A stretch of 64,000 bases of DNA from Deinococcales bacterium. GTDB lineage: Bacteria > Deinococcota > Deinococci > Deinococcales > JAAFIG01. Below are positions 1 to 64,000 of the stretch, one piece after another (position 1 is the stretch's first letter; the number at the start of each line of letters is the position of its first letter). The position numbers and the translations under genes were made by a program. Below the pieces are notes generated by a model. It did not search any database and was not told the DNA's origin. It saw only the letters and a list, made by a program, of their open reading frames with translations. The stretch lies in the NCBI GenBank assembly GCA_013298595.1, contig JAAFIG010000008.1, forward strand, positions 62,001-126,000, written 5' to 3'.

Positions 1-321
1 CAGTAAAAAAGGTTGCTCGAGAAATTGTTTTGAAGTATCAAATGCCAGCACTTTTGGTACTGGTAAGCCATAGCGCCTTAGTAATTGTAATACGGCGTTC
101 TCGGCGTACATGAGGTGTTTTTCGTAAGTCATGTTGGATTGTTCTTGTGGTGAGGTTTTCAGCACCAGTTTTTGACCATGCTCGAGCGTGACTGCATAAA
201 CCGAGGCAAAATAACCACCCTCGAGTACCTCGAGTTTTTGCAGGGCAGAGCCGCAGTGAGCTGCAACAATTGCTTGTGCGAGTTCAAGGCTTAAAGTATT
301 TTTTCCAAGGCTATCTGGCAT
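1..321 (-). CDS. APH-family phosphotransferase, N-terminal part (cut by window edge)
   Basis: Read on the minus strand, 321 to 1 is open for 107 codons and runs off the window. The protein begins MPDSLGKNTLSLELAQ. It then shows the N-lobe of the aminoglycoside phosphotransferase / fructosamine kinase fold: a glycine-containing loop (GGYFASVYAV), a beta-strand lysine region (GQKLVLKTSP), a helix with an acidic residue (YAENAVLQLL), and the typical RRYGLPVPKVLAFD segment leading to the hinge. The catalytic loop lies outside the window, so the substrate cannot be judged. The ATG at 321 has no clear Shine-Dalgarno sequence and the frame stays open upstream to a stop near 386, so the start is uncertain. 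It is divergent from the gene at 411. Confidence 0.7.
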   Translation of the reverse strand, partial: MPDSLGKNTLSLELAQAIVAAHCGSALQKLEVLEGGYFASVYAVTLEHGQKLVLKTSPQEQSNMTYEKHLMYAENAVLQLLRRYGLPVPKVLAFDTSKQFLEQPFLL

Positions 322-397
322 GGGTGCAGCATAGCTTTTTGAAGTTTGTGTGAACAGTTGTATGACTTTCTTTTCAATTCCTTCACACTAAAAGCAG

Positions 398-410
398 TAC
401 AATAGGCAAC
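398..410 (+). promoter_or_regulatory. Leaderless promoter -10 (TACAAT, 7 nt to ATG)
   Basis: TACAAT at 398-403 is followed by AGGCAAC and then the ATG at 411. There is no ribosome-binding site, so transcription would start at or next to the start codon. Confidence 0.6.
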
Positions 411-899
411 ATGAAACCTCTTGCATTCTTTGCCGCCGCCTGTACCTTACTTGGTGCTGGTTTTATCTTGGGTCGAGGAACAGCGCCAAATACAGTATCT
501 GAAACTCGAGCTACCCCTGTTTTCTCGTTGCAGTTGGCGCAAAACACAGCTCCTAAACCAGCGCCGCAAGCCCCCAACGACCCTCGAGAGTTAATTCCGC
601 TGAACCCCAATGGACAACAAGGTCAAGGGCAGGGGCAACAACCGCAACCTGGTCAGGGGCAAGCACCACAAGATTGTCCTGTGCAGATTTATCAAGATGG
701 GCAGTTGTATACATTTCCACGTCCTGGGCAACAACCTGGTCAGGGCAATGGTCAGGGGCAACAACCCGGTCAAGGTGGTGGTCAAGAATTGTTCCCATTA
801 AACCCAAATGCACCAACCACACCCAATTCACCAGGTGTTCCCTCGAGTCCGCGTTTACCAACACCAACCAATCCAAGTACACCAACACCGCGTAGTTAA
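411..899 (+). CDS. Exported Gln/Gly/Pro-rich low-complexity protein
   Basis: This 162-residue protein of unknown function starts with a short positive stretch and a hydrophobic segment (residues about 4-22, LAFFAAACTLLGAGFILG) that acts as a signal peptide or membrane anchor. The rest is low complexity: G/Q/P repeats of the GQGQQP type at about 68-85 and 105-125. Two related segments, ELIPLNPN near residue 60 and ELFPLNPN near residue 127, suggest an internal duplication. The tail is rich in Thr, Pro, Asn and Ser. One cysteine (PQDCPV) sits between the repeat blocks. It probably lies outside the cytoplasmic membrane as a disordered or wall-spanning chain. It precedes the MoxR-VWA cluster by 45 bp, so joint expression is possible but not shown. 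Confidence 0.7.
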   Translation: MKPLAFFAAACTLLGAGFILGRGTAPNTVSETRATPVFSLQLAQNTAPKPAPQAPNDPRELIPLNPNGQQGQGQGQQPQPGQGQAPQDCPVQIYQDGQLYTFPRPGQQPGQGNGQGQQPGQGGGQELFPLNPNAPTTPNSPGVPSSPRLPTPTNPSTPTPRS

Positions 900-944
900 T
901 TCGTTCACAGAGCATTCATTGCTTTATCGCAGACTGAGGTCATC

Positions 945-2000
945 ATGAATACACCGTTAAATCCACAAGAAGTTCTCGAGGCAAGTGCAAAATTGCGAAC
1001 CCTTTTGTTTGAAGTCAAACGCGTCATTGTTGGGCAAGATGTGATGCTCGAGCGTTTACTCGTGGCTTTAATTGCACGTGGGCATATTTTAATCGAAGGT
1101 GTGCCTGGTTTGGCGAAAACTCTGGCTATTAAAAGTACGGCAGACGCGATTGGTGCGTCCTTTAAGCGGGTGCAATTCACCCCTGATCTTGTGCCAGCCG
1201 ATTTGATTGGTACGCGGATTTATAATCAAAAAGAAGCTAAATTTGATACCGAACTCGGTCCGATTTTTGCGAATTTAATTTTAGCCGACGAAATTAATCG
1301 TGCACCAGCCAAAATTCAAAGTGCTTTGCTCGAGGGTATGCAGGAACGCCAAGTGACGATTGGGCAAGAAACGTTTAAGTTACCGAATCCATTTTTGGTG
1401 TTGGCAACACAAAACCCCATTGAATCTGAGGGAACATACTTTTTGCCAGAAGCTCAAGTGGATCGGTTTATGTTTAAAGTGGTGATTTCTTATCCTGGTT
1501 TCCATGAAGAAATGACTGTGGTTGATCGGGTCAGCACCAAATTCGCACCACTCGAGAAAAAATTGTCGCTTGAGGAACTGATTCATTTGCAAGAAATGGC
1601 AGATCAAGTTTACGTGCACCCAAGTGTCACCGAGTACGCTGTGCGTTTAGCCCGAGCTACCCGTGAACCTTCTGAGGCAAAATTACCCGATTTGAAGAAA
1701 TTTATTTCTGTTGGAGCCAGCCCTCGAGCCAGTGTCAATCTGATTTTAGGGGCTAAAGCTTTAGCTATTGTGCGTGGGCGCGAGTATGCCTTGCCCGAGG
1801 ATGTGCGTGATTTGGCATTTGATGTGCTGCGTCACCGTATGATTCCAAGTTACGATGCACTGGCAGATGGTGTTAGCACTGAATCTATTATTTCGCAGAT
1901 TGTGCAAAATATTTCCTTACCTCGAGTTCACCTTGGCGATCCGTACAAAGCCGTGGATGCCGTGCCAACGTCAATGAACAACATTGATGTCAACCTGTAA
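945..2000 (+). CDS. MoxR-family AAA+ ATPase
   Basis: The protein has 351 residues, normal for MoxR. Walker A is GVPGLAKT (about residues 48-55), Walker B is LADEINRAP (about 104-112), and the sensor-1 region reads LATQNPIESEGTY. MoxR ATPases act as chaperone-like factors that mature or activate von Willebrand factor A (VWA) proteins. The next three genes (DUF58, VWA, VWA) are their usual partners, so this is the standard MoxR-DUF58-VWA arrangement. A GAGGT ribosome-binding site lies 4 nt before the ATG. The DUF58 gene begins 26 bp after the stop, consistent with an operon. The cellular target is unknown; links to envelope stress or surface assembly are known for relatives but cannot be read from this sequence. 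Confidence 0.93.
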   Translation: MNTPLNPQEVLEASAKLRTLLFEVKRVIVGQDVMLERLLVALIARGHILIEGVPGLAKTLAIKSTADAIGASFKRVQFTPDLVPADLIGTRIYNQKEAKFDTELGPIFANLILADEINRAPAKIQSALLEGMQERQVTIGQETFKLPNPFLVLATQNPIESEGTYFLPEAQVDRFMFKVVISYPGFHEEMTVVDRVSTKFAPLEKKLSLEELIHLQEMADQVYVHPSVTEYAVRLARATREPSEAKLPDLKKFISVGASPRASVNLILGAKALAIVRGREYALPEDVRDLAFDVLRHRMIPSYDALADGVSTESIISQIVQNISLPRVHLGDPYKAVDAVPTSMNNIDVNL

Positions 2001-2026
2001 GTTTTAGATTGCAAAAGGAATTATCT

Positions 2027-3019
2027 GTGACCATTGCCGTTCCTGAAAAACCCGCAAGAACCTCGTTTTGGCGACGTAGCCCAAAACAGCAACCTGTCGT
2101 GCCACCAGTACCGACCAGCACCAAACCATTATCGGCTCGAGCCTTGCCAGAGCAATTGTTACGCCAACTCGAGTTTACGGTTTTAAAGCGTTTGGATGGA
2201 TTTTTCTTTGGCGATTATAGCGGTGTTTTTTATGGACCTAGTTTAGACCTTGCTGAAGTGCGCCCATACCAACCAGGTGATGAAGTCCGCCGCATAGACT
2301 GGAATGTAACCGCCCGTAGTGGCGAATTACATGTCCGCCAGTATCTCGAGGAGCGCGAAATTACGGCTTGGATTATTGTTGATGCCAATGCGAGTATGCA
2401 CTTTGGTACACGGCGTTGCACTAAATATCAATTAGCCCTTGAGTTTGCTGCGCTGGCTGCCAGAATTTGTACTCGGCATGGCGATAAAGTGGGTGCCTTA
2501 GCTGTTGGTGCTAATGGTGTCAAACTGATTCCAGCGGGCAGCGGTAGACAGCAAGCCCTACGAATTGTGGACGAGTTACTCAAACTCGAGTCGCAAGTTG
2601 CACCCGCCAGCACCCACCTTGGTGATGCCCTTGAACAAGTAACACGAACCTTACGCAGACGAGGCTTGGTTTTTGTGATATCCGATTTTCTCGAGCCACC
2701 TATTCATTGGGAGAAAAACCTCTCGAGGCTTTCGTTAAAACACGATTTAATTTGTGCCCGAACCATTGACCCTGTTGAACGCGAATTGCCCAAAGTGGGC
2801 GGAGCACGTTTCCATAATTCTGGTACGGGTTTAGAAACGTGGGTGGATACGTCCGATAAATCGGTGCAAACAGCCCATCAAGCAATGGTGCTCGAGCGCG
2901 AACAACGTATTGCGAAATCTTTTCGCCGAGCAGCAGTAGATCATCTCGAGTTAATTACCGCTAAGGATATTCTCGATCCATTGCTGAAATTTGCAATTCG
3001 TAGAAAAGGACGGCGTTAA
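2027..3019 (+). CDS. DUF58 domain protein, MoxR partner
   Basis: This is a DUF58 protein of about 330 residues. The family signature is clear: YQPGDEVRRIDWNVTARSGE near residue 85, then RQYLEERE. These precede a degenerate VWA-like fold with DANASMHFGT in place of a full metal site. I place the start at the GTG at 2027 because AAGGA (2015-2019) sits 7 nt before it. A TTG at 2009 is also in frame but would lie upstream of the ribosome-binding site. The basic proline-rich N-terminus (PARTSFWRRSPKQQP) is not part of the fold. DUF58 proteins accompany MoxR ATPases and VWA proteins. The stop overlaps the ribosome-binding region of the next gene. Confidence 0.88.
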   Translation: MTIAVPEKPARTSFWRRSPKQQPVVPPVPTSTKPLSARALPEQLLRQLEFTVLKRLDGFFFGDYSGVFYGPSLDLAEVRPYQPGDEVRRIDWNVTARSGELHVRQYLEEREITAWIIVDANASMHFGTRRCTKYQLALEFAALAARICTRHGDKVGALAVGANGVKLIPAGSGRQQALRIVDELLKLESQVAPASTHLGDALEQVTRTLRRRGLVFVISDFLEPPIHWEKNLSRLSLKHDLICARTIDPVERELPKVGGARFHNSGTGLETWVDTSDKSVQTAHQAMVLEREQRIAKSFRRAAVDHLELITAKDILDPLLKFAIRRKGRR

Positions 3020-3020
3020 T

Positions 3021-4034
3021 ATGTCATTTGCTGCTCCTGAATTTTTACTTTTATTGTTGTTGGTGCCGCTGGCTTGGTGGGGCTTAACTCGGCTCGAGTC
3101 ACGGCGAAAAAACACAGCTTTAGCCTATGCCGATGCTAATTTACTGGGTAAAACCATTCGTTATGCCCCTAAAGCCCATGCAAATATCCCTCGAGTTTTA
3201 CAGTTGCTAGCTTTGGCTTTTTTATTCTTCACAGCTTCACGCCCTAGTGCCACGCTTTCTTTGCCACAAAACAAAGCTGCTGTGATGATTGCCATGGATA
3301 CCAGCCGTTCGATGTTAGCCACCGATGTAGAACCCAATCGGCTCGAGGTCGCAAAAGGTGTGGTTAAAGATTTTGTTAAACTTGCACCACAAGATACCCG
3401 AATTGGGTTAGTAACATTCTCCGAAAGTGCTGCTGCTGTTGTTCCAGTCACAACAGACCGAGCACAATTACTCGAGCGACTTGGCAAAGTCAAAGTATCT
3501 AATACCACTAGTCTTGCCGACCCGATTGTGGCAGGTGTCAAATCCTTACCTGGACGTGCCAGTGCCGAAGTGCCTAAAGGCTTACCTGGTGCTTTACGCG
3601 ATGGTCAAAAAAATCCAACAGCTAAACCCATAGATATTGACACTTTACCTCCAGGGGCAATTTTATTACTTTCCGATGGTGTCGGCAATGCAGGTGCAGA
3701 TGTGCGTTTAGCTGCCCAATTTGCTAAGAAATATAAAGTCAAAATTTATACTGTAGCCATTGGTAAACAAGGTGGTGCTGTTTCAAAAATAGATGGTCAG
3801 GATTACTTTATTCCATTTAACGCCGAATCCTTAAAGCAATTAGCCCAACTTGGTGATGGCGTGGCTGTGACTCCTGACAAAGCCGAGTTAACCAAAATTT
3901 TTCAAGAACTAGGTACAGCTATTCGGTTTGAAGCTACTAAACTCGAGTTAAGCGCCATTTTATCGGGTATTGCTCTGTTGTTATTGATGATTGCTGCTGT
4001 TCAGAATTTGCTTTGGCATCGGAGATTAGCATGA
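3021..4034 (+). CDS. Membrane-anchored VWA-domain protein (BatA-like)
   Basis: The 337-residue protein starts at the ATG at 3021, 1 nt after the DUF58 stop, with AAAGGA upstream. Two N-terminal hydrophobic segments (EFLLLLLLVPLAWWGL and LQLLALAFLFF) anchor it. The VWA domain follows, with a metal-ion-dependent adhesion site DTSRSM (DxSxS form) near residue 90, the conserved threonine loop (NTTSLADP) and LLSDGVGNAG. A final hydrophobic helix near the C-terminus (LSAILSGIALLLLMIAAV) returns to the membrane. This is the BatA-like layout, with the metal-binding domain facing the periplasmic side. It probably works with the neighbouring MoxR and second VWA protein; the ligand is unknown. Confidence 0.88.
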   Translation: MSFAAPEFLLLLLLVPLAWWGLTRLESRRKNTALAYADANLLGKTIRYAPKAHANIPRVLQLLALAFLFFTASRPSATLSLPQNKAAVMIAMDTSRSMLATDVEPNRLEVAKGVVKDFVKLAPQDTRIGLVTFSESAAAVVPVTTDRAQLLERLGKVKVSNTTSLADPIVAGVKSLPGRASAEVPKGLPGALRDGQKNPTAKPIDIDTLPPGAILLLSDGVGNAGADVRLAAQFAKKYKVKIYTVAIGKQGGAVSKIDGQDYFIPFNAESLKQLAQLGDGVAVTPDKAELTKIFQELGTAIRFEATKLELSAILSGIALLLLMIAAVQNLLWHRRLA

Positions 4035-4087
4035 AGCCACTGCTAGCAGGTGTTGGTATGAAGCAGTTTAAAGGAGTGAAACCGTGA
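4031..4087 (+). CDS. 18-codon ORF coupling two VWA genes
   Basis: The reading frame is 18 codons (MKPLLAGVGMKQFKGVKP). It starts inside an ATGA overlap with the stop of the upstream VWA gene and ends in a GTGA overlap with the GTG start of the downstream VWA gene. Its final codons carry the AAGGAG ribosome-binding site of the next gene. A terminating ribosome could therefore be handed on through this mini-cistron. It may be a coupling leader or the remnant of a lost gene. No homology can be claimed for so short a peptide. Confidence 0.4.
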   Translation: MKPLLAGVGMKQFKGVKP

Positions 4088-5049
4088 GTTTTACATGGAT
4101 TTGGTGGTTACTGGCACTGATCGTTATTCCTATTTTTGCTTGGCTGTACCTGCGTAACCAAGTGCGTCCAGCCGAAAGCGTTGTCTACCATCCAGATGCC
4201 GAATTTCTCGAGCGAATTGCCCAGAAAGGTCGAACTCGTTTCTCGAGAGGACGTGATTTACCAGCCTTGCTGTTTTTGTTAGCATTAGGTTTTTCGGTGG
4301 TGGCATTGGCACGTCCAAATGCGCCTATACCCGTGCCTGACAATAAAACCACAATTATTCTTGCCCTTGATGTTTCTTTATCTATGGATGCCAAAGATAT
4401 TGTGCCAACCCGTTTCCAAGCAGCTCAAGAAGCGGCTCGAGTCTTTATTCGTCAATTGCCAAAAGGCACAAAAATTGGTTTGGTCAGTTTTGCGGGGTAT
4501 GCGGCTGTTAACGTGGCACCAACTACCAATCTTGATGAAGTGCTACAAGCCATAGACGAATTATCTTTAGGGCGCGGAACGGCGATTGGTGCAGGTATTC
4601 GTGAAAGTGTTTCGGCATTACCAGGTCGCAATGCGGATGGACAAACAAAACTCGAGAAAAACCCGCCTCCAGTCGCTGTGGTTTTACTGACTGATGGTCG
4701 TAATAACCGCGAACCAGACCCGCTCGAGATGGCAACCATTGCCAGAGATCAGCAAGTTAAGGTCTACACCGTTGGGCTTGGTACAGAAACAGGTTCGATT
4801 AATCTCGAGAATGGTGGTTTTAGAGTTGGTTTTGATCCTGAAACCTTAAAAGCCATTGCCCAAACCACAGGTGGACAATACTTTGAAGCGCGTAGCGCAG
4901 GACAATTAACGGCTGTTTATAAAAGCCTTGGACGCAGTATTGGTTGGACAACTCGCCTTGGCGAAGTCACGCACTTAGCTGCGGCTTTAGCTGGTCTTTT
5001 ACTTTGTATTTCCTTAGCAACTGGCGAACTCAACCGCCGCGTTGTCTAA
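4084..5049 (+). CDS. Membrane-anchored VWA-domain protein (BatB-like)
   Basis: The 321-residue protein is the second VWA protein of the cluster. Hydrophobic helices occur at residues about 3-22 (FTWIWWLLALIVIPIFAWLY) and 60-75. A VWA domain with the metal site DVSLSMDA (near residue 96) follows, with the threonine loop GRGTAIGAG and LLTDGRNNREP. A C-terminal hydrophobic helix (LAAALAGLLLCISLA) closes it. The GTG start at 4084 has AAGGAG at 4071-4076. It overlaps the 18-codon ORF by 4 nt. It resembles the upstream VWA protein in layout and probably arose by duplication; the pair likely forms a membrane complex activated by the MoxR ATPase. Confidence 0.88.
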   Translation: MSFTWIWWLLALIVIPIFAWLYLRNQVRPAESVVYHPDAEFLERIAQKGRTRFSRGRDLPALLFLLALGFSVVALARPNAPIPVPDNKTTIILALDVSLSMDAKDIVPTRFQAAQEAARVFIRQLPKGTKIGLVSFAGYAAVNVAPTTNLDEVLQAIDELSLGRGTAIGAGIRESVSALPGRNADGQTKLEKNPPPVAVVLLTDGRNNREPDPLEMATIARDQQVKVYTVGLGTETGSINLENGGFRVGFDPETLKAIAQTTGGQYFEARSAGQLTAVYKSLGRSIGWTTRLGEVTHLAAALAGLLLCISLATGELNRRVV

Positions 5050-5121
5050 AGAAATACTCGAGTACTGTTTATTGGTTTGGCGTTTGGTCGCGTCACTTTC
5101 TTGGGAGCAATAGGAGTTCTT

Positions 5122-6054
5122 ATGCAGCAGGATTTGTTTCGCTACGTCGTCGAAGAATTTGCTGAAGATTACCAACACGGAGAAATTTCTCGCCGCGAGT
5201 TTCTGCGCCGCATGGCATTACTTGGCGGTGGTATTGTCGGAGCAACAGCTTTACTCGAGTCTGTGGGTATGGCAGCCATTAGTAACCAAGAATGGCAACA
5301 AGTTTTTGCCAGTATCCCCGAAGCTGAAGTTGTTGCCAAAGCACAACAAGTTGACCCAACAGACCCCAGTATTACCGCTGGGCAAATCAAATACGAGGCT
5401 CGAGGTTTTACCCATTTTGCTTATGTCGCCCAACCAGTGGGCATTGCAAAAGCCCCAGGTGTGTTGGTAATCCACGAAAACCGTGGGTTGCAACCACATA
5501 TCGAAGATGTTGCTCGCCGTGTTGCCAAAGCAGGCTATGTGGCAATTGCGCCAGATTTGGTCAGTAAAAGTGGCGGAACAAAACAATTCTCGGATACTGC
5601 TCAAATTAGTTCGATTTTGGCACAAACCAATGCTGATGAACACGTCGCTAATTTGCTTGAAGCATTAAAAGTCTTAGGTAATACCACAGGCGTTGAAGCA
5701 AAAAGAATTGCAGCGATGGGGTTTTGTTTTGGTGGTGGTTTAACATGGCGACTTTCTACCGAAACACCTGATTTATTAGCAGCTGTACCATTTTACGGAC
5801 CTGCTCCTGATATTGCTAAAGTGCCAAATATCAAAGCGGCAATGCTTGGCATTTATGGTGGCAACGACAGCCGTATCAATGCTGGAATTCCTAATCTCGA
5901 GGCTGCTTTAAAAGCAGTTGGTACAAAATATCAAATCAAAATCTTTGAAGGTGCAAACCATGCTTTCCATAACGACACAGGTGCAAATTATAAAAAAGAT
6001 GCTGCCGAAGAAGCTTGGCGTTTAACACTCGAGTGGTTTAAGAAATACTTGTAG
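5122..6054 (+). CDS. Tat-exported dienelactone hydrolase family protein
   Basis: The 310-residue alpha/beta hydrolase is of the dienelactone hydrolase family. The catalytic triad is visible: Cys202 in GFCFGGG, Asp249 in GGNDSR and His280 in GANHAFHND. The N-terminus carries a twin-arginine export signal, SRREFLRR (residues 23-30), followed by a hydrophobic stretch, so the folded enzyme should be exported. The family hydrolyses dienelactones and related esters; the substrate here is unknown. I use the ATG at 5122 because AGGAG lies 6 nt upstream, although the frame is open from 5077. The gene follows the VWA cluster by 72 bp, and a CTCGAG lies in the gap. Confidence 0.88.
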   Translation: MQQDLFRYVVEEFAEDYQHGEISRREFLRRMALLGGGIVGATALLESVGMAAISNQEWQQVFASIPEAEVVAKAQQVDPTDPSITAGQIKYEARGFTHFAYVAQPVGIAKAPGVLVIHENRGLQPHIEDVARRVAKAGYVAIAPDLVSKSGGTKQFSDTAQISSILAQTNADEHVANLLEALKVLGNTTGVEAKRIAAMGFCFGGGLTWRLSTETPDLLAAVPFYGPAPDIAKVPNIKAAMLGIYGGNDSRINAGIPNLEAALKAVGTKYQIKIFEGANHAFHNDTGANYKKDAAEEAWRLTLEWFKKYL

Positions 6055-6103
6055 AGTTTAACATCTCATCGAAAATAGATTTCGCTCATGACAGAATTTG
6101 CGG

Positions 6104-6115
6104 TAGACTTGGGGT
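6104..6115 (+). promoter_or_regulatory. Leaderless -10 of polA (TAGACT, 6 nt to ATG)
   Basis: TAGACT at 6104-6109 lies 6 nt before the polA ATG. The same TAGACT box precedes bshA, the sugar-binding protein gene and the Phd-nuclease gene at the same distance. It supports the far-upstream start of PolA and hence its N-terminal extension. Confidence 0.6.
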
Positions 6116-8971
6116 ATGACTCAACCCAGTTTATTCGATTCTTCTGAACCAGAAACTTCGAGCGAAATCGAAGTTCTTGTCCCTCAGCAAGCTGTGCTTG
6201 AGGGCGCATTGGCAATGGACGACGAACCACCTTTTGATTTGATTGCCCAAGAGATAGATGATGCAGAATTGGGTGGCGCTAAAAAGCGAGGTGGTGCTGG
6301 TGCTAAGAATTCTGGTGCACCAGAAATGATCGAAGTGACTTTGGCAAAGCAATCCAATGCCGCTGATTCGCTCGAGGATGCCGATGAGCATGGTATTCCG
6401 CCACAAGCTTTTGACCCAAATCCACCGCCACCTCGAGTTTCTGGTGGCAAAATGCCTAAACGTGTGGTGATTTTTGATGGGCACGCTTTGGCATATCGTT
6501 CGTATTTTGGTTTAGCTCGAGGTTCAGAACGTTTGCAAAATTCGGCGGGCGAACCAACTCACGCGATTTATGGTTTTATCAAAACGTTATTGCGTCATGT
6601 GCGTGAGGGTTTAAAAAAAGGCGATGGTGCGGTGATTGTGGTTTTTGACCCACCAGTCAAGACTTTTCGCCATGAAATGTTTGCCGAGTATAAAGCAGGT
6701 CGGGCAGAAACCCCAGATGATTTGCCTAAGCAAATTCAGCGCATCAAAGAAATTGTGGATGCTATGGGGATTACGCGGCTCGAGACACCGGGTTTTGAAG
6801 CTGATGATCTGATTGGTACGATTGCTAAGAAAGCTGAATCTGAAGGCGTAGATTCGTATATTCTGACATCGGATCGTGATGCGTATCAGTTGTTGTCCGA
6901 TAAAATTCGAGTGATTGCCTCCGATGATAAATTTGTTACTCCAGCCGATGTCTTAGCCAAATATGGTGTGACTGTCGAGCAATGGGTGGATTACCGAGCA
7001 CTGACAGGGGATTCCTCGGATAATATTCCAGGGGCAAAAGGTATTGGACCAAAAGGTGCTCAGAAATTACTTGAGACAAACGGCACATTGCAACATATTC
7101 TCGATAACCTTGATACTGCTGAGCCTAAAAAAGAAGTGCAAAAAGTGCGTGATAGCTTAGAAAATGTGGTGTTTAGTCAGCAACTCTCGAGAATCGTTAC
7201 CAATATTCCACTCGAGCTTGACTTAGCTGCGGTGAATCAATTTGTTCCCAATACGGATAGGCTTTTACCAATTTTGCGCGAACTTGAAATGAACAGTGTG
7301 CTGAAGGAAGTACAAAATATTCTCGAGTCTCAGGGCGGAACAGTTACACCAGAACCTGAAAAAATAGTGCGTGCCATCACTCGACTCGAGTGGGTTGTGC
7401 CAAGCGAAAAAGCAATTTGGGCTTATAAACTCGAGAAACCCAACGATGCGGTTGGCTCGAGAATATTGGCGTTAGCGGCTGCCGATGCCACTGGTACTTG
7501 GCTTGCTCCAGAAGATTTTGTACCCACAGGTGTGGTGAATGCAGCCAATGCTAAAGCACTGGCAATTGCGGCAAAAGCCATTCCAGGTAACGACCCGCTT
7601 TTAATGGCATATGTGCTTGACCCTAGTAACAACGATGCCCAAGCTATTTGTAACCGTTACCTAGCCGAGGATTGGAGTGCCGACCCTGCCATCCAAGCGG
7701 CACAAAGCCAAGCCTTACTCGAGAAATTAACAGCTATGCTTGCACCAGAGTTAGCATCCTTATACCAAGACCTTGAAATACCAGCTGCTCGTACCCTTGC
7801 CAATATGGAAACCACAGGTATTCGCATTGATAGTGCCTATTTTCAGCAGCTTTCACAAAAATTCCTCGAGCGAATGCAAATCATTGAGAGTCAAATCCAT
7901 GCCCATGCGGGCGAAGTTTTTAATGTCAACTCGAGGGATCAGTTAGAAATTGTGCTGTACGACAAATTACAATTGGCTTCGGGTAAAAAAACCAAATTAA
8001 CTGGTAAGCGCAGCACTGCTGTTTCGGCACTTGAACCACTGACAGACGAGCACCCCATTGTGGCTGATATTCTCGAGTACCGCGAAATTAACAAATTGCG
8101 TGGCACGTATCTCGAGCCATTACCCAATATGGTTAATCCAAAAACGGGGCGTTTACATACAGTGTTTAATCAGTTGGGCACAGCTACAGGTCGGGTCAGT
8201 AGCATCAATCCGAATTTGCAAAATATTCCTGTTCGCACCGAAATCGGACGTGAAATCCGTAAAGGTTTTATTGCCGAAAGTGGCTATAAATTACTCAGTG
8301 CCGATTACTCGCAAATTGAGTTACGGATTTTAGCCCATATCACCCAAGAACCGAATCTGATTGAAGGTTTTCGTGCCAACGATGACATTCATCGCCGAAC
8401 AGCGGCTGCGATTTTAAATATTCCACTCGAGCAAGTCACAACCGATCAACGACGTGGTGCTAAAGCCATTAATTACGGTATTTTATATGGCATGGGTGCA
8501 CATCGGTTATCTCGAGACGAAGGGATTAGCCACAGCGAAGCCAAAGCCTTTATCGAAGGGTACTTTGCGGCTTATCCCGGTATTAAAAATTATTTGGACA
8601 GCACCAAAGCCCATTGTCATGAACACGGTTATGTCCAAGATTTATTTGGGCGGCGCAGGTATATCCCTGAAATCAATGCCAAAGCTTTTCCTGTAAGAGA
8701 GGCTGCCGAACGTGCTGCGATTAACATGCCAATTCAAGGCACAGCGGCTGGCATTATCAAACAAGCCATGATTGATCTCGAGCCGCAACTGATACCTTTT
8801 GAGGCGCGTTTGTTGTTGCAAGTTCATGATGAATTGGTGATTGAAGTGCCAGAAGCGCATATTGTAGCTGTCTCGAGTTTGGTCGAACAGGTCATGGGTA
8901 ATGCTTTTCCGTTGTCTGTGCCGCTTGGCGTTGGTATTGGTATCGGTGATTCTTGGTACGACGCAAAATAA
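6116..8971 (+). CDS. polA: DNA polymerase I
   Basis: The 951-residue protein fills gaps and removes RNA primers. Residues about 114-400 form the 5'-3' exonuclease (VVIFDGHALAYRSY, GFEADDLIGT, TSDRDAYQLL, GDSSDNIPGAKGIGPK). Residues about 410-560 match the inactive proofreading domain of Taq (LALAAAD, DPLLMAYVLDPSN) and lack the acidic exonuclease residues. The polymerase domain has motif A DYSQIEL (Asp730), the O helix RRGAKAINYG (Lys783, Tyr787) and motif C HDE (904-906). Tyr787 stands where Taq has Phe667. An acidic, low-complexity extension of about 112 residues precedes the nuclease and opens with QPSLF (residues 3-7), a good match to the sliding-clamp-binding consensus. A leaderless -10 box supports the ATG at 6116. 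Confidence 0.97.
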   Translation: MTQPSLFDSSEPETSSEIEVLVPQQAVLEGALAMDDEPPFDLIAQEIDDAELGGAKKRGGAGAKNSGAPEMIEVTLAKQSNAADSLEDADEHGIPPQAFDPNPPPPRVSGGKMPKRVVIFDGHALAYRSYFGLARGSERLQNSAGEPTHAIYGFIKTLLRHVREGLKKGDGAVIVVFDPPVKTFRHEMFAEYKAGRAETPDDLPKQIQRIKEIVDAMGITRLETPGFEADDLIGTIAKKAESEGVDSYILTSDRDAYQLLSDKIRVIASDDKFVTPADVLAKYGVTVEQWVDYRALTGDSSDNIPGAKGIGPKGAQKLLETNGTLQHILDNLDTAEPKKEVQKVRDSLENVVFSQQLSRIVTNIPLELDLAAVNQFVPNTDRLLPILRELEMNSVLKEVQNILESQGGTVTPEPEKIVRAITRLEWVVPSEKAIWAYKLEKPNDAVGSRILALAAADATGTWLAPEDFVPTGVVNAANAKALAIAAKAIPGNDPLLMAYVLDPSNNDAQAICNRYLAEDWSADPAIQAAQSQALLEKLTAMLAPELASLYQDLEIPAARTLANMETTGIRIDSAYFQQLSQKFLERMQIIESQIHAHAGEVFNVNSRDQLEIVLYDKLQLASGKKTKLTGKRSTAVSALEPLTDEHPIVADILEYREINKLRGTYLEPLPNMVNPKTGRLHTVFNQLGTATGRVSSINPNLQNIPVRTEIGREIRKGFIAESGYKLLSADYSQIELRILAHITQEPNLIEGFRANDDIHRRTAAAILNIPLEQVTTDQRRGAKAINYGILYGMGAHRLSRDEGISHSEAKAFIEGYFAAYPGIKNYLDSTKAHCHEHGYVQDLFGRRRYIPEINAKAFPVREAAERAAINMPIQGTAAGIIKQAMIDLEPQLIPFEARLLLQVHDELVIEVPEAHIVAVSSLVEQVMGNAFPLSVPLGVGIGIGDSWYDAK

Positions 8972-9028
8972 GTCAGGGTATCTTTAGACCCTGCGCTAAA
9001 ATACAGACCAACTTTCGTATGGTGTTTT

Positions 9029-9042
9029 CGTAAGCGCTTACA
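9029..9042. promoter_or_regulatory. LacI-family/cre-like operator palindrome
   Basis: The 12-bp perfect palindrome GTAAGCGCTTAC at 9030-9041 sits in the gap between polA and the GGDEF gene. The 14-mer CGTAAGCGCTTACA differs at one base from the classic LacI/CcpA-type operator. The central CG and symmetric arms suggest a LacI-family regulator. It lies about 110 bp upstream of the GGDEF gene; no such regulator is encoded in the window. Confidence 0.45.
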
Positions 9043-9153
9043 GCTATATTTAGGGTAACTCCAAGTAGAATAAAAAATCTCAAGCCCTAAATATTGCCAT
9101 AAAAGCGAGTATCATAAAACACACCATTTGAATGAAAGTGAGTCAAGCCAACC

Positions 9154-11097
9154 ATGTCCACAACAAGCATTGCCAGTCAAGGTCTGAATAAACTAGAACT
9201 CGAAAAACGCCTCAAAGAAGCCACCATGCTTAAACATATTGTGGCAACTGCAGGTGCTCCACTCGAGCCAGTGACTGTGCTGAATGTGATTTGTGCCGAA
9301 TTAATCGAAGTGGTTGGTGTGCAACACGCAGGTTTTGCTCGGCTGAACGATGATGGGTTTGCCTTAACCATTATTTCTGAATATGGGGAAACCAATACAG
9401 GCAATCTTGGTGCCCAAATCCCCCTTGAGAACAACGAAATTACCCAATCAGTGATTACTTCACGTAAACCAATTGCTGTACAAGATGCACAAAATGATCC
9501 TCGTATGGGCGCAGGGCGCGAAGCTGCCAAAGATTTTGGTGTGGTTAGCATGTTAATTGTACCAATCATCGCAGGCAACCGTGTGGTAGGAACTTTGGGC
9601 TTAGATTCCTATAGTTTACGCGAATTTAATACAGATGAAATAGAGATTATTCAAAGTGCTTCTGCTGCCGCTGCGCCTTTGCTCGAGAATGCAGAATTAT
9701 TTGATCAACTCCGTAGTGAATTGCGTTTTCGTCAACGCACCGAAGCTGAACTGCGCCGCTCGAGACTGATTTATCAAGAGCTGGTTAATTCCTTAGAAGG
9801 TATTGTTTGGGAAGGCGAATTACGCGATGGACAAATCATTTGTTCGTTTATCAGCCGACAAGCCGAACGGCTATTTGGCTACCCAACAGAACGTTTTTTA
9901 GGGGTTCGTAACGAAATTGTCTGGTCGCAAGTTTTTCATGCCGATGATTGGCGAGTCATTCATTTACGAATCCTCAATGCCAGCAAAACCCTAGAACCAT
10001 TAGAAATCGAAGCTCGAGCTTTTGATTTTCAAGGCGAACTGATTTGGATTCAGGATCGGATTACTTTTATTCAAAACGAAGAAGGGCTGCGTGTCCGAGG
10101 CTTAATGGTCAATATCACTGACCATAAACGCTCGGTGCGTTTAGAACGTGAACGCAACCAAATCCTCGAGTTGATTGCGCGAAACGTTGAACTTGAAAGT
10201 GTATTGCAACGCATTTGCGAATTACTCACAGCCCAATACCAACGGGTTGGTTGTGCTATCAGTGTTTTAAGACCACAAGGTTTAGCGTTAATTGCTTGGC
10301 ATGGTGTGCCTAAAAATGCACTCGAATGGCTTGGTCATGTGCTCGAGACAGATACATTTGTGCCTTGGGTAACAGCGCTGGTTGAACATCGGCAAACTGG
10401 TACTGACCAAGACCCAAGAATTTCTGTTACCCAGCAAGAATTACTGCAAAAACAAGATTATGGTTTTTTGCAAAGTTTACCAATCGTGGTTTCCACACAA
10501 GTGATTGGTGTTGTCACACTTTTCATGCCGCACCCAAATATTCGAGATACCAGGGTTTTACACACAGCTACCGAACTAAGTGCCATTGCCATAGACCGTA
10601 AAACCCTACTCGAGCAACTCGAGTACCGAGCAACCCACGATCATTTAACAGAATTGCCCAATCGTGCTTTATACCAAGAACGCTTATCAGCAGCGATGAT
10701 TTCAGCCGACCAAAAAGGCGTTTTAGTGGGTTTATTATTTATTGATTTAGATAATTTTAAATACGTTAACGATCATTTTAGTCATGCCACAGGCGATGAA
10801 TTACTGAAAAATATTGCACGACAATTAAAAAATACTGCTCCTACGGGTAGTACAGTTGCTCGGCTTGGTGGCGATGAATTTGTGGTAATTCTGCCCAATC
10901 TCGAGCGCGAAGACCAAGCCAACAGTATTGCCTTGCAATTAACCACCAACATCACCAGTAAAATAGTGATTGGTACACAGCATCATGAAGTAACAGCCAG
11001 TATTGGTATTGCCTTGTATCCTCGAGATGGTAAAACCATTGACGACTTAGCAAAAGCAGCCGATGCTTTGATGTACGCGAGTAAATCTCAGAAATAA
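9154..11097 (+). CDS. GAF-PAS-GAF-GGDEF diguanylate cyclase
   Basis: The 647-residue protein appears cytoplasmic, with no membrane segment. It has a GAF domain at about 25-185, a PAS domain with its C-terminal motif at about 205-325 (LFGYPTERFLG, then RVRGLMVNITDHKR), a second GAF domain at about 335-485 and a GGDEF domain at about 495-645. The GGDEF signature is intact (ARLGGDEFVVILP), as are DHLTELPNRALYQERL and FIDLDNFKYVNDHF, so it should make cyclic di-GMP. The five residues before GGDEF do not form the RxxD inhibitory site, so product inhibition there is unlikely. No EAL or HD-GYP domain is attached. The signals sensed by the GAF and PAS domains are unknown. It is preceded by a possible LacI-type operator. 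Confidence 0.93.
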   Translation: MSTTSIASQGLNKLELEKRLKEATMLKHIVATAGAPLEPVTVLNVICAELIEVVGVQHAGFARLNDDGFALTIISEYGETNTGNLGAQIPLENNEITQSVITSRKPIAVQDAQNDPRMGAGREAAKDFGVVSMLIVPIIAGNRVVGTLGLDSYSLREFNTDEIEIIQSASAAAAPLLENAELFDQLRSELRFRQRTEAELRRSRLIYQELVNSLEGIVWEGELRDGQIICSFISRQAERLFGYPTERFLGVRNEIVWSQVFHADDWRVIHLRILNASKTLEPLEIEARAFDFQGELIWIQDRITFIQNEEGLRVRGLMVNITDHKRSVRLERERNQILELIARNVELESVLQRICELLTAQYQRVGCAISVLRPQGLALIAWHGVPKNALEWLGHVLETDTFVPWVTALVEHRQTGTDQDPRISVTQQELLQKQDYGFLQSLPIVVSTQVIGVVTLFMPHPNIRDTRVLHTATELSAIAIDRKTLLEQLEYRATHDHLTELPNRALYQERLSAAMISADQKGVLVGLLFIDLDNFKYVNDHFSHATGDELLKNIARQLKNTAPTGSTVARLGGDEFVVILPNLEREDQANSIALQLTTNITSKIVIGTQHHEVTASIGIALYPRDGKTIDDLAKAADALMYASKSQK

Positions 11098-11176
11098 AGA
11101 AAACCTCTACATTATTAGCAATAAAGAAAATCTTTGAATTTTTAGGGAAAAATGATAATTTCCCCTATTCGCCTCA

Positions 11177-11192
11177 TCTGGCATATGCCAGA
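11177..11192. promoter_or_regulatory. 16-bp perfect palindrome, possible operator
   Basis: TCTGGCATATGCCAGA reads identically on both strands. It lies 67 bp before the lipoprotein gene start at 11259, in the gap after the GGDEF gene. It has no T-tract, so a protein-binding site is more likely than a terminator. Confidence 0.4.
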
Positions 11193-11258
11193 ATAGTAAA
11201 AGTTGTCATGGGCAGAACAATTGCCTAGAACAAAATCTTCTATGCTAAAGAGGTGCAA

Positions 11259-11918
11259 ATGCAAAAAATCTGGTTAGCTTTAATCCTGTTATTGGTTGCT
11301 TGTAAACCCGAGCCAGCTCGAGTCACGAGTCAGGCGGGTACTACAGCAGCTGTTGCATTTTACCCAAGTCAATCTGGTGCAATTTGGCAATACTTAAAAG
11401 ACGGCGAAACAACTGATACTGCGCCGTATTATCTACGGATCGAAGGACCTCAAAGTTATAATAATCAGGTCTACACAGGTATGCGTTTTATTGGACGAGG
11501 ACAAGATATCTATTACTTTCGTCAATTTAATGAACGCGGTGTGTACCTGATTGCTCAAGGTGCTAATAATTTCTATGAACTGATTTACGAACAACCAATT
11601 CTCGAGTACCCACCACAAAAAGAATTGGTCGTAGGGAAAACTTGGAGTGGAACAACCTTAGGTACATTAACACCATCCAAACAAGCACCACAAAAAATCA
11701 AATACACCTATCAATTTCGGGTGGTCAGTAAAGAAAAATTTCGTATTGGCACAACCGATTACGATGCCTATCTGATTTTGCGCGATAACCGTATCGAAGA
11801 TTTAACAGGCAAAGCAGACCCTGTTATAGAAGCTCAACGAATTCGTTTCGTCCCTTATATTGGTGAAGTACAAACCCGTGAAGGTCTCGTGCTCTACAAT
11901 TACAACTTTAAGAAGTAA
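11259..11918 (+). CDS. Putative lipoprotein of unknown function
   Basis: The 219-residue protein begins with a lipoprotein signal peptide: hydrophobic core IWLALILLLVAC with lipobox LVAC, followed by KPEPARV. It should be lipid-anchored outside the membrane. The mature part is predicted mostly beta-rich, with alternating aromatic and polar stretches (YYFRQFNERGVYLIAQGANNFYELIYEQP). I do not recognise the family. The ATG at 11259 is chosen because AAAGAGGT lies just upstream; an in-frame GTG at 11253 overlaps that site. The dxs gene begins 9 bp after the stop, so the two are probably cotranscribed, although nothing in the sequence links their functions. Confidence 0.7.
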   Translation: MQKIWLALILLLVACKPEPARVTSQAGTTAAVAFYPSQSGAIWQYLKDGETTDTAPYYLRIEGPQSYNNQVYTGMRFIGRGQDIYYFRQFNERGVYLIAQGANNFYELIYEQPILEYPPQKELVVGKTWSGTTLGTLTPSKQAPQKIKYTYQFRVVSKEKFRIGTTDYDAYLILRDNRIEDLTGKADPVIEAQRIRFVPYIGEVQTREGLVLYNYNFKK

Positions 11919-11927
11919 AGGAAACTT

Positions 11928-13808
11928 ATGCAAGCTAAAACTGTGCTCGACCGAGTCAACCTCCCCGAAGATATCAAAAAACTCGAAGTAGACGAACTCG
12001 AGGCATTATCTACCGATGTTCGCAACGAAATCATACGGGTTTGCTCCCGAGGTGGTTTGCACCTCGCCTCGAGCCTCGGCACAGTCGAACTGACCGTAGC
12101 ACTGCACAGGGTTTTCTCGAGTCCTAAAGACCGAATTCTATGGGATGTTGGGCATCAAGCCTATGGACATAAAATTTTAACAGGACGTAAAAACCAGATG
12201 GACACCATCAAAAAAGAAGGTGGCTTATCTGGCTTTACCAAAGTCTCGGAATCCGAACACGATGCCATTACTGTTGGACATGCCAGCACCAGCCTTGCCA
12301 ACGCTTTTGGTATGGCATTGGCTCGAGATGCACTGGTTAAGGATGGCTTAGCTGAGGATTACCACGTGATCCCAGTGATTGGTGATGGCGCATTAACTGG
12401 TGGCATGGCGCTGGCTGCACTCAACAATATTGGCTACAAACAAACCAAAATGTTAATTGTACTTAACGACAACGAAATGTCTATTTCCGAAAATGTTGGT
12501 GCAATGAACGCGTATTTCCGTACATTACAAGTGCAACGTTGGTTTCAAAGTGCCGAACAAGGTGGCAAAAAATTGGTTGGCAAAACTCTGGGTGGCTTAG
12601 TCTCGAGAGCCAAAGATGCGGCTCGGACATTCTTTGACCCGCACAGCAAAAACCCATTCACTGCCATGAATTTACGCTACGTCGGACCAGTAGACGGACA
12701 CAATGTCAAAGAATTGGTCTACTTACTCGAGCACATCAAAGAACTTCCAGGACCAACAGTGCTGCACATTGTCACCCGCAAAGGTAAAGGCATGGACATC
12801 GCCGAGGAAAACCCAATTTACTGGCATAGCCCAGCTAAATTTAATGTAGACGACCCAGAAGAAGTGGGTAAAGCCTACACGTGGTCAAATGCCTTTGGCG
12901 ATGCCGCCATCGAAATTTGTCATGACCAAAAAGATGTCTACGTTATCACACCAGCCATGCGTGAAGGCTCGGGCTTAGTCGAATTTGCTGCTAAACACCC
13001 AGACCGTTACTTGGATACTGGCATTGCTGAAGAAGTGGCAGTGACCGCAGCAGCTGGTATGGCATTACGTGGAGTTCGCCCAATTGTTGCCATTTACAGC
13101 ACTTTCTTGCAACGAGGTTTTGACCAATTAGTTCACGATGTCGCCATCGAAAACCTGAATGTTGTCTTTGCCATAGACCGCGCAGGTGTGGTTGGTTCAG
13201 ATGGACCCACGCATCATGGTGTATTTGATATTTCTTATTTACGCCTTGTGCCTAACGTGCAAATTGGCGTGCCAAAAGATGCTGTCGAACTGCGTGCTAT
13301 GCTCAATACCGCCCTGACCATGAGCGGACCTATTGCTATTCGGTACCCCAGAGGCGGAGTCAAACCTGCTCCAACCGACTCGAGTAAAATCATTGCTTGG
13401 GGAACATGGGAACGACTTGCTTTAGGCGATGACATTGTGATTCTCGCCACAGGTAACACGATTCCTTATGCGCTCGAGGCAATCAAAGGCACACACAATG
13501 TTGGTGTGGTCAATGCTCGGTTTGTCAAACCACTCGATACCCAAATGCTTGAGGGTATTGCCCGAAGTGCTCGAGCAATAATTACCATCGAAGATAACAC
13601 CATTGTTGGCGGGTTTGGCAGTGCAGTTCTTGAGCATCTTGCCAGCAAGGATTTAAAACCAGAAGTGCGTTTACTGGGTATCCCAGATCATTTTATGGAT
13701 CATGCTGAAGTCAGCAGTTTGCACCGACAAGCAGGTATAGACACCGCTGGTATTCAAAAAGTACTCGAGTCGCTTGGTGTGACCTTTGCATTAGTTGCAG
13801 CCAATTAA
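11928..13808 (+). CDS. dxs: 1-deoxy-D-xylulose-5-phosphate synthase
   Basis: The 626-residue protein condenses pyruvate and glyceraldehyde-3-phosphate, the first step of the non-mevalonate isoprenoid pathway. The thiamine diphosphate motif begins with [16 protein letters not shown] (near residue 150) and continues with [16 protein letters not shown]. The N-terminal [15 protein letters not shown], the central [10 protein letters not shown] and the transketolase-type second domain ([33 protein letters not shown]) are all present and full length. GGAAA precedes the ATG by a normal distance. It faces the SDR gene tail to tail across only 8 bp, with no clear terminator between them. Confidence 0.97.
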
Positions 13809-13816
13809 ACTTGGGA

Positions 13817-14518
13817 TTACCTTGCTGCAAACACTTGCATCTCGAGTACTCGCCCTCGGTTAGAACGGCTTGCCATGTAGACAAAGGCGGCTGCTATTTC
13901 GGCAGGATCAATCCAAGTGTTTGGATCGGCGTTGGGCATGTCGCGGCGGTCAGCTGGTGTGTCTACCGCACCCATAGGATAAACCACACCAGCTTTCGCA
14001 CTCGAGCCTTTAAGTTCGGCATCCAAAGATTTTAAGAACAATGCCACTGCGCCTTTAGCTGCCGTATATAACGCCGCACCTGCTCCTGTACCTCGAGCCA
14101 CTTGTGCGGCGGAAATCCCACCAATAAAACCATTTTCTTGTTTGAGCACTTCAGGTAGAACCGCCGCTACTGCAAACGCCAGTGTTTTCATGTTGACATC
14201 GAACATCTGCGTTAAATCTTCTCTTTGAAACTCGAGTATTTTACCTGTACTAAAACCACCAACAGTATGAATCAGCCCATCCACCCGTCCGTAATGGGCA
14301 AGAGTGGTTGCAACCATTGCTTGTGCACCCTCGAGTGAACTGAGGTCAACACCAACAACAAGACCTGCACCTAGTTGATTCCTAGCGCGTTCAGCATTAG
14401 CAGGACGATCTGCTAATGCTAACTGTGCACCAGCCTCATGAAAGGCTTTGTTAATCGCACTCGAGATTGCTCCACCAGCCCCAGTGATAATAAAAACTTT
14501 GTTCTCGAGAGTAGTCAT
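13817..14518 (-). CDS. Short-chain dehydrogenase/reductase
   Basis: The 233-residue SDR enzyme starts with the cofactor-binding motif IITGAGGAISSAI. The second-strand aspartate in LADRP is compatible with NAD(H) preference. The catalytic YTAAK (Tyr-x3-Lys) is near residue 152, preceded by serine in GGISAAQVARGTGAGAALYTAAK. Conserved GxDL and NMKTLAF segments support the fold. SDR substrates cannot be deduced from this. It converges on dxs with an 8-bp gap. It is as rich in CTCGAG as its neighbours, so it looks native. Confidence 0.87.
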   Translation of the reverse strand: MTTLENKVFIITGAGGAISSAINKAFHEAGAQLALADRPANAERARNQLGAGLVVGVDLSSLEGAQAMVATTLAHYGRVDGLIHTVGGFSTGKILEFQREDLTQMFDVNMKTLAFAVAAVLPEVLKQENGFIGGISAAQVARGTGAGAALYTAAKGAVALFLKSLDAELKGSSAKAGVVYPMGAVDTPADRRDMPNADPNTWIDPAEIAAAFVYMASRSNRGRVLEMQVFAAR

Positions 14519-14688
14519 GCTTTATTGTGGCAGACCACTACTGGGATTAAAAGAGGGGTCATTGATGATTTTGAACTGCCATAGCAAGCGATTTTGTCGC
14601 ATGTTATAGTTGTTGTAGATTCCAATAGAATTCGTAACTCGGCACAACACAACTTGAGCAACCTCGAGTTGTCATGAAAGGGGTTCGT

Positions 14689-15618
14689 ATGCAGCAAAAA
14701 AAATGGTTCGCAGCTTCGCTCTTAGCAGGACTTTCCTTGGTTGGTGTGGCATTAAGCCAAACAGGATTTGCTCCACTCCCCGCCGCTAAGTATAGTGCCA
14801 CAGAAAGCGTTGTGAATTTTAGTAACCAAGGACAAAAAATTGTTGGCACTTGGACAATCCCAACAGGTGCAACAGCACCATACAAGACAGTTTTAATGCT
14901 ACATGGATTCCTTAGTACCCGACAAGAATTACCCATCAATAACACCAAAGAAACCATGTTTTCACGCACAGCTCGAGTCCTAGCCGAGCAAGGTTATGCA
15001 ACGCTTCGTATCGATTTTCGAGGCTCAGGTGAAAGCGAAGGAGCTTGGGCAGACACCACGTTTAGTAGTCAAATGTCGGATGCTCGAGCTGCTTTGGCTT
15101 TCTTAAATAAACAAGCCAGCGTGGATACAAAAAAAATCGCTGTACTTGGAATGAGCCAAGGTGGTTTAGTAGCAGCCAGTATCGCAGCAACCGAGCGCAG
15201 CGTTAGAAGTCTTGTTTTGTGGTCACCAGTTTCTGCACCTGCTCAAACTTTTACCAATATGTTTGGTAGTGCCGCTATTACCAGCGGATTAGCCAGTAAC
15301 GGACAAGCCATCACCATTAAATTGCCTTGGGGTGCAGAAACACAATTAAAAACAGGTTTTTTCGAGGATTTATTCAAAATTAACCCAGTTGCCGAAATCG
15401 CTTTGTACAGCCGACCATTATTAGTTGTAGTGGGTAAAAAAGATACCACAGTTGCACCACAACCACTATCTGGACAGCTTTTCCTCAACTATCATCGTGG
15501 TGACGAGAAAATTGTGGTACTCGATGCTGACCATGTATTTGATATTTTTGGTACAGGACCAGAACGACTTGATGAAGGCGTAAGCGAAAGTGTGAACTGG
15601 CTCGAGAAAACATTATAA
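14689..15618 (+). CDS. Exported alpha/beta hydrolase (esterase/lipase-like)
   Basis: The 309-residue protein has a signal peptide (KKWFAASLLAGLSLVGVALS) and an alpha/beta hydrolase fold. The oxyanion-hole strand reads LMLHGFLSTRQE (near residue 70), the nucleophile elbow GMSQGG carries Ser156, and the acid and base are Asp252 (GKKDTTV) and His282 (DADHVFD). The segment RIDFRGSGESEG is typical of serine hydrolases. Substrate unknown; a secreted esterase or acyl-peptide hydrolase is likely. I use the ATG at 14689 because AAAGGGGT lies just before it; an earlier in-frame ATG at 14674 has no ribosome-binding site. A strong terminator follows the stop. Confidence 0.87.
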   Translation: MQQKKWFAASLLAGLSLVGVALSQTGFAPLPAAKYSATESVVNFSNQGQKIVGTWTIPTGATAPYKTVLMLHGFLSTRQELPINNTKETMFSRTARVLAEQGYATLRIDFRGSGESEGAWADTTFSSQMSDARAALAFLNKQASVDTKKIAVLGMSQGGLVAASIAATERSVRSLVLWSPVSAPAQTFTNMFGSAAITSGLASNGQAITIKLPWGAETQLKTGFFEDLFKINPVAEIALYSRPLLVVVGKKDTTVAPQPLSGQLFLNYHRGDEKIVVLDADHVFDIFGTGPERLDEGVSESVNWLEKTL

Positions 15619-15631
15619 AGAAACAATTTCT

Positions 15632-15662
15632 GAACGCAGTGCTTGTGCACTGCGTTCTTTTA
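15632..15662 (+). terminator. Rho-independent terminator after the hydrolase gene
   Basis: The 11-bp perfect stem GAACGCAGTGC / GCACTGCGTTC has a TTGT loop and is followed by TTTTAT. It begins 14 nt after the hydrolase stop codon. Confidence 0.9.
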
Positions 15663-15704
15663 TGGGAATCTATAAAATTCTCATAAAATATGAACGACTC
15701 GAGC

Positions 15705-15717
15705 TACACTATGATTT
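15705..15717 (+). promoter_or_regulatory. Leaderless -10 (TACACT, 7 nt to ATG)
   Basis: TACACT at 15705-15710 is followed by ATGATTT and then the ATG at 15718, with no Shine-Dalgarno sequence. Confidence 0.55.
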
Positions 15718-16545
15718 ATGAAAAATACAGTGCTGATTTGCTCGAGTAGCCTGATTGTTTTGCTTTGGACTGCGTTTGCCCAAGCCAATCTTGGCATTAG
15801 CGAAAAAACTGCTCGAGAATTACTACCTGTGGTTTGCAAAGCAGGGCAATCAGTATTTATAGGTAGTCAAGGGCAAAAAAGTGTAGGTAGTTGTAATCCA
15901 TGTCCAAGTTTTACCAGTTGGAAAGGTGAAAAAGAGCCATTTGATGTACAAAGTGTTATTTTTGCCAAACCAAACAAGAAAAATGAAACCTTAGCAATAA
16001 TGGATTTTTTTGGCTGTGAACCTCATGTCAATAATTTTGGAGGCACAGTGATATTGCGTTGGCTTGGCAATACCAATTGGCAATTTGTGCAATTTAACGC
16101 AGGTCAACGTACCAACGAATGCTTAAAATTTGCAACTCAAGAAGGCACTGATAAACTGGTTTGTAAAAGTTTTTATGGCGGTCAAGGTATTACTTCGGAA
16201 GGTTTAGCAGTAGAAAGTTTTGACCAGAATATAGATGGGCAAAGTTTAGTCGGCACAATATCTAACAGTGGTCAGTGTATGAACGAAAAATTGGTGGATT
16301 TTGCATGGCAAGTATTCAAACAAAAAGATCTCAACAACGATAAACGCCCAGACCTTTACCTCGAGATCAGCGAACGCAACGCCACTATTGCCAAAGACAA
16401 ACTGTGTGCTAATGGCGCAGCAACAGATATTCCGTGGGGAAAAAGCAAACTACACAAACTCGAGTTCATCTTTGAGGGTGGTCAATTTAAACCAACCAAA
16501 GCCACAATAACCATTGTGAAATACCTCGAGAAATTTGGTTCTTGA
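15718..16545 (+). CDS. Exported protein of unknown function, cysteine-bearing
   Basis: The 275-residue protein has a clear signal peptide (LICSSSLIVLLWTAFAQA, cleavage expected after AQA). The mature chain contains about eight cysteines, including SCNPCPS, FGCEPH, TNECLKF, LVCKS, GQCMNE and KLCANG, which fits an extracytoplasmic protein with disulfides. A DKRPDLYLEI segment resembles calcium-binding loops of FG-GAP/VCBS type (DLNNDKRPDLYLE), but only one copy is present. I do not recognise a family. A leaderless -10 box precedes the start, and a hairpin spans the stop codon. Confidence 0.75.
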   Translation: MKNTVLICSSSLIVLLWTAFAQANLGISEKTARELLPVVCKAGQSVFIGSQGQKSVGSCNPCPSFTSWKGEKEPFDVQSVIFAKPNKKNETLAIMDFFGCEPHVNNFGGTVILRWLGNTNWQFVQFNAGQRTNECLKFATQEGTDKLVCKSFYGGQGITSEGLAVESFDQNIDGQSLVGTISNSGQCMNEKLVDFAWQVFKQKDLNNDKRPDLYLEISERNATIAKDKLCANGAATDIPWGKSKLHKLEFIFEGGQFKPTKATITIVKYLEKFGS

Positions 16546-16556
16546 CCAAATTTTCT
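16531..16556 (+). terminator. Terminator hairpin spanning the stop codon
   Basis: The 9-bp stem AAATTTGGT / ACCAAATTT with loop TCTTG (16531-16553) overlaps the TGA stop at 16543-16545 and runs into a short T-rich stretch. The stem is AT-rich, so it is weaker than the one at 15632. Confidence 0.5.
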
Positions 16557-16587
16557 TGCATATTCAAATGTGATATCAACTCAACGA

Positions 16588-16600
16588 TATACTGTCAGTA
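16588..16600 (+). promoter_or_regulatory. Leaderless -10 (TATACT, 7 nt to ATG)
   Basis: TATACT at 16588-16593 is followed by GTCAGTA and the ATG at 16601. No ribosome-binding site is present. Confidence 0.65.
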
Positions 16601-17257
16601 ATGCCCGATCAAGCCGTCATGTGTTTACAAGTTTCTCCCACAGAACTTGATCAATTTCTGGCTCAAGGTTGGCGGCATTTTGGAACATATTTTTTTCGTT
16701 ACTCGAGTATTGTAACTGCCACCCAAGAACTGCACATTCAACCTTTACGAATGCGAGTCCGAGACTTCGTACCAAATCGTTCACAGCGCCGCATATGGCA
16801 GCGTAACGATGATGTAACAACAAAAATCGAAACAGCTCGAGTGACCTTAGAATACAAAGCCTTATTTGATTTGCACAAAACCCGATTTACCGAAAATATT
16901 CCTAATCAACTCGAGGACTTTCTAGGGCAATACCCAGAGCGTCAACCTTGTAACACTCGAGTTATTCGGGTAGAACTGAACGGAGAGTTAATTGCGGCAC
17001 ATTTTGTAGATATTGCTGAAAACAGCCTCTCGAGTGTCTACTCGGTGTACAACCCCAAATATCTCGAACGAGGCATCGGAATTTTCACAATACTCAAAGC
17101 CATCGAATACGCTCGAGTACTCGGCAAACACTGGTACTACCCCGGTTACGCTACTCGAGAACCGAGCCATTACGATTACAAAAAAAACTTCACTGCCCTC
17201 GAGTATTTTGATTGGCAGAAGTGGCAACCGCTTGAAGCAAAGGCAAAGAACTTTTAG
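16601..17257 (+). CDS. Ate/Bpt-like aminoacyl-tRNA-protein transferase family protein
   Basis: The 218-residue protein resembles bacterial N-end-rule aminoacyl transferases (Ate/Bpt, GNAT-like C-domain). FGTYFFRYSS near residue 25 and the RVRDFVPNRSQRRIWQRND block match the Bpt pattern of hydrophobic strand then SxSQRR. The C-terminal half has ELIAAHFVDIAENSLSSVYS, ERGIGIFTILKAIEYAR and WYYPGY. These enzymes attach an amino acid from charged tRNA to the N-terminus of proteins destined for degradation. The paired cysteines of the usual N-domain (CxxC type) are missing here, so the N-terminal recognition part may differ or the activity may be altered. The start is set by a leaderless -10 box. 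Confidence 0.6.
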   Translation: MPDQAVMCLQVSPTELDQFLAQGWRHFGTYFFRYSSIVTATQELHIQPLRMRVRDFVPNRSQRRIWQRNDDVTTKIETARVTLEYKALFDLHKTRFTENIPNQLEDFLGQYPERQPCNTRVIRVELNGELIAAHFVDIAENSLSSVYSVYNPKYLERGIGIFTILKAIEYARVLGKHWYYPGYATREPSHYDYKKNFTALEYFDWQKWQPLEAKAKNF

Positions 17258-17295
17258 ATTTCAAGTCATCTCGAGGTTTAGAGATTGTCAAATGG

Positions 17296-17308
17296 TAAAA
17301 TAACCGCA
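17296..17308 (+). promoter_or_regulatory. Leaderless -10 (TAAAAT, 7 nt to ATG)
   Basis: TAAAAT at 17296-17301 lies 7 nt before the ATG at 17309. It shows that the start is the internal ATG rather than an in-frame codon at 17285. Confidence 0.6.
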
Positions 17309-17638
17309 ATGAATTCTTATCAAGTAACCCTGATTGACCCAAGCGGAAAAAAGAAAACATTGAAAGTCCCAGAAGACGAATTTATTCTCGATGTTGCACT
17401 CGAGCATGGTCTAGACATTGATTTTGGATGTCAAGCAGGAGCCTGTGGCACTTGCCGAAGTCAGCTTGTTTCTGGGCAAATTAACCAATCTGACCAGAGC
17501 TATTTATCTGACGAAGAAATGGAAGCAGGACAAGTGCTGATTTGTGTGGCATATGCCGAATCTGACTGTGTTCTTAAAACGCATCAAGAAGAACTTGTTC
17601 TCGAGAATTGGCGTTTAGAACAAGCATATAAAAACTAA
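17309..17638 (+). CDS. Plant-type [2Fe-2S] ferredoxin
   Basis: The 109-residue ferredoxin has the chloroplast-type motif GCQAGACGTC (C-x4-C-x2-C, near residues 39-47) and the fourth cysteine in VLICVAY near residue 79. The N-terminal strand pattern (VTLIDPSGKKKTLKVPEDEFILDVALEHG) and the acidic C-terminal half are normal. It carries single electrons in the cytoplasm. The redox partner is not in the immediate neighbourhood; the ferredoxin-dependent glutamate synthase family member farther downstream is a speculative candidate. The start is set by the leaderless -10 box. Confidence 0.93.
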   Translation: MNSYQVTLIDPSGKKKTLKVPEDEFILDVALEHGLDIDFGCQAGACGTCRSQLVSGQINQSDQSYLSDEEMEAGQVLICVAYAESDCVLKTHQEELVLENWRLEQAYKN

Positions 17639-17802
17639 TTGAAAAGTGGACAAAACCGCGAAGAAACTCAAAATAAACCCTGCTTAGCTGCGAAATCACG
17701 TTTTGAGTTACTGATCTTGAAGACTCTGTTCTCGAGCCTTTATTTGTATAGTGTAGGTTAGATAAAGCCTGCACCACGCTAAATGCTTATTCTTTAGCTG
17801 TT

Positions 17803-18210
17803 CTAGCTATTTGACTTATGTTCCGAATTCAATTTGCGAATTAATTGATCAATTTGAATGTAGATAGCGTTATGTTCCTCCGAACTATTAGAAACTATCT
17901 CTAAGCCTTCATTTATTAGGTCTTTTTCTGTTTTTTCAAATCCATGAACATTCACAGCTTTGACAAAGAATTTAAGTTTCAGATTGCTCTCTTCTTTTAC
18001 TGTATTAGTATCAATAAAAAGAACTCTTTTGGCAATAAACCTGTCATTAGATTTTTCGTATTCAATTAGAGCAAAAGACTCGTGACTGTACACATAACCG
18101 AATACATAAGCCTCATTTATCAAAATTATACTGTTTAGATCAACGAAATATGTACTTGTATTCTGATTTGCGTAAAACCTTAGATTTGCCCCGTTTTTAA
18201 TATTGTCCAT
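17803..18210 (-). CDS. Hypothetical protein, AT-rich, CTCGAG-free
   Basis: This is a 135-residue protein I do not recognise. It starts MDNIKNGANLRFYANQNTS and contains beta-rich segments (FVDLNSIILINEAYVFGYVY, ALIEYEKSNDRFIAKRVLFID) followed by a charged helical C-terminus (IQIDQLIRKLNSEHKSNS). There is no signal peptide or membrane segment. The gene and both flanks lack CTCGAG and are more AT-rich than ferredoxin and aroC on either side, which suggests recent acquisition. A possible -10 (TATTCT) lies 8 nt before the ATG at 18210. Confidence 0.6.
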   Translation of the reverse strand: MDNIKNGANLRFYANQNTSTYFVDLNSIILINEAYVFGYVYSHESFALIEYEKSNDRFIAKRVLFIDTNTVKEESNLKLKFFVKAVNVHGFEKTEKDLINEGLEIVSNSSEEHNAIYIQIDQLIRKLNSEHKSNS

Positions 18211-18274
18211 AATTTTAGAGAATACAGCATTTCAGATAATTCTACTCTTACTAGATAACTTTAGCTTGCTCACT

Positions 18275-19441
18275 TTAATACTGTTCTACAAACCGCTGAT
18301 ACTCGAGGATACGTTCTTTGATTTCTGGCAGCGTATCCGCGCCAAATTTCTCGAGGTATGCTTCTGTTAGTACAGTAGCAATCACGCATTGGAATATCAC
18401 GCCAGCGGCTGGTACTGCTGTGGTGTCCGAGCGTTCCCTTGCAGCATCTGCCGCTTGGTGCGTGACCACATCCACTGTTGGCAAGGGCTTCATAAGGGTG
18501 GCAATGGGTTTTAAGGCGACTCGGACAATTAAATCTTCGCCGTTGGTCATGCCTGCCTCGAGTCCACCAGCTCCGTTGGTGTCGCGTTGGTAATGCCCTT
18601 GGGTGGGTACGCTGTCGCGGTAGTACACGGCATCGTGGACGCTCGAGCCAGGCAGGTCAGCATTGGCAAAGGCTCGTCCAATTTCTACGCCTTTAACCGC
18701 TTGGGTTGCCATGATGGCATGGGCAATTCGACCATCGAGTTTTCTGTCCCAGTGGGTGTAACTGCCAAGTCCTGGCACTAAGTTTCTAAAACGCACCTCG
18801 AGAATACCGCCGAGTGTGTCACCATCGGTTTTGGCTTGATCTATTCGGGCAATCATTTGTTCGGCTGCATTTTTATCTAAGCAACGAACAGGGGAGACTT
18901 CAATTTCCTCGAGTTTATCCCAATCAAATGGTACTGCACTGGCAATGCCTGCCAGCCTATCCACATAATTTGCGCCTCGTACGCCTAGTTCAGATAAGAA
19001 TTTTAAGGCAATTGCGCCAACTGCGACTCGGGAAGCGGTTTCTCTGGCACTGGCACGCTCGAGAACATCGCGTAAATCCTTGTGACGATATTTGATGCCA
19101 CCCACCAAGTCGGCATGACCCGGACGGGCGGCGGTCAAGGCTTTTTTACGCGGCTCGTTACCCGCAGTAACATCCATAATCTCGAGCCAATTCTGATGAT
19201 CTTTGTTGATGATTTGCAGCGTTATTGGAGCACCAGTGGTTCGCCCTGCTCGCACACCACTTAAAAACTCCACGGCATCTTTTTCAATTTGCATTCGTCT
19301 TCCACGCCCATAGCCTTGTTGACGTTTCTCGAGCCACGGATTGATATCTTCAGCAGCACTCAATGGCACTTGCGAAGGGAAACCCTCGAGAATAGTGGTG
19401 AGTTGTGGTCCGTGAGATTCGCCAGCGGTCAGGTAACGCAT
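18275..19441 (-). CDS. aroC: Chorismate synthase
   Basis: The 388-residue enzyme converts 5-enolpyruvylshikimate-3-phosphate to chorismate using reduced FMN, the last step of the shikimate pathway. Family signatures are present: RYLTAGESHGPQL at the N-terminus, KRQQGYGRGRRMQIEKD, ARPGHADLVGGIKY, RASARETASRVAVGAIA and GGLEAGMTNGE. The length is normal for the long bacterial form. It is divergent from higBA with a 90-bp gap. No Shine-Dalgarno sequence is visible before the ATG at 19441, and the -10 box is unclear. Confidence 0.97.
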   Translation of the reverse strand: MRYLTAGESHGPQLTTILEGFPSQVPLSAAEDINPWLEKRQQGYGRGRRMQIEKDAVEFLSGVRAGRTTGAPITLQIINKDHQNWLEIMDVTAGNEPRKKALTAARPGHADLVGGIKYRHKDLRDVLERASARETASRVAVGAIALKFLSELGVRGANYVDRLAGIASAVPFDWDKLEEIEVSPVRCLDKNAAEQMIARIDQAKTDGDTLGGILEVRFRNLVPGLGSYTHWDRKLDGRIAHAIMATQAVKGVEIGRAFANADLPGSSVHDAVYYRDSVPTQGHYQRDTNGAGGLEAGMTNGEDLIVRVALKPIATLMKPLPTVDVVTHQAADAARERSDTTAVPAAGVIFQCVIATVLTEAYLEKFGADTLPEIKERILEYQRFVEQY

Positions 19442-19506
19442 GAAATAACCGTAACATGCAACGCTCGAGAATGGCAGGGTGAAAAGCTAGACAGGATTGA
19501 TCAATA

Positions 19507-19525
19507 TATAACAATATGTTATAGT
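19507..19525 (+). promoter_or_regulatory. higBA operator/promoter: inverted repeat over the -10 box
   Basis: TATAACA at 19507-19513 and TGTTATA at 19517-19523 form a perfect inverted repeat with a 3-nt centre. The right arm overlaps the -10 box TATAGT (19520-19525), which lies 6 nt before the GTG start of higB. Binding of the HigA antitoxin here would block the promoter, the usual autoregulation of such pairs. Confidence 0.65.
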
Positions 19526-19531
19526 GTTTGC

Positions 19532-19852
19532 GTGAACGTGATTGCGTTACGTCGCTTACGACAATTCTGGAAGAAATACCCAGAATCAGAAGGAGCGCTA
19601 CGTGTTTGGTATCGGCGATTGTGCAAATCTGAGCCAAAAAATTTTAGCCAATTACGAGATCAATTTAATGGTGTGGACCTCGATGCGCCTTTTACTATTT
19701 TTGATATTGCAGGTAATAGTTATCGAGTGATTGTCGTCATCGTTTATACAGGACAAGTCGCTTTTATTAAACATGTTTTTACCCATCTCGAGTATGACCA
19801 ATGGAATCAATCTAAAACCAAAAAATTAGCAAAAAAGCAAAGGAAGAACTGA
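19532..19852 (+). CDS. higB: HigB-type mRNA interferase toxin
   Basis: The 106-residue RelE-superfamily toxin is of the HigB_toxin type. Family features are visible: RRLRQFWKKYPESEGALRVWYRRL near the N-terminus, NFSQLRDQF, FDIAGNSYRVIVVIVY and FIKHVFTHLEYDQ. These toxins cut mRNA on the ribosome. The start is the GTG at 19532, set by a TATAGT -10 box 6 nt upstream (leaderless) and by homology; the open frame extends upstream to 19289 but without family resemblance and inside the divergent aroC. The antitoxin gene follows after 1 nt, the toxin-first order typical of higBA. Confidence 0.88.
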   Translation: MNVIALRRLRQFWKKYPESEGALRVWYRRLCKSEPKNFSQLRDQFNGVDLDAPFTIFDIAGNSYRVIVVIVYTGQVAFIKHVFTHLEYDQWNQSKTKKLAKKQRKN

Positions 19853-19853
19853 T

Positions 19854-20273
19854 ATGAATACAAACCAAATTATTAAATCATGGCAAGCAATTCCTGTTCA
19901 AGCTCGAGTTAAACGCCCTGGGTCTGAACACGAGTACGAGCAATTACTTGAATTACTTGACCAAATCACAGACGAATTAGCAGTGCGTGGCGAGAGCATA
20001 GAAAATAGCCCTTTGAATGCGTTGTTTGATCTAGTGAGTGCTTATGCGCTCGAGTGGGAAGCAGCTAACGAAGACCCAATAACTGCTTCGCCTCGAGAAG
20101 TTTTGCAACAACTGATAACCGAAAACCAGTTGAGTTTAAAGCAACTGGAACGCGAAGGAATTGCGAAACAACCTCTTCTTAGTGCGGTTTTATCTGGTCA
20201 GCGTCAAATTAGTAAAGCGTTAGCACTCAAGCTCGCACAACGTTTTCATACTCGAGTTGAATTATTTTTGTAA
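19854..20273 (+). CDS. higA: HigA-type antitoxin with XRE helix-turn-helix
   Basis: The 139-residue antitoxin has an N-terminal part (IKSWQAIPVQARVKRPGSEHEYEQLLELLD) typical of HigA partners of HigB_toxin. The C-terminal helix-turn-helix reads PREVLQQLITENQLSLKQLE... KQPLLSAVLSGQRQISKALALKLAQRF. It should neutralise the toxin and repress the operon through the inverted repeat at 19507-19523. AAGGAAG serves as ribosome-binding site inside the toxin's 3' end. Its own last 12 bp overlap the convergent bshA gene. Confidence 0.88.
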   Translation: MNTNQIIKSWQAIPVQARVKRPGSEHEYEQLLELLDQITDELAVRGESIENSPLNALFDLVSAYALEWEAANEDPITASPREVLQQLITENQLSLKQLEREGIAKQPLLSAVLSGQRQISKALALKLAQRFHTRVELFL

Positions 20274-21422
20274 GGTGCGCTCATACACTTCAATGTATTT
20301 AGGCAGTATCACGTCTGGGTGAAATTCGCGCACGGCTCGTTCTCGAGCGGCTTTTCTCATGGTTGGTAAGTTCTCGAGGGCAGTAATAGCTGCTTGGCTC
20401 ATCCCTTCGACATCGCCAACAGGTAAGGCAAATCCTGTTACACCATGTTCGACCACTTCGGGTAATCCACCTGCATTACTCGAGATAACCACTGCACCAC
20501 ATGCCATGGCTTCAAGGGCAACCAAGCCAAAACTTTCTTTGCTCGAGGGGAGCAGCATTAAATCTGCGACACCAAAAATCATTTCGACATTGGGAAAAGT
20601 ACCAATAAAATGCACTTTTTTAGCAATCCCTAATTCTTTAGCTAATTCGAGTGTCGGTAGGCGCTCGGGTCCGTCACCAATCATCAGCAAACGGGCTTTT
20701 TGGTGTTTGAGGATATTGGCAAACACTTTGATCACATCTTTTGGGCGTTTGACTTCTCGGAAATTGCTGGCATGAACAATTAATACCTCATCGTCTCGAG
20801 CGAAACGTTTGCGGTAACTGGCATCGGTGATTGGTTGGAAGCGTTCAGTATCTACCCAGTTGTATGCAACATCAATGTGCTTTTGTGCTCCCATGACGGT
20901 GTTGGTATGATCTGCTAAGTAATGCGATACCGCTGTAACTGCATCCGAAGCTTCGATAGCATAACGTGTGGTTCGCATAAAACTTGGCTCGAGTCCAACC
21001 AAGGTGACATCTGTGCCATGCAAGGTTGTGACTACTTTGACTTTGCCCCCCACCATATCTCGAGCCAGTAAAGCACTGGTGGCATGAGGAATCGCATAAT
21101 GGGCGTGTACTAAATCGATGTTGTGTTCTTCAATCACACTGACCAAGGTATTGACTGCAGCCAAGCTGGTCAGGGGTTGGTCAAATAATGGGTAATTGGC
21201 ATTTTGAATTTCATGAAACATCACTTCGCCATCTAAGGGCGCAAAACCATTTTCTAAACTGGGTAACTCGAGATCGGGTAAACGCATAGCATTGAGGCGA
21301 AACGGTACTTGCGTGGCAATCATATGGACACGATGCCCTTGATTAACCAATGCCAAAGCGAGTTCGGTAGCAACAACACCTGAGCCACCAGCCGATGGGT
21401 GGCATAAAACAGCGATATTCAT
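20262..21422 (-). CDS. bshA: N-acetyl-alpha-D-glucosaminyl L-malate synthase
   Basis: The 386-residue GT4 glycosyltransferase catalyses the first step of bacillithiol synthesis, joining UDP-GlcNAc to L-malate. The N-terminus CHPSAGGSGVVATELALAL and the following HMIATQVPFRL are characteristic of BshA. Further signs are LVHAHYAIPHATSALLA, TLHGTDVTLVG, the donor-binding [14 protein letters not shown] and SNAGGLPEVV. Bacillithiol is made by Firmicutes, Deinococcota and some Bacteroidota; bshB and bshC are not in the window. A leaderless TAGACT box (21429-21434) lies 6 nt before the ATG at 21422. Its 3' end overlaps higA by 12 bp. Confidence 0.93.
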   Translation of the reverse strand: MNIAVLCHPSAGGSGVVATELALALVNQGHRVHMIATQVPFRLNAMRLPDLELPSLENGFAPLDGEVMFHEIQNANYPLFDQPLTSLAAVNTLVSVIEEHNIDLVHAHYAIPHATSALLARDMVGGKVKVVTTLHGTDVTLVGLEPSFMRTTRYAIEASDAVTAVSHYLADHTNTVMGAQKHIDVAYNWVDTERFQPITDASYRKRFARDDEVLIVHASNFREVKRPKDVIKVFANILKHQKARLLMIGDGPERLPTLELAKELGIAKKVHFIGTFPNVEMIFGVADLMLLPSSKESFGLVALEAMACGAVVISSNAGGLPEVVEHGVTGFALPVGDVEGMSQAAITALENLPTMRKAARERAVREFHPDVILPKYIEVYERTLQK

Positions 21423-21428
21423 AGGTGC

Positions 21429-21434
21429 AGTCTA
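21429..21434 (-). promoter_or_regulatory. Leaderless -10 of bshA (TAGACT, 6 nt to ATG)
   Basis: On the minus strand TAGACT ends 6 nt before the bshA start codon, with no ribosome-binding site between. Confidence 0.6.
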
Positions 21435-21560
21435 ACGTTGCTTGGGTTATAAGCTGGTTGGCAGGGCGACAGAAGTATTTGGGTTTTGTTAAAGATTTGA
21501 TTAGGGGTTGTGTTACACATTCTTGACGTGATTTTCATGAGGCTCATGCGTCTCACCTGA

Positions 21561-21573
21561 TAGACTGTGCAAC
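21561..21573 (+). promoter_or_regulatory. Leaderless -10 (TAGACT, 7 nt to ATG)
   Basis: TAGACT at 21561-21566 followed by GTGCAAC leads directly to the ATG at 21574. Confidence 0.6.
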
Positions 21574-22782
21574 ATGAAATGGTTAGCGCTTCCTGTTCTC
21601 GCACTCTCGGCTGTGGCACTTGGTTTTTCAACGAAAGCCGCTTCGCCTACAAAGGTTACTTTTTGGAATTATGTCACATCGGATGCAGGTTCGCCTGTCG
21701 TCAAGGATTTTGCTAAGGAATTTAATAAATCACAAAATAATTATGTGGTAGATGTTGTAGAAATCTCGGATTTTCGAGAAATCCAAATTAAATTACAAGC
21801 GGCATTGGCAGCCAAAGCGGATTTGCCTAGTTTGACTCAGGTAGATAATGCGTTTTTTACGCGTTTAGCATTGGGTAATTTACTATTTGATTCCGATCCA
21901 TTAGTGGACGCAATGCCTAAAGGGACTGTTCAGGATTTTGATGAAACCATTTGGGGTTACGGTAACGTCAATGGTAAACGTTTTGGCTTGCCATGGGCTT
22001 CGAGCACCTTAATTAATGTTTATAACGCTGATGCTTTTAAATCTAAAGGTTTACCACCACCCAAAAACTGGGAGGATTACGCTCGAGCCGCAAAAACCCT
22101 CAGTAGCCGTACCAGCAAAGGTGCGATTTTCTTTGTGGATGCTTGGATTTTTGGCAGTATGGTCTCGAGTCGGGGTAGCAATATCCTAGATGCCAATAAT
22201 AAACCCGATTTTGATTCTGAAATTGCGATCAAGAGTTTACAAATGATGTACGACTTAACTCGAGGTGGACAAGCGATTGTGCGTAATTTTTCGGAAGCCA
22301 ACTTTGCTGTTATAGATTGGGTGCGAACCAAAGCCTTTATGGTGACTGTGCCTACTAGTGCTTTTCCGTATGTTAAAGATGTGTTGCCGTTCCAAATTGG
22401 GGCTGTGCCAATGCCGGGTAAAAGTATTGCTGGCGAATCGCAATTGGTCATTCCTAAGGGTAATTCTGAAGCAGAAACCAAAGGGGCTTTTGAATTCTGG
22501 GCATATATGACCAAAACCGAGAATGCTGCTAAGTTCACCAAAGCCACCTATTATTTGCCAGTTCGTAAAAGCACCACAAAGTTGTTAGGCGATTTTGTCA
22601 ACGAACCAGTCATGAAGGCTGGCTTAGAAGCCCTCGAGCGAGCCTACAACCCACCGCATTTGCTCGAGTATCAAAAGTGGCGTGAAATCCTCGAAGCACA
22701 ACTCGAGCGTAGCTTAAAAGGCGGTTTAGACCCCCGAGCCGCTTTGTTAGAAGCTCAACGTCTTGCTAATCTTGTCAAATAA
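21574..22782 (+). CDS. ABC-transporter sugar-binding protein, orphan
   Basis: The 402-residue extracellular solute-binding protein of family 1 has a signal peptide (WLALPVLALSAVALGFSTKAA) and the mature start SPTKVTFWNYVTSDAG typical of carbohydrate binders. Conserved segments include FNKSQNNYVVDVVE, GLPWASSTLINVYNADAFKSKGL and WAYMTKTENAAKF. It would deliver a sugar or glycerol-phosphate-like ligand to membrane permeases, but no permease or ATPase gene lies next to it. The following gene overlaps its stop by 1 nt (TAATG), so the two are translationally coupled. Confidence 0.88.
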   Translation: MKWLALPVLALSAVALGFSTKAASPTKVTFWNYVTSDAGSPVVKDFAKEFNKSQNNYVVDVVEISDFREIQIKLQAALAAKADLPSLTQVDNAFFTRLALGNLLFDSDPLVDAMPKGTVQDFDETIWGYGNVNGKRFGLPWASSTLINVYNADAFKSKGLPPPKNWEDYARAAKTLSSRTSKGAIFFVDAWIFGSMVSSRGSNILDANNKPDFDSEIAIKSLQMMYDLTRGGQAIVRNFSEANFAVIDWVRTKAFMVTVPTSAFPYVKDVLPFQIGAVPMPGKSIAGESQLVIPKGNSEAETKGAFEFWAYMTKTENAAKFTKATYYLPVRKSTTKLLGDFVNEPVMKAGLEALERAYNPPHLLEYQKWREILEAQLERSLKGGLDPRAALLEAQRLANLVK

Positions 22783-23156
22783 TGCCTCAGTACCAACCAA
22801 TCAAAACTCGGCACGGTATTTTGCGTGGGCGTGAAGCCTTGGTTTTACAACGTCTGGAGTATGTCACCCAAAGCTTAAAACTCGAGGCAATACTGAACCT
22901 CGAGTACACCAGCGAAGGTGGTTTTGGACTCGAGCAGTGCTTTTTTGAATTTAGCGGTGTTCGAGTTTGGTCGGTCACGCATTTAGACGATTTTCAAGGT
23001 AATTTATCAAGCTCTTATGATGAAGTACATGGCAGTTTATGGCAACAAACAGCTGTGACAGACAGCACCCGAGTGCGCCAATACCAAGTTTTATGTATGG
23101 ATGAAGTACTTGAGGTGTTGTGCGAACGAGCCAGTCTGAAAATCAGGGCTGGCTAA
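22782..23156 (+). CDS. Hypothetical protein coupled to the sugar-binding protein
   Basis: The 124-residue soluble protein is one I do not recognise. It has no signal peptide or membrane segment. It contains a beta-rich core (LEAILNLEYTSEGGFGLEQCFFEFSGVRVWSVTHLDDF) and a C-terminal helix (CMDEVLEVLCERASLKIR). The start codon overlaps the upstream stop as TAATG, so expression is coupled to the solute-binding protein. It converges on the Phd-nuclease gene with a gap of only 7 bp. CTCGAG is frequent, so it looks native. Confidence 0.65.
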   Translation: MPQYQPIKTRHGILRGREALVLQRLEYVTQSLKLEAILNLEYTSEGGFGLEQCFFEFSGVRVWSVTHLDDFQGNLSSSYDEVHGSLWQQTAVTDSTRVRQYQVLCMDEVLEVLCERASLKIRAG

Positions 23157-23163
23157 GCAAAAA

Positions 23164-24783
23164 CTACTCTGTTTCGCCACCTTTAGCCCCTGTATCACCA
23201 GGTACAGGAATCATCGGTGTTTGCAGACTGGCTTTTTGCCCTCGAGCTTTTAGTTTGCCTTCTAGCACTTCCATTGCTTTAACCTCACCATGCACTAAGC
23301 GTACTTCGCCTGTGACAGCTTTACTCCACTCGAGTAATTCGGTTTGGTCTGCATGTGCCGAGAATCCACCAACGGTTAATACCTTGGCATTGACAGCGAT
23401 GCTTTCACCAAATAAGGTAATACGATCTGCACCGTCTATTAGCATCCTGCCAAGTCCACCTTGTGGTTGATAACCCACAATCACAACACTGGTTGATTTT
23501 TTAGCAATATGATTTTGCAAATGATGCAAAATTCTGCCACCCGTCAGCATGCCGCCACCCGCAATAATAATTGCCGAACCTTGCATAGTGTTTAAAGCTT
23601 TACTTTCTTCGATGCTGCTGGTGTATTTAAAATTCTTGGGTTCAAAAGGATTGCGGTTATCGGTGTAATACTTTTGCACACTTGGCTCAAATTCGTAGCG
23701 AGCAGCAGCATAAACTTCTTCAATTCGACTTGCCAGCGGGCTATCGACAAAAACAGGTAATGTTGGAATTAAATTGGCTTCTTCCATGCGGGCAATGTGA
23801 TACAAAATATCTTGGGTACGCTCTAAAGCAAAACTTGGAATCAAAATTTTACCACCCATCTGCACTGCATCATGCAGAATCTTGGCAAATTCCTCGAGTG
23901 TTTGCTCAAATGGTTTATGGTCACGGTCGCCATATGTGCTTTCCATCAGTACAATGTCAGCATCTGGGCATGGCATGGCATCAGGTAAAATATCTTTACG
24001 GGCATTGCCAATATCGCCACTGAAAACAAATCGTCCTTCACTGGATTCAAATAAGAAACTAGCACTACCTGGGATGTGTCCAGCCACTTGGGCTGTTACT
24101 CGTAAACCGTTCCACTCGAGTGGTTTGTTGTACTCGATGGGTTGAAACAAAGCCAAGGTTTTTTGTACATCGGTATCATCGAATAAAGGTGGTTTGATGT
24201 CCTTGCGTTTTTTGCGTTGATCACGTTCAAAATCTTCTTTTTGAATTTTTGCTGAATCAAGTAGTAAATGTTCAACAATTTCTCGAGTGCTTGGCGTAGC
24301 ATAAATTGGTTTGCTATAGCCAGATTTTACCAGTTTTGGTAAGCGTCCAGCGTGGTCTAAATGGGCATGAGATAAGAAAAACCCATCGAGCTGAGCAATA
24401 CTGTATGCCCATTCGAGATCGTTTAAGGCATCTAAGGCTTTAGACCCCTGAAATTGTCCACAGTCGAGCATCACATTTTGACCACCCATACGCAGCCAAT
24501 GGTTGCTACCAGTCACTGTGTGGGCTGCTCCATAACTTTCTACCGAGAACTCGGCACGGGTTGTAAGGCGGTTTTTTGTGGTTGCCTTTGCCACAGGTTT
24601 TTTTTCAGGCATAGATTTTACTGCCGCAACAGGTGCCTGTTTGGTTTGTGCTGCTGTTTGAGCTACCAACGCCCCAATTTCGACACCATTCTCGACAATA
24701 ACAATTTCTTCACCATGAGCAGCACGCTCAAGGAGTTTCTCGAGATGCGCTTTAGCTTCTTCGATACTAACTAATGTTTTCAT
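23164..24783 (-). CDS. Phd/YefM-antitoxin domain fused to a beta-CASP metallo-beta-lactamase nuclease
   Basis: The protein has 539 residues. Residues 1-45 look like a Phd/YefM antitoxin N-domain: VSIEEAKAHLEKLLERAAHGEEIVI then NGVEIGALV. An Ala/Pro/Lys linker (about 46-75) leads to a CPSF/RNase J-like domain (about 78-530). Zinc ligands show in SHAHLDH (139-144, HxHxDH), VAGHIPGSA, FSGDIGN and GFSAHAD; ESTYGDRDH and DSPLAS mark beta-CASP. Such enzymes process RNA. In toxin-antitoxin systems the Phd domain binds DNA and its own operator; here no toxin gene is adjacent. The fusion is one frame from a leaderless ATG (TAGACT 7 nt upstream), and no second start is needed. It looks native, with several CTCGAG sites. 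Confidence 0.85.
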   Translation of the reverse strand: MKTLVSIEEAKAHLEKLLERAAHGEEIVIVENGVEIGALVAQTAAQTKQAPVAAVKSMPEKKPVAKATTKNRLTTRAEFSVESYGAAHTVTGSNHWLRMGGQNVMLDCGQFQGSKALDALNDLEWAYSIAQLDGFFLSHAHLDHAGRLPKLVKSGYSKPIYATPSTREIVEHLLLDSAKIQKEDFERDQRKKRKDIKPPLFDDTDVQKTLALFQPIEYNKPLEWNGLRVTAQVAGHIPGSASFLFESSEGRFVFSGDIGNARKDILPDAMPCPDADIVLMESTYGDRDHKPFEQTLEEFAKILHDAVQMGGKILIPSFALERTQDILYHIARMEEANLIPTLPVFVDSPLASRIEEVYAAARYEFEPSVQKYYTDNRNPFEPKNFKYTSSIEESKALNTMQGSAIIIAGGGMLTGGRILHHLQNHIAKKSTSVVIVGYQPQGGLGRMLIDGADRITLFGESIAVNAKVLTVGGFSAHADQTELLEWSKAVTGEVRLVHGEVKAMEVLEGKLKARGQKASLQTPMIPVPGDTGAKGGETE

Positions 24784-24796
24784 TGTACTTAGTCTA
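24784..24796 (-). promoter_or_regulatory. Leaderless -10 (TAGACT, 7 nt to ATG) of the Phd-nuclease gene
   Basis: On the minus strand TAGACT (24796-24791) is followed by AAGTACA and the ATG at 24783. It shows that the antitoxin-like N-terminus is translated. Confidence 0.6.
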
Positions 24797-24929
24797 CATC
24801 AAATGAGGTGGAACAAAGGGATAATCGGTTGTACTACGCAGCTTTTATTGTTGGAGATACATATTTTTGGTGCTCACGTGTGATGAGAATCACACCAGCT
24901 CCGCACTTTTTAAGGTAATCTTATCAATT

Positions 24930-26237
24930 GTGACTTTACCTTCTGTTCAAGGCGACCTTAAACAATTCTCTCCAAAAACAGTGCTTGAACGCATTGCCCA
25001 AGAAAAACTCGAGGGAATTCTGCATTTTCGATTTGCTGATGAAATTATCAATACCAAAATGATTGTGGCAGGTCAGCGCTTAGGTGGTATTATCAGCCCG
25101 TTTGTACCGCAATGGAGTAACTTGCTGGTGCCAAAGTTCATGAACTCAGAAGTTTATGAACGTGCACGATTACAACATATTGATGCCGCAGGTGCTTTAC
25201 GCAGCCTTGAGCAACAAGGTGTATTACCCCGAACAAGCTTAGAAAATATTCTGTCTATCAGAGCTAAAATGGCATTACTGCCGATTTTGAGTCGCTCGGA
25301 TGGTAGATTTTTATTTGTCCCACGAATCGTGACCCAAGATTTCCTCGAGCCAGGTATTGGTATTTCGCCATTACTTGAGCAATTAGCTGCCCAAACCTCA
25401 ATTGATATTGAACCAAGTGCGACATATCAAGTATTTGAAAATACGGTTAAGCATAGCCAGCATTTGGATGCGGTTTCACTTGAAATCATTGCCGCTTTAG
25501 CCAACGAATTAACGTTACTCGAGGTTGCCCAACGCACCCATTTGATGTGGGATGAATTGGGGCAAAAGATTCGTACTCTCGAGTCACAAGGTATGATTCG
25601 TTTGCAATTACCTACCGAAGTGACTCGTTTTGAGGCGTTTGAACGGGCTTCAGAAACCACGTTCAAACCAACTAAACGCATCCGTCAACGCTTGATCCCT
25701 GGTGATCTCGCCCCAGATTTTGTGCTGTCAGGTTTAGGTGGAACAGTTGTGCGCTTATCTGCTTACAAAGGTAAACGCGTACTGATTCGTTTTAATCGTC
25801 AAGCTGGATGCCCAATTTGTAACCCCCGCAACCGCGAATTTATTCGACTCTATCCACAATTCCAACAAGCCAATGTTGAACTCATAGGCATTTTTGGATC
25901 ATCAGAAGATGTTTTACCCTTAGGTATTGGTAAGCAAAACCCACCATACCCAGTGCTTGCCGATCCACAAGATACAATATATGCAAAATATGGTGTGGAA
26001 CGCAGTTTATGGGGATTACTCAGTCCAAAAAATTGGCAAAATATGGATAGTGTTAAAGAAGGCACTAAAATGGAAACATTCCGACCCAATGGTGATGGTG
26101 AAGTTACCCGAATGCCAGCTGAATTTCTGATTAACGAAGAAGGTTATATCGAACAAGCCCATTATCATGCGTTTGCAACAGACTTTTTACCCCTCGAGAC
26201 ATTATTAACAGATTGGCTCAAAATTCGTAGTAAGTAA
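24930..26237 (+). CDS. DUF4388 (PATAN) domain fused to a peroxiredoxin-like domain
   Basis: The protein has about 435 residues. The N-terminus SVQGDLKQFSPKTVLERIAQEKLEGILHF matches the DUF4388/PATAN start, a domain tied to signalling in Deinococcota and deltaproteobacteria. A helical middle (about 90-255) with PILSRSDGRFLFVPR follows. The C-terminal part (about 265-435) is an AhpC/TSA-type thioredoxin fold: LAPDFVLSGLGGTVVRLSAYKGKRVLIRF, then GCPICNPR with Cys294 and Cys297, and YPVLADPQDTIYAKYGVERS. It would reduce peroxides or sense redox state. The GTG at 24930 suits the domain start and has TAATCT 8 nt upstream; an in-frame TTG at 24867 is the alternative. Confidence 0.78.
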   Translation: MTLPSVQGDLKQFSPKTVLERIAQEKLEGILHFRFADEIINTKMIVAGQRLGGIISPFVPQWSNLLVPKFMNSEVYERARLQHIDAAGALRSLEQQGVLPRTSLENILSIRAKMALLPILSRSDGRFLFVPRIVTQDFLEPGIGISPLLEQLAAQTSIDIEPSATYQVFENTVKHSQHLDAVSLEIIAALANELTLLEVAQRTHLMWDELGQKIRTLESQGMIRLQLPTEVTRFEAFERASETTFKPTKRIRQRLIPGDLAPDFVLSGLGGTVVRLSAYKGKRVLIRFNRQAGCPICNPRNREFIRLYPQFQQANVELIGIFGSSEDVLPLGIGKQNPPYPVLADPQDTIYAKYGVERSLWGLLSPKNWQNMDSVKEGTKMETFRPNGDGEVTRMPAEFLINEEGYIEQAHYHAFATDFLPLETLLTDWLKIRSK

Positions 26238-26604
26238 AATCATACCTCGAGTAATTGCTTGCAGGATAATCGGTTTGTAGCTGTTTGTATTCAAGGTATT
26301 TTGTGATTGTTGCTTTACAATTTGATGAAAAATCGTTCACTCGAGATTTTACCCTCAAAATCCATAAAAAATGGTCGGTTGTTGCAGATATTTTGGATAA
26401 CTCAGGATTGCTCAATTCTCCAAGAATCCCCAAAAAGCCTGTTTGAATTGGACTAAATAAAGATTTGTTAAATATGTGAAATTCTTCGCTATTGACGCTT
26501 TTTTAAATATTAAAACTCGCGTTAAAGCTTGTCTGTGACAGACCTACTGGAAATTTAGAATTATTATGATATAGTACTGGCAGTTATAAGGAGTTTATAA
26601 ACCT
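26238..26604. other. Intergenic stretch with a short inverted repeat
   Basis: No convincing gene is seen. It contains CTCGAG near 26246 and 26340, a 13-bp inverted repeat GTCTGT-G-ACAGAC at 26531-26543, and -10-like hexamers TATGAT (26565-26570) and TATAGT (26570-26575) ahead of the secreted-protein gene. AAGGAG at 26588-26592 is its ribosome-binding site. Confidence 0.5.
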
Positions 26605-27054
26605 ATGAAAATTTTTGCATTGAAAGTCATTTCTTCACTCTTCGTCGCCTTGCTGATGTCTAATGCTTCAGCTCAATCCAATTCGGCTGCTGATGCTGTA
26701 CTTGCTGTTTGCCGCGCTGTTGGTGTCACTGCTGCCCAAGCTAAAGATGCAACTGGCTGTGTAAAATTCTTGAAGGATAACAAGATTATTGATGGAAGTA
26801 CCGCAGATAGTCTAGCCATTGTATTGGTTACAGGCAAAATCAGCTCTGGTCAATTTGCTGTTTTTCTTGGTGATGTTCTGAATGGAACCGCAGCAGCTCC
26901 TTCTACAGCAGCTGCTCTCAGAACCTTAGGAATTCCTGCCAATACACCCGTAACTGCGGGTGTTGTTCAAAGCGTACTAAGCAACCCAGCTGTCACATCA
27001 GCTATCCAAAATAGCGATACATACAAGCTTTTAACATCACCAACCAGACCATAA
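26605..27054 (+). CDS. Small secreted alanine-rich protein
   Basis: The 149-residue protein has a strong signal peptide (ALKVISSLFVALLMSNASAQS). The mature part is Ala/Val/Thr-rich and probably helical, with two cysteines (AVCRAVGV and TGCVKF) that could pair. I do not recognise the family. It has its own promoter region, a good ribosome-binding site (AAGGAG 13 nt before the ATG) and its own terminator, so it is monocistronic. It contains no CTCGAG, unlike its neighbours. It precedes the polysaccharide locus but nothing ties it to that function. Confidence 0.72.
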   Translation: MKIFALKVISSLFVALLMSNASAQSNSAADAVLAVCRAVGVTAAQAKDATGCVKFLKDNKIIDGSTADSLAIVLVTGKISSGQFAVFLGDVLNGTAAAPSTAAALRTLGIPANTPVTAGVVQSVLSNPAVTSAIQNSDTYKLLTSPTRP

Positions 27055-27065
27055 GATGTTCTATT

Positions 27066-27102
27066 AGCCCTGATATGGTTGTTTGCCAATCAGGGCTTTT
27101 TT
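27066..27102 (+). terminator. Rho-independent terminator after the secreted protein
   Basis: The 9-bp stem AGCCCTGAT / ATCAGGGCT has a 14-nt loop and is followed by a run of six T. It begins 12 nt after the stop codon. Confidence 0.85.
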
Positions 27103-27154
27103 ATGCACCAATATAGACAGTTTTCAGGTCAAACCCTGTATAGGTTAGGGAAAT

Positions 27155-27715
27155 ATGCTAAAAGATATGGCTCGAGTCATCACAACCATTTTGATTTGTA
27201 TGCTTGGAGTATGGTTTGGGCAGCAAGCCTGGATCAGTTATCAAACACAACAAACACTCGAGAACACATTACAGATATTTGGTAAAGGCGAATTTGATCA
27301 GGCTCGAGTTGCCCTCGAGCAAAGGATTGTTCAATCGCCCAATAATGCTGAATTGCATCGGATGCTTGGCAGAACCCTCAATCTGATGGCTGTTTTTCGC
27401 CGTGATAAGAACGCCCAGCAAGAAAGTATTCGTGTGCTCGAGCGATGTGTGCAACTGGATTCTTTTAGCGCTATTAACTGGTTTGAACTTGCTACGGCTT
27501 ACACAAATGCTGGACAAAACCAATTAGCCGAACAAAGCTATATCAAAAGTCTTGAACGCGATCCACGCAATAGTAATTACTTGTTTACATTCGGGTTTTT
27601 CTATGAGCGCCAAAAGAAATGGCAAAAAGCAATTGAGTTTTACACAACCAGTCTTGAAGTGCATCAAGATGCTCTTGTGCAAAGTGCGCTGACTCGAGTT
27701 CAGGAAATGTTGTGA
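27155..27715 (+). CDS. Membrane-anchored TPR protein
   Basis: The 186-residue protein has one N-terminal membrane helix (VITTILICMLGVWFGQQAW). Tetratricopeptide repeats follow (about residues 40-180): LHRMLGRTLNLMAVF, NWFELATAYTNAGQNQLAEQSYIKSLERDPRN and FTFGFFYERQKKWQKAIEFYTTSLEVH. Its stop overlaps the GTG start of the O-antigen-ligase-like gene (GTGA). TPR partners are often encoded with or fused to Wzy/WaaL-type enzymes, so it likely helps organise that enzyme at the membrane. Confidence 0.82.
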   Translation: MLKDMARVITTILICMLGVWFGQQAWISYQTQQTLENTLQIFGKGEFDQARVALEQRIVQSPNNAELHRMLGRTLNLMAVFRRDKNAQQESIRVLERCVQLDSFSAINWFELATAYTNAGQNQLAEQSYIKSLERDPRNSNYLFTFGFFYERQKKWQKAIEFYTTSLEVHQDALVQSALTRVQEML

Positions 27716-28974
27716 ATAGACTAGCCTCTCAGGTTCAGTTACCACAATGGCAACAATCCCTTGGTCAGATGCTCGAGGTGTGTGCCGCAATTGGTTTGTT
27801 ATTAGCCTTTGCTTTTGCTACGTTAAGTGGTGGTGCAACGTATTGGTGGGCATTGTTTGGTTTGCGAGTCTTGTTTTTAGTTAGCGCTGTCTGTTGGTTA
27901 GCAAGTGGTGTATTTCTTGGCAGATTACTTTTGCCACGCTTTTCGGTGGTGCTGGCAGTGTCAGCCTATGCTTTGTGGACACTTATTTGCACATGGACAA
28001 GCCAGTACCAGTTTGCTAGCTTGGAAGGGCTTGCTGATACTGCCATGTATCTAGGTGCTTTATTGATTGCAGCTGGGGTCTTGACAACCCACTCGAGAAG
28101 GCGCTGGTGGTTCGCTGTTTTTATGGTGGTTGCAGTATTACATGGTGTTTATGCACTAGCCCAAACTCAAGGTTTAAGGTTTACACCACAATTTGAAAAT
28201 CTTATTGCTAGCACTTATTACAACCCTAATCAGTATGCAGCTTTTCTTGATTTAGCAATACCACTGTTTTGTGCCTTAGTACTTTTCACAATACATAAAA
28301 GTATACGTATGATAGCGGTTATTTTGGCTTTATTGATGTTTAGCAATCGATTAATCAGTGATTCATGGGGTGGATTATTGTCTGTTGGGTTTGCATTATT
28401 CTTTTTATTTACTTATTACATCTCAACTAAAAAAGGCATAGGTTTTGCGCTTAATGCCTTTGTACTTGTTATTTTTGCGGTTACTTCGGTAACTATTATT
28501 ACCTACCAGTATATTCGGATTAATCAGCCAGCAAAAATGCAAAAAATAGTGCAAGGAATTCAATTAAATCTTGGATTACGGTATAACATCTATAAAAGTA
28601 ATTTTGGTCTCATCGCAAAATACCCAGTTTTTGGTGTTGGACCAAGCAATTATGTGCGAGCATTTCCAGAATTTAGAGCACCTCGAGCTGATGGTTCTGG
28701 TAATGCAACACATCGTCAAGTTGAACATGCCCATAATGATCTGATGCACATTGCTGTTGAAACAGGTTTATTAGGGGCATTTTTATATCTTTCAGTGCTT
28801 GTTACGTCCTTATGGCGAAGTAATGCCATCCCCATTTTCTTTGCTTTAGTTGCTTTGATCGGGCATGGTTTAGGTGATAGCAATTTTTCTTTTATTCAAG
28901 GGAACGCTTTTATGGGTTTTGTGCTGTTAGGAATGCTTGCCAGCAAAGATTCGATAGGGGATAGGTCAGTGTGA
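27712..28974 (+). CDS. O-antigen ligase / polymerase family membrane protein (Wzy_C)
   Basis: The 420-residue polytopic protein has about ten hydrophobic helices. The large periplasmic loop carries the Wzy_C signature: FGVGPSNYVRAFPEFR, then RQVEHAHNDLMHIAVETGLLGAFLYL (the conserved H-N-D pattern). Such proteins transfer an undecaprenyl-linked glycan to lipid A core or protein, or polymerise repeat units. If the organism is a Deinococcota member without lipopolysaccharide, a protein or another lipid would be the acceptor (inference). The GTG start overlaps the TPR stop, so it is coupled. It opens the polysaccharide locus. Confidence 0.85.
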   Translation: MNRLASQVQLPQWQQSLGQMLEVCAAIGLLLAFAFATLSGGATYWWALFGLRVLFLVSAVCWLASGVFLGRLLLPRFSVVLAVSAYALWTLICTWTSQYQFASLEGLADTAMYLGALLIAAGVLTTHSRRRWWFAVFMVVAVLHGVYALAQTQGLRFTPQFENLIASTYYNPNQYAAFLDLAIPLFCALVLFTIHKSIRMIAVILALLMFSNRLISDSWGGLLSVGFALFFLFTYYISTKKGIGFALNAFVLVIFAVTSVTIITYQYIRINQPAKMQKIVQGIQLNLGLRYNIYKSNFGLIAKYPVFGVGPSNYVRAFPEFRAPRADGSGNATHRQVEHAHNDLMHIAVETGLLGAFLYLSVLVTSLWRSNAIPIFFALVALIGHGLGDSNFSFIQGNAFMGFVLLGMLASKDSIGDRSV

Positions 28975-29136
28975 TTTAACTCGGCAGAAATGGCTTCCAG
29001 ACCATACTCAAGACTGTTTATCTGGTCAACCTAAAATGTATCCTCACTAAATACTTAGGCTACACTTATTTAGCTTGTCCTAGACGATTTAAAATCGGAC
29101 TCTTGCTACAAAGGTTGTAGCGATCAGCAGATCATC

Positions 29137-29177
29137 GTCACAAGGTGTTTTTGAGCGTGTGACGCTCGTGTGACGCT
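29137..29177. repeat. Tandem 11-bp repeat with an inverted half-site
   Basis: CGTGTGACGCT is present twice in tandem at 29156-29166 and 29167-29177. The inverted half CGTCACA lies at 29137-29143. It sits about 57 bp before the gene at 29234, so it may bind a regulator of the sugar-nucleotide genes downstream. Confidence 0.45.
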
Positions 29178-29233
29178 AAATCTTTAAGATTATTATTAGT
29201 AAGAGATAGCAAGTATGAACGGATAAAATCAAT

Positions 29234-29746
29234 ATGAACCAAGCAATAAACAGACGTAAAAAATTAGAACCTGCCAAACAAGAGGATTTGTTTATACAAG
29301 TGGCTCAAGCCTTTATGAACCAAAAGCTTAAAATAACAAAACAAACTTTAAGTTATTGCACAAATGTAAACAACCTTCGAGCCAAAATTGACCAGAAAAA
29401 TACGAGATGCCAGAGTATGCTTAGTTCAGTGCAGGGTGATGACCGCAAGAAACCTCAGGAAAGAGTGCAGTTGCTCATTCATCTCAACAATAGCTCGAGG
29501 CAAGCTTTAACAGCTCAAATTGACTCAAGTAAAATAAATTTAGTAGGTGAAATACTTTGTTGTGGTTTGATAACAATATTATTGAGTCAAGGTCATGCTA
29601 TCTTTGTTTCGTTTGTAGTATTTGTGCTCATAGTTCAGTGGTTTTTATTAAGGCAGAAAAACACTTTTATGGGATTTGTATTTTTACGTACAGGCACTGT
29701 GAAAAACCGCACAAATTTGTGGCTGAAAGTGGGTTGCAATGATTAA
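29234..29746 (+). CDS. Hypothetical membrane protein
   Basis: The 170-residue protein is one I do not recognise. The N-terminal half is soluble and charged (about residues 1-100, with KKPQERVQLLIHLNNSSRQ). Two adjacent hydrophobic helices follow at about 108-140 (NLVGEILCCGLITILLS and FVSFVVFVLIVQWFLL) before a basic tail. The gene overlaps the start of the phosphohexomutase gene by 8 bp, so the two are coupled. It could be an accessory membrane factor of the glycan locus. It has one CTCGAG. Confidence 0.55.
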   Translation: MNQAINRRKKLEPAKQEDLFIQVAQAFMNQKLKITKQTLSYCTNVNNLRAKIDQKNTRCQSMLSSVQGDDRKKPQERVQLLIHLNNSSRQALTAQIDSSKINLVGEILCCGLITILLSQGHAIFVSFVVFVLIVQWFLLRQKNTFMGFVFLRTGTVKNRTNLWLKVGCND

Positions 29747-31163
29747 ATTCGGTACAGATGGCTGGCGTGGAATTATCGCAGATGATTTTACAATCAGCAA
29801 TGTCAAGCTTGTGGCACAAGCTCATGCTCAGCACCTCAAAGTTCAAACAAGCCCTCGAGTGGTCATTGGTTACGATACCCGTTTCGCAGGTCGATTATTT
29901 GCCCAAACTGTGGCTCGAGTGATGGCAGCTAATGGCGTAGAGGTTTTCTTATGCGATGAGGCGGTTCCCACACCTGTTTTGTCTCATGCGGTCAAACACT
30001 TATCTGCCACTGGCGGTGTGATGATTACAGCTTCCCACAATCCAAGTGCTTATAACGGTTATAAAATCAAAGGTTCATATGGCGGTACTGCTACACCAAA
30101 TATCATCACTGCTATTGAATATGAACTGGCAAATCTCGAGCAAACACCAGAATTTCATCAGCATAAGCACCAAATCCAAAGTTTAAATCCATCGCCTGCT
30201 TATTTTCAGAGTCTTTGTCAAATCCTGGACTTAGAAAAAATCGGTCAATTCAAAGGCACAATCATTCATGACGCAATGGGTGGAGCAGGCGCAGGGTATC
30301 TCGAGCGTTTCTTGCAATATGCCAAACTTGCCATTTCATTCCAAGGAATCAGAAACATTGCAGACCCTATGTTTTATGGCATTAACCCAGAACCAATTCC
30401 AGCTAACTTAGTATTACTTGAGCAACATATGCGTTCACAACCACCTGCAAATTTTGCTGTCATTACCGATGGCGATGCTGACCGAGTAGGTGTGATGTTA
30501 CCAAACGGCGTATTTTTTAACAGCCACCAGATTTTTGCAGTGCTACTTGACCATTTGCACCAAAAAGGCTTACGTGGTCAAGTAATTAAAACAGTCTCGG
30601 GTAGTCAACTGATAGATGCTCTCGCCAAAAATCGCAACCTTGAATTACTCGAGACACCCATTGGCTTTAAGTACATCACAGATGCAATGCTTAGCCGTTC
30701 TGTGCTGATCGGTGGTGAAGAATCTGGAGGTTTTGGAGTCCAAGGGCATCTCCCAGAACGTGACGGCATTCTGAACGCCTTATTGCTGCTCGAAGCCTGT
30801 GCCACGCGAGATCAAACATTGGGTGAAATTTTTGCCCAACTCGAAACAGAAACAGGTTTAAAACATGCGTATGATCGGATTGATTTGCATCTAACCAGCC
30901 CCATAACCCGTGCTGAACTCAAGGCACGCTTAAAAACACTCAAAGTCATCGCAGACTTAGAGATTATCAAGTTTGATTATACAGATGGGGTCAAAATTTT
31001 CTTAACCAACTATGCCTGGATTTTATTTCGACCATCAGGTACAGAACCAATGTTGCGAATCTATAGCGAAGCACAAGATCTGCTGACAGTACAACAAATT
31101 CTGGCATTTGGACGTGTATTTTTTACTGACCAGCAACAAAACCAAGGAGTTCTTCATGAGTAA
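29739..31163 (+). CDS. Phosphohexomutase (phosphomannomutase/phosphoglucomutase)
   Basis: The 474-residue alpha-D-phosphohexomutase interconverts hexose 6- and 1-phosphates. The N-terminus KFGTDGWRGIIADDF, the phosphoserine loop TASHNPSAYNGYKI (near residue 100), the metal loop DGDADRVG, the sugar-binding GGEESGG and the phosphate-binding RPSGTEPMLRIY are all present. The next gene is ManC, so mannose-6-phosphate to mannose-1-phosphate (ManB role) is the likely local use, although specificity cannot be read from sequence alone. The start overlaps the preceding gene, and its stop overlaps manC by 8 bp. Confidence 0.9.
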   Translation: MIKFGTDGWRGIIADDFTISNVKLVAQAHAQHLKVQTSPRVVIGYDTRFAGRLFAQTVARVMAANGVEVFLCDEAVPTPVLSHAVKHLSATGGVMITASHNPSAYNGYKIKGSYGGTATPNIITAIEYELANLEQTPEFHQHKHQIQSLNPSPAYFQSLCQILDLEKIGQFKGTIIHDAMGGAGAGYLERFLQYAKLAISFQGIRNIADPMFYGINPEPIPANLVLLEQHMRSQPPANFAVITDGDADRVGVMLPNGVFFNSHQIFAVLLDHLHQKGLRGQVIKTVSGSQLIDALAKNRNLELLETPIGFKYITDAMLSRSVLIGGEESGGFGVQGHLPERDGILNALLLLEACATRDQTLGEIFAQLETETGLKHAYDRIDLHLTSPITRAELKARLKTLKVIADLEIIKFDYTDGVKIFLTNYAWILFRPSGTEPMLRIYSEAQDLLTVQQILAFGRVFFTDQQQNQGVLHE

Positions 31164-32226
31164 ATTTATCCCCGTTATCCTTGCTGGGGGCAGTGGCGAA
31201 CGCTTCTGGCCTCTCTCGAGACGCGCTAAACCCAAGCAATTCTTATCCTTTGATGGCACTGGACGCACATTACTGCAAGCAACAGCTGATCGTTTAATAC
31301 CACTATGTGATGGTTTAGAAGATATTCATATTGTCACAGGGCAAATGCACCGAGGTTTAATTCTAGAGCAACTGCCAGAATTACCACTCGAGAATTTAAT
31401 TGTTGAACCACAAGCAAAGGATACGGCTGCGGCAATATTGTTAGCAACGCTACGAATTGTTGAAAGTCACGGTACAGACGCAATTATCGGTATTTTCCCA
31501 TCGGATCATAATATAGGTAGTTCTCTCGAGTTCCAAAGTACGATGCGTGATGCAGTCGAAGTTGCCCAAAATAATGATTCCATTGTTACCCTTGGTATGA
31601 CACCAACATTTCCATCTACAGGATACGGCTATATTCAAAGTGGTCAGGATTATGATGCCAAAGCCAAAGCTGTGCAGCGTTTTGTTGAAAAACCCAATCT
31701 TGAAACAGCCGAAATTTATCTTGAACGTGGCGGATTTTATTGGAATGGTGGTATGTTTATTTTCCGTGCAGCTGTGATGCTGGCAGCATTTGCTGAATAC
31801 GCACCAGATATTGCTGCTATATTGCAACCAGTTAAAAACTACAAAGACCTCAAACTCGCATTTCAAAGCTTGCGTAAAGTGAGCATTGATTACGCAATTC
31901 TCGAGCCAAGCAGTTTAGCTAATAAGGTACTGGTTGTTCCTACTGATTTTTTATGGGACGACCTTGGCGATTGGAATGCACTAGCTCGGTTATTACAAGG
32001 CGATAATCCAAACCTTGAAATTGGCTCACATGTCGGATTAGATACTTCTGGTGCAATTTTGTACACAACAACAGGCGATGATTTAATCGTAACACTTGGA
32101 CTCGAAGATGTTTTAATTGTTCGGGATGGAGCAGTGACACTGGTTGCACATAAAACCCGAACGCAAGATATTCGTCGTTTAGTTGAAAAACTGAGAAGCG
32201 AACCTACACTCGAGAAATTTATTTAA
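31156..32226 (+). CDS. manC: Mannose-1-phosphate guanylyltransferase
   Basis: The 356-residue nucleotidyltransferase makes GDP-mannose from GTP and mannose-1-phosphate. The pyrophosphorylase signature ILAGGSGERFWPLSR and PKQFLSF start the chain; FPSDHNIG, GYGYIQSG, FVEKPN and WNGGMFIF follow. It is the short form without the C-terminal isomerase domain of ManC/AlgA. The ATG at 31156 has AAGGAG 6 nt upstream and overlaps the mutase stop by 8 bp; the open frame to 31108 lies inside that gene. It feeds the Gmd enzymes and mannosyltransferases of this locus. Confidence 0.92.
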   Translation: MSKFIPVILAGGSGERFWPLSRRAKPKQFLSFDGTGRTLLQATADRLIPLCDGLEDIHIVTGQMHRGLILEQLPELPLENLIVEPQAKDTAAAILLATLRIVESHGTDAIIGIFPSDHNIGSSLEFQSTMRDAVEVAQNNDSIVTLGMTPTFPSTGYGYIQSGQDYDAKAKAVQRFVEKPNLETAEIYLERGGFYWNGGMFIFRAAVMLAAFAEYAPDIAAILQPVKNYKDLKLAFQSLRKVSIDYAILEPSSLANKVLVVPTDFLWDDLGDWNALARLLQGDNPNLEIGSHVGLDTSGAILYTTTGDDLIVTLGLEDVLIVRDGAVTLVAHKTRTQDIRRLVEKLRSEPTLEKFI

Positions 32227-32233
32227 AACAAAT

Positions 32234-33265
32234 ATGAAGAGAGCTTTGATCACAGGTATTACTGGACAAGACGGTGCATATTTAGCACAGTTCTTGCTCG
32301 AGCATCAATATCAAGTATATGGTACACATCGTGCTACGTCGGCTGTGCCTGGCTGGCGTTTGCAAGCATTGGGGGTTGCACAAGACATAGCGTTTGTGTC
32401 ACTTGATTTACTTGATTTTGAGAATATTGTACAAGTGATACGTCAAGTAGAGCCAGATGAAATCTATCATTTGGCTGCTCAAAGTTTTGTTGCAAAGTCA
32501 TTTGAGCAACCACTCTATATTACAGATGTTGATGCAATGGGTGTGACAAGAATACTCGAAGCAATTCGTACCATTAATCCAACTATTCGATTCTTCCAAG
32601 CTTCAACTGCAGAAATGTTTGGCGAAGTGCAGATTTCTCCACAATCCGAAAATACCCCTTTTTTGCCACGAAACCCGTATGGAACGGCTAAACTTTATGG
32701 ACATTGGATAACTTCTAATTTTCGAGATACACTCAATATTCACGCTTCGAGTGGTATTTTATACAATCACGAATCGCCATTGCGTGGCGAAGAATTTGTG
32801 ACCCGAAAAATAACCAAAAGCCTTACACAAATTAAATATGGATTGCAAACAACCCTCGAGTTAGGTAATCTCGAAGCGCAACGAGACTGGGGTTATGCCA
32901 AAGATTATGTTGAAGCAATGTGGAAGATGTTGCAGTCTGAAACAGCTGATAATTATATTCTTGCAACTGGGAAAACCCGTTCAGTCAAGGAATTTGTTGA
33001 AATGGTAGCACAAGTACTCGAGATACAGATTTCTTGGCAAGGTCAAGCTGAGAATACTGTAGGAATTGACGCAAAAACAGGACAAACAATTGTAACTGTT
33101 AATCCAAATTTTTACCGACCAACAGAAACAACCGTACTGGTTGGTGATGCAAGTAAAGCCCAATCCAAACTCAACTGGCAACCAAAAACATCATTTGAAG
33201 AATTAGTGACCTTAATGACACTGGCTGATATTGAAAAAGTAATGCAATTTCGAGTTAACGCATAA
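32234..33265 (+). CDS. gmd: GDP-mannose 4,6-dehydratase-type SDR (copy 1)
   Basis: The 343-residue extended SDR has the Gmd start [19 protein letters not shown], the QASTAEMFG segment with the catalytic Thr/Glu, YxxxK in NPYGTAKLYGHW, and [22 protein letters not shown]. It makes GDP-4-keto-6-deoxymannose, a precursor of D-rhamnose, L-fucose or perosamine. A second related enzyme is at 39841. Copy 1 departs more from the standard Gmd in the NADP-binding loop (THRATSAVPGWRLQ instead of [11 protein letters not shown]), so it may catalyse another step, such as the 4-keto reduction. This gene has three CTCGAG sites; copy 2 has none. Confidence 0.85.
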   Translation: MKRALITGITGQDGAYLAQFLLEHQYQVYGTHRATSAVPGWRLQALGVAQDIAFVSLDLLDFENIVQVIRQVEPDEIYHLAAQSFVAKSFEQPLYITDVDAMGVTRILEAIRTINPTIRFFQASTAEMFGEVQISPQSENTPFLPRNPYGTAKLYGHWITSNFRDTLNIHASSGILYNHESPLRGEEFVTRKITKSLTQIKYGLQTTLELGNLEAQRDWGYAKDYVEAMWKMLQSETADNYILATGKTRSVKEFVEMVAQVLEIQISWQGQAENTVGIDAKTGQTIVTVNPNFYRPTETTVLVGDASKAQSKLNWQPKTSFEELVTLMTLADIEKVMQFRVNA

Positions 33266-33280
33266 GTTGAGGAGTTCATT

Positions 33281-34753
33281 GTGTTGAGTGTAGAAAAATA
33301 TATAACCAAGATAGGTAAACTTGATCAACCGATCTATGGGTATCCACAGTACGATGCCCAACAAAATATCCATGCTGATCAATTGTTAACAATAAATCGT
33401 ATTGTAGATTTGATTGCTAAAGACTTGAATCGCCCGCTTAAAATACTCGAGTTAAACTGTGCACAAGGATTTTTTTCGCTACATCTCGCGGCTAAAGGAT
33501 TTGATGTGCTTGGTATAGATTCAAGTAAAAATAATATTGAACTATGTTGTGTTTTAGCAAAAGAAAATCCAACATTAAAAGTGAAGTTTGTCAAAGGTAA
33601 AATAGAAGATATTATTAAAAGTATCAAAAATCAACATTTTGATGTGATTATTGGCATGAATACATTTGCACAACAGATTCGAGACTGGAATTTGCAAAAA
33701 GTGCAAAGTTTTATGAAAAAATTAAACCCATTAAGCGATTTTGCAATTATTGAACTATATCTGCAAAAAAATAATGAATTAATCCCAGCTGTTGAGTTAC
33801 TCGAGCCATATTCTTTTTTTTGTGAAATTCAGGATAACAGTGTAGAATCAAGTATAGTATTTTACTTGTCGACAAATTCACTACTGCTTGATAATCAATT
33901 ATGGAAATTTGATACTTGGAAACAAGAATCACATGCACTAGCTGGTAATAATCATCAAAAAAGCCGCCGTTACTATTTTAGAGATAATCGAATCATTAAA
34001 TTCTTTCGATTTGATGGAATATTAGCAAAAAACAACCAAGATGAATTATTTCGAGAATTCAATTTTTTAAGTACAAACAAAAACTATCCGTGTATTTTTC
34101 GACATCAATTTTCTCAATATTATGGTTGGATTGAAAGAGAATTAATTAATGGGGATAATCTACTAGATTTAATTTTAAGCAAAAAAGATTTTAACACGTA
34201 TAAAGTTATTTATTCCTTGCTTAAACAACTTGTTGCATTAGAAAAAAGCGGACTTTATCATCGAGATTTGCGTTTATGGAATATTATTATTAGCAAAAAC
34301 AATAATGTTCATTTGATTGACTATGGAGATATAACTAATATTAAAGCTGATGTTGTCTATCCAGAAAATATTTTCTTTTCTTTTTTTATTACTATTAATG
34401 ATCTAATTAATCGAGAAGTCCATCCAATATTACCGATTCGAGCTGCAAAAATCAGTCCACATCATCTACCTAAGCCATATTGTGATTGGCTGAGTGAAGT
34501 CTGGTATGAGCCAATGAACCAATGGACTTTTAAGTTGATCTACAAAAAATGGTTAGAAATCAATAAAAATCAGCTAAGCCGAGAGTTATTAGCTCAAGAT
34601 CAGTGGAATGCAAAAACTGAGGAGTACATCAATACGTTAAGGCGGTATCATGATCATGAAATTTCGGAGTTGAATAAACGATTTAACCAATTAAAAGATA
34701 GTTATGATGCTATACTAAAACGTGTCATAAAACTTGAGAAAACACTTGACTAA
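33281..34753 (+). CDS. WbdD-like methyltransferase/kinase with C-terminal coiled coil
   Basis: The 490-residue protein begins with a SAM methyltransferase domain (about 1-190; LELNCAQGFFSLHLAAKGFD, DVIIGMNTF). A protein-kinase-like domain follows (about 215-400) with the catalytic loop HRDLRLWNIII and the metal motif DYGD in place of DFG. A short coiled coil ends it (EYINTLRRYHDHEISELNKRF onward). This is the layout of WbdD of E. coli O9a, which caps the growing polymannan with a methyl-phosphate and so sets chain length before ABC export. The start is a GTG at 33281 with AGGAG upstream. The next gene encodes a long coiled coil. Confidence 0.78.
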   Translation: MLSVEKYITKIGKLDQPIYGYPQYDAQQNIHADQLLTINRIVDLIAKDLNRPLKILELNCAQGFFSLHLAAKGFDVLGIDSSKNNIELCCVLAKENPTLKVKFVKGKIEDIIKSIKNQHFDVIIGMNTFAQQIRDWNLQKVQSFMKKLNPLSDFAIIELYLQKNNELIPAVELLEPYSFFCEIQDNSVESSIVFYLSTNSLLLDNQLWKFDTWKQESHALAGNNHQKSRRYYFRDNRIIKFFRFDGILAKNNQDELFREFNFLSTNKNYPCIFRHQFSQYYGWIERELINGDNLLDLILSKKDFNTYKVIYSLLKQLVALEKSGLYHRDLRLWNIIISKNNNVHLIDYGDITNIKADVVYPENIFFSFFITINDLINREVHPILPIRAAKISPHHLPKPYCDWLSEVWYEPMNQWTFKLIYKKWLEINKNQLSRELLAQDQWNAKTEEYINTLRRYHDHEISELNKRFNQLKDSYDAILKRVIKLEKTLD

Positions 34754-34771
34754 CAGATAAAAGGAGTTAGA

Positions 34772-36025
34772 ATGAAAACAAGAAAACCAAGAAAAATAAA
34801 TAATATGGATTCTGCTCAGACAGCCGAAGTGAATCAAGTAAAAGCGGTTGAACTTGGACGATCTCAAGAGCACTTTGAAGTAGAAAGCAACCACCGAGAC
34901 CGAGATAAAGCCCGTATAATGCATCTTGAGCAAAAAGAATCCATGCTGAAGGTTGAGATTCAGAATTATAAAGATACACTGCAACAAATGCAACAGCAAA
35001 TGGCTGAACTACAAATACAAATTTTACAACAGCAAGAAGAGCATGCCAACGAGTTGCAAGTTATGGTTGAACAAGAACGAGTGCAAGCCCAACACATATT
35101 AGTGCAGACTCAGACTCTTGAAAATCTACAAGCTGAGTGGCAAGAGTCTATGGAAATTGAGCGATCAAAATTAGTTAATGCAGAAATTGAATGTGTGTCT
35201 ATACAAGAACAACTAAGCGATGTAAGACAAAATTTTGCAATTGAACGTACTGTATTTGCAGAAACAACAATCCAACTTGAAGAGTTACATAAACGAGAAA
35301 CTGCGTTGTTGTTAGAATTAAATGATGAAAGGCAAATTCTTCTAGATACTAAGAAATATTTGGAGAATCTTGATGCCACACTTTCCAGTAAGGATCAAAT
35401 CATTTACTTAAAAACTGAAAAGATTGACTATTTAGAATCAAAACTACGTGAAATGGAAAATCGCAAGTTCGCTCAGAATCGAGAATTGGTGTCAAAAAAT
35501 GAGATCATCTCAAGTTTGCAATTTCGAGCAGAACATTTGTCTCAGACTCTTCAGTCTCGAGATGTTCAAGCGGCTTTAATAGAGGGGGCTATACGAGAGT
35601 TGGAAGCTAAGCTATTAGATGCTCAAGAAACAATTAAAGCCACACATACTAAATTAGAGGTTGTTAATAAAGAGTTAGACTTGTGTAATTACAAATTAGC
35701 AACAGCAAATCGGCAAATAGATCTGTCCAGGCATGAAGTATTAGTTATTCATGAAAGTCGATCTTGGAGACTAGCGGCACCGTTCCGATTTTGTAGCAAT
35801 GTTATTCGGAATTTATTTGGATATATCAGAAATAACAGAGCATTTTTAACACCCAGTATTCAATCGACAGAAGTTAAACATGAACATCTTTCGGTATCTG
35901 ATCAAATTAATGTAGAAGCTACCACAAATGCCGATAGTATATCTGAGTTAATAAATACCTCATCCAAAAACATTTATTTATCGTCTAAGGCAACTAAATT
36001 GCTAAAGAGGCAAAGAATAAATTAA
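34772..36025 (+). CDS. Long coiled-coil protein, possible glycan length ruler
   Basis: Of the 417 residues, about 45-330 form one long heptad-rich coiled coil, very rich in Gln, Glu and Leu (NYKDTLQQMQQQMAELQIQ onward). The C-terminus has SRSWRLAAPFRF, a tail motif often seen at the end of glycosyltransferase chains, then a basic/hydrophobic stretch that may touch the membrane. It follows the WbdD-like gene by 18 bp with its own ribosome-binding site (GGAG). In WbdD the coiled coil acts as a molecular ruler for chain length; here a separate rod may do this job (inference). CTCGAG occurs once. Confidence 0.65.
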   Translation: MKTRKPRKINNMDSAQTAEVNQVKAVELGRSQEHFEVESNHRDRDKARIMHLEQKESMLKVEIQNYKDTLQQMQQQMAELQIQILQQQEEHANELQVMVEQERVQAQHILVQTQTLENLQAEWQESMEIERSKLVNAEIECVSIQEQLSDVRQNFAIERTVFAETTIQLEELHKRETALLLELNDERQILLDTKKYLENLDATLSSKDQIIYLKTEKIDYLESKLREMENRKFAQNRELVSKNEIISSLQFRAEHLSQTLQSRDVQAALIEGAIRELEAKLLDAQETIKATHTKLEVVNKELDLCNYKLATANRQIDLSRHEVLVIHESRSWRLAAPFRFCSNVIRNLFGYIRNNRAFLTPSIQSTEVKHEHLSVSDQINVEATTNADSISELINTSSKNIYLSSKATKLLKRQRIN

Positions 36026-36042
36026 TTTGTTGCAAGTGGTGA

Positions 36043-36079
36043 ATTTTTTGTATAAATTTCAGAAATTTATACAAAAAAT
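36043..36079. repeat. 37-bp perfect AT-rich palindrome
   Basis: Two 18-bp arms (left ATTTTTTGTATAAATTTC, 36043-36060; right 36062-36079) flank a single A. It lies 18 bp after the coiled-coil stop, at the border of the CTCGAG-free block. A-tracts and T-tracts on both sides make it a possible bidirectional terminator; an insertion or recombination scar is the alternative. A related sequence (TTTATACAAAAT) recurs near 36171. Confidence 0.75.
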
Positions 36080-36202
36080 AAATAATATTAATAAAAAACC
36101 ATATTGTTTATTTTCCCCCTAAGTTGAATTTGATGCCAAATGTAAAGTGTTATTTACGTGGATAAATTTATTTATACAAAATATCTAATGTAAAGGTGAA
36201 TT

Positions 36203-39200
36203 ATGCGAATAGTTATAGATTTAATTGCTTGTCAGACAAGTTCTAGCAGAAATAGAGGTATAGGAAGATATTCAATGTCTTTAGTCAAGAAAATGTTGGA
36301 GATTGGTGTTAATCATGAATTTTATATTATACTTGACGGTTCTTTTGAGAATACAATAGACAAAATCACTGATGAATTGTCGAATTTTCTTGATAAAAGT
36401 CGTTTTAAAATATATAAACCTTCGCCATTTTCAAGTGAAATTTCTATTAATAATTCTTTAGTTCTTGAATTTAATCAAGAACTAAGAGAGATTTTTATTA
36501 ATTCATTGAACCCAGATGCTATATTGCAAACCAGTTTATTTGAAGCCACAGCTCAATCTAGCAAAAGTATCCCAACAAGTGCTCTAAATTTTACTATTTT
36601 ATATGATCTTATTCCTTTACTTAATAAAGAACGATACCTAACAAATCCAGGAGCAATGAAATGGTATTTTGGTAAACTACAATCGCTAGTTAGAAATGAT
36701 TTTCTACTGGCAATTTCCGAATCAAGTCGTCAAGAAGCAATCGAGGCTCTTTCAGTTTCTCCAGATCGAGTGATAAATATTAGTTCCGCGATTGAACCTA
36801 CATTTCGATTGATTGACATAAGTGAGTCTGAGAAACAGATAATAATGGATAAATATGCAATTAATAGTTCCTTCATATTATATACGGGTGGTATTGACTA
36901 TAGAAAAAATATTGAAGGTTTAATTGAAGCCTATTCTTTATTAGATATAGATATACGAAAAAATCATCAACTTGTTGTGGTTTGCTCGATTCATGATACG
37001 GATCGAGCAAGGTTAATGGATTTAGCAAAAGTAAATGGACTGATGGATAGAGAAATTATCTTTACTGGATTTATAACGGATGATGACTTGTTATTTTTAT
37101 ATAACATGTGTCACTTGTTCGTTTTTCCTTCTATCCATGAAGGTTTTGGGCTACCTGCACTTGAAGCTATGGCGTGCGGAGCACCTGTTATTGTATCCAA
37201 TACAAGCAGTTTACCTGAAGTGGTAAATAATCCGATTGCGCTTTTTGATCCTGCTGAGCCACAGGAAATTGCAAAAAAGATGTGGCTCGCACTGACAGAT
37301 TCTGATTTTCGACTAGAATTATCTCAACATGGTTTAATTCAAGCCACGAAGTTTTCGTGGGGAAAATCAGCGCGAACTGCTTTAGTTGCGATTGAAGATG
37401 CTTTCTCTCAAAAAAGTTTGAATTCGATATCATCTAATTCAATGCAACAGCGTCTCAAGTTGGCTTTTGTTGCTCCTCTTCCCCCATTACGAACTGGAAT
37501 CGCAGTATACTGTACCGATTTGTTGCCTAGTTTATCAAGGCACTATGATATCGATGTGATTGTAAACCAAGACGTAGTTGATGATAGTTGGATTAGTGCA
37601 AACTTTCAGATACGTTCAGTAGATTGGTTTCGACAAAATCATAGCCAGTTTGATCGAGTGCTATACCATTTTGGTAATTCTGCATTCCACGTACACATGC
37701 CAGAGCTTTTAATAGAAATCCCAGGTGTTGTGGTAGCACATGATTTTTTCCTTAGTGGCATGATGCATTGGATGCATGCACAGGATAGTACATTAGATGA
37801 ATTTGGTAAATTGATTTTTGAGAATCATGGCTATCAAGGCATTAAAGATATTTCCCCTGCTTCTTTGCCAAATTTTAACAACAAATATCCAATGAGTAAA
37901 ACGATATTTTCAAATGCTTATGGAACTATTGCACATTCAGACTATTTGATAAATCAGGCAAAAACTTGGTTTGGGTTAAATCCACAGCACTTCAGAAAGA
38001 TTTTGCTTGCCAGAAAACAACAAATGAAGATTAGTACTGCATCTATATCCAGCCGAAATAACAAGCAGACAAGCAAAATCTTCACAGTTTGTTGTTTTGG
38101 TTTTTTGGGTGCAACTAAACTAAATCATAAACTACTTGAAGCATGGTTTTTGTCTTCCCTTGCGAGTGATCAGAACTGCCAATTAATTTTTATAGGTGAA
38201 TTACCTACAAATGACTATGGGAAGCAACTGGAGGAACTGATGGCTACTCATCCAGAGGTTCAAAATATAGTCATCACAGGATTTGTATCAGTATCTGAGT
38301 ACCAAGACTATTTAGCTAACTGTGATTGTGCTGTTCAACTGCGTACGCTTTCGCGAGGTGAAACATCAGGTGCAGTATTTGACTGCTTAGGGGCAGGTAT
38401 TCCATTGATAGTAAACGCAAATGGAACTTTTGCTGAGCTTCCTGCGAATACTACCTTAATGCTAGACGATGATTTCTCGATTCAAGATTTAGTTGATGCT
38501 CTTTACAAAATAAAGTCTGACCCGCAATTGCGCGATCAGATTTCGCAGCAGGGACAAGCATTTGTCAGAACTGAGTGTCATCCAGAAAGAATCGCTCAGG
38601 AATATGCTGATGCTATTGAACATTTTTATCAAAAAAATCCTTTTGCTCAGGGAAGATATACGCTTGAAAAACTAGGCAAAATTTTGCAAAGTGACTTTTG
38701 TTCTCCTATACAAAAGCAGGTTGCTGTTGACGTTTTTTTTGCTAACTTAGATGAGATTGAAAAATGTTATATTGATCTTACACATATTGTTGAGACTCAG
38801 AATTTACCTGATCAACAGATGCTAAGTTTACTTCTTGATACTTTTTTATTGCACGAAAATCAAGGCATTGTGTTTGTTGTATTCAAAAATGATAGATTTG
38901 TTTACGCACACGAAGCTGTATTGAAGCACCTCAACATTACAGATATAAATATAACTAATGACACGGTGTATTTTAAACCACGAGCACCAATATTATTAAT
39001 TAATCCTCACTACTATACTGCATCACAGTCTGAACTAATCACTGATAATCTACTTACATCATTAAGGGTATTTATGCTTACTTCGAGTAATTTAGATGAT
39101 GCAGTAAATATTCCTTCAAATATAGGATTGTTTGTAAAAAAAGGTGCTAGCTTCTTAGTCATGTCTAAATCAGATATGTCTAGAATAGCTATTGCATTAG

Positions 39201-39844
39201 ATTCTTTGACCGACAATCTGAAACAATCGGTTGAGTTTTTCTTTTCGCAAGAGTTGGGTCAAATATTGACCAATGCAAATTTAATTTTCGATGATTCAGG
39301 ATTCAATCCAAGTTCTTTTTTGTCAAAATTTTCTAGTGAAGTGCAACAATTCTCATTACCTATTGGTAATGAATCATCTTATTTTTTTATTCACGACTGG
39401 CAAACTGCTCAATGGAAACCAAATCAACGATTTATTTTTGCAGCGAATTCACCGCAGTTATCAAGTCAAATTGGTATAAAGACAGACTATGCCATCCAGA
39501 GCACCCAAAAATCTGGATTTGTTATATACGGACCATATATAAGTATAAGTGCTGGGCAGTTTAAAGCAAGGATTTTTGCTTCTTTTACCTCGGAAATAAA
39601 TGGAATAATTAACTTTGATGTTATCAGTTTTGGCGGTCAAACTCATAATATGTTGAGTTTTAATCAAGTAGATCTGATAGGTGCAAATATTATTGAAATA
39701 CCATTCAATATTCAGGCTGAAATACACAATCTTGAAGTACGAATGTGGATTGCTGAAACTGTTGAAGTCACTATATTCGGAATGAGTATTGAACGTGAAG
39801 ATATCAGTATCATAACTGAGAAGGGTTTGGGAATAGAGAAATGA
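36203..39844 (+). CDS. Tandem-GT4 glycosyltransferase with a C-terminal beta domain
   Basis: The protein has 1213 residues. Residues 1-405 form a GT4 enzyme ([34 protein letters not shown]). Residues about 415-850 form a second GT4 ([17 protein letters not shown], a donor site around [17 protein letters not shown]). This pairing resembles WbdA-type bifunctional mannosyltransferases that build polymannan. A region of unclear nature follows (about 855-1095). The last ~110 residues ([15 protein letters not shown] to the end) share a domain with the C-terminus of the 40940 gene product. The gene contains no CTCGAG in 3.6 kb and is AT-rich, strong signs of import. Its stop overlaps the next start (ATGA). 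Confidence 0.82.
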
Positions 39845-40875
39845 AGCATAGTTTGATTACAGGTATTTCGGGGCAAGATGGTGCTTACTTGGCACAATCG
39901 TTACTAGAGAAGGGATATAGTGTTTATGGCACATATCGCCGTACCAGTTCGGTTAATTTTTGGCGAATTCAAGAGTTGGGTATTGATAAACACCCTAATT
40001 TTCATTTGGTTGAGTATGATTTAACTGATTTAAGCTCGTCTATTCGTTTACTTGAGAGCACTCAAGCCACTGAGGTTTATAACTTAGCAGCCCAGAGCTT
40101 TGTGGGTGTTTCTTTTGATCAACCACTTGCCACTGCGCAAATTACAGGGTTAGGACCAGTGCACTTGCTTGAGGCTATTCGAATTGTCAATCCCAAAGTG
40201 CGTTTTTACCAAGCTAGTACTTCAGAGATGTTTGGCTTGGTACAAGCAATACCACAATCTGAATCGACACCATTTTACCCAAGAAGCCCATATGGTGTTG
40301 CTAAGTTATATGCACATTGGATGACTGTCAATTACCGTGAGTCATATGATATTTTCGGTTCGAGTGGAATTTTGTTTAATCATGAATCGCCTTTACGTGG
40401 ACAAGAGTTTGTCACTCGAAAAATAACTGATAGTTTTGCCAAAATGAAACTAGGGAAATTAGACACTCTTGAATTGGGCAATATGGATGCTAAACGTGAC
40501 TGGGGTTATGCTAAGGAATATGTGGATGGTATGTATAGAATGCTTCAAGCTGAACAGCCAGATACTTTTGTATTGGCAACCAACCGCACTGAGACTGTTC
40601 GTGATTTTGTGCATATGGCAGCGAAAGCGGCTGGTTTTCAACTTGAGTTCAAAGGAAGCGCTGAACAGGAAATAGCTGTAGATGTTGCCACTGGTAGAAC
40701 GCTAGTGCGGGTTAATCCAAAGTTTTATCGCCCTGCAGAAGTTGAACTACTAATTGGTGATTATGCCAAAGCCGAACAAGTACTGGGTTGGAAACCAAAC
40801 ACAACTCTTGAGCAACTGTGTCAAATGATGGTAGAAGCCGATATCAGCCGTAATCAACGTGGTTTTTCGTTTTAA
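39841..40875 (+). CDS. gmd: GDP-mannose 4,6-dehydratase (copy 2)
   Basis: The 344-residue extended SDR is close to the standard Gmd: [36 protein letters not shown] for NADP binding, ASTSEMFG, YxxxK in [33 protein letters not shown] and [11 protein letters not shown]. It converts GDP-mannose to GDP-4-keto-6-deoxymannose. It is coupled to the tandem-GT4 gene by an ATGA overlap. The gene has no CTCGAG, in contrast to copy 1 at 32234, so the two were probably acquired separately rather than by recent duplication. Confidence 0.92.
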
Positions 40876-40939
40876 AGCATATGACTGAGGAAAATATCTA
40901 GTATCAAAGTGTTGATATAGCCTAGGAATGGGAGAAGCG

Positions 40940-43327
40940 ATGTCACAGGAAGTCAAAAAATATACACCTGAATTTAAACAAAAAGCTATTAAATCGGTAC
41001 GGAAAGGCAAAAGTATCAGTGAAGTAGCTGTAGAAGTGGGTGTGTCTCGAGCAACACTTAATCGTTGGGTAAATGCGGTTTTAGAAAGAGCAACTAAGCA
41101 AGAAAGTAAATCGGATAAAATAATAGCAGATAAGCCTAATATTGCTGTATCTGGACAAAGAAATATTCGATCAGTGCCACAAGAAACCCCTCAAATTATT
41201 GGGCAAAAACCAGTCGGAGAAATTACTTCAGAATTAGTGGCAGAGCCAAAAGAAATATTTTCGGAAGTAATAGTACCAAAAGTTGGTACAACTTTGGATA
41301 TACCTTTTTTGGATTGGGTTAAAATTAATGCCGAAGCCTTAGTTAAAGAGGCTTTTATGGGACTATTTGAACGTGAAATTGATCAACCAAGTCTTGAAGT
41401 ATTTGCAGATGTTTTAAGAGAAAATCCTCAAATGAGTCAAGTATTGATGAGACTTATTAAATCTCAGGAATTTGTAGCGAAATCATTGATGAGTCTTGAA
41501 TTTCAGCAAAAAATACAATCAGTATTAGAAACCCTAGTAACCCACCTTGGTGGAGTAAAAATTGGTGTTTTTCATGAGGTAGCTTCAAACAAGTCAATCA
41601 AGCAACTTCTTATTTCTGCGATGAGTCGTGTATCTTTAGAAATAGAGGATCATTTTTTTTACCTTCATCAAAATCCAGGTGTTTACTTTCACTACAGTCA
41701 TTTTTCTAGATTATCTTCTTTGAAAAACTTGGGAATCATTTTTATTGCAGATGAAGCATGGTTGCCGTTTGCGCTTGCTATAGCAGGCTATGTGCATACT
41801 CAATATCAACTTGAAACAGTATTGGTATATGGACACTGGTCACCTGGAATTGCCGCTGCCGCTACATTATGTGCATCAGTGTTTGACGTGATTAGTTTGC
41901 AAAAATTGAAAGAACTTCCTCAAAGCTCAATGTTTTCTCCAAAAATCATTATTTCACACTCCTATGGCTGGAAAGATGAAACAACGTATTTATTGAAGAC
42001 CTTTCCGATGGCGGCTTTCTTTATTTATGCAGATGGTTTTAAGAATGAAGTAAGTATAGACTTAAACCAGCATAAAATAATAGGAGGTGCAATCTTTTTT
42101 GAGTACGAACCTCAGAATAAACCCATAAATGCACTTACAATAATTCCCGCTAAAGCAGTACTTTTAGCAAGCGATAAAATCTCTGCAATATACAAATTTC
42201 AGCCAAGTTTAAGCAATAGCAAGTTTGAAAACTATGCTGTGGTTTACTTGCGCTACTGGGGTAAAGGTGACTATAAATTTACATTTGAAGAAGTAATGCA
42301 ATGCTTCTATGATACGATCACTCGCTATATTACCCCGAGTACAGTCGTAGTTATTAAAAATGATAAACGTGCTGATCAGATGTTATTTCCAGAGATCAGG
42401 AAACTACTTGTTAATCAGAAGTATACGGTATTTACTTTTGAGGAGTACTTATTACAACATCAAGTGGATATTGCTTACCAAGCATTACCTGTTGAATATT
42501 TTCTTGCACGTGGACTGTTATGTGATGCAAAAACGCATGTTGTTTTTGATAGTAGCATTGGGTTTATCTTGGCGACACATCCTAATGTACGACGAGAGAC
42601 AAATATTGTTATTGGTGCAGTCGTGGATACTTTTAAGGAGAAAATTGAATTTGAACCTGAACTGAGTGAAAAAGAAATTGAAACACAGCTTTATACTACT
42701 CATCCTGGACTCTACACCATTAGTTATTATTCAAAACAATATACTGATGCCATTTTTGCAACAGTAGGTTTTCGTAATTGTGAGCTTATAGAAAGTAAAG
42801 GAAATTTTCTATTCTACATAGTAATAAATAGACAAACGGTAGGGAAATTATTGGAAATTGTTAATTCTGATTTGCAAACTATTGAACAGAAAAGAGATGC
42901 TGTCACTGTTTTTTTTGCTAATTTAGATTTGAATTTGATTAGCAATCAACAATTCGTTTTTCCTGCTTTTTCGGCACAAATATTGAATTTAGTAGGGAAA
43001 AAAATTGATAATTATATTCAAAGTACGCAACAATCTGGATTTGTTATGTATGGACCTTATCTTAATTTAGGTAAGGGACAATATATAGCAAGGATTTTTA
43101 CTGAATTCCCTACCAAAGTAGAAGGTCAAATTAAACTTGATGTGATTAGTGCTGGTGGTAAGATTCACAGCGCTATCACTCTAAATCAATCTGAGCTAGT
43201 TAATGAACATATCCTCGCGGTTTCATTTATTGTTGAACTAGAAGTACAAAGACTTGAGGTAAGGATGCGGATTTCAGAAACTGTTGATGTAATTATATAC
43301 GGATTGACTATTTCTCGTGAAGATTAA
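40940..43327 (+). CDS. Transposase-type HTH fused to DUF4214 and polysialyltransferase-like glycan enzyme
   Basis: The protein has 795 residues. Residues 1-50 are an IS3/IS911 OrfA-type helix-turn-helix: KYTPEFKQKAIKSVRKGKSI, SEVAVEVGVSRATLNRWV. After a linker, about 125-180 resembles DUF4214 (EAFMGLFEREIDQPSLEVFADVL). The middle (about 205-640) looks like a capsule transferase of the polysialyltransferase type, best seen in LPVEYFLARGLLCDAKTHVVFDSS. The C-terminal ~110 residues (IQSTQQSGFVMYGPY onward) match the tail of the tandem-GT4 protein. I chose the ATG at 40940 because GGAG lies 5 nt upstream. NeuB and NeuA downstream fit a sialic-acid-type donor. No IS OrfB or terminal repeats were found. 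Confidence 0.68.
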   Translation: MSQEVKKYTPEFKQKAIKSVRKGKSISEVAVEVGVSRATLNRWVNAVLERATKQESKSDKIIADKPNIAVSGQRNIRSVPQETPQIIGQKPVGEITSELVAEPKEIFSEVIVPKVGTTLDIPFLDWVKINAEALVKEAFMGLFEREIDQPSLEVFADVLRENPQMSQVLMRLIKSQEFVAKSLMSLEFQQKIQSVLETLVTHLGGVKIGVFHEVASNKSIKQLLISAMSRVSLEIEDHFFYLHQNPGVYFHYSHFSRLSSLKNLGIIFIADEAWLPFALAIAGYVHTQYQLETVLVYGHWSPGIAAAATLCASVFDVISLQKLKELPQSSMFSPKIIISHSYGWKDETTYLLKTFPMAAFFIYADGFKNEVSIDLNQHKIIGGAIFFEYEPQNKPINALTIIPAKAVLLASDKISAIYKFQPSLSNSKFENYAVVYLRYWGKGDYKFTFEEVMQCFYDTITRYITPSTVVVIKNDKRADQMLFPEIRKLLVNQKYTVFTFEEYLLQHQVDIAYQALPVEYFLARGLLCDAKTHVVFDSSIGFILATHPNVRRETNIVIGAVVDTFKEKIEFEPELSEKEIETQLYTTHPGLYTISYYSKQYTDAIFATVGFRNCELIESKGNFLFYIVINRQTVGKLLEIVNSDLQTIEQKRDAVTVFFANLDLNLISNQQFVFPAFSAQILNLVGKKIDNYIQSTQQSGFVMYGPYLNLGKGQYIARIFTEFPTKVEGQIKLDVISAGGKIHSAITLNQSELVNEHILAVSFIVELEVQRLEVRMRISETVDVIIYGLTISRED

Positions 43328-43338
43328 AGGGGATATAA

Positions 43339-43383
43339 ATGAGTTATATTCCAATACCCATTTTTTCAAAGATGGTTCTGTGA
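43339..43383 (+). CDS. 15-codon ORF, leader or gene remnant
   Basis: ATG at 43339 has a good ribosome-binding site (AAAGGGGA) and encodes MSYIPIPIFSKMVL before a TGA. It lies between the HTH-fusion gene and the IMPase gene. A normal translation signal on so short a frame suggests the broken 5' end of a lost gene, or a leader peptide. Confidence 0.3.
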   Translation: MSYIPIPIFSKMVL

Positions 43384-43393
43384 TAAGGTGTAA

Positions 43394-44113
43394 ATGAATC
43401 CTGAAAATACTGTCAAAAATATACTGATAGCAATAAAGCAATTCATTGAAGATAACTCATTTTCAATAAACGAAAATCGTTATCAAATTCAGTACAAATC
43501 AGATGGAAGCCCAGTCACAGCTGCCGATGTATTACTCGAGAATAAAATTAGAGATTTTTTGCAAGGCTTTGACTTACCTATCACACTGATTGGCGAAGAA
43601 TCTTTTGATCATAAAACACTTGAAAAACTGGAGTATGTTGCCATTCTTGATCCAATAGATGGTACAGAAAACTTTTGTTCGGGCTTCAAAGAATGGGGTG
43701 TTTCACTTGGTATTTGGCATCATCAAGAACACCTTGGTAGTTTATTAATGATGCCTGAATTTGGGCTTTCCTTAATGACGGGTGATACTTGTGAGAAAGT
43801 TCCATTCTCGAGAATTACAGGTTTCTCGTCTTCATATCATGATGCGATTGCGACAGGTATCAAGGATGCTGTTGAGTACCGAGTGATGGGTTGTGCGGTT
43901 TACAATATTTACAATGTGATTCGTGGTTCTTTTTGCCGTTTTATCAACCCCAAAGGTGCCTATATTTGGGATTTATTACCTGGCTTGATGCTTGCGCTCG
44001 AGCATGGTTGTGAGGTGTTACTTGATGATGAGCCTTTCTATGGCGGATTTCTCGACCCAACTCGAAAGTATCGCGTTGACATACGCCACCGATACGATCT
44101 TCATTCTGGGTAA
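43394..44113 (+). CDS. Inositol-monophosphatase-family phosphatase
   Basis: The 239-residue metal-dependent phosphatase is of the IMPase/CysQ superfamily. Metal ligands are in GEESFD (near residue 67), DPIDGTENF (near 87-95) and the C-terminal AYIWDLLPGLMLA in place of the usual WDxAAG. Family members act on inositol phosphate, histidinol phosphate, PAP or sugar phosphates. It lies directly before NeuB and NeuA, and a nonulosonic acid route through a 9-phosphate needs a phosphatase. I infer that it may supply that step. Its 3' end overlaps the neuB reading frame by about 90 bp. CTCGAG returns here (three sites). Confidence 0.8.
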   Translation: MNPENTVKNILIAIKQFIEDNSFSINENRYQIQYKSDGSPVTAADVLLENKIRDFLQGFDLPITLIGEESFDHKTLEKLEYVAILDPIDGTENFCSGFKEWGVSLGIWHHQEHLGSLLMMPEFGLSLMTGDTCEKVPFSRITGFSSSYHDAIATGIKDAVEYRVMGCAVYNIYNVIRGSFCRFINPKGAYIWDLLPGLMLALEHGCEVLLDDEPFYGGFLDPTRKYRVDIRHRYDLHSG

Positions 44114-45572
44114 GGGACAGAGCGCTGATTTAATTGCCCCACAATTATTGATTGATTCGTTCGTAATCGCAGTCAATGATGCTGAACGAATTGCGCCTAC
44201 CGATGTAACGGTGTTTCATGCGCCATGGGTAGTGCGTGGTCTTGCGGATGCAGGTTTTCGCTCGAGTTTATATGTAACAGCACAACCATTTGATGCAAAG
44301 GGTAAATCGGTGATGGTAGTGCCTTATCAGCCATTGAATCAAGGTTCAGCGGATTTGCTGATGCAACGTTTTATGTCCGATGAGTTTGTTCTCGAGGAGG
44401 TCTTGTTTTTATCAGCATTGCAAATTGCACGCCAAGTCGCAAAACTGCGTGGACGTTCACAGACGGTTTATATGGTAGGTTTTGATTTTGATGCAAATGC
44501 TGGTTATAGCAAAGCGATTGATGTGGATTATGCACCGCCAAGTGCTGCTAAAAAATCCTTAGCAATTTCACCACAAGAACATTATTTTGTGCATGCTTTG
44601 TACTTACTCAAAGATTCGGATTTAATTGTTAAACATATTGGTTTGCGAAGTTTTAGTGCGATGTCGCCACTCGAGTTAAATTCGGCATTGTTGCACACAG
44701 TGAGCACCTTAGACCCTCAGCGTACCTTGAGGGTAGCAGTGGTGGCAGAATTAACCACTAATCATTTCGGGGATCGTTTGCGACTTGAGCGTTTAATTCG
44801 GGCGAGTCGAGCAGCAGGAGCAGATTTTATTAAGTTGCAAAAACGTGATGTGACCAGTTTTTATACACCTAAGCAACTTAATTCACCGTATTTATCACCT
44901 TTTGGTAAGACCTTTGCAGATTATCGTTTGCAACTTGAATTAAGCGCTGATGATTTACATTTTGTAGACCGATTATGCAAAGACCTTGGTATTGCATGGT
45001 TTGCTTCGGTGTTAGATCAGCCTTCGTTTGAATTTATGCTGCAATTTACACCAAGCATGGTTAAATTACCATCTACAATTTCTGAACACACAGATTATCT
45101 TCGGTTTGTGGCGAATAATCATACGGGTAAAGTTGTGTTGTCCACGGGTATGACCGACACGGCTTACGAAAATTTTGTGCTCGAGAATTTCTCAAAATGC
45201 GAGCGACTGTATTTATTGCAATGTAATTCGGCGTACCCAACACCACTCGAGGATTGTAATGTAGCGGTTGTTCGTCATTATCATGAGCTGTCTTATTCTG
45301 ATCCTAGAATAGTGGCTGGTTACTCGAGTCATGACTTTGGTTGGAAAGCGTCTGTATTAGCTGTGGCGGCAGGAGCACAAATGCTCGAGAAGCACGTTAA
45401 ACTTGGGAATACTGAATGGGCACATTTTGATGCAGTGGCTGTGGACTTAACCACGTCGGCATTTACTGAATATGTTGGACATGTGCGTGAAGCCGAACTG
45501 ATTATGGGTAGTCAAGTTAAGAAAGTGAATATCAGTGAGCACCATAAATATTCTCGAAGTGCAGCTCAGTGA
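44025..45572 (+). CDS. neuB: NeuB-type nonulosonic acid synthase with an extra N-terminal domain
   Basis: The protein has about 515 residues. The C-terminal ~285 residues are a sialic acid synthase TIM barrel: VVAELTTNHFGD, GADFIKLQKRDV, DLGIAWFASVLDQPS, MVKLPSTIS, VVLSTGMTD, LLQCNSAYPTPLEDCNV, GYSSHDFG and AQMLEKHVKLG. It condenses phosphoenolpyruvate with a hexose-type aldose. The N-terminal ~215 residues are an added domain (IFILGKGQSADLI, VYMVGFDF, HYFVHALYLLKD) with a pattern like GT42 sialyltransferases or DUF115. The usual C-terminal antifreeze-like (SAF) domain is absent. Start uncertain: ATG 44025 has GAGGTG upstream; ATG 44040 is the alternative. Both lie inside the upstream gene. 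Confidence 0.82.
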   Translation: MMSLSMADFSTQLESIALTYATDTIFILGKGQSADLIAPQLLIDSFVIAVNDAERIAPTDVTVFHAPWVVRGLADAGFRSSLYVTAQPFDAKGKSVMVVPYQPLNQGSADLLMQRFMSDEFVLEEVLFLSALQIARQVAKLRGRSQTVYMVGFDFDANAGYSKAIDVDYAPPSAAKKSLAISPQEHYFVHALYLLKDSDLIVKHIGLRSFSAMSPLELNSALLHTVSTLDPQRTLRVAVVAELTTNHFGDRLRLERLIRASRAAGADFIKLQKRDVTSFYTPKQLNSPYLSPFGKTFADYRLQLELSADDLHFVDRLCKDLGIAWFASVLDQPSFEFMLQFTPSMVKLPSTISEHTDYLRFVANNHTGKVVLSTGMTDTAYENFVLENFSKCERLYLLQCNSAYPTPLEDCNVAVVRHYHELSYSDPRIVAGYSSHDFGWKASVLAVAAGAQMLEKHVKLGNTEWAHFDAVAVDLTTSAFTEYVGHVREAELIMGSQVKKVNISEHHKYSRSAAQ

Positions 45573-45650
45573 TTTTTCAATGCCTTTTTTGGGATTTGCG
45601 TGATAAACTGCTGATTGCCCAAGCGTATGCTTGGTATTAAAAGGTGATTT

Positions 45651-46316
45651 GTGAAAATTGTTGCGTTTGTACCATTGAAACTGAATAACGAGCGTTTATC
45701 AAATAAAAACACGAAATTATTTGATAATGGCAAACCATTGCTTTCTTATATTTTAGATACCTTAACTCAGGTTGATAGTATTACAGCCTCGTATGTCTAC
45801 TGTAGTCAAGAAAGTGTGACACAGTACTTGCCTGAAGGTATTCAATTCCTGCAACGAAGTCCTTCTTTAGATTTATCAACTACAAAAATGAATGAAATCA
45901 TGCACGCTTTTGCAAAAGAAATTCCTGCTGATATTTATGTTTTAACACATGCCACTGCACCTTTTTTAAATCAAGAATCGATACAATTGGGTATTCAAAA
46001 AGTTCTTACCCAAGGGTATGATTCTGCTTTGTCAGTTGTGAAAATGCAGGATTTTTTTTGGAAGAATGGTCAACCACTCAATTACAATCCAGAATCCATT
46101 CCTCGAACCCAAGATTTAGAACCTATATTTGTTGAAACAACTGGTTTATACATCTATAAACGTGAAGTTCTGCTCGAGAAAAATACAAGAATTGGTAGCA
46201 AACCATATTTAATAGAAGTTTCTAAAATAGAAGCCACAGATATTAACGAACCCATAGATTTTGAAATAGCCAATGCGATTGCAATACAGCCTCTAGCGAG
46301 GACTACAAAGCCATGA
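45651..46316 (+). CDS. neuA: CMP-nonulosonic acid synthetase (acylneuraminate cytidylyltransferase)
   Basis: The 221-residue nucleotidyltransferase activates a nonulosonic acid with CTP. The N-terminal loop is FVPLKLNNERLSNKNTKLFDNGKPL, a variant of the NeuA loop (usually IPARGGSKG). Later parts are standard: ILDTLTQVDSI, THATAPFL, YDSALSVVKMQDFFW, ETTGLYIYKREVL and EATDINEPIDFEIANAI (metal-binding Asp). It uses a GTG start with AAAGGTG upstream. Its stop overlaps the permease start as ATGA, tying donor synthesis to export. Together with NeuB it gives a CMP-sialic-acid-like donor. No NeuC-type epimerase is present. Confidence 0.82.
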   Translation: MKIVAFVPLKLNNERLSNKNTKLFDNGKPLLSYILDTLTQVDSITASYVYCSQESVTQYLPEGIQFLQRSPSLDLSTTKMNEIMHAFAKEIPADIYVLTHATAPFLNQESIQLGIQKVLTQGYDSALSVVKMQDFFWKNGQPLNYNPESIPRTQDLEPIFVETTGLYIYKREVLLEKNTRIGSKPYLIEVSKIEATDINEPIDFEIANAIAIQPLARTTKP

Positions 46317-47308
46317 GCGGTGAAAGTCCTAAAACACAAATGGAAATACATCAAGCGAATCAAGCAAACGATGACGCATTGCTTTTACGAAATGCACTCG
46401 AGCGTATTCAATTGCTCGAGCAACAATTGCAGCAACAACATATATCAGAAAAAGCCTCAGAGATTCAAGGCGTGATATCACGCAGTAAACCACCACCTGA
46501 ACCTCCCGCATTTTTAGTACCACTCCAAAGTATTTGGAAGTACCGTTATTTTATTCGGAATTGGGTTTACCGTGACCTACTCAGTCGAGCAGTTCGGAGT
46601 CAACATGGGCTTATTTGGATGATTCTTAGCCCATTAGCTATGACAGCGGTCTACGTTTTTGCATTTTCATCAATTCTGGGTGGGCGTGTTGTTAATGGGG
46701 AAAATAATTCTTTTGTGTACCCGCTTTACATTACTTCGGGGTTAATTGCCTGGAATTTATTCGCAGATTTATTGACTCGAGGAATGGGTGTTTTTGCGGA
46801 GAATTCAACTTTGATGAAAAAAATTTCATTCCCAAGAATTATTTTACCAATCAGTATGTCTTTAAGTGCTTTGATTACGAGTTTGGTAGCTTGTGCTGTG
46901 ACAATATTTTTGTTTGCATTGGTGGGTCAGTTTCCTTCTGTGCATATTTTATGGTTGCCAGTTATTATTTTACCTGTTGCTTCGTTAGCGATTGGTATTG
47001 GTACAATTTTGGGTACATTTGTGGTGTTTTTTCGTGATTTAGTACGTATTGTTCCGATTTTATTACAAGTTGTATTTTGGCTCACCCCAATTGTTTACAC
47101 CATTGATTCATTAAAAAGCCCAATGAAAGAACTGATTGTTTATAACCCAATGGTTCCAGTGATTGCTTCGTACCGTGATGTGTTTGTTTATCATAAAAGC
47201 CCCGAATTCTTGGGTTTGTTATTTTCATTATTAATTGGTCTGGTTTTTCAAATTATTTCAACTTTTATTTTCTTTAAATCACGTAAAGAAATCGTGGATG
47301 CCTTATGA
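46313..47308 (+). CDS. wzm: Polysaccharide ABC exporter, permease
   Basis: The 331-residue ABC-2 permease has six hydrophobic helices (about residues 90-325), preceded by a soluble N-terminal segment of about 65 residues with a coiled-coil stretch (ERIQLLEQQLQQQHISEKA). The family pattern includes YRDLLSRAVRSQHGLIWMILSPLAM, NLFADLLTRGMGVFAENSTLMKKISFPR and FFRDLVRIVPILLQVVFWLTPIVY. It moves undecaprenyl-linked glycan across the cytoplasmic membrane with the ATPase that follows. The extra coiled-coil N-terminus is unusual. Overlaps of 4 nt with both neighbours (ATGA) show tight coupling. Confidence 0.92.
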   Translation: MSGESPKTQMEIHQANQANDDALLLRNALERIQLLEQQLQQQHISEKASEIQGVISRSKPPPEPPAFLVPLQSIWKYRYFIRNWVYRDLLSRAVRSQHGLIWMILSPLAMTAVYVFAFSSILGGRVVNGENNSFVYPLYITSGLIAWNLFADLLTRGMGVFAENSTLMKKISFPRIILPISMSLSALITSLVACAVTIFLFALVGQFPSVHILWLPVIILPVASLAIGIGTILGTFVVFFRDLVRIVPILLQVVFWLTPIVYTIDSLKSPMKELIVYNPMVPVIASYRDVFVYHKSPEFLGLLFSLLIGLVFQIISTFIFFKSRKEIVDAL

Positions 47309-48051
47309 ACCCTGTTCGAGTCAGTCATGTTAGTAAAACGTATACCAAATACGATACCGAATTAAAACGTGTAGCCAATTGGTTTGGGGCATCTTTTGCG
47401 GCAAAACAAGAATTCCACGCTTTAACAGATATCAGTTTTGAAATCCAACCAAGACAAACCATTGGCTTACTTGGTCGCAATGGCGCAGGCAAAAGCACGT
47501 TATTAAAAATTATCGCAGGTACGACATACCCAACAGCGGGTGAAGTGGAAATCCGAGGTACTGTTGCAGCGATTCTCGAGCTTGCACTTGGTTTTCACCC
47601 AGATTATAACGGGATCGAAAACGCTCAAAATGCCTTGAGCTTACGTGGTTTTACGCGTCGTGAAGTTGAAGCAATGATGCCTTATGTTGAAGACTTTGCC
47701 GAGTTAGGTAAACATTTCAAAGAGGATTTGCGTACATATTCGAGTGGTATGTCCTCGCGTTTAGCATTTGCTGTTGTGACGGCAGTACGCCCCGATGTTT
47801 TAATTGTAGATGAAGCATTATCAGTAGGCGATGCTTATTTTGCAAAGAAATCATATGCTCGAATCCGAGAATTCCGCGATTTGGGTACATCATTAGTAAT
47901 AGCTTCTCATGGTATGCCAGTTATTGAAGAATTGTGTGACCGTGCAATTTTATTAGATCAAGGACGTTTACTCGCTGATGGTACACCAGTCAGTGTGGCA
48001 AAAGAGTACGCAGATTTCATACGAATTCAAAACCCGTACACAGCATTATAA
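47305..48051 (+). CDS. wzt: Polysaccharide ABC exporter, ATPase
   Basis: The 248-residue ATPase is of the Wzt/KpsT/TagH type. Walker A is GLLGRNGAGKSTLLK, the signature is TYSSGMSSRLAFA, Walker B is VLIVDEAL, and the H-loop is SHGM. It ends shortly after the nucleotide-binding domain (NPYTAL), so the C-terminal carbohydrate-binding domain that lets O9a-type Wzt read the WbdD cap is missing. Recognition of a finished chain would need another protein; the beta domains on the two large glycan proteins are speculative candidates. The ATG overlaps the permease stop. Confidence 0.94.
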   Translation: MNPVRVSHVSKTYTKYDTELKRVANWFGASFAAKQEFHALTDISFEIQPRQTIGLLGRNGAGKSTLLKIIAGTTYPTAGEVEIRGTVAAILELALGFHPDYNGIENAQNALSLRGFTRREVEAMMPYVEDFAELGKHFKEDLRTYSSGMSSRLAFAVVTAVRPDVLIVDEALSVGDAYFAKKSYARIREFRDLGTSLVIASHGMPVIEELCDRAILLDQGRLLADGTPVSVAKEYADFIRIQNPYTAL

Positions 48052-48078
48052 ATCTAATTGAACGGTGGCGTTGTTGTA

Positions 48079-51000
48079 GTGAGAAAGAAATCCACAGCTT
48101 TATTTACAATTGTTTCAAATAATTATTTACATTACGCTAAAACGTTGTTTGAAAGTGTGGCAACGCATATGCCCGAGTTTGCATTATATGTGGCTATTGT
48201 AGATAACGATCCTGCGTTGGCTCGAGATTTTATGCCAGAAGCCACGATATTATCACTCGAGGATTTAAATTTACCGCATCAACAACAATTTATTTTTCGC
48301 TATTCGGTACTCGAGTTAAACACAGCTGTAAAGCCTTGGGTTTTTGAGAAGATGATGGGTTTAGGCTATGAAAATATTATTTATGCTGACCCTGATATTT
48401 ATTTTTATCAGCCTCTTGAGCAAGTGCTGCATTTATTACAAGACCATCATGTGGTTTTGACCCCTCATTTACTCGAGCCAATCACAGATCAAAAAGCACC
48501 TAGCGAATTGGATATTCGTCGAGTAGGAACGTATAATCTTGGCTTTGTAGCCCTCAAAAATTCACTAATAGGACAATCTGTAATTGCTTGGTGGCAGTCT
48601 AAACTCGAGTTTGATTGTGTGGTTGATCTTGAAGCGGGAATTTTTGTAGACCAGAGTTGGATGGATTTAGTACCAAGTTTGTTTTCAGGTGTCATGGTTT
48701 TACGTGACCTTGGGCATAATGTGGCTTACTGGAATGTTTTTCAGCGATCATTGCGTTACGTTAAAAATCAATGGTTAGTTGGAACAGGTTTACCATTGGT
48801 ATTTTTTCATTTTAGTGGTTTTAATGCGTTTGCATTTGAGAATGTTTCTAAGCATCAGAACCGAATAACTTTAGGTGATTTACCCAAGTTGCGTCCATTA
48901 ATGCAAACGTATAGTCAGACTTTAATTGGTTTCGGTGCAAAAAACTGGGCTGATCAAGTGTATGGGTTTCATGCTTTTGCTGACGGTATTCAAATACCAT
49001 CATTTTTTCGGGAATTATACCGTGCAGATAAGGGCTTGCAGATATTATTGAGTGTAAATCCGTTTGCTTCGTCAGATATTTTGTTTACTTTTGTTAAGCA
49101 ATTTACTCGAGATGGTTTATCTATTACATATGCCATGTGGTCTCTATGGGAGGCTCGTGCCGATTTACGTAATGCTTTTCCTTTGACTTCGTTTCAAAAT
49201 ATTGCTGCTTATTACAATTGGTTTGTGAGTAAGGCGGACATATATTTTGATGCTTTTGTTATTCAAAAACATGTTGAAATCGCTTCGGGTTTTCAATCTC
49301 GAGTTCAGATTTTACCTAAATATCATCATCTTGATTTGCGAGAAAGCCGAATTTCTTTGCTGTACGAAGCTATTCTTGGACGCGAAGTGGATTCGCAAGG
49401 TTTGGCTTCATACACACAAGTGATGGGAACCCGATTTGGTTTACTCAAAACTATTTTATCTTTAGTGTTCTCGAGGGAAAGTCGTTTTCTGCCAAAGAAA
49501 ATGGAACGACTTCTGAATCTCGGAAGTGTATTATTACGTAAACAAAAGCCTGAAGAGCAGATTGTCTGGACACCTAAGATTGCCTTTGCAGATGCTAATC
49601 AAGGTATGAACACATCAGATTTAGGTATTTACTTAAATAGTAGCACTGAAGCTGCTGATGGTTTTTGGGTAAAACGCATTGTACTGATACCAGTGTCTGA
49701 TGAGTTTTCAGGTACATTATTTGTTTCAGGTTTTTATGTAGCTGATTTTATGCCAAATTCTCATGTGACATTCTTAATTTCTGTATTCGTGAATGATCAA
49801 TTGCTTTATGAATGTCGTATGGTTGAGTCACAACATTTTGAGTTTAGTGTTGATTGGAAAGTATCATTTATTGGTGTCAGATATTTGCGATTGGAATCCA
49901 GCCAAGCATGGATTCCAAAAGATATTGGCTTTGGAGAGGATCAACGCGAATTAAGTTGGCGTTTAAAGAATATCCGTGTTGGCAATGTTCAATTATTTGA
50001 TTCACATCGTCAGCCTGCTTTGTTACCTCTTGAGGCTTATTTGCCAACGCCAGGTATTAATTTAGTCGGTTATTTAGCAGCAGAGTTGGGTATCGGTGAG
50101 GCAGCCCGATTATTAGCAAAATCCTGCGCTGAAGTCCAAGTTCCTTACAGTATTGTAGATGTTGGTTATCAAAGCTCAAACTTGCAACGTGACCGAAGCG
50201 CTTGGGAGACAGCTTCAGATAAAATATTTGATCTTGATCTTTTGTATGTCAACGCCGATCAAATGATTCATACCATGGCATTTCTAGAGAAAAAGGGTTA
50301 CGAGGGAAGTAAGAAAATTGCTTTTTGGCACTGGGAGCAACCGACATTACCAAGACATTATCAATCGAGTTTTCGTGGTTTAAATGAAGTTTGGGTACCT
50401 TCTAACTTTGTTTTGGATGCAGTTGCAAAAATCGCTCCAGTGCCTGTGTTTAAAGTTGCCCATGCAATAGATTTTTCAATTTCTCAGACAGCTTCTCGAG
50501 CTTATTTTGGCTTACCCGAATCTCAGTTTCTGGTTTTAATCATGTATGATTTTCATTCAGTACAGTATCGTAAGAACCCGCAAGCAGCGATTGAAACTTT
50601 TAAGCGAGTGGCTAAGAAACATCAGAATATGTGTTTGGTAGTGAAAACCATCAATGCAGATCAGTATCCAGCGGAGTACCAAGCGTTGCAAGCCGATTTG
50701 GCAGAGTTGAATGTGGTGTTACTGAATCAGTATTTGACGCGTCAAGAAGTGTTTGATCTCGAGTCGTGTTGTGATACGTTGCTTTCTTTACATCGAGCGG
50801 AGGGTTTTGGTTTTGCACTTGCTGAAATGATGTTTTTGGGTAAACCTGTGATTGCTACTGGTTGGTCTGGGAACATGGAATTTATGACTCCAATGAATTC
50901 ATTTCCTGTGCAATATGCACTAAAACCACTTGAAGTGGCTGTTGGTCCGTATGAGCTTGGTCAGGTATGGGCAGAGGCGGATGTTGAACATGCCGCTTTT

Positions 51001-51141
51001 TGTCTCGAGCAATTACTGCTTGATTCAGTGTTGAATCGTAAAATTAGTGCTCAGGCGAGATTGGATATCCAAACCAATTTTTCACCTAAGGTCATTGGTC
51101 AGCAGATTCGGCAGCGCTTAGCATTGTTGCAGTTAAAGTGA
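48079..51141 (+). CDS. Three-part glycosyltransferase (GT8-like, DUF4214, GT4)
   Basis: The protein has about 1020 residues. Residues 1-300 look like a GT-A transferase of GT8 type, with the metal motif in YADPDIYFYQP and a WFxFH-like FFHFSGFNAF end. The DUF4214-like helical segment is LYEAILGREVDSQGLASYTQVM (near 440-500). About 520-650 is a beta-rich region (FWVKRIVLIPVSDEFSGTLFVSG). About 665-1020 is a GT4 enzyme (GINLVGYLAAELGIGEAARLL, FWHWEQPTLP, LHRAEGFGFALAEMMFLGKP). It probably adds two different sugars. I prefer the GTG at 48079 with GGTGG upstream; a TTG at 48058 is also in frame. It follows the exporter genes directly. Confidence 0.8.
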   Translation: MRKKSTALFTIVSNNYLHYAKTLFESVATHMPEFALYVAIVDNDPALARDFMPEATILSLEDLNLPHQQQFIFRYSVLELNTAVKPWVFEKMMGLGYENIIYADPDIYFYQPLEQVLHLLQDHHVVLTPHLLEPITDQKAPSELDIRRVGTYNLGFVALKNSLIGQSVIAWWQSKLEFDCVVDLEAGIFVDQSWMDLVPSLFSGVMVLRDLGHNVAYWNVFQRSLRYVKNQWLVGTGLPLVFFHFSGFNAFAFENVSKHQNRITLGDLPKLRPLMQTYSQTLIGFGAKNWADQVYGFHAFADGIQIPSFFRELYRADKGLQILLSVNPFASSDILFTFVKQFTRDGLSITYAMWSLWEARADLRNAFPLTSFQNIAAYYNWFVSKADIYFDAFVIQKHVEIASGFQSRVQILPKYHHLDLRESRISLLYEAILGREVDSQGLASYTQVMGTRFGLLKTILSLVFSRESRFLPKKMERLLNLGSVLLRKQKPEEQIVWTPKIAFADANQGMNTSDLGIYLNSSTEAADGFWVKRIVLIPVSDEFSGTLFVSGFYVADFMPNSHVTFLISVFVNDQLLYECRMVESQHFEFSVDWKVSFIGVRYLRLESSQAWIPKDIGFGEDQRELSWRLKNIRVGNVQLFDSHRQPALLPLEAYLPTPGINLVGYLAAELGIGEAARLLAKSCAEVQVPYSIVDVGYQSSNLQRDRSAWETASDKIFDLDLLYVNADQMIHTMAFLEKKGYEGSKKIAFWHWEQPTLPRHYQSSFRGLNEVWVPSNFVLDAVAKIAPVPVFKVAHAIDFSISQTASRAYFGLPESQFLVLIMYDFHSVQYRKNPQAAIETFKRVAKKHQNMCLVVKTINADQYPAEYQALQADLAELNVVLLNQYLTRQEVFDLESCCDTLLSLHRAEGFGFALAEMMFLGKPVIATGWSGNMEFMTPMNSFPVQYALKPLEVAVGPYELGQVWAEADVEHAAFCLEQLLLDSVLNRKISAQARLDIQTNFSPKVIGQQIRQRLALLQLK

Positions 51142-51143
51142 CA

Positions 51144-51716
51144 TTACTTGAGGATTCGTTGTAAGACTGCTGCAAAAGTTGCAACAATAATTTGGGCATC
51201 TAACCAAAGTGTATGACTGCGAGCGTACACAGCATCCCATTTGGCTTTGCGTGGCACGTTGAGGTTATCCAATCCGTGCACTTGAGCTAAGCCTGTTAAA
51301 CCAGGTAGGCATTGATCTGCGCCCGAAATTTTACGTAATTCAAGTAATTCGTATTGGATTGCTAAGGCTGGGCGTGGTCCAACAAAACTCATTTCGCCTT
51401 GGATGATGTTGAGTAATTGTGGTAATTCGTCCAGTCCAGTGCGGCGAATAAAGCTGCCAACTCGAGTGATTGGGTTAATTGAGAGTGTACCAAGATCTTC
51501 GGTGGGTACATTGGGTGTGCCTTGTTGCATACTGCGAAATTTGTAAAGGTAAAAAGTAGTGTTTTTTCGACCAACTCGAGCTTGAATAAAAAAAATGGGT
51601 AATCCATCATCAAGCCATATCAGTAAAGCAGTCAGCAACATAATAGGCAGTACCAATAGTAAAATAACAATTGCAAAAACCAAGTCTAAAACCCGTTTGA
51701 TACTGAGTTCACGCAT
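51144..51716 (-). CDS. Bacterial sugar transferase (priming phosphoglycosyltransferase)
   Basis: The 190-residue protein is of the WbaP/WcaJ small-domain type. It has an N-terminal membrane helix (VLDLVFAIVILLLVLPIMLLTALLI), then IFFIQARVGRKNTTFYLYKFRSM, RVGSFIRRTGLDELPQLLNIIQGEMSFVGPRP (the catalytic Asp-Glu pair) and CLPGLTGLAQVHG. It transfers a sugar phosphate to undecaprenyl phosphate and starts glycan assembly. The start is the ATG at 51716, which overlaps the upstream GT4 stop by 8 bp; the frame is open further up but inside that gene. It converges on the large GT gene with a 2-bp gap. Confidence 0.92.
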   Translation of the reverse strand: MRELSIKRVLDLVFAIVILLLVLPIMLLTALLIWLDDGLPIFFIQARVGRKNTTFYLYKFRSMQQGTPNVPTEDLGTLSINPITRVGSFIRRTGLDELPQLLNIIQGEMSFVGPRPALAIQYELLELRKISGADQCLPGLTGLAQVHGLDNLNVPRKAKWDAVYARSHTLWLDAQIIVATFAAVLQRILK

Positions 51717-52842
51717 GGTTATCGAGGGCTTCTTGGTATAAATTTGCATAAGCTTTTCCTAATTGCTGACTAGAGAGTACTGTATCAAACCTGACTCGAG
51801 CAGCTTTTCCCATAGTGTGACAGAGGGCTTGGTTGTGCAGTAAAGTGTTGACAGCTTCGGCTAAGGCTTGTGCATTGCTTGGGGTAACGACCAAACCAGT
51901 TTCTTGGTGTTGGTTAACGTATGAAGTGCCAGTTTGGATTTCGCAGGTAATCATGGCTTTGGAGCACATGGCTGCTTCGAGTAAAACCATACCAAAAGAC
52001 TCTGCACGCGAATCTGAGGGTAAAATAAAAGCCTGGCAATGCTGCAATAAAGTCATTTTTTCTGCATGACTGACTTGCCCTGCAAAAATAATATGAGGTA
52101 AATTGAGGTGCTCGGCTCGAGTTTTTAATTGTGCTAATTCTGGTCCCGAGCCAGCAATGACAATCGGTACAGCCACTTGAGCAGATGCTTTGAGCAGTGT
52201 GTCCAGACCTTTGTAGTAGCAGATTGCGCCAAGAAAGAGAAAGAATGGTTGTCCTGCTGTTAATTGGAGTTTTTGTAAAATAGTTGTATCCGTTTCTTTA
52301 GCATAACTTGTTTCATCAATGCCAAATGGAATAATTCTGACTTTAGGTTGTATTCGCGGGTCAGACAAAATTGGGCTGCTTTGTGCATAATTTGGTGAGG
52401 TTGCCACAATAAATTTCATCTCAAGTAGCATTTTCCACATCAGCGGAGCATAGAGTTTACCTATTGTGCGTTGACGAATAATATCTGAATCGTATGTCAG
52501 GATACTTGGCGTTTTTTGTTTTCTCGAGAAGTGCAGCATATCGGCAAAAGGATATGGGAAATGATAATGCAACACATCGGCTTGATCGGCTAAACGCTGA
52601 TAAGCTCGAAAAGCCGCAAAGCTTCCTAAATCACAAGAAGCAGGTGCAAGCCACGAGCGTTCACGAACCACTAAACCTTCGGGGTAATGTAATTCTCGAG
52701 GATTTGGCTCTGGTGAAAGCGTAAAAATGGTGTTCTGTACATTGTTTCTTTGAGTTGCCAAACTGATTTGGCGAATACTCTCGAGAATGCCGCGAGGTTT
52801 ATTCGGAAAGTAACTGCGGTAAGTGTGGAGAACACGAATCAT
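51709..52842 (-). CDS. GT4 glycosyltransferase
   Basis: The 377-residue GT-B glycosyltransferase starts VLHTYRSYFPNKPRGILESIRQ, with glycine-rich acceptor loop features. The C-terminal donor domain has FFLFLGAICYYKGLDTLLKA, PIVIAGSGPELAQLK and SDSRAESFGMVLLEAAMCSKAM (E-x7-E motif). It probably adds a sugar to the lipid-linked intermediate made by the adjacent sugar transferase. It forms a minus-strand operon with genes on either side, 23 bp after the upstream GT4. Confidence 0.9.
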   Translation of the reverse strand: MIRVLHTYRSYFPNKPRGILESIRQISLATQRNNVQNTIFTLSPEPNPRELHYPEGLVVRERSWLAPASCDLGSFAAFRAYQRLADQADVLHYHFPYPFADMLHFSRKQKTPSILTYDSDIIRQRTIGKLYAPLMWKMLLEMKFIVATSPNYAQSSPILSDPRIQPKVRIIPFGIDETSYAKETDTTILQKLQLTAGQPFFLFLGAICYYKGLDTLLKASAQVAVPIVIAGSGPELAQLKTRAEHLNLPHIIFAGQVSHAEKMTLLQHCQAFILPSDSRAESFGMVLLEAAMCSKAMITCEIQTGTSYVNQHQETGLVVTPSNAQALAEAVNTLLHNQALCHTMGKAARVRFDTVLSSQQLGKAYANLYQEALDNHA

Positions 52843-52865
52843 GGATGGAATGATGACCTTTCGAG

Positions 52866-53987
52866 CTACTTACTATTGCGTTGCTGCCGTAACTGGATGG
52901 CTTCCTCGAGCACCGAGTGAACTTCTGTGGCTGTTTGTTGCCAAGTGAATTTTGAAGCTCGTTCTTTGGCTTTTTGGCTCAAAGTGGCATAAGTCACTTC
53001 GTTGTTACAGAGTTCGAGTAAACCATCACGAATGGTTTGGATATTGAACGGATCAATTAGTACGGCGGCATCAGCGGCAACCTCGAGCATAGATGATGTA
53101 TTACTGGTGAGCACAGGTGTACCATATTGAAAAGCTTCGACAATTGGTAAACCAAAGCCTTCATGCAATGAGGGTAAGCATAAAGCTCGAGCTTTTTGGT
53201 ACAAAGCAGCTAATTGTTGATCCGAGACATAGCCAAATACTTTGACATGATCTTGGATATTGTATTGCTTGACGAGGTCAGGAATATGGATTCCTCCCCA
53301 GCCGTTTTGCCCAACCAATACCATTTTTGTGGTTTGGCGGATACTTTCAGGGAGTTGACTATATGCTTCAAGTAAACGTGCTAGGTTTTTGCGTGGCTCG
53401 AATGTGCCAACAAAAAGAAAATATGGTTGCGCTACACCTAAGTTACGCAGTTCTAGTTCACTATCGACAGTAGCAAATTGACTAGCACCTAAATGCACAA
53501 CACGAATTTTTGCTTCACTATTTGGCAGGGTTCTGAGTAAATCACTGGCAGTGCTGTGCGAATCAACCATGATTAAATCTGCCATTTGCACAGCTTTTGG
53601 CATTAATAATCGCTCGAGAATAAGCCCTTCAACTCGCATTGTCTGAGCAGCATATTTCCAGACTAAATCATGAATTGTCACAACTCGAGCCACAGTTGGC
53701 GGCAACCATATGGGTAAACGATGATTTGGTCCCCAGAAGATATCTGGTTGATCGTGTTGAATTTGAAACGGCAAGTATGTTTGTGTCCATAGGAGTCGTC
53801 CGCCAGGAATCGGAATATTACCAATACGAACTTCGGCTTGAAAATCGGTTAAACCATGCGGTAACGGTAAAGGCGAATAGAGAAGACATTGGTGTTGTAA
53901 TTTCAGTAATTGAATCACTTCAAGCGTATACCGACCAATGCCGGTTAAAGGGCTAAGGAGTGGTGACGCATCAATGCCTAACTTCAT
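52866..53987 (-). CDS. GT4 glycosyltransferase (mannosyl/rhamnosyl type)
   Basis: The 373-residue GT-B enzyme has the common mannosyltransferase N-terminus LGIDASPLLSPLTGIGRYTLEVI, then FWGPNHRLP, VTIHDLVWKYAAQTMR, YFLFVGTFEPRKNLARLLEAY and SLHEGFGLPIVEAFQYGTPV with E-x7-E. It leads the minus-strand operon. A -10-like TATGAT (54002-53997) lies 9 nt before the ATG at 53987 and 6 nt before an in-frame TTG at 53990, so transcription may be nearly leaderless and the exact start is open. GDP-sugars made by the locus are plausible donors. Confidence 0.9.
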   Translation of the reverse strand: MKLGIDASPLLSPLTGIGRYTLEVIQLLKLQHQCLLYSPLPLPHGLTDFQAEVRIGNIPIPGGRLLWTQTYLPFQIQHDQPDIFWGPNHRLPIWLPPTVARVVTIHDLVWKYAAQTMRVEGLILERLLMPKAVQMADLIMVDSHSTASDLLRTLPNSEAKIRVVHLGASQFATVDSELELRNLGVAQPYFLFVGTFEPRKNLARLLEAYSQLPESIRQTTKMVLVGQNGWGGIHIPDLVKQYNIQDHVKVFGYVSDQQLAALYQKARALCLPSLHEGFGLPIVEAFQYGTPVLTSNTSSMLEVAADAAVLIDPFNIQTIRDGLLELCNNEVTYATLSQKAKERASKFTWQQTATEVHSVLEEAIQLRQQRNSK

Positions 53988-54277
53988 CAAGAACGTATCA
54001 TACTGTAAAAAATTGTTAAAGCAGAAAAATTATCTGCACAGCACTGACTAAATTGCAACATGTTTATCCTTAAGGTTAGCAAGAGCATGGGCAATGGTGT
54101 CGTTACTGACAATTTACTTGTTTCTCGAAACATACTCAGAATTTGACCAAAGATGAAGATTTGTTAAACACTACAATGCAATAATCTTGACGTGCAATAA
54201 ACGCAATCAACTTTTCTTGGATTGCATGTTGATACGTAAGTGAAACGCATGCTTGCTATAGTGCAACTTGAGTAATT

Positions 54278-54592
54278 ATGAAAATCTTGTTTGTCTGCTC
54301 GAGAAACCGACTGCGTAGCCCAACAGCCGAAAGCATTTTTGCTGATTACGCAGGTATTGAAACCCGTTCAGCTGGCACAGCCAAAGATGCTGAAAATCCG
54401 ATTGCTTTTGATGATCTCGAGTGGGCAGATATTGTCTTTGTCATGGAAAAACGCCATGCTAAACAACTGAGGCATTTATTTCCTAAGCTCGAGCCTCGAG
54501 TGATTTGTCTGGGTATTCCTGATAATTACGAGTTCATGCAGCCAGAGTTAATCGAAATTCTCGAGCAGAAAGTCTTACCATTACTTGGCTAG
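54278..54592 (+). CDS. Small LMW-PTP-like protein phosphatase
   Basis: The 104-residue protein is close to the low-molecular-weight phosphotyrosine phosphatase fold. The P-loop CSRNRLRS (Cys7-x5-Arg-Ser) is intact. The middle part ETRSAGTAKDAENPIAFDDLEWADIVFVMEKRHAKQL keeps the family pattern. The usual acid Asp-Pro near the C-terminus is replaced by PDNYEF, and the protein is about 40 residues shorter than classic enzymes, as in the short subfamily. Such phosphatases often accompany polysaccharide kinases, but the gene lies outside the minus-strand glycan operon. Substrate unknown. Confidence 0.8.
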   Translation: MKILFVCSRNRLRSPTAESIFADYAGIETRSAGTAKDAENPIAFDDLEWADIVFVMEKRHAKQLRHLFPKLEPRVICLGIPDNYEFMQPELIEILEQKVLPLLG

Positions 54593-54834
54593 AGGAGAGT
54601 GGGTATTTATTTGTTGAAATATGTTCTGGAATAAATGCATTTTTTAAACTATGTGTTTGGAGAAATAAATTTAAGATTTTGTTTTGCTTTGTTATTTTTT
54701 TAATGTATTTTTTAATTTAACCTTTTAAAAACAAATCGAATACAATTTAAATATTTTTTATTTTTTGATAATTTAATAATTTGATTGTGATTTTTCTTGA
54801 CATCCCGAGTAATTGTTACTTATGCTGCATCCTG
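54593..54834 (+). promoter_or_regulatory. gltB promoter with upstream AT-rich tract
   Basis: TTGACA at 54797-54802, an 18-bp spacer and TATGCT at 54821-54826 form a near-consensus promoter. The ATG at 54835 follows 8 nt after the -10, so the mRNA should be leaderless. The preceding ~150 bp (about 54630-54790) are almost pure A/T with repeated T- and A-tracts, like an UP element that boosts strong promoters. Confidence 0.75.
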
Positions 54835-57800
54835 ATGAAACCCATGCCTAGAAAACTCGAGTCATTGCATCGCGCCCATGAACGTAAGCGTTTGCGAGAA
54901 ACCATTCCTAATGCCTTACACGAAGGTGTTGGACGTGATGCTTGCGGTGTGATTGGCACCATTCGTAAAACAGGTTTGCCCAGCCATGGCAATGTCAAAC
55001 GGGCGCTCGAGGCATTAACCCAAATGGCGCATAGAAGTGGTGAAGTACGCGGTGAAGGTGATGGTTGTGGTATTCAAACCGATATCCCGAAGAAACTCTG
55101 GAAAAGTTGGTTGACCGAAGCTGGTATCGAACCGAGTGTAGTAGATGAAACAGGTTTTTTTGTTGCCCATTTGTTTATTCCTGTGAATGTCAACCCTCGA
55201 GATGTGCTTGATCATATTCGGGCAAATACCATGAAATTTGGTACTCGAGTCATTCTTGAACGGCGTGGTCAAACCCATGGCAGTGTGCTTGGTCCAGTGG
55301 CTGCAATTTCTGAACCTGCATTTTATCAAGTGGCTGGTGTGGTGAACGGAGATTCCGAACAAACTCGAGTGGCAGCATTGTTTAGTTTGGCATTAGAACT
55401 CGAGAATGCTTTGCCTGTGCACGTGGTTTCGCTTTCGCAGCATACAGTTGTCTATAAGGTGCGCGGGGCAGCGGATATTCTCGATCGGTATTACCCAGAG
55501 TTGCGCCGTCCAGATTTTGAATCGGTTTGTACCATTGGACATAATCGTTACAGCACCAACACCATGTCCACTTTCGAGCAAGTGCAACCTTTTACCTTAC
55601 TTGGGCATAATGGCGAAATTAACACTATTGAACGTTTGCGTCGTGAACTGGATTTCCTTGGTATCTCGAGAACAGGTGGGTCAGACAGCCAAGACCTCAA
55701 TCGTTTACTCGAGGGTCTGATGTGCCAGCAGGGTTTGAGTTTGTTTGAATCGCTCGAGATGGCATTCCCACCTGTGCTTGGTGAAATTAAAACCTTTAGC
55801 CCAGCCTTGCAAGATGCGTATATGAGCTTTAGGCAGCAGCTTGGACCACTTGCTCAAGGACCAGCAGCTTTAGTCATGCGTTTTGGGCAAGAATGTGCTT
55901 TTAGTGTGGATGCGTTGGGTTTGCGTCCATTGTGGTTTGGTGAAACCGAAAAAGAATTTTTCTGGTCATCGGAACGTGGTGTTGTACCACTCGGTTCTTT
56001 TGTCAACGATCCACGCCCACTGGCTCCTGGTGAGAAAATGCTCTGCACCATCCGCCCTAATGGTGTGCAACCAATGCCGCACTTTGAAGCCCAACGTGTT
56101 CTGCTCGAGCGAGTGCATAACCGCAGTGCAGTCGTGGTTGGTGCCAGAGCACATGTTTCTGGTCCACTTGAGCGCCCTAGTAATGTGCCAGAATTTGACC
56201 CAGAAGTGCATGTGCCAAGCGCAGCAGCTTTAGCCGCTTTTGGTTGGGAAAAATGGGATGAAGAATACGTCAAAGCACTGGCTGAAAAAGGCAACGAACC
56301 AATCTCGAGTCTTGGTTTTGATGGTCCGATAGCGGCTCTGCGCGACCCTAAACCAAACCTCGCAGAATTCCTCAAAGAAACCGTAGCAGTTGTCACTAAC
56401 CCAGCCATAGACCGTGAACGCGAAATCGAACAATTTAGCACTCGAGTTGTACTTGGTAAACGGGCTTTACCCAATGGTAAATACGCTGGGCAAATTTGTG
56501 AACTGATCACCCCCGTTATTCCGCTCGATTCTGAAACAGCCGCTAAACACGGAACGATGACATTACCAGAACTCGAGAGTCACTTAAAAACAGTGCGAAT
56601 AAAACTCGAGTTACAAGTGGCTAATAATTTTCCTGAGCCACTTGAAAAAGCCCTTGATCGTTTACGCGATGAAGTGATTAAAGCTGCACATTCTGGGGCA
56701 GAACTGATTATTCTCGAGGATAGACTTGTTTACCGTTCTGGGCATATGCCACTCGACCCAAGTTTATGTGTTGCTGAAGCCAACAAAGCTTTAGAAAACC
56801 TGAACTCCGATGGCATTGCGTATCGTCGTCAAACCAGTGTAATTGTCTCGAGCGGTTCGATCAGAAATTTGCATGACATCATGATGCTGCTTGGACTTGG
56901 CGCAGATGCTGTTGAACCGTGGTTATTGTTAGCTGCGTTTTCGGGTGCTGATAAGCAATCGGCTGATAAAATTGTATCGGCATTAACCAAAGGTGTTGAA
57001 AAAGTCATGTCCACCATGGGTATCCACGAATTACGCGGCTACGGACGGGTTTTTGCTGCGATTGGTTTAAAACCAGACCTAGCCGATAAACTTGGTATCA
57101 AGAGCTTTTTGGCTTCTGAAACTGCTGGTTACGGTATGGCTGACCTCGAGAAAACCATGCAGGATCGCCGTCATCGGTGGACACTGGGTGGTGCTTCCCT
57201 CGAGCGTGACGCACGTCTCAACACCCGCGTTTATAAACACGCAGCAGCAGCAGCGAATGGCGAAATTGCCGCTACCGATTACACTGGTCGGATTCGAGCA
57301 TTAGAACTCGAGTTTCCTGTGGCTGCCCGAAATTTACTCGAGGTAAAAGGTTTAGCTGGTCCTGCCACCGAAGACGAAATGCGGGCTGCTGAAGAAGTGG
57401 ATATTAGCGCTGGTTCGCATCGTTTACCATTTGTGATTTCTGCTATGAGTTTTGGTTCACAAGGCGAAACAGCCTTCAGAGCTTATCCAGAAGCCGCTAA
57501 ACGCCTTGATATGGTTTCGATGAATGGTGAGGGTGGCGAAATATCGGACATGATCGGGCAATACACCCGTTGGCGCGGACAACAAGTTGCCTCGGGGCGC
57601 TTTGGTGTTTCATCCGAAATGCTGAACAGCTCTGGTTTTATTGAAATTAAAATTGGACAAGGCGCGAAACCAGGCGAAGGTGGGCACTTACCAGGCAGTA
57701 AAGTAACCGCTAAAGTTGCCAAGGCACGCCATGCCACCCAAGGTGTAGATTTGATTAGCCCAAGTAACAACCACGACCTTTACAGCATCGAAGACCTTGC

Positions 57801-59385
57801 CCAATTAATCGAAGAACTCAAAACCATCAACCCATATGCCAAAGTCTGTGTCAAAGTGCCAGTCGTACCAGACATTGGTACAATCGCCGTGGGTATCACC
57901 AAAGCAGGCGCAGACGTGATTACCCTTTCAGGATTTGAAGGTGGAACAGGCGCAGCTCGAGCACATGCGCTCAAGTACGCTGGTTTCCCAGCCGAAATTG
58001 GTTTGCGTCGCACCCACCGCGCCCTTGTTATGGCAGGTATCCGCGACCGTGTTGAACTCTGGGTAGACGGTGGTATGAAAACGGCTCTCGATGTGGTCAA
58101 AATGGTTTGTTTAGGCGCAAACCGCGTTGGTTTCGGCACTATTTCGATGGCGGCTATTGGTTGCACCATCTGCCGAGGCTGCCAACTCGATACTTGTCAC
58201 GTTGGTATTGCCACCCAAGTCGAAACCTTTGAGGAAGCCGAAGAAAAAGGCATGAAGCGCTTCGTCCCACGTGAACTTGACAAAGCAGTCGAAAACCTCA
58301 CCCGTTTCTTTACAGGCATGGCATCCGAACTGCGTGCTATGGTCGCCACACTCGGCTACGAAAGACTCGAGGATATGGTCGGGCAAGTGCAGCACCTCGG
58401 GCATTTTATGGGTAAAGACAAACTTGACCTAAGTTACTTACTCGAGGAAGTCGAACCACTAGCATTACCAAAAACCGAACGAGTCATTCGTAAACCACTC
58501 AACAGCCTCACCCGTATGGTTTCGGGTTGGATGGTAGACGCAGCCGTCAGTGGCGACGAAGTTCTTACTTATCAAGATGGTCCTGTTGCCAGTGCCGACC
58601 GAGCCTTAGGTACACACCTTGCAGGTGAATTATCCAGACGCAAAAACGATAAATCCATGAAACTCGAGAAAGCCAAACTCTACTTTGATGGGGGCAGCAT
58701 TCCAGGTAACGGATTAGCCGCCTTCAACACCGCACAACTCGAGATTCTGGTCGATGGTGGCGCTCAAGATGGTGTTGGCAAAGGCAGTTTTGGTGGCAAA
58801 GTTGTCATTATGAAAGGCTTAAACGACCAAGGTGTACGCGTGGACGGCTCGGTAGGAAAAAGCTTTGGTTACGGCGCAATTGGTGGCAAATTCATCATCC
58901 AAGGCAACGCCGACAGCCGTTTTTGTATCCGACTCAGCGGCGCAGATGTTGTACTTGGTGGCGAAGTCAAAAAACCACTCGAGGATGCCTTAGGTATGTT
59001 GGCAGCTCGAGCCAATGCTAAAGGTTTTGCTTTTGAATACATGACCAACGGACGCGTTGTGGTACTCGGCGACCCAGGACCTTGGATTTGCAGCGGTATG
59101 ACAGGCGGCGTTGTTTACTTACGCTACCAACCAACAATGGGCTTAGACGACACAGCCCACGCCCGCCGCCTTGCTAAAGGAGCCAATGTTAAAGTTCACA
59201 AACTTGGCGAACGTGGCGTTGCAGACATCCGTGAAATGCTTGGCGAATACCACAAAGCCCTTGTCTCGAGCGAACAAACCGATGCTGCCAGACGAGTTGC
59301 AGAATTGCTCGTAGACCCAGCCGCGCATTTCAGAATGGTTGTACCAGCTAACCAACAAGTGGATGCCAGCGTTAGCACCGAGTAA
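54835..59385 (+). CDS. gltB: Glutamate synthase, large (alpha) chain
   Basis: The 1516-residue protein makes glutamate from glutamine and 2-oxoglutarate. A 36-residue propeptide precedes Cys37 (DACGVIGT), which becomes the N-terminal nucleophile of the class-II amidotransferase (about 37-430; RHNGEINT-type HNGEINTIERLRRE). Next are a central domain, the FMN barrel (GEGGEISDM, GQGAKPGEGGHLPGSKV) and the 3Fe-4S cysteines CTICRGCQLDTC. The GXGXG beta-helix (about 1270-1500; GSFGGKVVIMKG, GYGAIGGKFIIQGNADSRFCIRLSG) ends it. No gltD small subunit is nearby, so ferredoxin could be the donor. The ATG at 54835, not the open frame at 54781, is set by the promoter. Confidence 0.95.
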   Translation: MKPMPRKLESLHRAHERKRLRETIPNALHEGVGRDACGVIGTIRKTGLPSHGNVKRALEALTQMAHRSGEVRGEGDGCGIQTDIPKKLWKSWLTEAGIEPSVVDETGFFVAHLFIPVNVNPRDVLDHIRANTMKFGTRVILERRGQTHGSVLGPVAAISEPAFYQVAGVVNGDSEQTRVAALFSLALELENALPVHVVSLSQHTVVYKVRGAADILDRYYPELRRPDFESVCTIGHNRYSTNTMSTFEQVQPFTLLGHNGEINTIERLRRELDFLGISRTGGSDSQDLNRLLEGLMCQQGLSLFESLEMAFPPVLGEIKTFSPALQDAYMSFRQQLGPLAQGPAALVMRFGQECAFSVDALGLRPLWFGETEKEFFWSSERGVVPLGSFVNDPRPLAPGEKMLCTIRPNGVQPMPHFEAQRVLLERVHNRSAVVVGARAHVSGPLERPSNVPEFDPEVHVPSAAALAAFGWEKWDEEYVKALAEKGNEPISSLGFDGPIAALRDPKPNLAEFLKETVAVVTNPAIDREREIEQFSTRVVLGKRALPNGKYAGQICELITPVIPLDSETAAKHGTMTLPELESHLKTVRIKLELQVANNFPEPLEKALDRLRDEVIKAAHSGAELIILEDRLVYRSGHMPLDPSLCVAEANKALENLNSDGIAYRRQTSVIVSSGSIRNLHDIMMLLGLGADAVEPWLLLAAFSGADKQSADKIVSALTKGVEKVMSTMGIHELRGYGRVFAAIGLKPDLADKLGIKSFLASETAGYGMADLEKTMQDRRHRWTLGGASLERDARLNTRVYKHAAAAANGEIAATDYTGRIRALELEFPVAARNLLEVKGLAGPATEDEMRAAEEVDISAGSHRLPFVISAMSFGSQGETAFRAYPEAAKRLDMVSMNGEGGEISDMIGQYTRWRGQQVASGRFGVSSEMLNSSGFIEIKIGQGAKPGEGGHLPGSKVTAKVAKARHATQGVDLISPSNNHDLYSIEDLAQLIEELKTINPYAKVCVKVPVVPDIGTIAVGITKAGADVITLSGFEGGTGAARAHALKYAGFPAEIGLRRTHRALVMAGIRDRVELWVDGGMKTALDVVKMVCLGANRVGFGTISMAAIGCTICRGCQLDTCHVGIATQVETFEEAEEKGMKRFVPRELDKAVENLTRFFTGMASELRAMVATLGYERLEDMVGQVQHLGHFMGKDKLDLSYLLEEVEPLALPKTERVIRKPLNSLTRMVSGWMVDAAVSGDEVLTYQDGPVASADRALGTHLAGELSRRKNDKSMKLEKAKLYFDGGSIPGNGLAAFNTAQLEILVDGGAQDGVGKGSFGGKVVIMKGLNDQGVRVDGSVGKSFGYGAIGGKFIIQGNADSRFCIRLSGADVVLGGEVKKPLEDALGMLAARANAKGFAFEYMTNGRVVVLGDPGPWICSGMTGGVVYLRYQPTMGLDDTAHARRLAKGANVKVHKLGERGVADIREMLGEYHKALVSSEQTDAARRVAELLVDPAAHFRMVVPANQQVDASVSTE

Positions 59386-59400
59386 AAACTACACTCTCGA

Positions 59401-59433
59401 GAAACGCGGATGGCTTTTAGCTGTCCGCGTTTC
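59401..59433 (+). terminator. Hairpin after gltB, likely terminator
   Basis: The 10-bp stem GAAACGCGGA / TCCGCGTTTC with a 13-nt loop begins 15 nt after the gltB stop. The T-tract is short (TTAGTT), so termination may be partial. Confidence 0.65.
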
Positions 59434-59468
59434 TTAGTTCAAATACAGACAAGCCAAACAAGATGCAC

Positions 59469-59480
59469 TATAATTTGGTC
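59469..59480 (+). promoter_or_regulatory. Leaderless -10 (TATAAT, 6 nt to ATG)
   Basis: A perfect TATAAT at 59469-59474 lies 6 nt before the ATG at 59481. An in-frame ATG at 59463 would sit upstream of the -10 box and is therefore not the start. Confidence 0.7.
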
Positions 59481-59717
59481 ATGCCAACCATTGAACTTTC
59501 TTCAGATAATTTAAGTCGTCTTGAAGCAATTCGTAAAGCTCAAGGCATCAGCCAAGAAGCTGCGCTCGAGTTAGCCCTTGAAGCAGCTCAATACGCACAT
59601 TTGGATGAGGCTACCCGAAGTGCAATTCTCAATGCGCCTATTTTAACCAAAGAGTTTTTACGCCAAGATACCGATCCAAGTGCGCCACCTTATGAGGAAT
59701 CGGAGCATAAAGCGTGA
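59481..59717 (+). CDS. VapB-like antitoxin, partner of a decayed toxin
   Basis: The 78-residue protein begins MPTIELSSDNLSRLEAIRKAQ and continues GISQEAALELALEAAQYAHL, like the ribbon-helix-helix/antitoxin type in which a strand is followed by two helices. The C-terminal tail (FLRQDTDPSAPPYEESE) is acidic and flexible, as in toxin-binding regions. The stop overlaps the GTG of a PIN-toxin remnant (GTGA), the usual vapBC arrangement. With the toxin broken, it may be an orphan or may be on its way to loss. Start set by the leaderless TATAAT box. Confidence 0.68.
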   Translation: MPTIELSSDNLSRLEAIRKAQGISQEAALELALEAAQYAHLDEATRSAILNAPILTKEFLRQDTDPSAPPYEESEHKA

Positions 59718-59809
59718 CACCTCAATCCGTTGTATTGGATACCAATGTCATCAGCATAAAATGCCAACTGAAGCTGAGCAAAAAGCCGAACTCGAGTGAG
59801 AACTACTGA
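59714..59809 (+). pseudogene. Decayed VapC (PIN-domain) toxin
   Basis: GTG at 59714 opens with TPQSVVLDTNVIS, the exact PIN-domain start (LDTN with the catalytic Asp), but the frame ends after 31 residues. From 59761 another frame reads MPTEAEQKAELE then a stop, and after it ELLSG then a stop; this looks like a later piece of the same toxin. An internal deletion with frameshift explains it. The antitoxin gene immediately upstream is intact. Confidence 0.7.
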
Positions 59810-59931
59810 GCGGTTAAATTTTTGGCTGTGTTATAAACAAGCCAAAAAGGATGAGATTATCGTATAATTAATCTGAAAATAGCTACAATACTGTAATACT
59901 GTGGTTCATTTCTTTATATAATTGGAGAAGA

Positions 59932-61155
59932 ATGATAAACTGTCCGAATTGTGATTCTAGTATAAATGACGATACACTCAACTTTTGTCCAAGTTGTGAA
60001 AGACAAGTTAGGTGTTTGAATAAAGAATGTAGAGCTATGCTAAAGCCAAACAACTCAATTTGTTTGACTTGTGGTGAAACGGTAAAAAATAGAGGGGATT
60101 CTGCTACTTTCAACACATTAACTATTGATACAACGCAAGACGGGAATTCTTTTTCGCAAAAAATTGCTGTGAAAGCCACTGATGCCTCTGTTGGGCATAT
60201 GTCAGGTATTGCAATGCAATTAATAAACGTGAATAAGGGTACTGGTACTATTCAACGACAAATAAATGCGCCTATTGGAAACCGTTCTGGTTTGCCAGCG
60301 AACACTGTCGAAGCTCAAGTAAAAAATTCTAACGACAATCAAGTAAGACAAATACATGAAGATATTGAAGCCCAAAATCAAGAACGAGTTCAAATTGATG
60401 ATACAGTTTTGATGGACGCAGTCGAAGAATTTTTTCGATTAGACGAAACAAACAACTTAGTGTTGTTGGATGCCTTCAGAAAAAGAGATTTTGGCGACGG
60501 GAAAAAAACTAAGAGTGGAAAAGCTACTAACATAGTTTTATTTTATATTTTTGCCTGTGAGCATTTTAGGATTACTGCACCTACTCGAGAGCAAATATTT
60601 AACATGCTGGAAAAAGAAAAATTATTAAATTCTAATTCAAGATTCTTTTTTGATAAAACTATAGTTTCCGAATATCTGAGTAAAGAGCAAAATGGTTATA
60701 AACTGCATTACGCAGGAAAAGAAAAATTACTTTTAATACTCAGTGAAATTTATAACCCAACTCCGCATAGCAGCATAAAAAGAGTGAACAAGTCTAAGTC
60801 ATCTCGAAAAAATACCTCAACAGCAAAAATAAATCCGACAATACAGTCTTGGATAGAAAAAACCATAGATATAGACAAACTGGGAACATCAGCAATAAAG
60901 AGTGTTTCAGATTGGGCTTTATTTGTAGTTTATTTGCTTACAAAACATCTGAACTTAGTTGAAACTATTAAGCCTGGTGATGCCTATGTATATATAACAA
61001 CTCTTAAAACAGCTACATCTTTAGATAGAAAACAATTCAGAGATTCAATCAGCAGAAATAAGAAATTATTCGATAAGAACGCAAAGGGTGAATACTTTCT
61101 TACACAAGCAGGGATTGAGAAAGCAAAAACCGATTTTTTTGAGGCATCATTGTGA
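59932..61155 (+). CDS. Double zinc-ribbon protein, first gene of an unrecognised operon
   Basis: The protein has 407 residues. Two zinc ribbons open it: Cys4, Cys7, Cys19, Cys22 and Cys28, Cys33, Cys44, Cys47. A region of about 100 residues (60-165) is low in hydrophobics and probably flexible. Two related segments follow: about 185-275 (IVLFYIFACEHFRI, ending GYKLHYAGKEKLLLIL) and about 325-405 (ALFVVYLLTKHLNLV, ending GEYFLTQAGIEKAK); both look like winged-helix units. No known family is claimed. GGAGAAG precedes the ATG, and TATAAT lies at 59863-59868. The stop overlaps the next start (GTGA). CTCGAG occurs once; the gene is AT-rich. Confidence 0.7.
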   Translation: MINCPNCDSSINDDTLNFCPSCERQVRCLNKECRAMLKPNNSICLTCGETVKNRGDSATFNTLTIDTTQDGNSFSQKIAVKATDASVGHMSGIAMQLINVNKGTGTIQRQINAPIGNRSGLPANTVEAQVKNSNDNQVRQIHEDIEAQNQERVQIDDTVLMDAVEEFFRLDETNNLVLLDAFRKRDFGDGKKTKSGKATNIVLFYIFACEHFRITAPTREQIFNMLEKEKLLNSNSRFFFDKTIVSEYLSKEQNGYKLHYAGKEKLLLILSEIYNPTPHSSIKRVNKSKSSRKNTSTAKINPTIQSWIEKTIDIDKLGTSAIKSVSDWALFVVYLLTKHLNLVETIKPGDAYVYITTLKTATSLDRKQFRDSISRNKKLFDKNAKGEYFLTQAGIEKAKTDFFEASL

Positions 61156-61928
61156 GCTTTTCTGAAGCAATACTCCTTAATTCCTTAAAAGCTCATATTC
61201 CACAAAGTATTTGTATTGAATTAATCAAGGAGTATAAACAAATTAAAAGCCAATTTTTTCTTAGAAAATGGCGACCCGCAGAATTGAGTGGTGGACGGTT
61301 TTGCGAATGTGTGCTCAGGGCTATTGAGCATTTAGATACTGGGTCTTTTACCCCTTTTGGCGTTTCGTTGAAATCAGATGTTATTATCCGAAGCGTTGAG
61401 ACTAATGTTTCGCTCTCAGATTCAATACGGTTCATTATTCCTCGTCTTGTGCGTGTTATTTTGGATTTTCGTAATAAACGAGATGTTGCACATACTGGAG
61501 GAGAAGTTTCACCAAATCAATTGGATTCGATCTTGATTTCGCATACATCAGATTGGATATTGGCGGAATTAGTTAGAAAGTTCTATCTTGTTGACTTGGT
61601 TGAAGCCAAAAAATTGATTGATTCTATTATTGAAATTAAGATTCCAATAATAGATGACATAAATGGTTTTCCAAAAATCCTTAATACGAAACTTGATGCA
61701 ACTGAAAAGACACTACTGCTTTTGTATTATAAAAGCCCTGATACAGTACTAGATACTGATTTATTCAATTGGGTTGCATACTCTAATATTGGAAACTATA
61801 GAACTCGAATCCTAAATGTTTTAGATGATAAAGCATTACTTCATAGAGCAAATCTCAAAAGCTCAATTACAAGTAAAGGTGTTTTGTTTGTCGAAACAAA
61901 AATACATATTCAGGAAATTATTTTATAA
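61152..61928 (+). CDS. HEPN-like protein with RNxxxxxH motif, second gene of the operon
   Basis: The 258-residue protein is one whose family I do not recognise. The helical N-terminal part (about 1-165) has ELSGGRFCECVLRAIEHL and then DFRNKRDVAHTGG, where Arg107-Asn108 and His114 form an R-N-x5-H motif as in HEPN ribonucleases. The C-terminal part (about 180-255) reads like a winged helix: ATEKTLLLLYYKSPDTVLDTDLFNWV, then LNVLDDKALLHR and a beta wing. Translation is coupled to the zinc-ribbon gene (GTGA overlap). The setting between two wrecked toxin-antitoxin loci and the lack of CTCGAG suggest a mobile defence or toxin system (inference). Confidence 0.68.
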   Translation: MSFSEAILLNSLKAHIPQSICIELIKEYKQIKSQFFLRKWRPAELSGGRFCECVLRAIEHLDTGSFTPFGVSLKSDVIIRSVETNVSLSDSIRFIIPRLVRVILDFRNKRDVAHTGGEVSPNQLDSILISHTSDWILAELVRKFYLVDLVEAKKLIDSIIEIKIPIIDDINGFPKILNTKLDATEKTLLLLYYKSPDTVLDTDLFNWVAYSNIGNYRTRILNVLDDKALLHRANLKSSITSKGVLFVETKIHIQEIIL

Positions 61929-62339
61929 GCTAAGATAGTGTCACAAAACCTGCTCAGGACAGTTTATTGTATTGACACTACTGTGAATGATACAGTGTAC
62001 TTTGGTCAACCTGTCGTAATTCGAGTTTTTCAAGTCTTAAATTGTTTATTTTGGTTTTTGTAAAATCTAAAGTGTATTGCCACAATTTACTTTCTCGAGT
62101 TTTGTACTATACTTTTAACCATGTCTCCGACCTTGCAATTGGATGCTGAACTCAAGGCTTGAGTACGTTTTTTGGCTGCCCAACAAGGTGTCATTTGTAT
62201 CTTCTTTCCAAGCCTCGAGACAGTTGTGAAAATCGAGATTTGCTGGTTTTTTATTTTTGGCAATTGTCTAAGAATTGACATTGCTGCTTGGCAGCTCAAT
62301 AAGCTTGCAGGTGATTTGCTACTTATGGAACAATAATGC
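61929..62339. other. Gap with a broken antitoxin gene
   Basis: There is no intact gene. A leaderless promoter-like TATACT (62108-62113) lies 7 nt before an ATG at 62121 that starts the broken antitoxin described separately. CTCGAG occurs near 62095 and 62213. The rest shows no feature I can support. Confidence 0.5.
62121..62190 (+). pseudogene. Broken antitoxin gene (in-frame stop)
   Basis: From the ATG at 62121 the frame reads MSPTLQLDAELKA, stop, VRFLAAQQG. This matches the start of a ribbon-helix-helix antitoxin with a TGA (62160-62162) where an Arg codon CGA would be expected. Homology fades after the QQG. TATACT lies 7 nt upstream of the ATG, as in functional genes here. A single C-to-T change would explain the stop. 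Confidence 0.55.
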
Positions 62340-63509
62340 GTGAATTCATCACCTTTGCTTGCTGATCTAGCTCCGACGCGTTCTCTGATTCTTGCTCGTT
62401 GGGCTGTGGCAGCCGTTTTTTTCCTCAACGGTTTTGCAATTGCTAATTGGGTGGTACGAATTCCTGCGGTCAGTCAGAAGCTCAATTTATCGCCTGGTGC
62501 TTTGGGTTTGGTGCTGCTGGCTTCGGCTGTTGGGGCTTTAATCAGTATGCCGATTGTTGGGCGTTTATGTGTTCGGTTGGGTTCTAAGCAAACAACTTTG
62601 CTGTTTAGTGTCGGTTTTGCACTAACCACCATGCTACTGACTTTAGCGCCTAGTGTATTGGTACTGGTGTTGGTGTTGTTTTTCTGGGGTGCTTTGAATG
62701 CTGGTTTGGATGTGGCTATGAACACTCAAGGCACCACGGTTGAACGTGGTTTTCAGCGTCCTGTCCTCTCGAGCTTTCACGCTTTTTGGAGTGTGGGTAG
62801 TTTGTTTGGCGCAGCGGTTGGTGGGGTGTTTGCTCGTTTTGCGGTTGCTCCGAGTTTGCATTTGATTGTTGTGGGTTGTTTGGTTTTGCTTGGTTTTTTG
62901 TTTGTCTCGAGGTTTTTAATTGCCGATGAGATATCCGATCAATCCGAGAAAACATCGGGTTTGCAGTTATCGGTTGGGTTATTGGTGCTTGGTGCGATTG
63001 CTTTTTGTGCGTTGCTGGGTGAAGGTGCAATTGCCGATTGGGGTGCGTTGTATTTGCAAAATTCGCTGGGTGCCGATGCTGGTTTAGCGGCGGCTGGTTT
63101 TGTGGCGTTTCAGTTGTCTATGGCTTCGCTGCGTTTTGCTGGTGATGCGTTGCGTTTGCGCTTAGGCGATGCTCGAGTAGTGTTGCTTAGTGGTATTGTT
63201 GCTACTTTTGGTTTAGCGTTGGCTGTTGTTCCACAATTTGTTTGGACGACGATTATTGGTTTTGGTTTTGTTGGGGCTGGTTTTGCAATTATTTTTCCAG
63301 CTGCTCTTGGTTTGGTTTCAAAGCTCGAGGCGCGTTCGAGTGGTCCTGCAATTGCTTGGGTTGGTGGCGTGGGTTACGCTGGTTTTTTGGTTGGACCGCC
63401 ACTGATTGGCTTGGTTGCAGAATTTACGACTTTGCGTTTTGGTTTGCTGGTTGTTTTGCTGGCTGGTGTAGCAATTGCGGGTTTATCGAAATTGCTTAAA
63501 ACTGCCTAA
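62340..63509 (+). CDS. MFS transporter
   Basis: The 389-residue protein has about twelve hydrophobic helices. The motif between helices 2 and 3 is present in a variant form (GRLCVRLGSKQTTLL), and FFWGALNAGLDVAMNTQGTTVER plus SFHAFWSVGSLFGAAVGG resemble the fucose/glucose-type MFS permeases and the YbjJ-like group. Substrate unknown. The start is a GTG at 62340; no later start fits before the first helix (LILARWAVAAVFFLNGFAIANW). A stray out-of-frame ATG at 62336 would read only nine codons. The gene is somewhat richer in G and T than its neighbours. Confidence 0.87.
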   Translation: MNSSPLLADLAPTRSLILARWAVAAVFFLNGFAIANWVVRIPAVSQKLNLSPGALGLVLLASAVGALISMPIVGRLCVRLGSKQTTLLFSVGFALTTMLLTLAPSVLVLVLVLFFWGALNAGLDVAMNTQGTTVERGFQRPVLSSFHAFWSVGSLFGAAVGGVFARFAVAPSLHLIVVGCLVLLGFLFVSRFLIADEISDQSEKTSGLQLSVGLLVLGAIAFCALLGEGAIADWGALYLQNSLGADAGLAAAGFVAFQLSMASLRFAGDALRLRLGDARVVLLSGIVATFGLALAVVPQFVWTTIIGFGFVGAGFAIIFPAALGLVSKLEARSSGPAIAWVGGVGYAGFLVGPPLIGLVAEFTTLRFGLLVVLLAGVAIAGLSKLLKTA

Positions 63510-63760
63510 GCAGTCTCGAGTAGCGTTTTTAAGGTTAATGCCAGAATGGTGTTTGTTTTCGAGGTGTTTGTGTACCTAGGGGCAAGGTTTTAGTCTCTCG
63601 AAAGGGGAAGTAATGCTTTGTGTTTCTTGTCTCGAGACATAAACCACTACCTGTTGTATGGGTAACGGCATAAGGAACTGTATCAAGTAGGGTTAATTAG
63701 GTAGCTCGAGTCTTTTGCTATTTGACTGGGCATCGAAAATCTGTGCATAATGTAAAGTAG

Positions 63761-64000
63761 ATGAAGAAGATTTTGTTTGCATTGGCGCTTTTAATTGGTT
63801 TAGTAGGTGCTGCTTTTGGCACAGTGCAATTCTCGCCGACCCCGTGGGCAGATCATGGTTTACGTGTTGACCCTGATTCAAAAATTCGTGGTAATACGTT
63901 GTTTAAAATCGTTAAAGATGGTGTCACCAAGCGCAGTATTTCAGCTTTGGATTTTGAAGCATACTTGGTTGAACTGACTGGGCAGGGCGGCAGCGAATTA
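63761..64000 (+). CDS. Exported protein, N-terminal part (cut by window edge)
   Basis: The frame is open from the ATG at 63761 for 80 codons to the window end. The signal peptide KKILFALALLIGLVGAAFG is clear, and the mature part begins TVQFSPTPWADHGLRVDP. I do not recognise the family from this much. Upstream, TTGACT (63722-63727) and CATAAT (63746-63751) with an 18-bp spacer make a promoter 9 nt before the ATG; TAATGT (63748-63753, 7 nt) is an alternative -10. No ribosome-binding site is seen. The 250 bp before it (63510-63760) hold CTCGAG sites but no gene. Confidence 0.65.
   Translation, partial: MKKILFALALLIGLVGAAFGTVQFSPTPWADHGLRVDPDSKIRGNTLFKIVKDGVTKRSISALDFEAYLVELTGQGGSEL

Follow-up and report, generated by a model that had tools for sequence, protein, structure and literature searches.

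Short words over-represented throughout a genome are known from the DNA uptake sequences of Neisseria and Pasteurellaceae, naturally competent bacteria, which CTCGAG, the word described here, resembles in this respect; they are longer, sparser and more species-specific than CTCGAG. The closest described systems are the highly iterated palindromes (HIPs), the function of which has been a standing question since HIP1 (GCGATCGC) was found in cyanobacteria; in Synechocystis there is one HIP1 per 1131 bp (PMC6604393). The alternate HIPs GGCGCC, rCCGGy and GCsGC (Elhai 2015, PMC4390886) are, like CTCGAG, short palindromes that dominate a genome, but each belongs to a single strain with a candidate methyltransferase, whereas CTCGAG extends through several families. 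The same word is the target of an orphan methyltransferase system in Nocardia (Blow et al. 2016, PMC4752239), where it clusters near the replication origin, in contrast to the genome-wide occurrence described here, for which no corresponding enzyme was found among the five methyltransferase families searched.

By sequence, CTCGAG belongs to the HIP class: it is its own reverse complement, it stands far above Markov expectation and above all other palindromes, and, like HIP1, it is very abundant in both coding and non-coding DNA, extends through a whole lineage, has been lost or replaced in some lineages, and coexists with avoided words. The preliminary description of this DNA, made from its letters, had named HIP1 as the parallel and is borne out in this. 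CTCGAG is not HIP1, because the word is a different one, and the HIP1 core CGATCG has 0 copies in a 395-kb sample from another genus of the family (genome G006) and does not figure in the set of palindromes enriched in the genome that contains the window (G000). It also differs from HIP1 in its phylum, in having 6 bp and not 8, in its lack of a flanking extension, in having no common methyltransferase found among five families, in a measured shift of the proteome and in a 20-bp exclusion zone. CTCGAG is, to judge from these features, an independent HIP case in a phylum other than the cyanobacteria, approximately seven times denser than HIP1. No earlier report of its over-representation was found in the open-licence literature searched, including that on Meiothermus, Deinococcus and XhoI.

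The window is the whole stretch of 64,000 nucleotides of G000 that was analysed; further analyses of G000 used stretches totalling 842 kb, all evidence is from sequence, and genes were taken as open reading frames, not as curated annotation. By its polA, the match of which is given in Table 1, G000 belongs to the Deinococcota. Comparisons drew on the 111 genomes of the order, in which CTCGAG was counted (searches of the class and of the phylum gave the same 111); among them G005 is a congener of G000, and families are labelled f1 to f5. The window contains 264 CTCGAG, where its base composition predicts 10.2 (25.8-fold), at a median spacing of 150 bp, and the runner-up palindrome, TTGCAA, is at 2.9-fold; the preliminary estimates of 250-300 copies, one per 150-165 bp in native genes and an approximately 25-fold excess over one per 6 kb were right. 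The whole genome (4.58 Mb in 68 contigs) contains 27,159 copies, or one per 169 bp. The reversed word GAGCTC has 15 copies genome-wide and is so strongly avoided itself that it is a poor control. When CTCGAG was masked and an order-2 Markov model was then fitted, approximately 70 copies were predicted in the 842 kb of G000 against 4,810 counted (68-fold), 29 against 2,107 in the sample of G005 (72-fold) and 42 against 2,314 in the sample of G006 (55-fold); a naive, unmasked order-2 model of G000 still gives a 14-fold excess. The next palindrome is at most 3.9-fold by composition in the samples of these three genomes, and the remaining top hexamers by order-2 ratio are mostly overlaps of CTCGAG, the rest being at approximately 2-fold. 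The Markov comparison proposed in the preliminary description thus leaves the excess standing, and an equal excess of unrelated hexamers, which it had named as the contrary outcome, is not seen. Symmetrised flanks contain no extended motif around CTCGAG, with mild depletion of C at position -1 only. Avoidance of the restriction-modification type does not describe the word: the depleted palindromes are other ones, and CTCGAG is in excess.

The preliminary description placed the motif over positions 1-64000; this is so for most of the window, but the motif is nearly absent from two cold patches (Table 1), the first of which has a CTCGAG-free gap between 35556 and 41045. The near-lack of CTCGAG in these patches is as expected for recently acquired DNA. 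Since the low-GC glycan island is nearly free of CTCGAG, the motif appears to be gained slowly by resident DNA and not imported.

Table 1. Features of the window, with the sites of CTCGAG that each contains.
Feature	Position	Strand	Remarks
CTCGAG-rich native DNA	1..33300		176 sites, 1 per 189 bp; first at 16, 181, 220, 229, 505
polA	6116..8971	+	79% identical to Deinococcales MAG JAAFJQ010000004.1 (the genome of relative G005)
Cold island with genes of glycan biosynthesis, GC 0.36	33301..45600		14 sites, 1 per 879 bp
CTCGAG-rich native DNA	45601..59800		64 sites, 1 per 222 bp
Second cold patch with two genes of unclear family, GC 0.335	59801..62086		1 site
CTCGAG-rich native DNA	62087..64000		9 sites

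The density of CTCGAG in G000, G005 and G006, respectively, is one per 174, 167 and 174 bp of coding DNA and one per 199, 172 and 142 bp of intergenic DNA. Within genes the word is found in all three codon frames; the Leu-Glu frame takes a little over half of these sites, and the synonymous opportunities for CTCGAG in these genomes are used at 65-76% in the Leu-Glu frame and at 37-64% in the other two. Relative to codon use elsewhere, from which a CTC-GAG share of 1.5, 2.4 and 5.6% of Leu-Glu codon pairs would be expected in three family genomes, the share found is 65, 71 and 76%. The odds favouring the exact word vary with the genome and the control used, between approximately 50- and 190-fold; on a scaled measure this bias amounts to some 4 to 5 log units. 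Four members of the family (G000, G005, G006 and G007) have whole-genome densities of 5.9-6.5 per kb, and the GC of their sampled DNA is 0.448, 0.498, 0.536 and 0.607 (the last from 20 kb only). The figures show that a pressure at the DNA level acts uniformly on one palindrome, inside genes and outside them, and the DNA-level, HIP1-like process of the preliminary description agrees with the equal coding and intergenic density, the use of all frames and the confinement of the excess to one word.

Leu-Glu is the most over-represented dipeptide in proteome samples of the family, with ratios of observed to expected of 2.31 (bootstrap 2.24-2.38), 2.17 and 2.26 in three family genomes; for motif-rich genomes of f2 the ratio is 2.03, for f4 it is 1.46, and for three relatives poor in the motif it is 1.00 (0.88-1.13). 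Pairs of Leu-Glu that are encoded without CTCGAG fall below expectation, and Glu-Leu has a normal frequency. Because only CTCGAG-coded Leu-Glu is in excess, the DNA word accounts for approximately 2,050 extra pairs in 240,000 residues of G000. The DNA pressure is thereby shown to have reshaped the proteome toward Leu-Glu, a case in which pressure on a DNA word changes the amino-acid pairs of a proteome. The preliminary statement that selection or mutation acts on DNA and not on protein therefore holds for the cause but not for the effect. Ser-Ser, which can be encoded in another frame of CTCGAG, is at 1.5-1.6 in the family, an observation that is consistent with the word but not specific to it.

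Among the commoner hexamers, CTCGAG is the best conserved between G000 and G005 (65% versus 21% for other hexamers). An interpretation of the 65% identity as conservation of individual sites was dropped, because at shared Leu-Glu positions it mostly follows from high occupancy in both genomes: of the Leu-Glu positions common to G000 and G005, 155 have CTCGAG in both genomes where independence predicts 141 (odds ratio 4.8, p = 3e-6), and the corresponding values of 50 against 48 with G006 (84 pairs) and 17 against 15 with G007 (32 pairs), both more distant and with small samples, do not differ significantly. So individual sites are lost and gained interchangeably while density is held, and such exchangeability makes position-specific roles, for example in regulating particular genes, unlikely to explain the bulk of the sites. 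Among words that differ from CTCGAG by one base, CTCGAA is in 4.3-fold excess and CTTGAG in 3.8-fold excess in G000 relative to codon controls matched for the next base, and CTAGAG is neutral; pairs containing CTG or TTG are low in G000 whatever their distance from the motif. The transition one-offs of G005 and G006 are also in excess (1.6-2.4), the small classes being noisier. A depletion of transversion one-offs that was apparent at first was dropped after the next-base control. The excess of transition one-offs departs from a simple mutation-selection equilibrium and suggests partial tolerance of these words or non-equilibrium decay.

Close pairs of sites are scarce. In coding DNA, normalised to the positions that the protein permits, 380 pairs would be expected at distances of 7-15 bp and 121 are present (approximately 0.3); pair frequency recovers by approximately 20-25 bp, nearing expectation at 22-24 bp, with a slight deficit to approximately 60 bp, and the deficit of close pairs recurs in other families (25 against 57 expected, p = 2e-6). 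A spacing of exactly 6 bp, which would create the avoided GAGCTC, was left out of these counts, and avoidance of GAGCTC accounts only for that missing spacing. Generic avoidance of inverted repeats was rejected as the cause, GC-rich inverted repeats occurring at 0.8-1.5 times expectation at these spacings. From the distances we infer a protein footprint of approximately 20 bp; palindrome-specific secondary structure, or avoidance of words that arise from close pairs, could also produce the exclusion zone. The sites have no helical phasing at 10.5 bp. A period of 89 kb on one 300-kb contig is weak (p = 0.017) and is not relied on.

Any mechanism is constrained by the bias of 4-5 log units, the 20-bp exclusion, the turnover at held density and the excess of transition near-misses. 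The reading that we prefer, with confidence evenly balanced between acceptance and doubt, is that a single pressure, acting on DNA across the genome through a site-reading protein, holds this HIP close to a set density. The pressure would be of roughly constant strength per CTCGAG site, and its source would be one sequence-specific protein that reads CTCGAG, occupies approximately 20 bp and is partly tolerant of transition variants. The chromosome-wide task of such a reader may be nucleoid organisation, repair or recombination, or DNA uptake, and it would act either by weak selection at each site or by molecular drive favouring CTCGAG-bearing DNA in repair or recombination. Somewhat more tentative is the wider proposal of an order- or family-wide "palindrome drive" in Deinococcota, in which a CTCGAG-reading protein independent of a conserved methyltransferase would rewrite proteomes (approximately half of the Leu-Glu pairs) and density would stay constant as GC drifts.

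The site-reading protein must be weighed against the methylation-linked repair ratchet that Elhai put forward for cyanobacterial HIPs, in which a methyltransferase marks CTCGAG and strand-directed mismatch repair keeps the mutations that create sites. Every cyanobacterial genome with highly over-represented words in Elhai's survey had a putative methyltransferase for them (PMC4390886), and the orphan enzyme of Nocardia is reported to be specific for CTCGAG (PMC4752239). For METHYLTRANSFERASES, the Pfam families PF00145, PF01555, PF07669, PF02384 and PF02086 were sought in 13-14 genomes and the matches were compared. No methyltransferase of these five families is orthologous across G000, G005, G006 and G007, all equally rich in CTCGAG, so that within these families the solitary methyltransferase that was expected drops out as a factor common to the four genomes. 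The m5C enzyme of G000, for which the nearest PADLOC model is an orphan methyltransferase, speaks for the ratchet, but it is shared only with G005, G003 and G097 (4 of the 111 genomes) and is absent from two equally dense relatives, so that the solitary methyltransferase suggested in the preliminary description is not supported as the general cause. At least two other enzymes of G000 have a restriction-enzyme neighbour, two of them adjoining predicted type II restriction enzymes (C11, C34), and another adjoins a GmrSD-like gene where CTCGAG is wholly absent (C66). Proteins of approximately 500 residues with PF02384 in G005, G006, G007 and G096 were considered as a shared CTCGAG methyltransferase and rejected, their sequences by inspection reading as type I HsdM-like. 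Lineage-specific methyltransferases with the same target, or enzymes of families beyond the five, are conceivable. A density seven times that of HIP1, without the kilobase-scale repulsion that the saturation argument predicts, also counts against the ratchet, which we consider unlikely, and the assumed link of HIPs to one methyltransferase is loosened. Very-short-patch repair, in which a Vsr-type enzyme corrects T:G mismatches after deamination of methylated C, would suit the CpG inside CTCGAG, and G001 has Vsr and an m5C gene within approximately 100 bp of each other; however, Vsr (PF03852) has no match in G000, G002, G003, G005, G006 or G007, and CTTGAG, the substrate that it should remove, is in 2- to 6-fold excess, so that this explanation is very improbable.

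A drive in DNA uptake or recombination, by which competent relatives favour CTCGAG-bearing DNA and the word accumulates as uptake sequences do, fits the turnover at held density, the near-miss excess and the foreign islands without the word, and natural competence is known in cultured members of the phylum. Known uptake sequences are, however, species-specific and present at approximately one per kb, whereas CTCGAG has 6 bp, crosses families and occurs once per 170 bp, and a fragment-scale process does not predict the 20-bp exclusion zone; such a drive is accordingly rated a little less probable than the ratchet. A pure mutational or repair bias, that is, a neutral hotspot creating CTCGAG with no reader and no benefit, would explain why the effect is the same in coding and intergenic DNA and why individual sites are replaceable. 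Repair that drained near-misses into CTCGAG should deplete them, but in G000 the transition one-offs are instead too frequent and CTAGAG stands at the level of its control; a point process offers no evident source for the exclusion zone, and the amino-acid shift toward Leu-Glu would need a strong bias. We regard such a hotspot as improbable. The excess of Leu-Glu and the predominance of its frame among genic sites could be taken for a codon-pair or protein-level preference, which is next to negligible, being refuted by the similar intergenic density, the use of the other two frames, the lack of excess in Glu-Leu, the restriction of the Leu-Glu excess to CTCGAG-coded pairs and the normal values in motif-free relatives.

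Across the order, CTCGAG outranks every other palindrome in samples of G001, G002, G003, G007, G022, G024, G033 and G096. By the masked Markov model it is at 12-, 69- and 67-fold in G001, G002 and G003 of f2, at 5- to 11-fold in f4 and at 16-fold in f5 (G096); it is not the top palindrome in G004 (0.4-fold), G110 (0.8-fold) or G044 (3-fold by composition). The motif is, as far as these genomes indicate, one that spans several families of the order and has been lost in some small genomes. With graded strengths across families and losses, a second HIP system makes causes separable, and bench tests are possible if cultivable members of the order carry CTCGAG. Density correlates with genome size across 62 genomes (rho 0.68; 0.73 for genus means), a correlation in which phylogeny and GC are confounded. 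The loss in small genomes of this order parallels the low frequency of HIP1 in symbiotic cyanobacteria according to Elhai (PMC4390886).

In an 842-kb sample of the source genome, several palindromes besides CTCGAG are almost wholly avoided: GGCC occurs at 0.8% of expectation, and GAGCTC, GACGTC, GGCGCC, CCGCGG, TTCGAA, CTTAAG and others stand at 0-3%. The whole window contains only one GGCC, at position 31208. The tetranucleotide is also near-absent from the two equally CTCGAG-rich relatives of the same family (G005 and G006), and is normal in G003, from another family of the order. The scarcity of GGCC, GAGCTC and the other palindromes reads as heavy restriction-site avoidance; the restriction-modification genes of the source genome are listed in the table with the other features discussed here.

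CTCGAG density and genome size are positively correlated over 62 genomes of the order (rho 0.68); the motif has been lost from several genomes with a size near 2 Mb. G001, another member of the family of G003, has a weaker excess of CTCGAG over masked Markov expectation (12x); in G001 a Vsr gene lies about 90 bp downstream of a match to an m5C methyltransferase.

Features of the source genome (G000), of G001 and of the window
Feature	Location	Remarks
Restriction-modification complement, G000	L222 12311-14732, L155 1399-3242, L165, L101	
Type II pair, G000	contig C11	REase match, E 3e-106
Type II pair, G000	contig C34	NotI-like
Methyltransferase adjoining GmrSD, G000	contig C66	CTCGAG absent
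Orphan-like m5C enzyme, G000	contig C15	
Vsr gene, G001	L327 / G001:C11:85043-85231	
Sugar-nucleotide dehydratase-type gene, first	window 32234-33265	likeness to the second by eye
Sugar-nucleotide dehydratase-type gene, second	window 39841-40875	likeness to the first by eye
799-aa protein inside glycan island	window 40928-43327	N-terminal transposase-type helix-turn-helix (HTH_Tnp_1, E 1e-9)
Two neighbouring CTCGAG-poor genes	window 59932-61928	

Within the window, positions 33301-45600 form an island of low GC with few CTCGAG and with genes for glycan biosynthesis; the 799-aa protein encoded there has no Pfam match apart from the helix-turn-helix models. The pair of neighbouring CTCGAG-poor genes, one of which begins with a zinc-ribbon while the other has no match in Pfam, is probably a recent acquisition.

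Follow-up and report, generated by a model that had tools for sequence, protein, structure and literature searches.

A Phd/YefM-type antitoxin domain fused to a TTHA0252-type beta-CASP ribonuclease in one genus of Deinococcales, with a possible role as its dimerisation module

A ribonuclease of the metallo-beta-lactamase (MBL)/beta-CASP family in a Deinococcales genome begins with the N-terminal half of a Phd/YefM-type antitoxin, and this half is maintained by purifying selection in both species in which the fusion was found. We propose, with a probability of roughly 0.5, that the antitoxin domain has been exapted as the dimerisation module of a housekeeping RNase. Type II antitoxins are viewed as two-part proteins, with a DNA-binding half and a toxin-binding half. 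If our reading is correct, only the first half has been reused here, on an unrelated housekeeping RNase and with sequence signs of lost DNA binding, which would provide a testable case of toxin-antitoxin parts turning into cell machinery.

Domain architecture

The source is a draft genome of 4.58 Mb whose closest relatives are Deinococcales MAGs. In the window (the whole 64,000-nt stretch of DNA that was analysed) the fusion is an ORF of 539 aa that coincides exactly with 23164-24783 of the minus strand and is free of interruption, in agreement with the preliminary description. Its features are given below, with pN/pS values that here and throughout are ratios of raw proportions, since dS between the two species has reached saturation.

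23164-24783, minus strand: whole fusion ORF, 539 aa (sister-species orthologue with the same architecture)
24661-24783, minus strand: Phd/YefM-type N-terminal domain, residues 1-41 (TIGR01552 above cut-off; AF2 model; pN/pS 0.14)
24553-24660, minus strand: Ala/Pro/Lys-rich linker, residues 42-77, predicted to be disordered (pLDDT below 50; pN/pS 0.84)
23221-24552, minus strand: MBL/beta-CASP/RMMBL ribonuclease, residues 78-521 (Pfam PF00753, PF10996 and PF07521; TTHA0252 match)
24352-24369, minus strand: metal-binding motif HAHLDH, residues 139-144 (invariant in the family alignment; aligned to TTHA0252 H59-H64)
23167-23220, minus strand: C-terminal tail MIPVPGDTG-KGGETE (conserved in the two fused proteins only; pN/pS 0.07)
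24791-24796, minus strand: -10 box TAGACT, 7 nt before the ATG, putative leaderless promoter (spacing in the window; motif as in PMC12340547)

Profile searches for both halves, as suggested in the preliminary description, matched each of them, and the Phd similarity whose absence it had regarded as decisive was found. Residues 5-40 matched the NCBIfam profile TIGR01552 (phd_fam) with 27.5 bits against a cut-off of 20.8, and residues 1-75 searched alone gave 32.4 bits (E 4e-8), while Pfam PF02604 came just under its gathering score of 29.8 (E 6e-5 / 2.7e-6; 23.1 / 27.5 bits). The Phd profile match ends at position 41 of 74, that is, after the N-terminal half. The claim of a Phd-type domain at the N-terminus holds. 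An AlphaFold2 model of residues 1-46 (pLDDT 84) predicts a helix (7-22) followed by a hairpin with strands 27-31 and 34-39. With this 46-aa model Foldseek placed the N-terminal domains of P1 Phd and VapB46 on top, weakly (E about 1), and VIA-align ranked VapB46 first with a Z of 3.6, HU-like proteins scoring similarly; we take these fold matches as no more than supportive. In the PDB, phmmer found no match with the 42-aa domain alone, and a profile built from 16 sequences recovered VapB46, Phd and others. Crystallised truncations close to the length of the domain exist for VapB46 (6jqy, 44 aa) and Phd (4zlx).

The linker, which had also been described from the sequence, lies between the two halves and is predicted to be disordered from the full-length AlphaFold2 model, in which residues 42-77 have pLDDT below 50; this shallow model (3 sequences, pLDDT 65) served only to place domain boundaries and to check the nuclease fold. 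That check gave a VIA-align Z of 33.7 between the modelled nuclease and TTHA0252. Likewise, residues 82-521 matched TTHA0252 with E 3e-107 (about 41% identity over residues 79-525) and contain all metal and catalytic motifs, as expected from the description of a full MBL/beta-CASP nuclease: S475, H477 and H498 correspond to TTHA0252 S378, H380 and H400, and the HxHxDH motif is present, including the equivalent of H61. By its sequence, the fused protein is a TTHA0252-type MBL/beta-CASP ribonuclease, for which RNase activity is predicted, and it is the sole enzyme of this type in the source genome. Each genome of the family has a second, separate RMMBL gene, presumably that of RNase J. Two other assignments of the fused nuclease were rejected: RNase J itself (TIGR00649, 22.3 bits against a cut-off of 400) and the type VII CRISPR nuclease Cas14 (NF045584, 349.9 bits against a cut-off of 800, with a match that stops at profile position 426 of 612).

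Start of translation and selection

The start at codon 1 deserves attention, given that the orthologues of sister genera have no such extension and begin directly with the MBL domain, and that misannotated N-termini of leaderless genes are known in this phylum (PMC12340547); both observations would agree with an ordinary nuclease whose true start lies near residue 75, its N-terminal extension being neutral or misannotated. In the source, TAGACT ends 7 nt upstream of the ATG, and in the sister species TAATCT lies 6 nt upstream of its ATG, placing a -10 box exactly ahead of codon 1 in both. Both boxes are of the same TANNNT type as the leaderless -10 motif described for the phylum (PMC12340547), and of the TANNNT occurrences upstream of 44 long ORFs in the window, 11 have a spacing of 6-7 nt, which is more frequent than any other. 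A search around residue 75 gave no internal start that both species share and that is accompanied by a promoter or Shine-Dalgarno signal.

Selection argues in the same direction, since pN/pS between the two species is 0.14 for residues 1-40 and 0.15 for the nuclease, against 0.84 for the linker. Thirty-five of residues 1-40 are identical between the species, 20 of these 35 being encoded by different codons. Judged from these ratios, the Phd part is under purifying selection equal to that on the nuclease and the linker is nearly unconstrained: the domain is selected, and the linker need only exist. Together, box spacing and selection on residues 1-40 support the leaderless start proposed earlier, and a neutral or misannotated extension is highly improbable.

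Phylogenetic distribution

A search for the same architecture, which had been recommended, located the fusion, within Deinococcota, only in the sister species (G001, locus L035; apparently JAAFJQ010000204.1), with 78% identity over residues 1-539. Among 111 Deinococcota genomes, matches starting at residue 1 were confined to the two species of this genus, the other 109 having none, and among about 150 Phd matches in Deinococcota only the two fused ones sit in reading frames longer than 500 aa. The fusion is thus known from two sequences only, one or both of which derive from a MAG. Two other genomes of the family (G002 and G003) have orthologues of 65-66% identity that begin at the MBL domain. 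The tree of the nuclease part places the fused pair within the family, the unfused G003 protein branching next to it and the unfused G002 protein next outside (SH-aLRT 97-99). Because the fused pair nests among unfused family orthologues, the simplest history would be a single gain of the Phd domain at the base of the genus.

The C-terminal tail MIPVPGDTG-KGGETE is near-identical in both fused proteins (L035 3290-3343) and missing from an unfused orthologue (locus L036). This tail may be a second genus-specific feature, possibly one that arrived with the fusion.

In tblastn searches of 263 plasmid and 10 phage records, no match among those listed reached residues 1-39, the 45-aa domain alone had no match in plasmids, and the fusion was not found in viral contigs. 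It is undescribed in the open-access papers searched, and a description elsewhere may exist. The parts were already known; the combination was absent from the other Deinococcota genomes, from the plasmid, phage and viral collections and from the open-access papers searched.

Conserved and substituted residues of the antitoxin-type domain

Our comparison set comprised 36 stand-alone Phd proteins encoded in Deinococcota loci, many of them antitoxins of 76-90 aa with a VapC-like PIN gene beside theirs. Both fused copies retain A10, K11, L14, L17, G24, E25, G33 and L39, as well as the hydrophobic pattern of the helix and hairpin. In both, Glu replaces Ser15 (Ser in 35 of the 36 stand-alones), Arg/Lys31 (35 of 36) and Pro35 (30 of 36), and residues 1-41 have net charges of -4 and -2, whereas the stand-alone proteins average +1.7 (range -1 to +5).

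These substitutions bear on DNA binding, which had been attributed to the domain. In E. coli YefM, R10 and R31 were reported to be essential for operator binding (PMC4803016). Position 31 of the fusion aligns with YefM R31 and is Glu in both species, and the R10 equivalent, Lys11, is still basic, so that the basic operator-contact pair is found at only one of its two sites. The attribution of DNA binding came from the family to which the domain belongs, and the residues themselves (Glu31 and the negative charge) argue against it; judging from the sequence, the parts for gripping DNA have probably been lost. Some nucleic-acid contact may persist, considering that K11 is still basic and that charge on one face is short of proof of lost binding.

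The stand-alone relatives continue for a further 30-40 residues with an LGx...FFxPLPEEEL..W-like segment, in whose place the fusion has the linker. In Phd-type antitoxins the degradation signal lies mainly in the disordered C-terminal part, and the absence of this part here weighs against a stability handle, that is, recognition of the antitoxin-like N-terminus by Clp/Lon proteases that would make the nuclease level stress-responsive. Such a handle would be in keeping with the attachment of the domain through a disordered linker and with Phd being a ClpXP substrate, as indicated by a reference listed in PMC4803016; we consider it very unlikely.

Genomic context

In the source the fusion is flanked by a convergent ORF of no known kind and a divergent DUF4388-AhpC/TSA gene. 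The immediate neighbours include no toxin gene, consistent with what had been noted beforehand. The divergent neighbour (24867-26237) combines a DUF4388 region at its N-terminus (E 2.7e-5, narrowly short of the cut-off) with a C-terminal AhpC/TSA peroxiredoxin domain.

The two fused genes have different flanking genes, and their upstream regions do not align. A search for inverted repeats in 24700-25000, as a candidate operator in the gene's own promoter, yielded one chance-like pair of 8 nt, 38 nt apart, and a search for YefM-like sites (GTAC words near the start) yielded two AGTACA 46 bp apart, compared with the TGTACA pair at 12 bp in yefM-yoeB; both candidates were rejected. Binding to its own promoter, one of the roles first suggested, thus finds no support, given the unconserved upstream DNA, the lack of a palindrome and Glu at the YefM-R31 equivalent in both species. 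These same observations, with the negative net charge of both copies, make it quite unlikely that the domain is still a nucleic-acid binder, acting as a repressor of the gene's own promoter or as an anchor of the nuclease on DNA or RNA, even considering that Phd/YefM N-terminal domains are operator binders, that K11 is basic, and that KH domains have an analogous job in archaeal aCPSF1 (PMC3095777).

Pairing with a toxin encoded elsewhere, another of the original suggestions, is not supported in its classical form, as the C-terminal neutralising segment is absent. A related possibility is that the fused domain pairs with a chromosomally encoded Phd/VapB protein as a heterodimer, or that a VapBC complex captures it, which would link the nuclease to the toxin-antitoxin state. 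Stand-alone Phd antitoxins are encoded elsewhere in both the source genome and that of the sister species, relatives in the phylum adjoin VapC PIN toxins, and the fused domain retains the dimer core; yet its identity to any stand-alone domain found is only about 40-50%, its acidic wing matches none of the 36, and neither genome has a phd-vapC locus co-localised with the fusion, which leaves this possibility unlikely. Because the tail is replaced, position 31 is Glu, upstream DNA and neighbours are not shared and no palindrome is present, an autoregulating, toxin-pairing antitoxin is likewise unlikely on the sequence evidence.

Several other elements were observed in these loci. Directly ahead of the fused gene, the sister species has a DUF433-DUF5615 pair (antitoxin/PIN-like) and a Uma2 gene (L035 448-1717); the fusion begins 9 nt past the Uma2 stop. 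In the window, a HigB-type toxin gene (PF09907, E 9e-20) is followed by an ORF resembling a HigA-type HTH antitoxin (no Pfam match) at 19589-20273; the pair adjoins a chorismate-synthase-like gene and lies about 3 kb from the 3' end of the fusion. The palindrome CTCGAG occurs 264 times in window positions 1-64000, against 5.75 expected from dinucleotide shuffles (maximum 14), and at 5-7 per kb in loci of three other family genomes, against 0.2-2.8 per kb in four loci from other Deinococcota families; it is a HIP1-like over-represented palindrome. In 33806-43534 (about 9.7 kb) CTCGAG is nearly missing, with two sites inside an otherwise dense window, and this near-absence suggests a recently acquired island.

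Possible function

The N-terminal part of Phd is its dimerisation domain (PMC4803016). Because the dimer core is kept and the DNA face is acidic, pairing would be the most economical role for the fused domain, and of the roles first suggested this is the one we favour. We postulate that a Phd-derived domain of about 40 residues was joined once, at the base of the genus, to the genus's only TTHA0252-type RNase, the donor being the N-terminal, folding and dimerising half of a VapB/Phd-type antitoxin whose toxin-binding tail was lost or never acquired. Acidic residues would have replaced the DNA-contact face, leaving a protein-protein module by which two subunits, each on a long flexible linker, could associate via their Phd folds. 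The outcome would be a tethered nuclease dimer that, in analogy to archaeal KH-beta-CASP dimers, might bind RNA with greater avidity or act on it more processively.

TTHA0252 acts as a 5'-3' exoribonuclease and probably also as an endoribonuclease, and in log phase about 200 mRNAs change when it is lost (PMC4229858); therefore the fused enzyme, by homology, is probably an mRNA-decay factor. The fuller claim, that an antitoxin DNA-binding/dimerisation domain was domesticated as the oligomerisation module of an mRNA-decay nuclease, with its DNA face selectively acidified and the arrangement fixed by purifying selection, is tentative, and we hold it at slightly less than even odds.

Comparison with known systems

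The fused protein shares with Phd/YefM antitoxins (P1 Phd, E. coli YefM, M. tuberculosis VapB46 and the VapB-type proteins of Deinococcota) an N-terminal alpha/beta-hairpin domain of about 40 residues and the patterns A-K-x-x-L-x-x-L-L and G-E-E-I-x-I-x-x-x-G. It differs from them in having neither a toxin-binding C-terminal segment nor a partner toxin gene, and in carrying Glu at the near-invariant Ser15, Arg/Lys31 and Pro35. TTHA0252 of Thermus thermophilus (PDB 2dkf, 3ie1), an MBL/beta-CASP RNase, is the same nuclease but begins at the MBL domain, without the Phd domain, the linker or the GGETE tail. Archaeal aCPSF1/FttA (KH-KH-MBL-beta-CASP; PDB 2xr1, 2ycb) resembles the fusion in having small accessory domains N-terminal to an MBL/beta-CASP nuclease, but these are RNA-binding KH folds and not Phd, and the fusion scores 249 on TIGR03675 against a cut-off of 580. 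In archaeal KH-beta-CASP enzymes, including MTH1203, dimerisation raises activity (PMC3095777), and if our reading is correct the fused protein would represent a bacterial counterpart to these archaeal beta-CASP enzymes with N-terminal accessory domains.

Follow-up and report, generated by a model that had tools for sequence, protein, structure and literature searches.

The window, i.e. the whole 64 kb stretch of deinococcal DNA that was analysed, carries downstream of gltB a pair of genes, named gene A and gene B here, which are encoded on the same strand and share four nucleotides, the stop codon of the former overlapping the GTG start of the latter (Table 1). In agreement with a preliminary description made from the sequence alone, which reported this overlap together with an AT-rich composition and a near-absence of CTCGAG, the GC content of gene A and gene B is 0.340 and 0.335, respectively, against 0.417 for the window, and their GC3 is 0.26 and 0.24 against 0.42 for gltB. 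A single CTCGAG is present in the pair, whereas the density of the window would predict 8.2 (Poisson P 0.0024). In the 64 kb window, this hexamer, which we take to be a HIP1-like iterated palindrome, occurs 264 times against 10.2 expected from base composition. Since CTCGAG is iterated in the window some 26-fold above the compositional expectation and nearly absent from the AT-rich pair, the pair looks acquired, as judged from this foreign composition. The hexamer is also strongly iterated in genome G001 of the same genus and in genome G002 of the same family (checked at loci L034, L035, L046 and L047), and five loci from other genomes, with 0-9 copies per 19 kb, show no such iteration. Elsewhere in the window, a second AT-rich and CTCGAG-poor stretch lies at 33800-41800, the genes of which are presumably glycosyltransferase- and GDP-mannose-dehydratase-like; this is probably an acquired surface-polysaccharide cluster. 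Searches for promoter or terminator excess and for Rfam families at the window locus returned nothing.

Regarding the insertion site, the sister genome G001 has genes after gltB for two methylases (C5 cytosine and D12 adenine), a PD-(D/E)XK transposase and a protein containing an MqsA-like HTH, and a PIN-domain protein is found at the same place in G002, which belongs to another genus of the family. As the cargo differs between G001, G002 and the window, the site downstream of gltB is a variable insertion point for restriction-modification (R-M) and toxin-antitoxin (TA) genes. The pair had been described as lying between two wrecked TA loci, and the upstream half of this statement stood, with an RHH-like ORF followed by a short stub; the latter, which we assume to resemble the start of a PIN domain, is the probable remnant of a decayed toxin. 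The downstream half did not stand, nothing identifiable as a toxin or an antitoxin being found at 61929-62340.

Table 1. Features of the gene pair and of its upstream flank, in window coordinates.
Feature	Position	Strand	Basis
End of synteny with sister genome G001	59385..59403	.	No DNA similarity beyond 59402, immediately past gltB
84-aa ORF, weak RHH-like antitoxin remnant	59463..59717	+	PF01402 (RHH_1) E 0.075, below cut-off
32-codon stub reading VVLDTNVI	59711..59806	+	ORF reading
Gene A, proposed sensor-antitoxin partner, 407 aa	59932..61155	+	ORF list
Zinc-ribbon-like segment, gene A residues 4-47	59941..60072	+	Cys spacing; PF12773 sub-threshold
First winged-helix repeat, gene A residues ~194-274	60511..60753	+	Model (pLDDT mostly 60-87); profile
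Second winged-helix repeat, gene A residues ~322-406	60895..61149	+	Model; PDB matches; profile
Gene B, proposed HEPN ribonuclease effector, 258 aa, GTG start	61152..61928	+	
4-nt overlap GTGA, gene A stop/gene B GTG start	61152..61155	+	
HEPN-like helical domain, gene B residues 10-147	61179..61592	+	2hsb match; Abi_C profile alignment
E52, invariant acidic residue of helix 2	61305..61307	+	E52 in 10/10 aligned homologues
RNKRDVAH, gene B residues 107-114	61470..61493	+	Conservation; model position
C-terminal MarR-like winged helix, gene B residues 177-258	61680..61925	+	Model; PDB matches

Fold and conserved residues of gene B

No model of Pfam, NCBIfam or PADLOC reaches its cut-off on gene A or gene B, and gene B has no gathering-level match to HEPN or defence families. 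Likewise, PADLOC 2.0 gives no match for the window pair at E 1 and none at 0.1 for ten homologues and partners, the one PHROGs match of gene B is insignificant (E 0.14), and among PDB sequences the best phmmer match has an E of 0.068, a ten-sequence profile finding no relative there. The sensitive profile and structure searches suggested in the preliminary description were carried out; they pointed to a remote link to Abi_C and gave a fold match to 2hsb, with no family at gathering level.

Structure prediction had been named as the test on which the HEPN-type reading of gene B could fail, and it gives a HEPN-like fold. The AlphaFold2 model, built from four sequences (mean pLDDT 82, pTM 0.63), has helices at 3-13, 18-36, 48-63, 75-83, 90-109 and 121-145 and a winged helix from residue 183, so that the predicted gene B protein consists of a HEPN-like bundle and, behind it, a MarR-like winged helix. 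The bundle aligns with the HEPN protein AF_0298 (2hsb) over 121 of 126 residues with an rmsd of 3.5 and a Z of 9.6, a score that helical bundles can attain through their common arrangement; this is the only whole-domain match among the 50 PDB matches listed, and the fold search of BFVD with gene B gave no whole-domain match. According to PMC3710099, 2hsb belongs to a group in which the histidine of the motif is typically absent, so the match concerns the fold and not the active site. The winged-helix tail, already recognised in the preliminary description, matches MarR-type winged helices with Z 9-10.7.

The R-N-x5-H pattern reported earlier is indeed there, in the form RNKRDVAH. As RN-x5-H arises in 285 of 20000 shuffles of gene B, and the looser R-x4-6-H in 12932 of 20000, such a motif counts only through its conservation and its position. 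In HEPN RNases, the arginine of Rx4-6H closes helix 3 and has a polar residue after it, and the histidine is part of the loop that comes next; the spacer is six residues long in some families, and helix 2 contributes an acidic residue that often belongs to an Ex3[KR] motif (PMC3710099). In the gene B model, R107 is found at the end of helix 90-109 and is followed by N108, H114 belongs to the ensuing loop (modelled with a pLDDT below 50) and E52 to helix 48-63; on this model, the R/H motif is placed as in HEPN RNases. Besides E52, the residues R110, H114, D125, W135, E139 and R142 are invariant in the ten aligned homologues, and E52 is part of an Ex3[KR] in six of them, gene B having R56. Taken as the catalytic pattern of HEPN RNases, as had been proposed, R-N-x5-H agrees in position but less so in conservation, R107 being an arginine in eight of the ten homologues and replaced by T or V in the other two. 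In an eleventh homologue, that of G166 (L012:1501-2262), a TGA takes the place of the R107 codon and interrupts the reading frame.

These residues also bear on another explanation, that is a regulator pair in which the HEPN bundle of gene B would be catalytically dead and serve dimerisation, the winged helices of both proteins controlling transcription. Such a pair could account for the loss of R107 in two of ten homologues and for winged helices being the strongest PDB matches of both models; it nonetheless appears improbable, as the invariance of R110, H114 and E52 in 10/10 homologues is more than a dimerisation domain needs and the neighbourhoods revealed no target gene conserved alongside the pair.

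Regarding known families, three homologues match Abi_C (PF14355) below threshold (E 0.11, 0.15 and 0.18); the best homologue reaches 13.1 bits against a gathering cut-off of 24 bits, and the window protein has no match. For a profile comparison, Abi_C matches were collected from 15 genomes and ORFs taken from 11 of the 15 loci, L050, L052, L059 and L063 yielding none. When the profile of the gene B family is aligned with that of Abi_C, a score of 25.9 (P 0.003) is obtained over 134 columns and RNKRDVAHTGG is set opposite the Abi_C segment RNKLGDAHGKG, with RN..H in register. With reversed columns the score is 12.9, and none of 200 column shuffles attains 25.9 (maximum 21.5); the probability given by HH-suite itself is 10 per cent. 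This alignment suggests that gene B is remotely related to the HEPN domains of Abi_C, of which it is not a member.

Gene A and its counterparts in other genomes

The eight zinc-ribbon cysteines attributed to gene A are found in four pairs, at positions 4, 7, 19, 22, 28, 33, 44 and 47, and the double zinc ribbon family DZR (PF12773) matches the protein with E 6e-4 and 20.3 bits, below its cut-off of 27.3. A variable linker separates this putative N-terminal double zinc ribbon from the two winged-helix-like segments, which were likewise borne out: both repeats (138-273 and 328-399) match, with E 0.027, a profile made from four partner proteins homologous to one another, gene A ranking first in this search, ahead of 3000 shuffled sequences and the remaining ORFs of the window, both are visible in a structure model that is poor as a whole (pLDDT 51.5), and the second matches winged helices of the PDB with Z up to 10.4. 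Pairwise matches within a 12-sequence set (E 8e-4 and 3e-3) had pointed to one repeat from each of two partner types; the type-2 assignment was dropped, since the profile test fits both repeats, weakly (E 0.027), to type-1.

In all the nine bacterial loci with upstream sequence (the window, G111, G112, G113, G166, G338, G586, G1042 and G1063), an ORF on the same strand directly precedes gene B, at gaps ranging from -67 to +167 nt, the start codon behind the value of -67 being uncertain; G317, the sequence of which starts inside gene B, was left out of this count. Given this recurrence in nine of nine loci, the pair is a conserved module. A same-strand upstream partner is absent from the homologue of the haloarchaeon Natronomonas. 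The partners of G111, G113 and G1063 and the first of G1042 (G1042a) are clearly homologous to one another, and sequence links among the partners outside this type-1 group (G586, G166, G112, G338 and G1042b) are weak. G1042 has two adjacent partner genes, against the single gene with two repeats of the window.

Five partner proteins have in common an N-terminal EIxGSEEFV-like module, recognised by eye and partly supported by pairwise matches, and it is at this place that gene A of the window has its zinc-ribbon-like segment. The zinc ribbon, presented at first as a component of the system, is not a defining trait of it, CxxC being found in 0/10 other partner proteins examined. An exchangeable N-terminal part joined to a conserved winged-helix part would correspond to a sensor-like layout. 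Upstream of the pair of G1063, a 409-aa protein is encoded (L025:1032-2258) in which a PD-(D/E)XK-like GKTDIL...AECKFW is seen by eye and which has no match in Pfam or PDB.

Distribution, genomic context and proposed role

Relatives of gene B were found in two genome contigs, i.e. a Gracilimonas MAG (L004) and a Proteobacteria MAG (L005), in one plasmid record, the haloarchaeal PL131 of Natronomonas pharaonis, and in a sole viral contig (L007), which from its gene order we take to be a P2-like prophage; phage records gave none. Profile searches of further genomes added six relatives, namely three besides the own genome in 390 genomes, one besides the seed in 398 and two besides the seed in 395, with nothing besides the seed in two other sets of 245 and 4 genomes. 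The frequency of gene B is thus of the order of a few per thousand genomes, in samples that may overlap, and in its own phylum gene B is present in this genome only (1/111).

The survey of homologue neighbourhoods, put forward in the preliminary description as a test of the defence reading against consistent location in housekeeping operons, revealed mixed settings. The G166 homologue has AbiEii within about 10 kb, as well as a restriction enzyme of BsaWI type accompanied by methylases, the G338 homologue is followed by a Mrr-type nuclease, and that of L007 belongs to prophage cargo together with DUF3800 and AAA genes. The homologues of G112, G1042 and G111 are among ordinary genes; that of G112 adjoins dnaG and a gene that we take to be rpoD, and the neighbours of G1042 are presumably efflux-type genes. 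PADLOC models matched at 1e-8 amount to 69 families in 119 neighbour ORFs (out of 152, gene A and gene B ORFs as well as some doubtful ORFs being excluded by the author) against 13 in 119 control ORFs (out of 179, chosen by the author to equal the number of neighbours and to stay within a residue limit). Methylase and AbiE models make up most of this excess, which includes generic matches; since the matches are pooled over loci, the number of contributing loci cannot be read from them, and the excess probably stems from G166 and the prophage. The RT_UG29 and RTasDnaG-like models also among the matches hinted at a retron, a hint that was discarded, their likely source being, by inference, the DnaG primase of G112. 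No RT-like motif occurs in the 119 neighbour ORFs of the ten loci, nor any RT among the ORFs of the window locus.

The defence role proposed at the outset has circumstantial evidence on its side, in the methylases and the PIN toxin at the insertion site and in the R-M, AbiE and prophage neighbours, and the ordinary surroundings of G112, G1042 and G111 on the other. Those three loci are what could be expected of a housekeeping pair for RNA processing or stress, unrelated to conflict; this seems highly improbable in view of the very sparse distribution, down to one of 111 genomes in the own phylum, the foreign composition, the stop codon that stands in place of R107 in G166 and the members residing on a prophage and a plasmid.

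The reading we prefer, to which we give an even chance, is that of a two-gene effector-controller module triggered by phage, in which a HEPN RNase toxin is restrained by a winged-helix sensor or antitoxin. Gene B would be a metal-independent RNase of HEPN type acting as a dimer, and gene A would bind gene B, and probably nucleic acid as well, keeping gene B inactive and repressing its own operon; the exchangeable N-terminal module of gene A would then be the sensor. Upon phage infection, gene A would be titrated or remodelled, releasing a HEPN RNase that would cut RNA, likely tRNA, and stop growth. On this reading, the module would probably be anti-phage.

A serious alternative, albeit on balance an unlikely one, is a plain type II TA system, with the antitoxin first and the HEPN toxin second, i.e. 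an addiction module without phage trigger. The small overlapping operon with a DNA-binding partner in first position, the decayed TA-like remnants upstream and the PIN toxin that G002 carries after gltB all speak for it, and a compact layout of type II, with a partner beside the proposed toxin gene, is encountered in 9/9 bacterial loci. Conversely, gene A, a long protein with two winged helices and an N-terminal module that can be exchanged, does not resemble a minimal antitoxin, and the company of prophage cargo and R-M genes fits defence at least equally.

Comparison with known systems

In the literature searched, which included few subscription papers and only parts of several sources (among them PMC13405049, PMC3710099, PMC13092281, PMC12839542 and PMC10853773), the pair is not described. 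In the DefensePredictor study, four validated systems have HEPN domains (PMC13092281); one of these may be the gene B family. With the HEPN domains of Abi_C, gene B has in common the helical bundle and an RN...H motif at the end of helix 3, and it differs from them by its R-N-x-R-x3-H, the invariant R110, the W135/E139/R142 residues and the additional MarR-like winged helix. HEPN/MNT (HepT/MntA) TA systems are similarly two-gene modules with a HEPN RNase-like member; their partner is a nucleotidyltransferase, whereas here it is a winged-helix protein. HEPN proteins of the EC042_2821 type bring together HEPN, wHTH and zinc ribbon in R-M settings, as listed in Table 1 of PMC3710099; there, these domains are fused with a REase, whereas HEPN plus winged helix and zinc ribbon plus two winged helices are here on separate proteins, without REase (PMC3710099).

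A further parallel in architecture comes from type IX retrons, where a HEPN RNase and a winged-helix protein are encoded in one operon. In the Kva2 system, a dimeric HEPN RNase is held by a winged-helix protein, an RT and msDNA and cleaves tRNA upon a phage trigger; this HEPN protein, of 19 kDa, has no canonical motif but H64/R122 (PMC13405049). By analogy, Kva2 shows that a winged-helix/HEPN pairing can serve as an anti-phage switch. The present pair differs from it in that RT and msDNA were not found, that R107/H114 have the classical spacing instead of the split site of Kva2, and that an extra winged helix is fused to the HEPN domain of gene B. Given the classical R/H motif and the lack of an RT nearby, the module is at most retron-effector-like and not a retron. 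That the pair descends from a relative of type IX retrons which lost, or never had, RT and msDNA is accordingly very improbable, despite the winged-helix protein around the HEPN dimer of Kva2 (PMC13405049): besides the absence of any RT-like motif in 119 ORFs of ten neighbourhoods and of an Rfam match at the window locus, the Kva2 HEPN protein of 19 kDa has neither the canonical motif nor an extra winged helix.

Beyond the effector-controller module preferred here, a broader proposal, which we regard as doubtful, is that HEPN immune switches of this kind form a class of their own. In it, the N-terminal sensor of a winged-helix protein, be it a zinc ribbon or the EIxGSEEFV-like module, would be swappable, and the protein would directly cage a HEPN-winged-helix RNase and read nucleic acid or DNA-binding proteins of phages, achieving without any RT what type IX retrons achieve with msDNA. 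Should the effector-controller reading be true, the pair would represent an uncatalogued HEPN effector module, missed by the models of PADLOC, Pfam and NCBIfam and thinly spread over distant bacteria and one haloarchaeon. It would also present the winged-helix/HEPN pairing of type IX retrons isolated from the RT, so that the restraint of a HEPN RNase by a winged-helix protein would become testable in a simple two-protein system.
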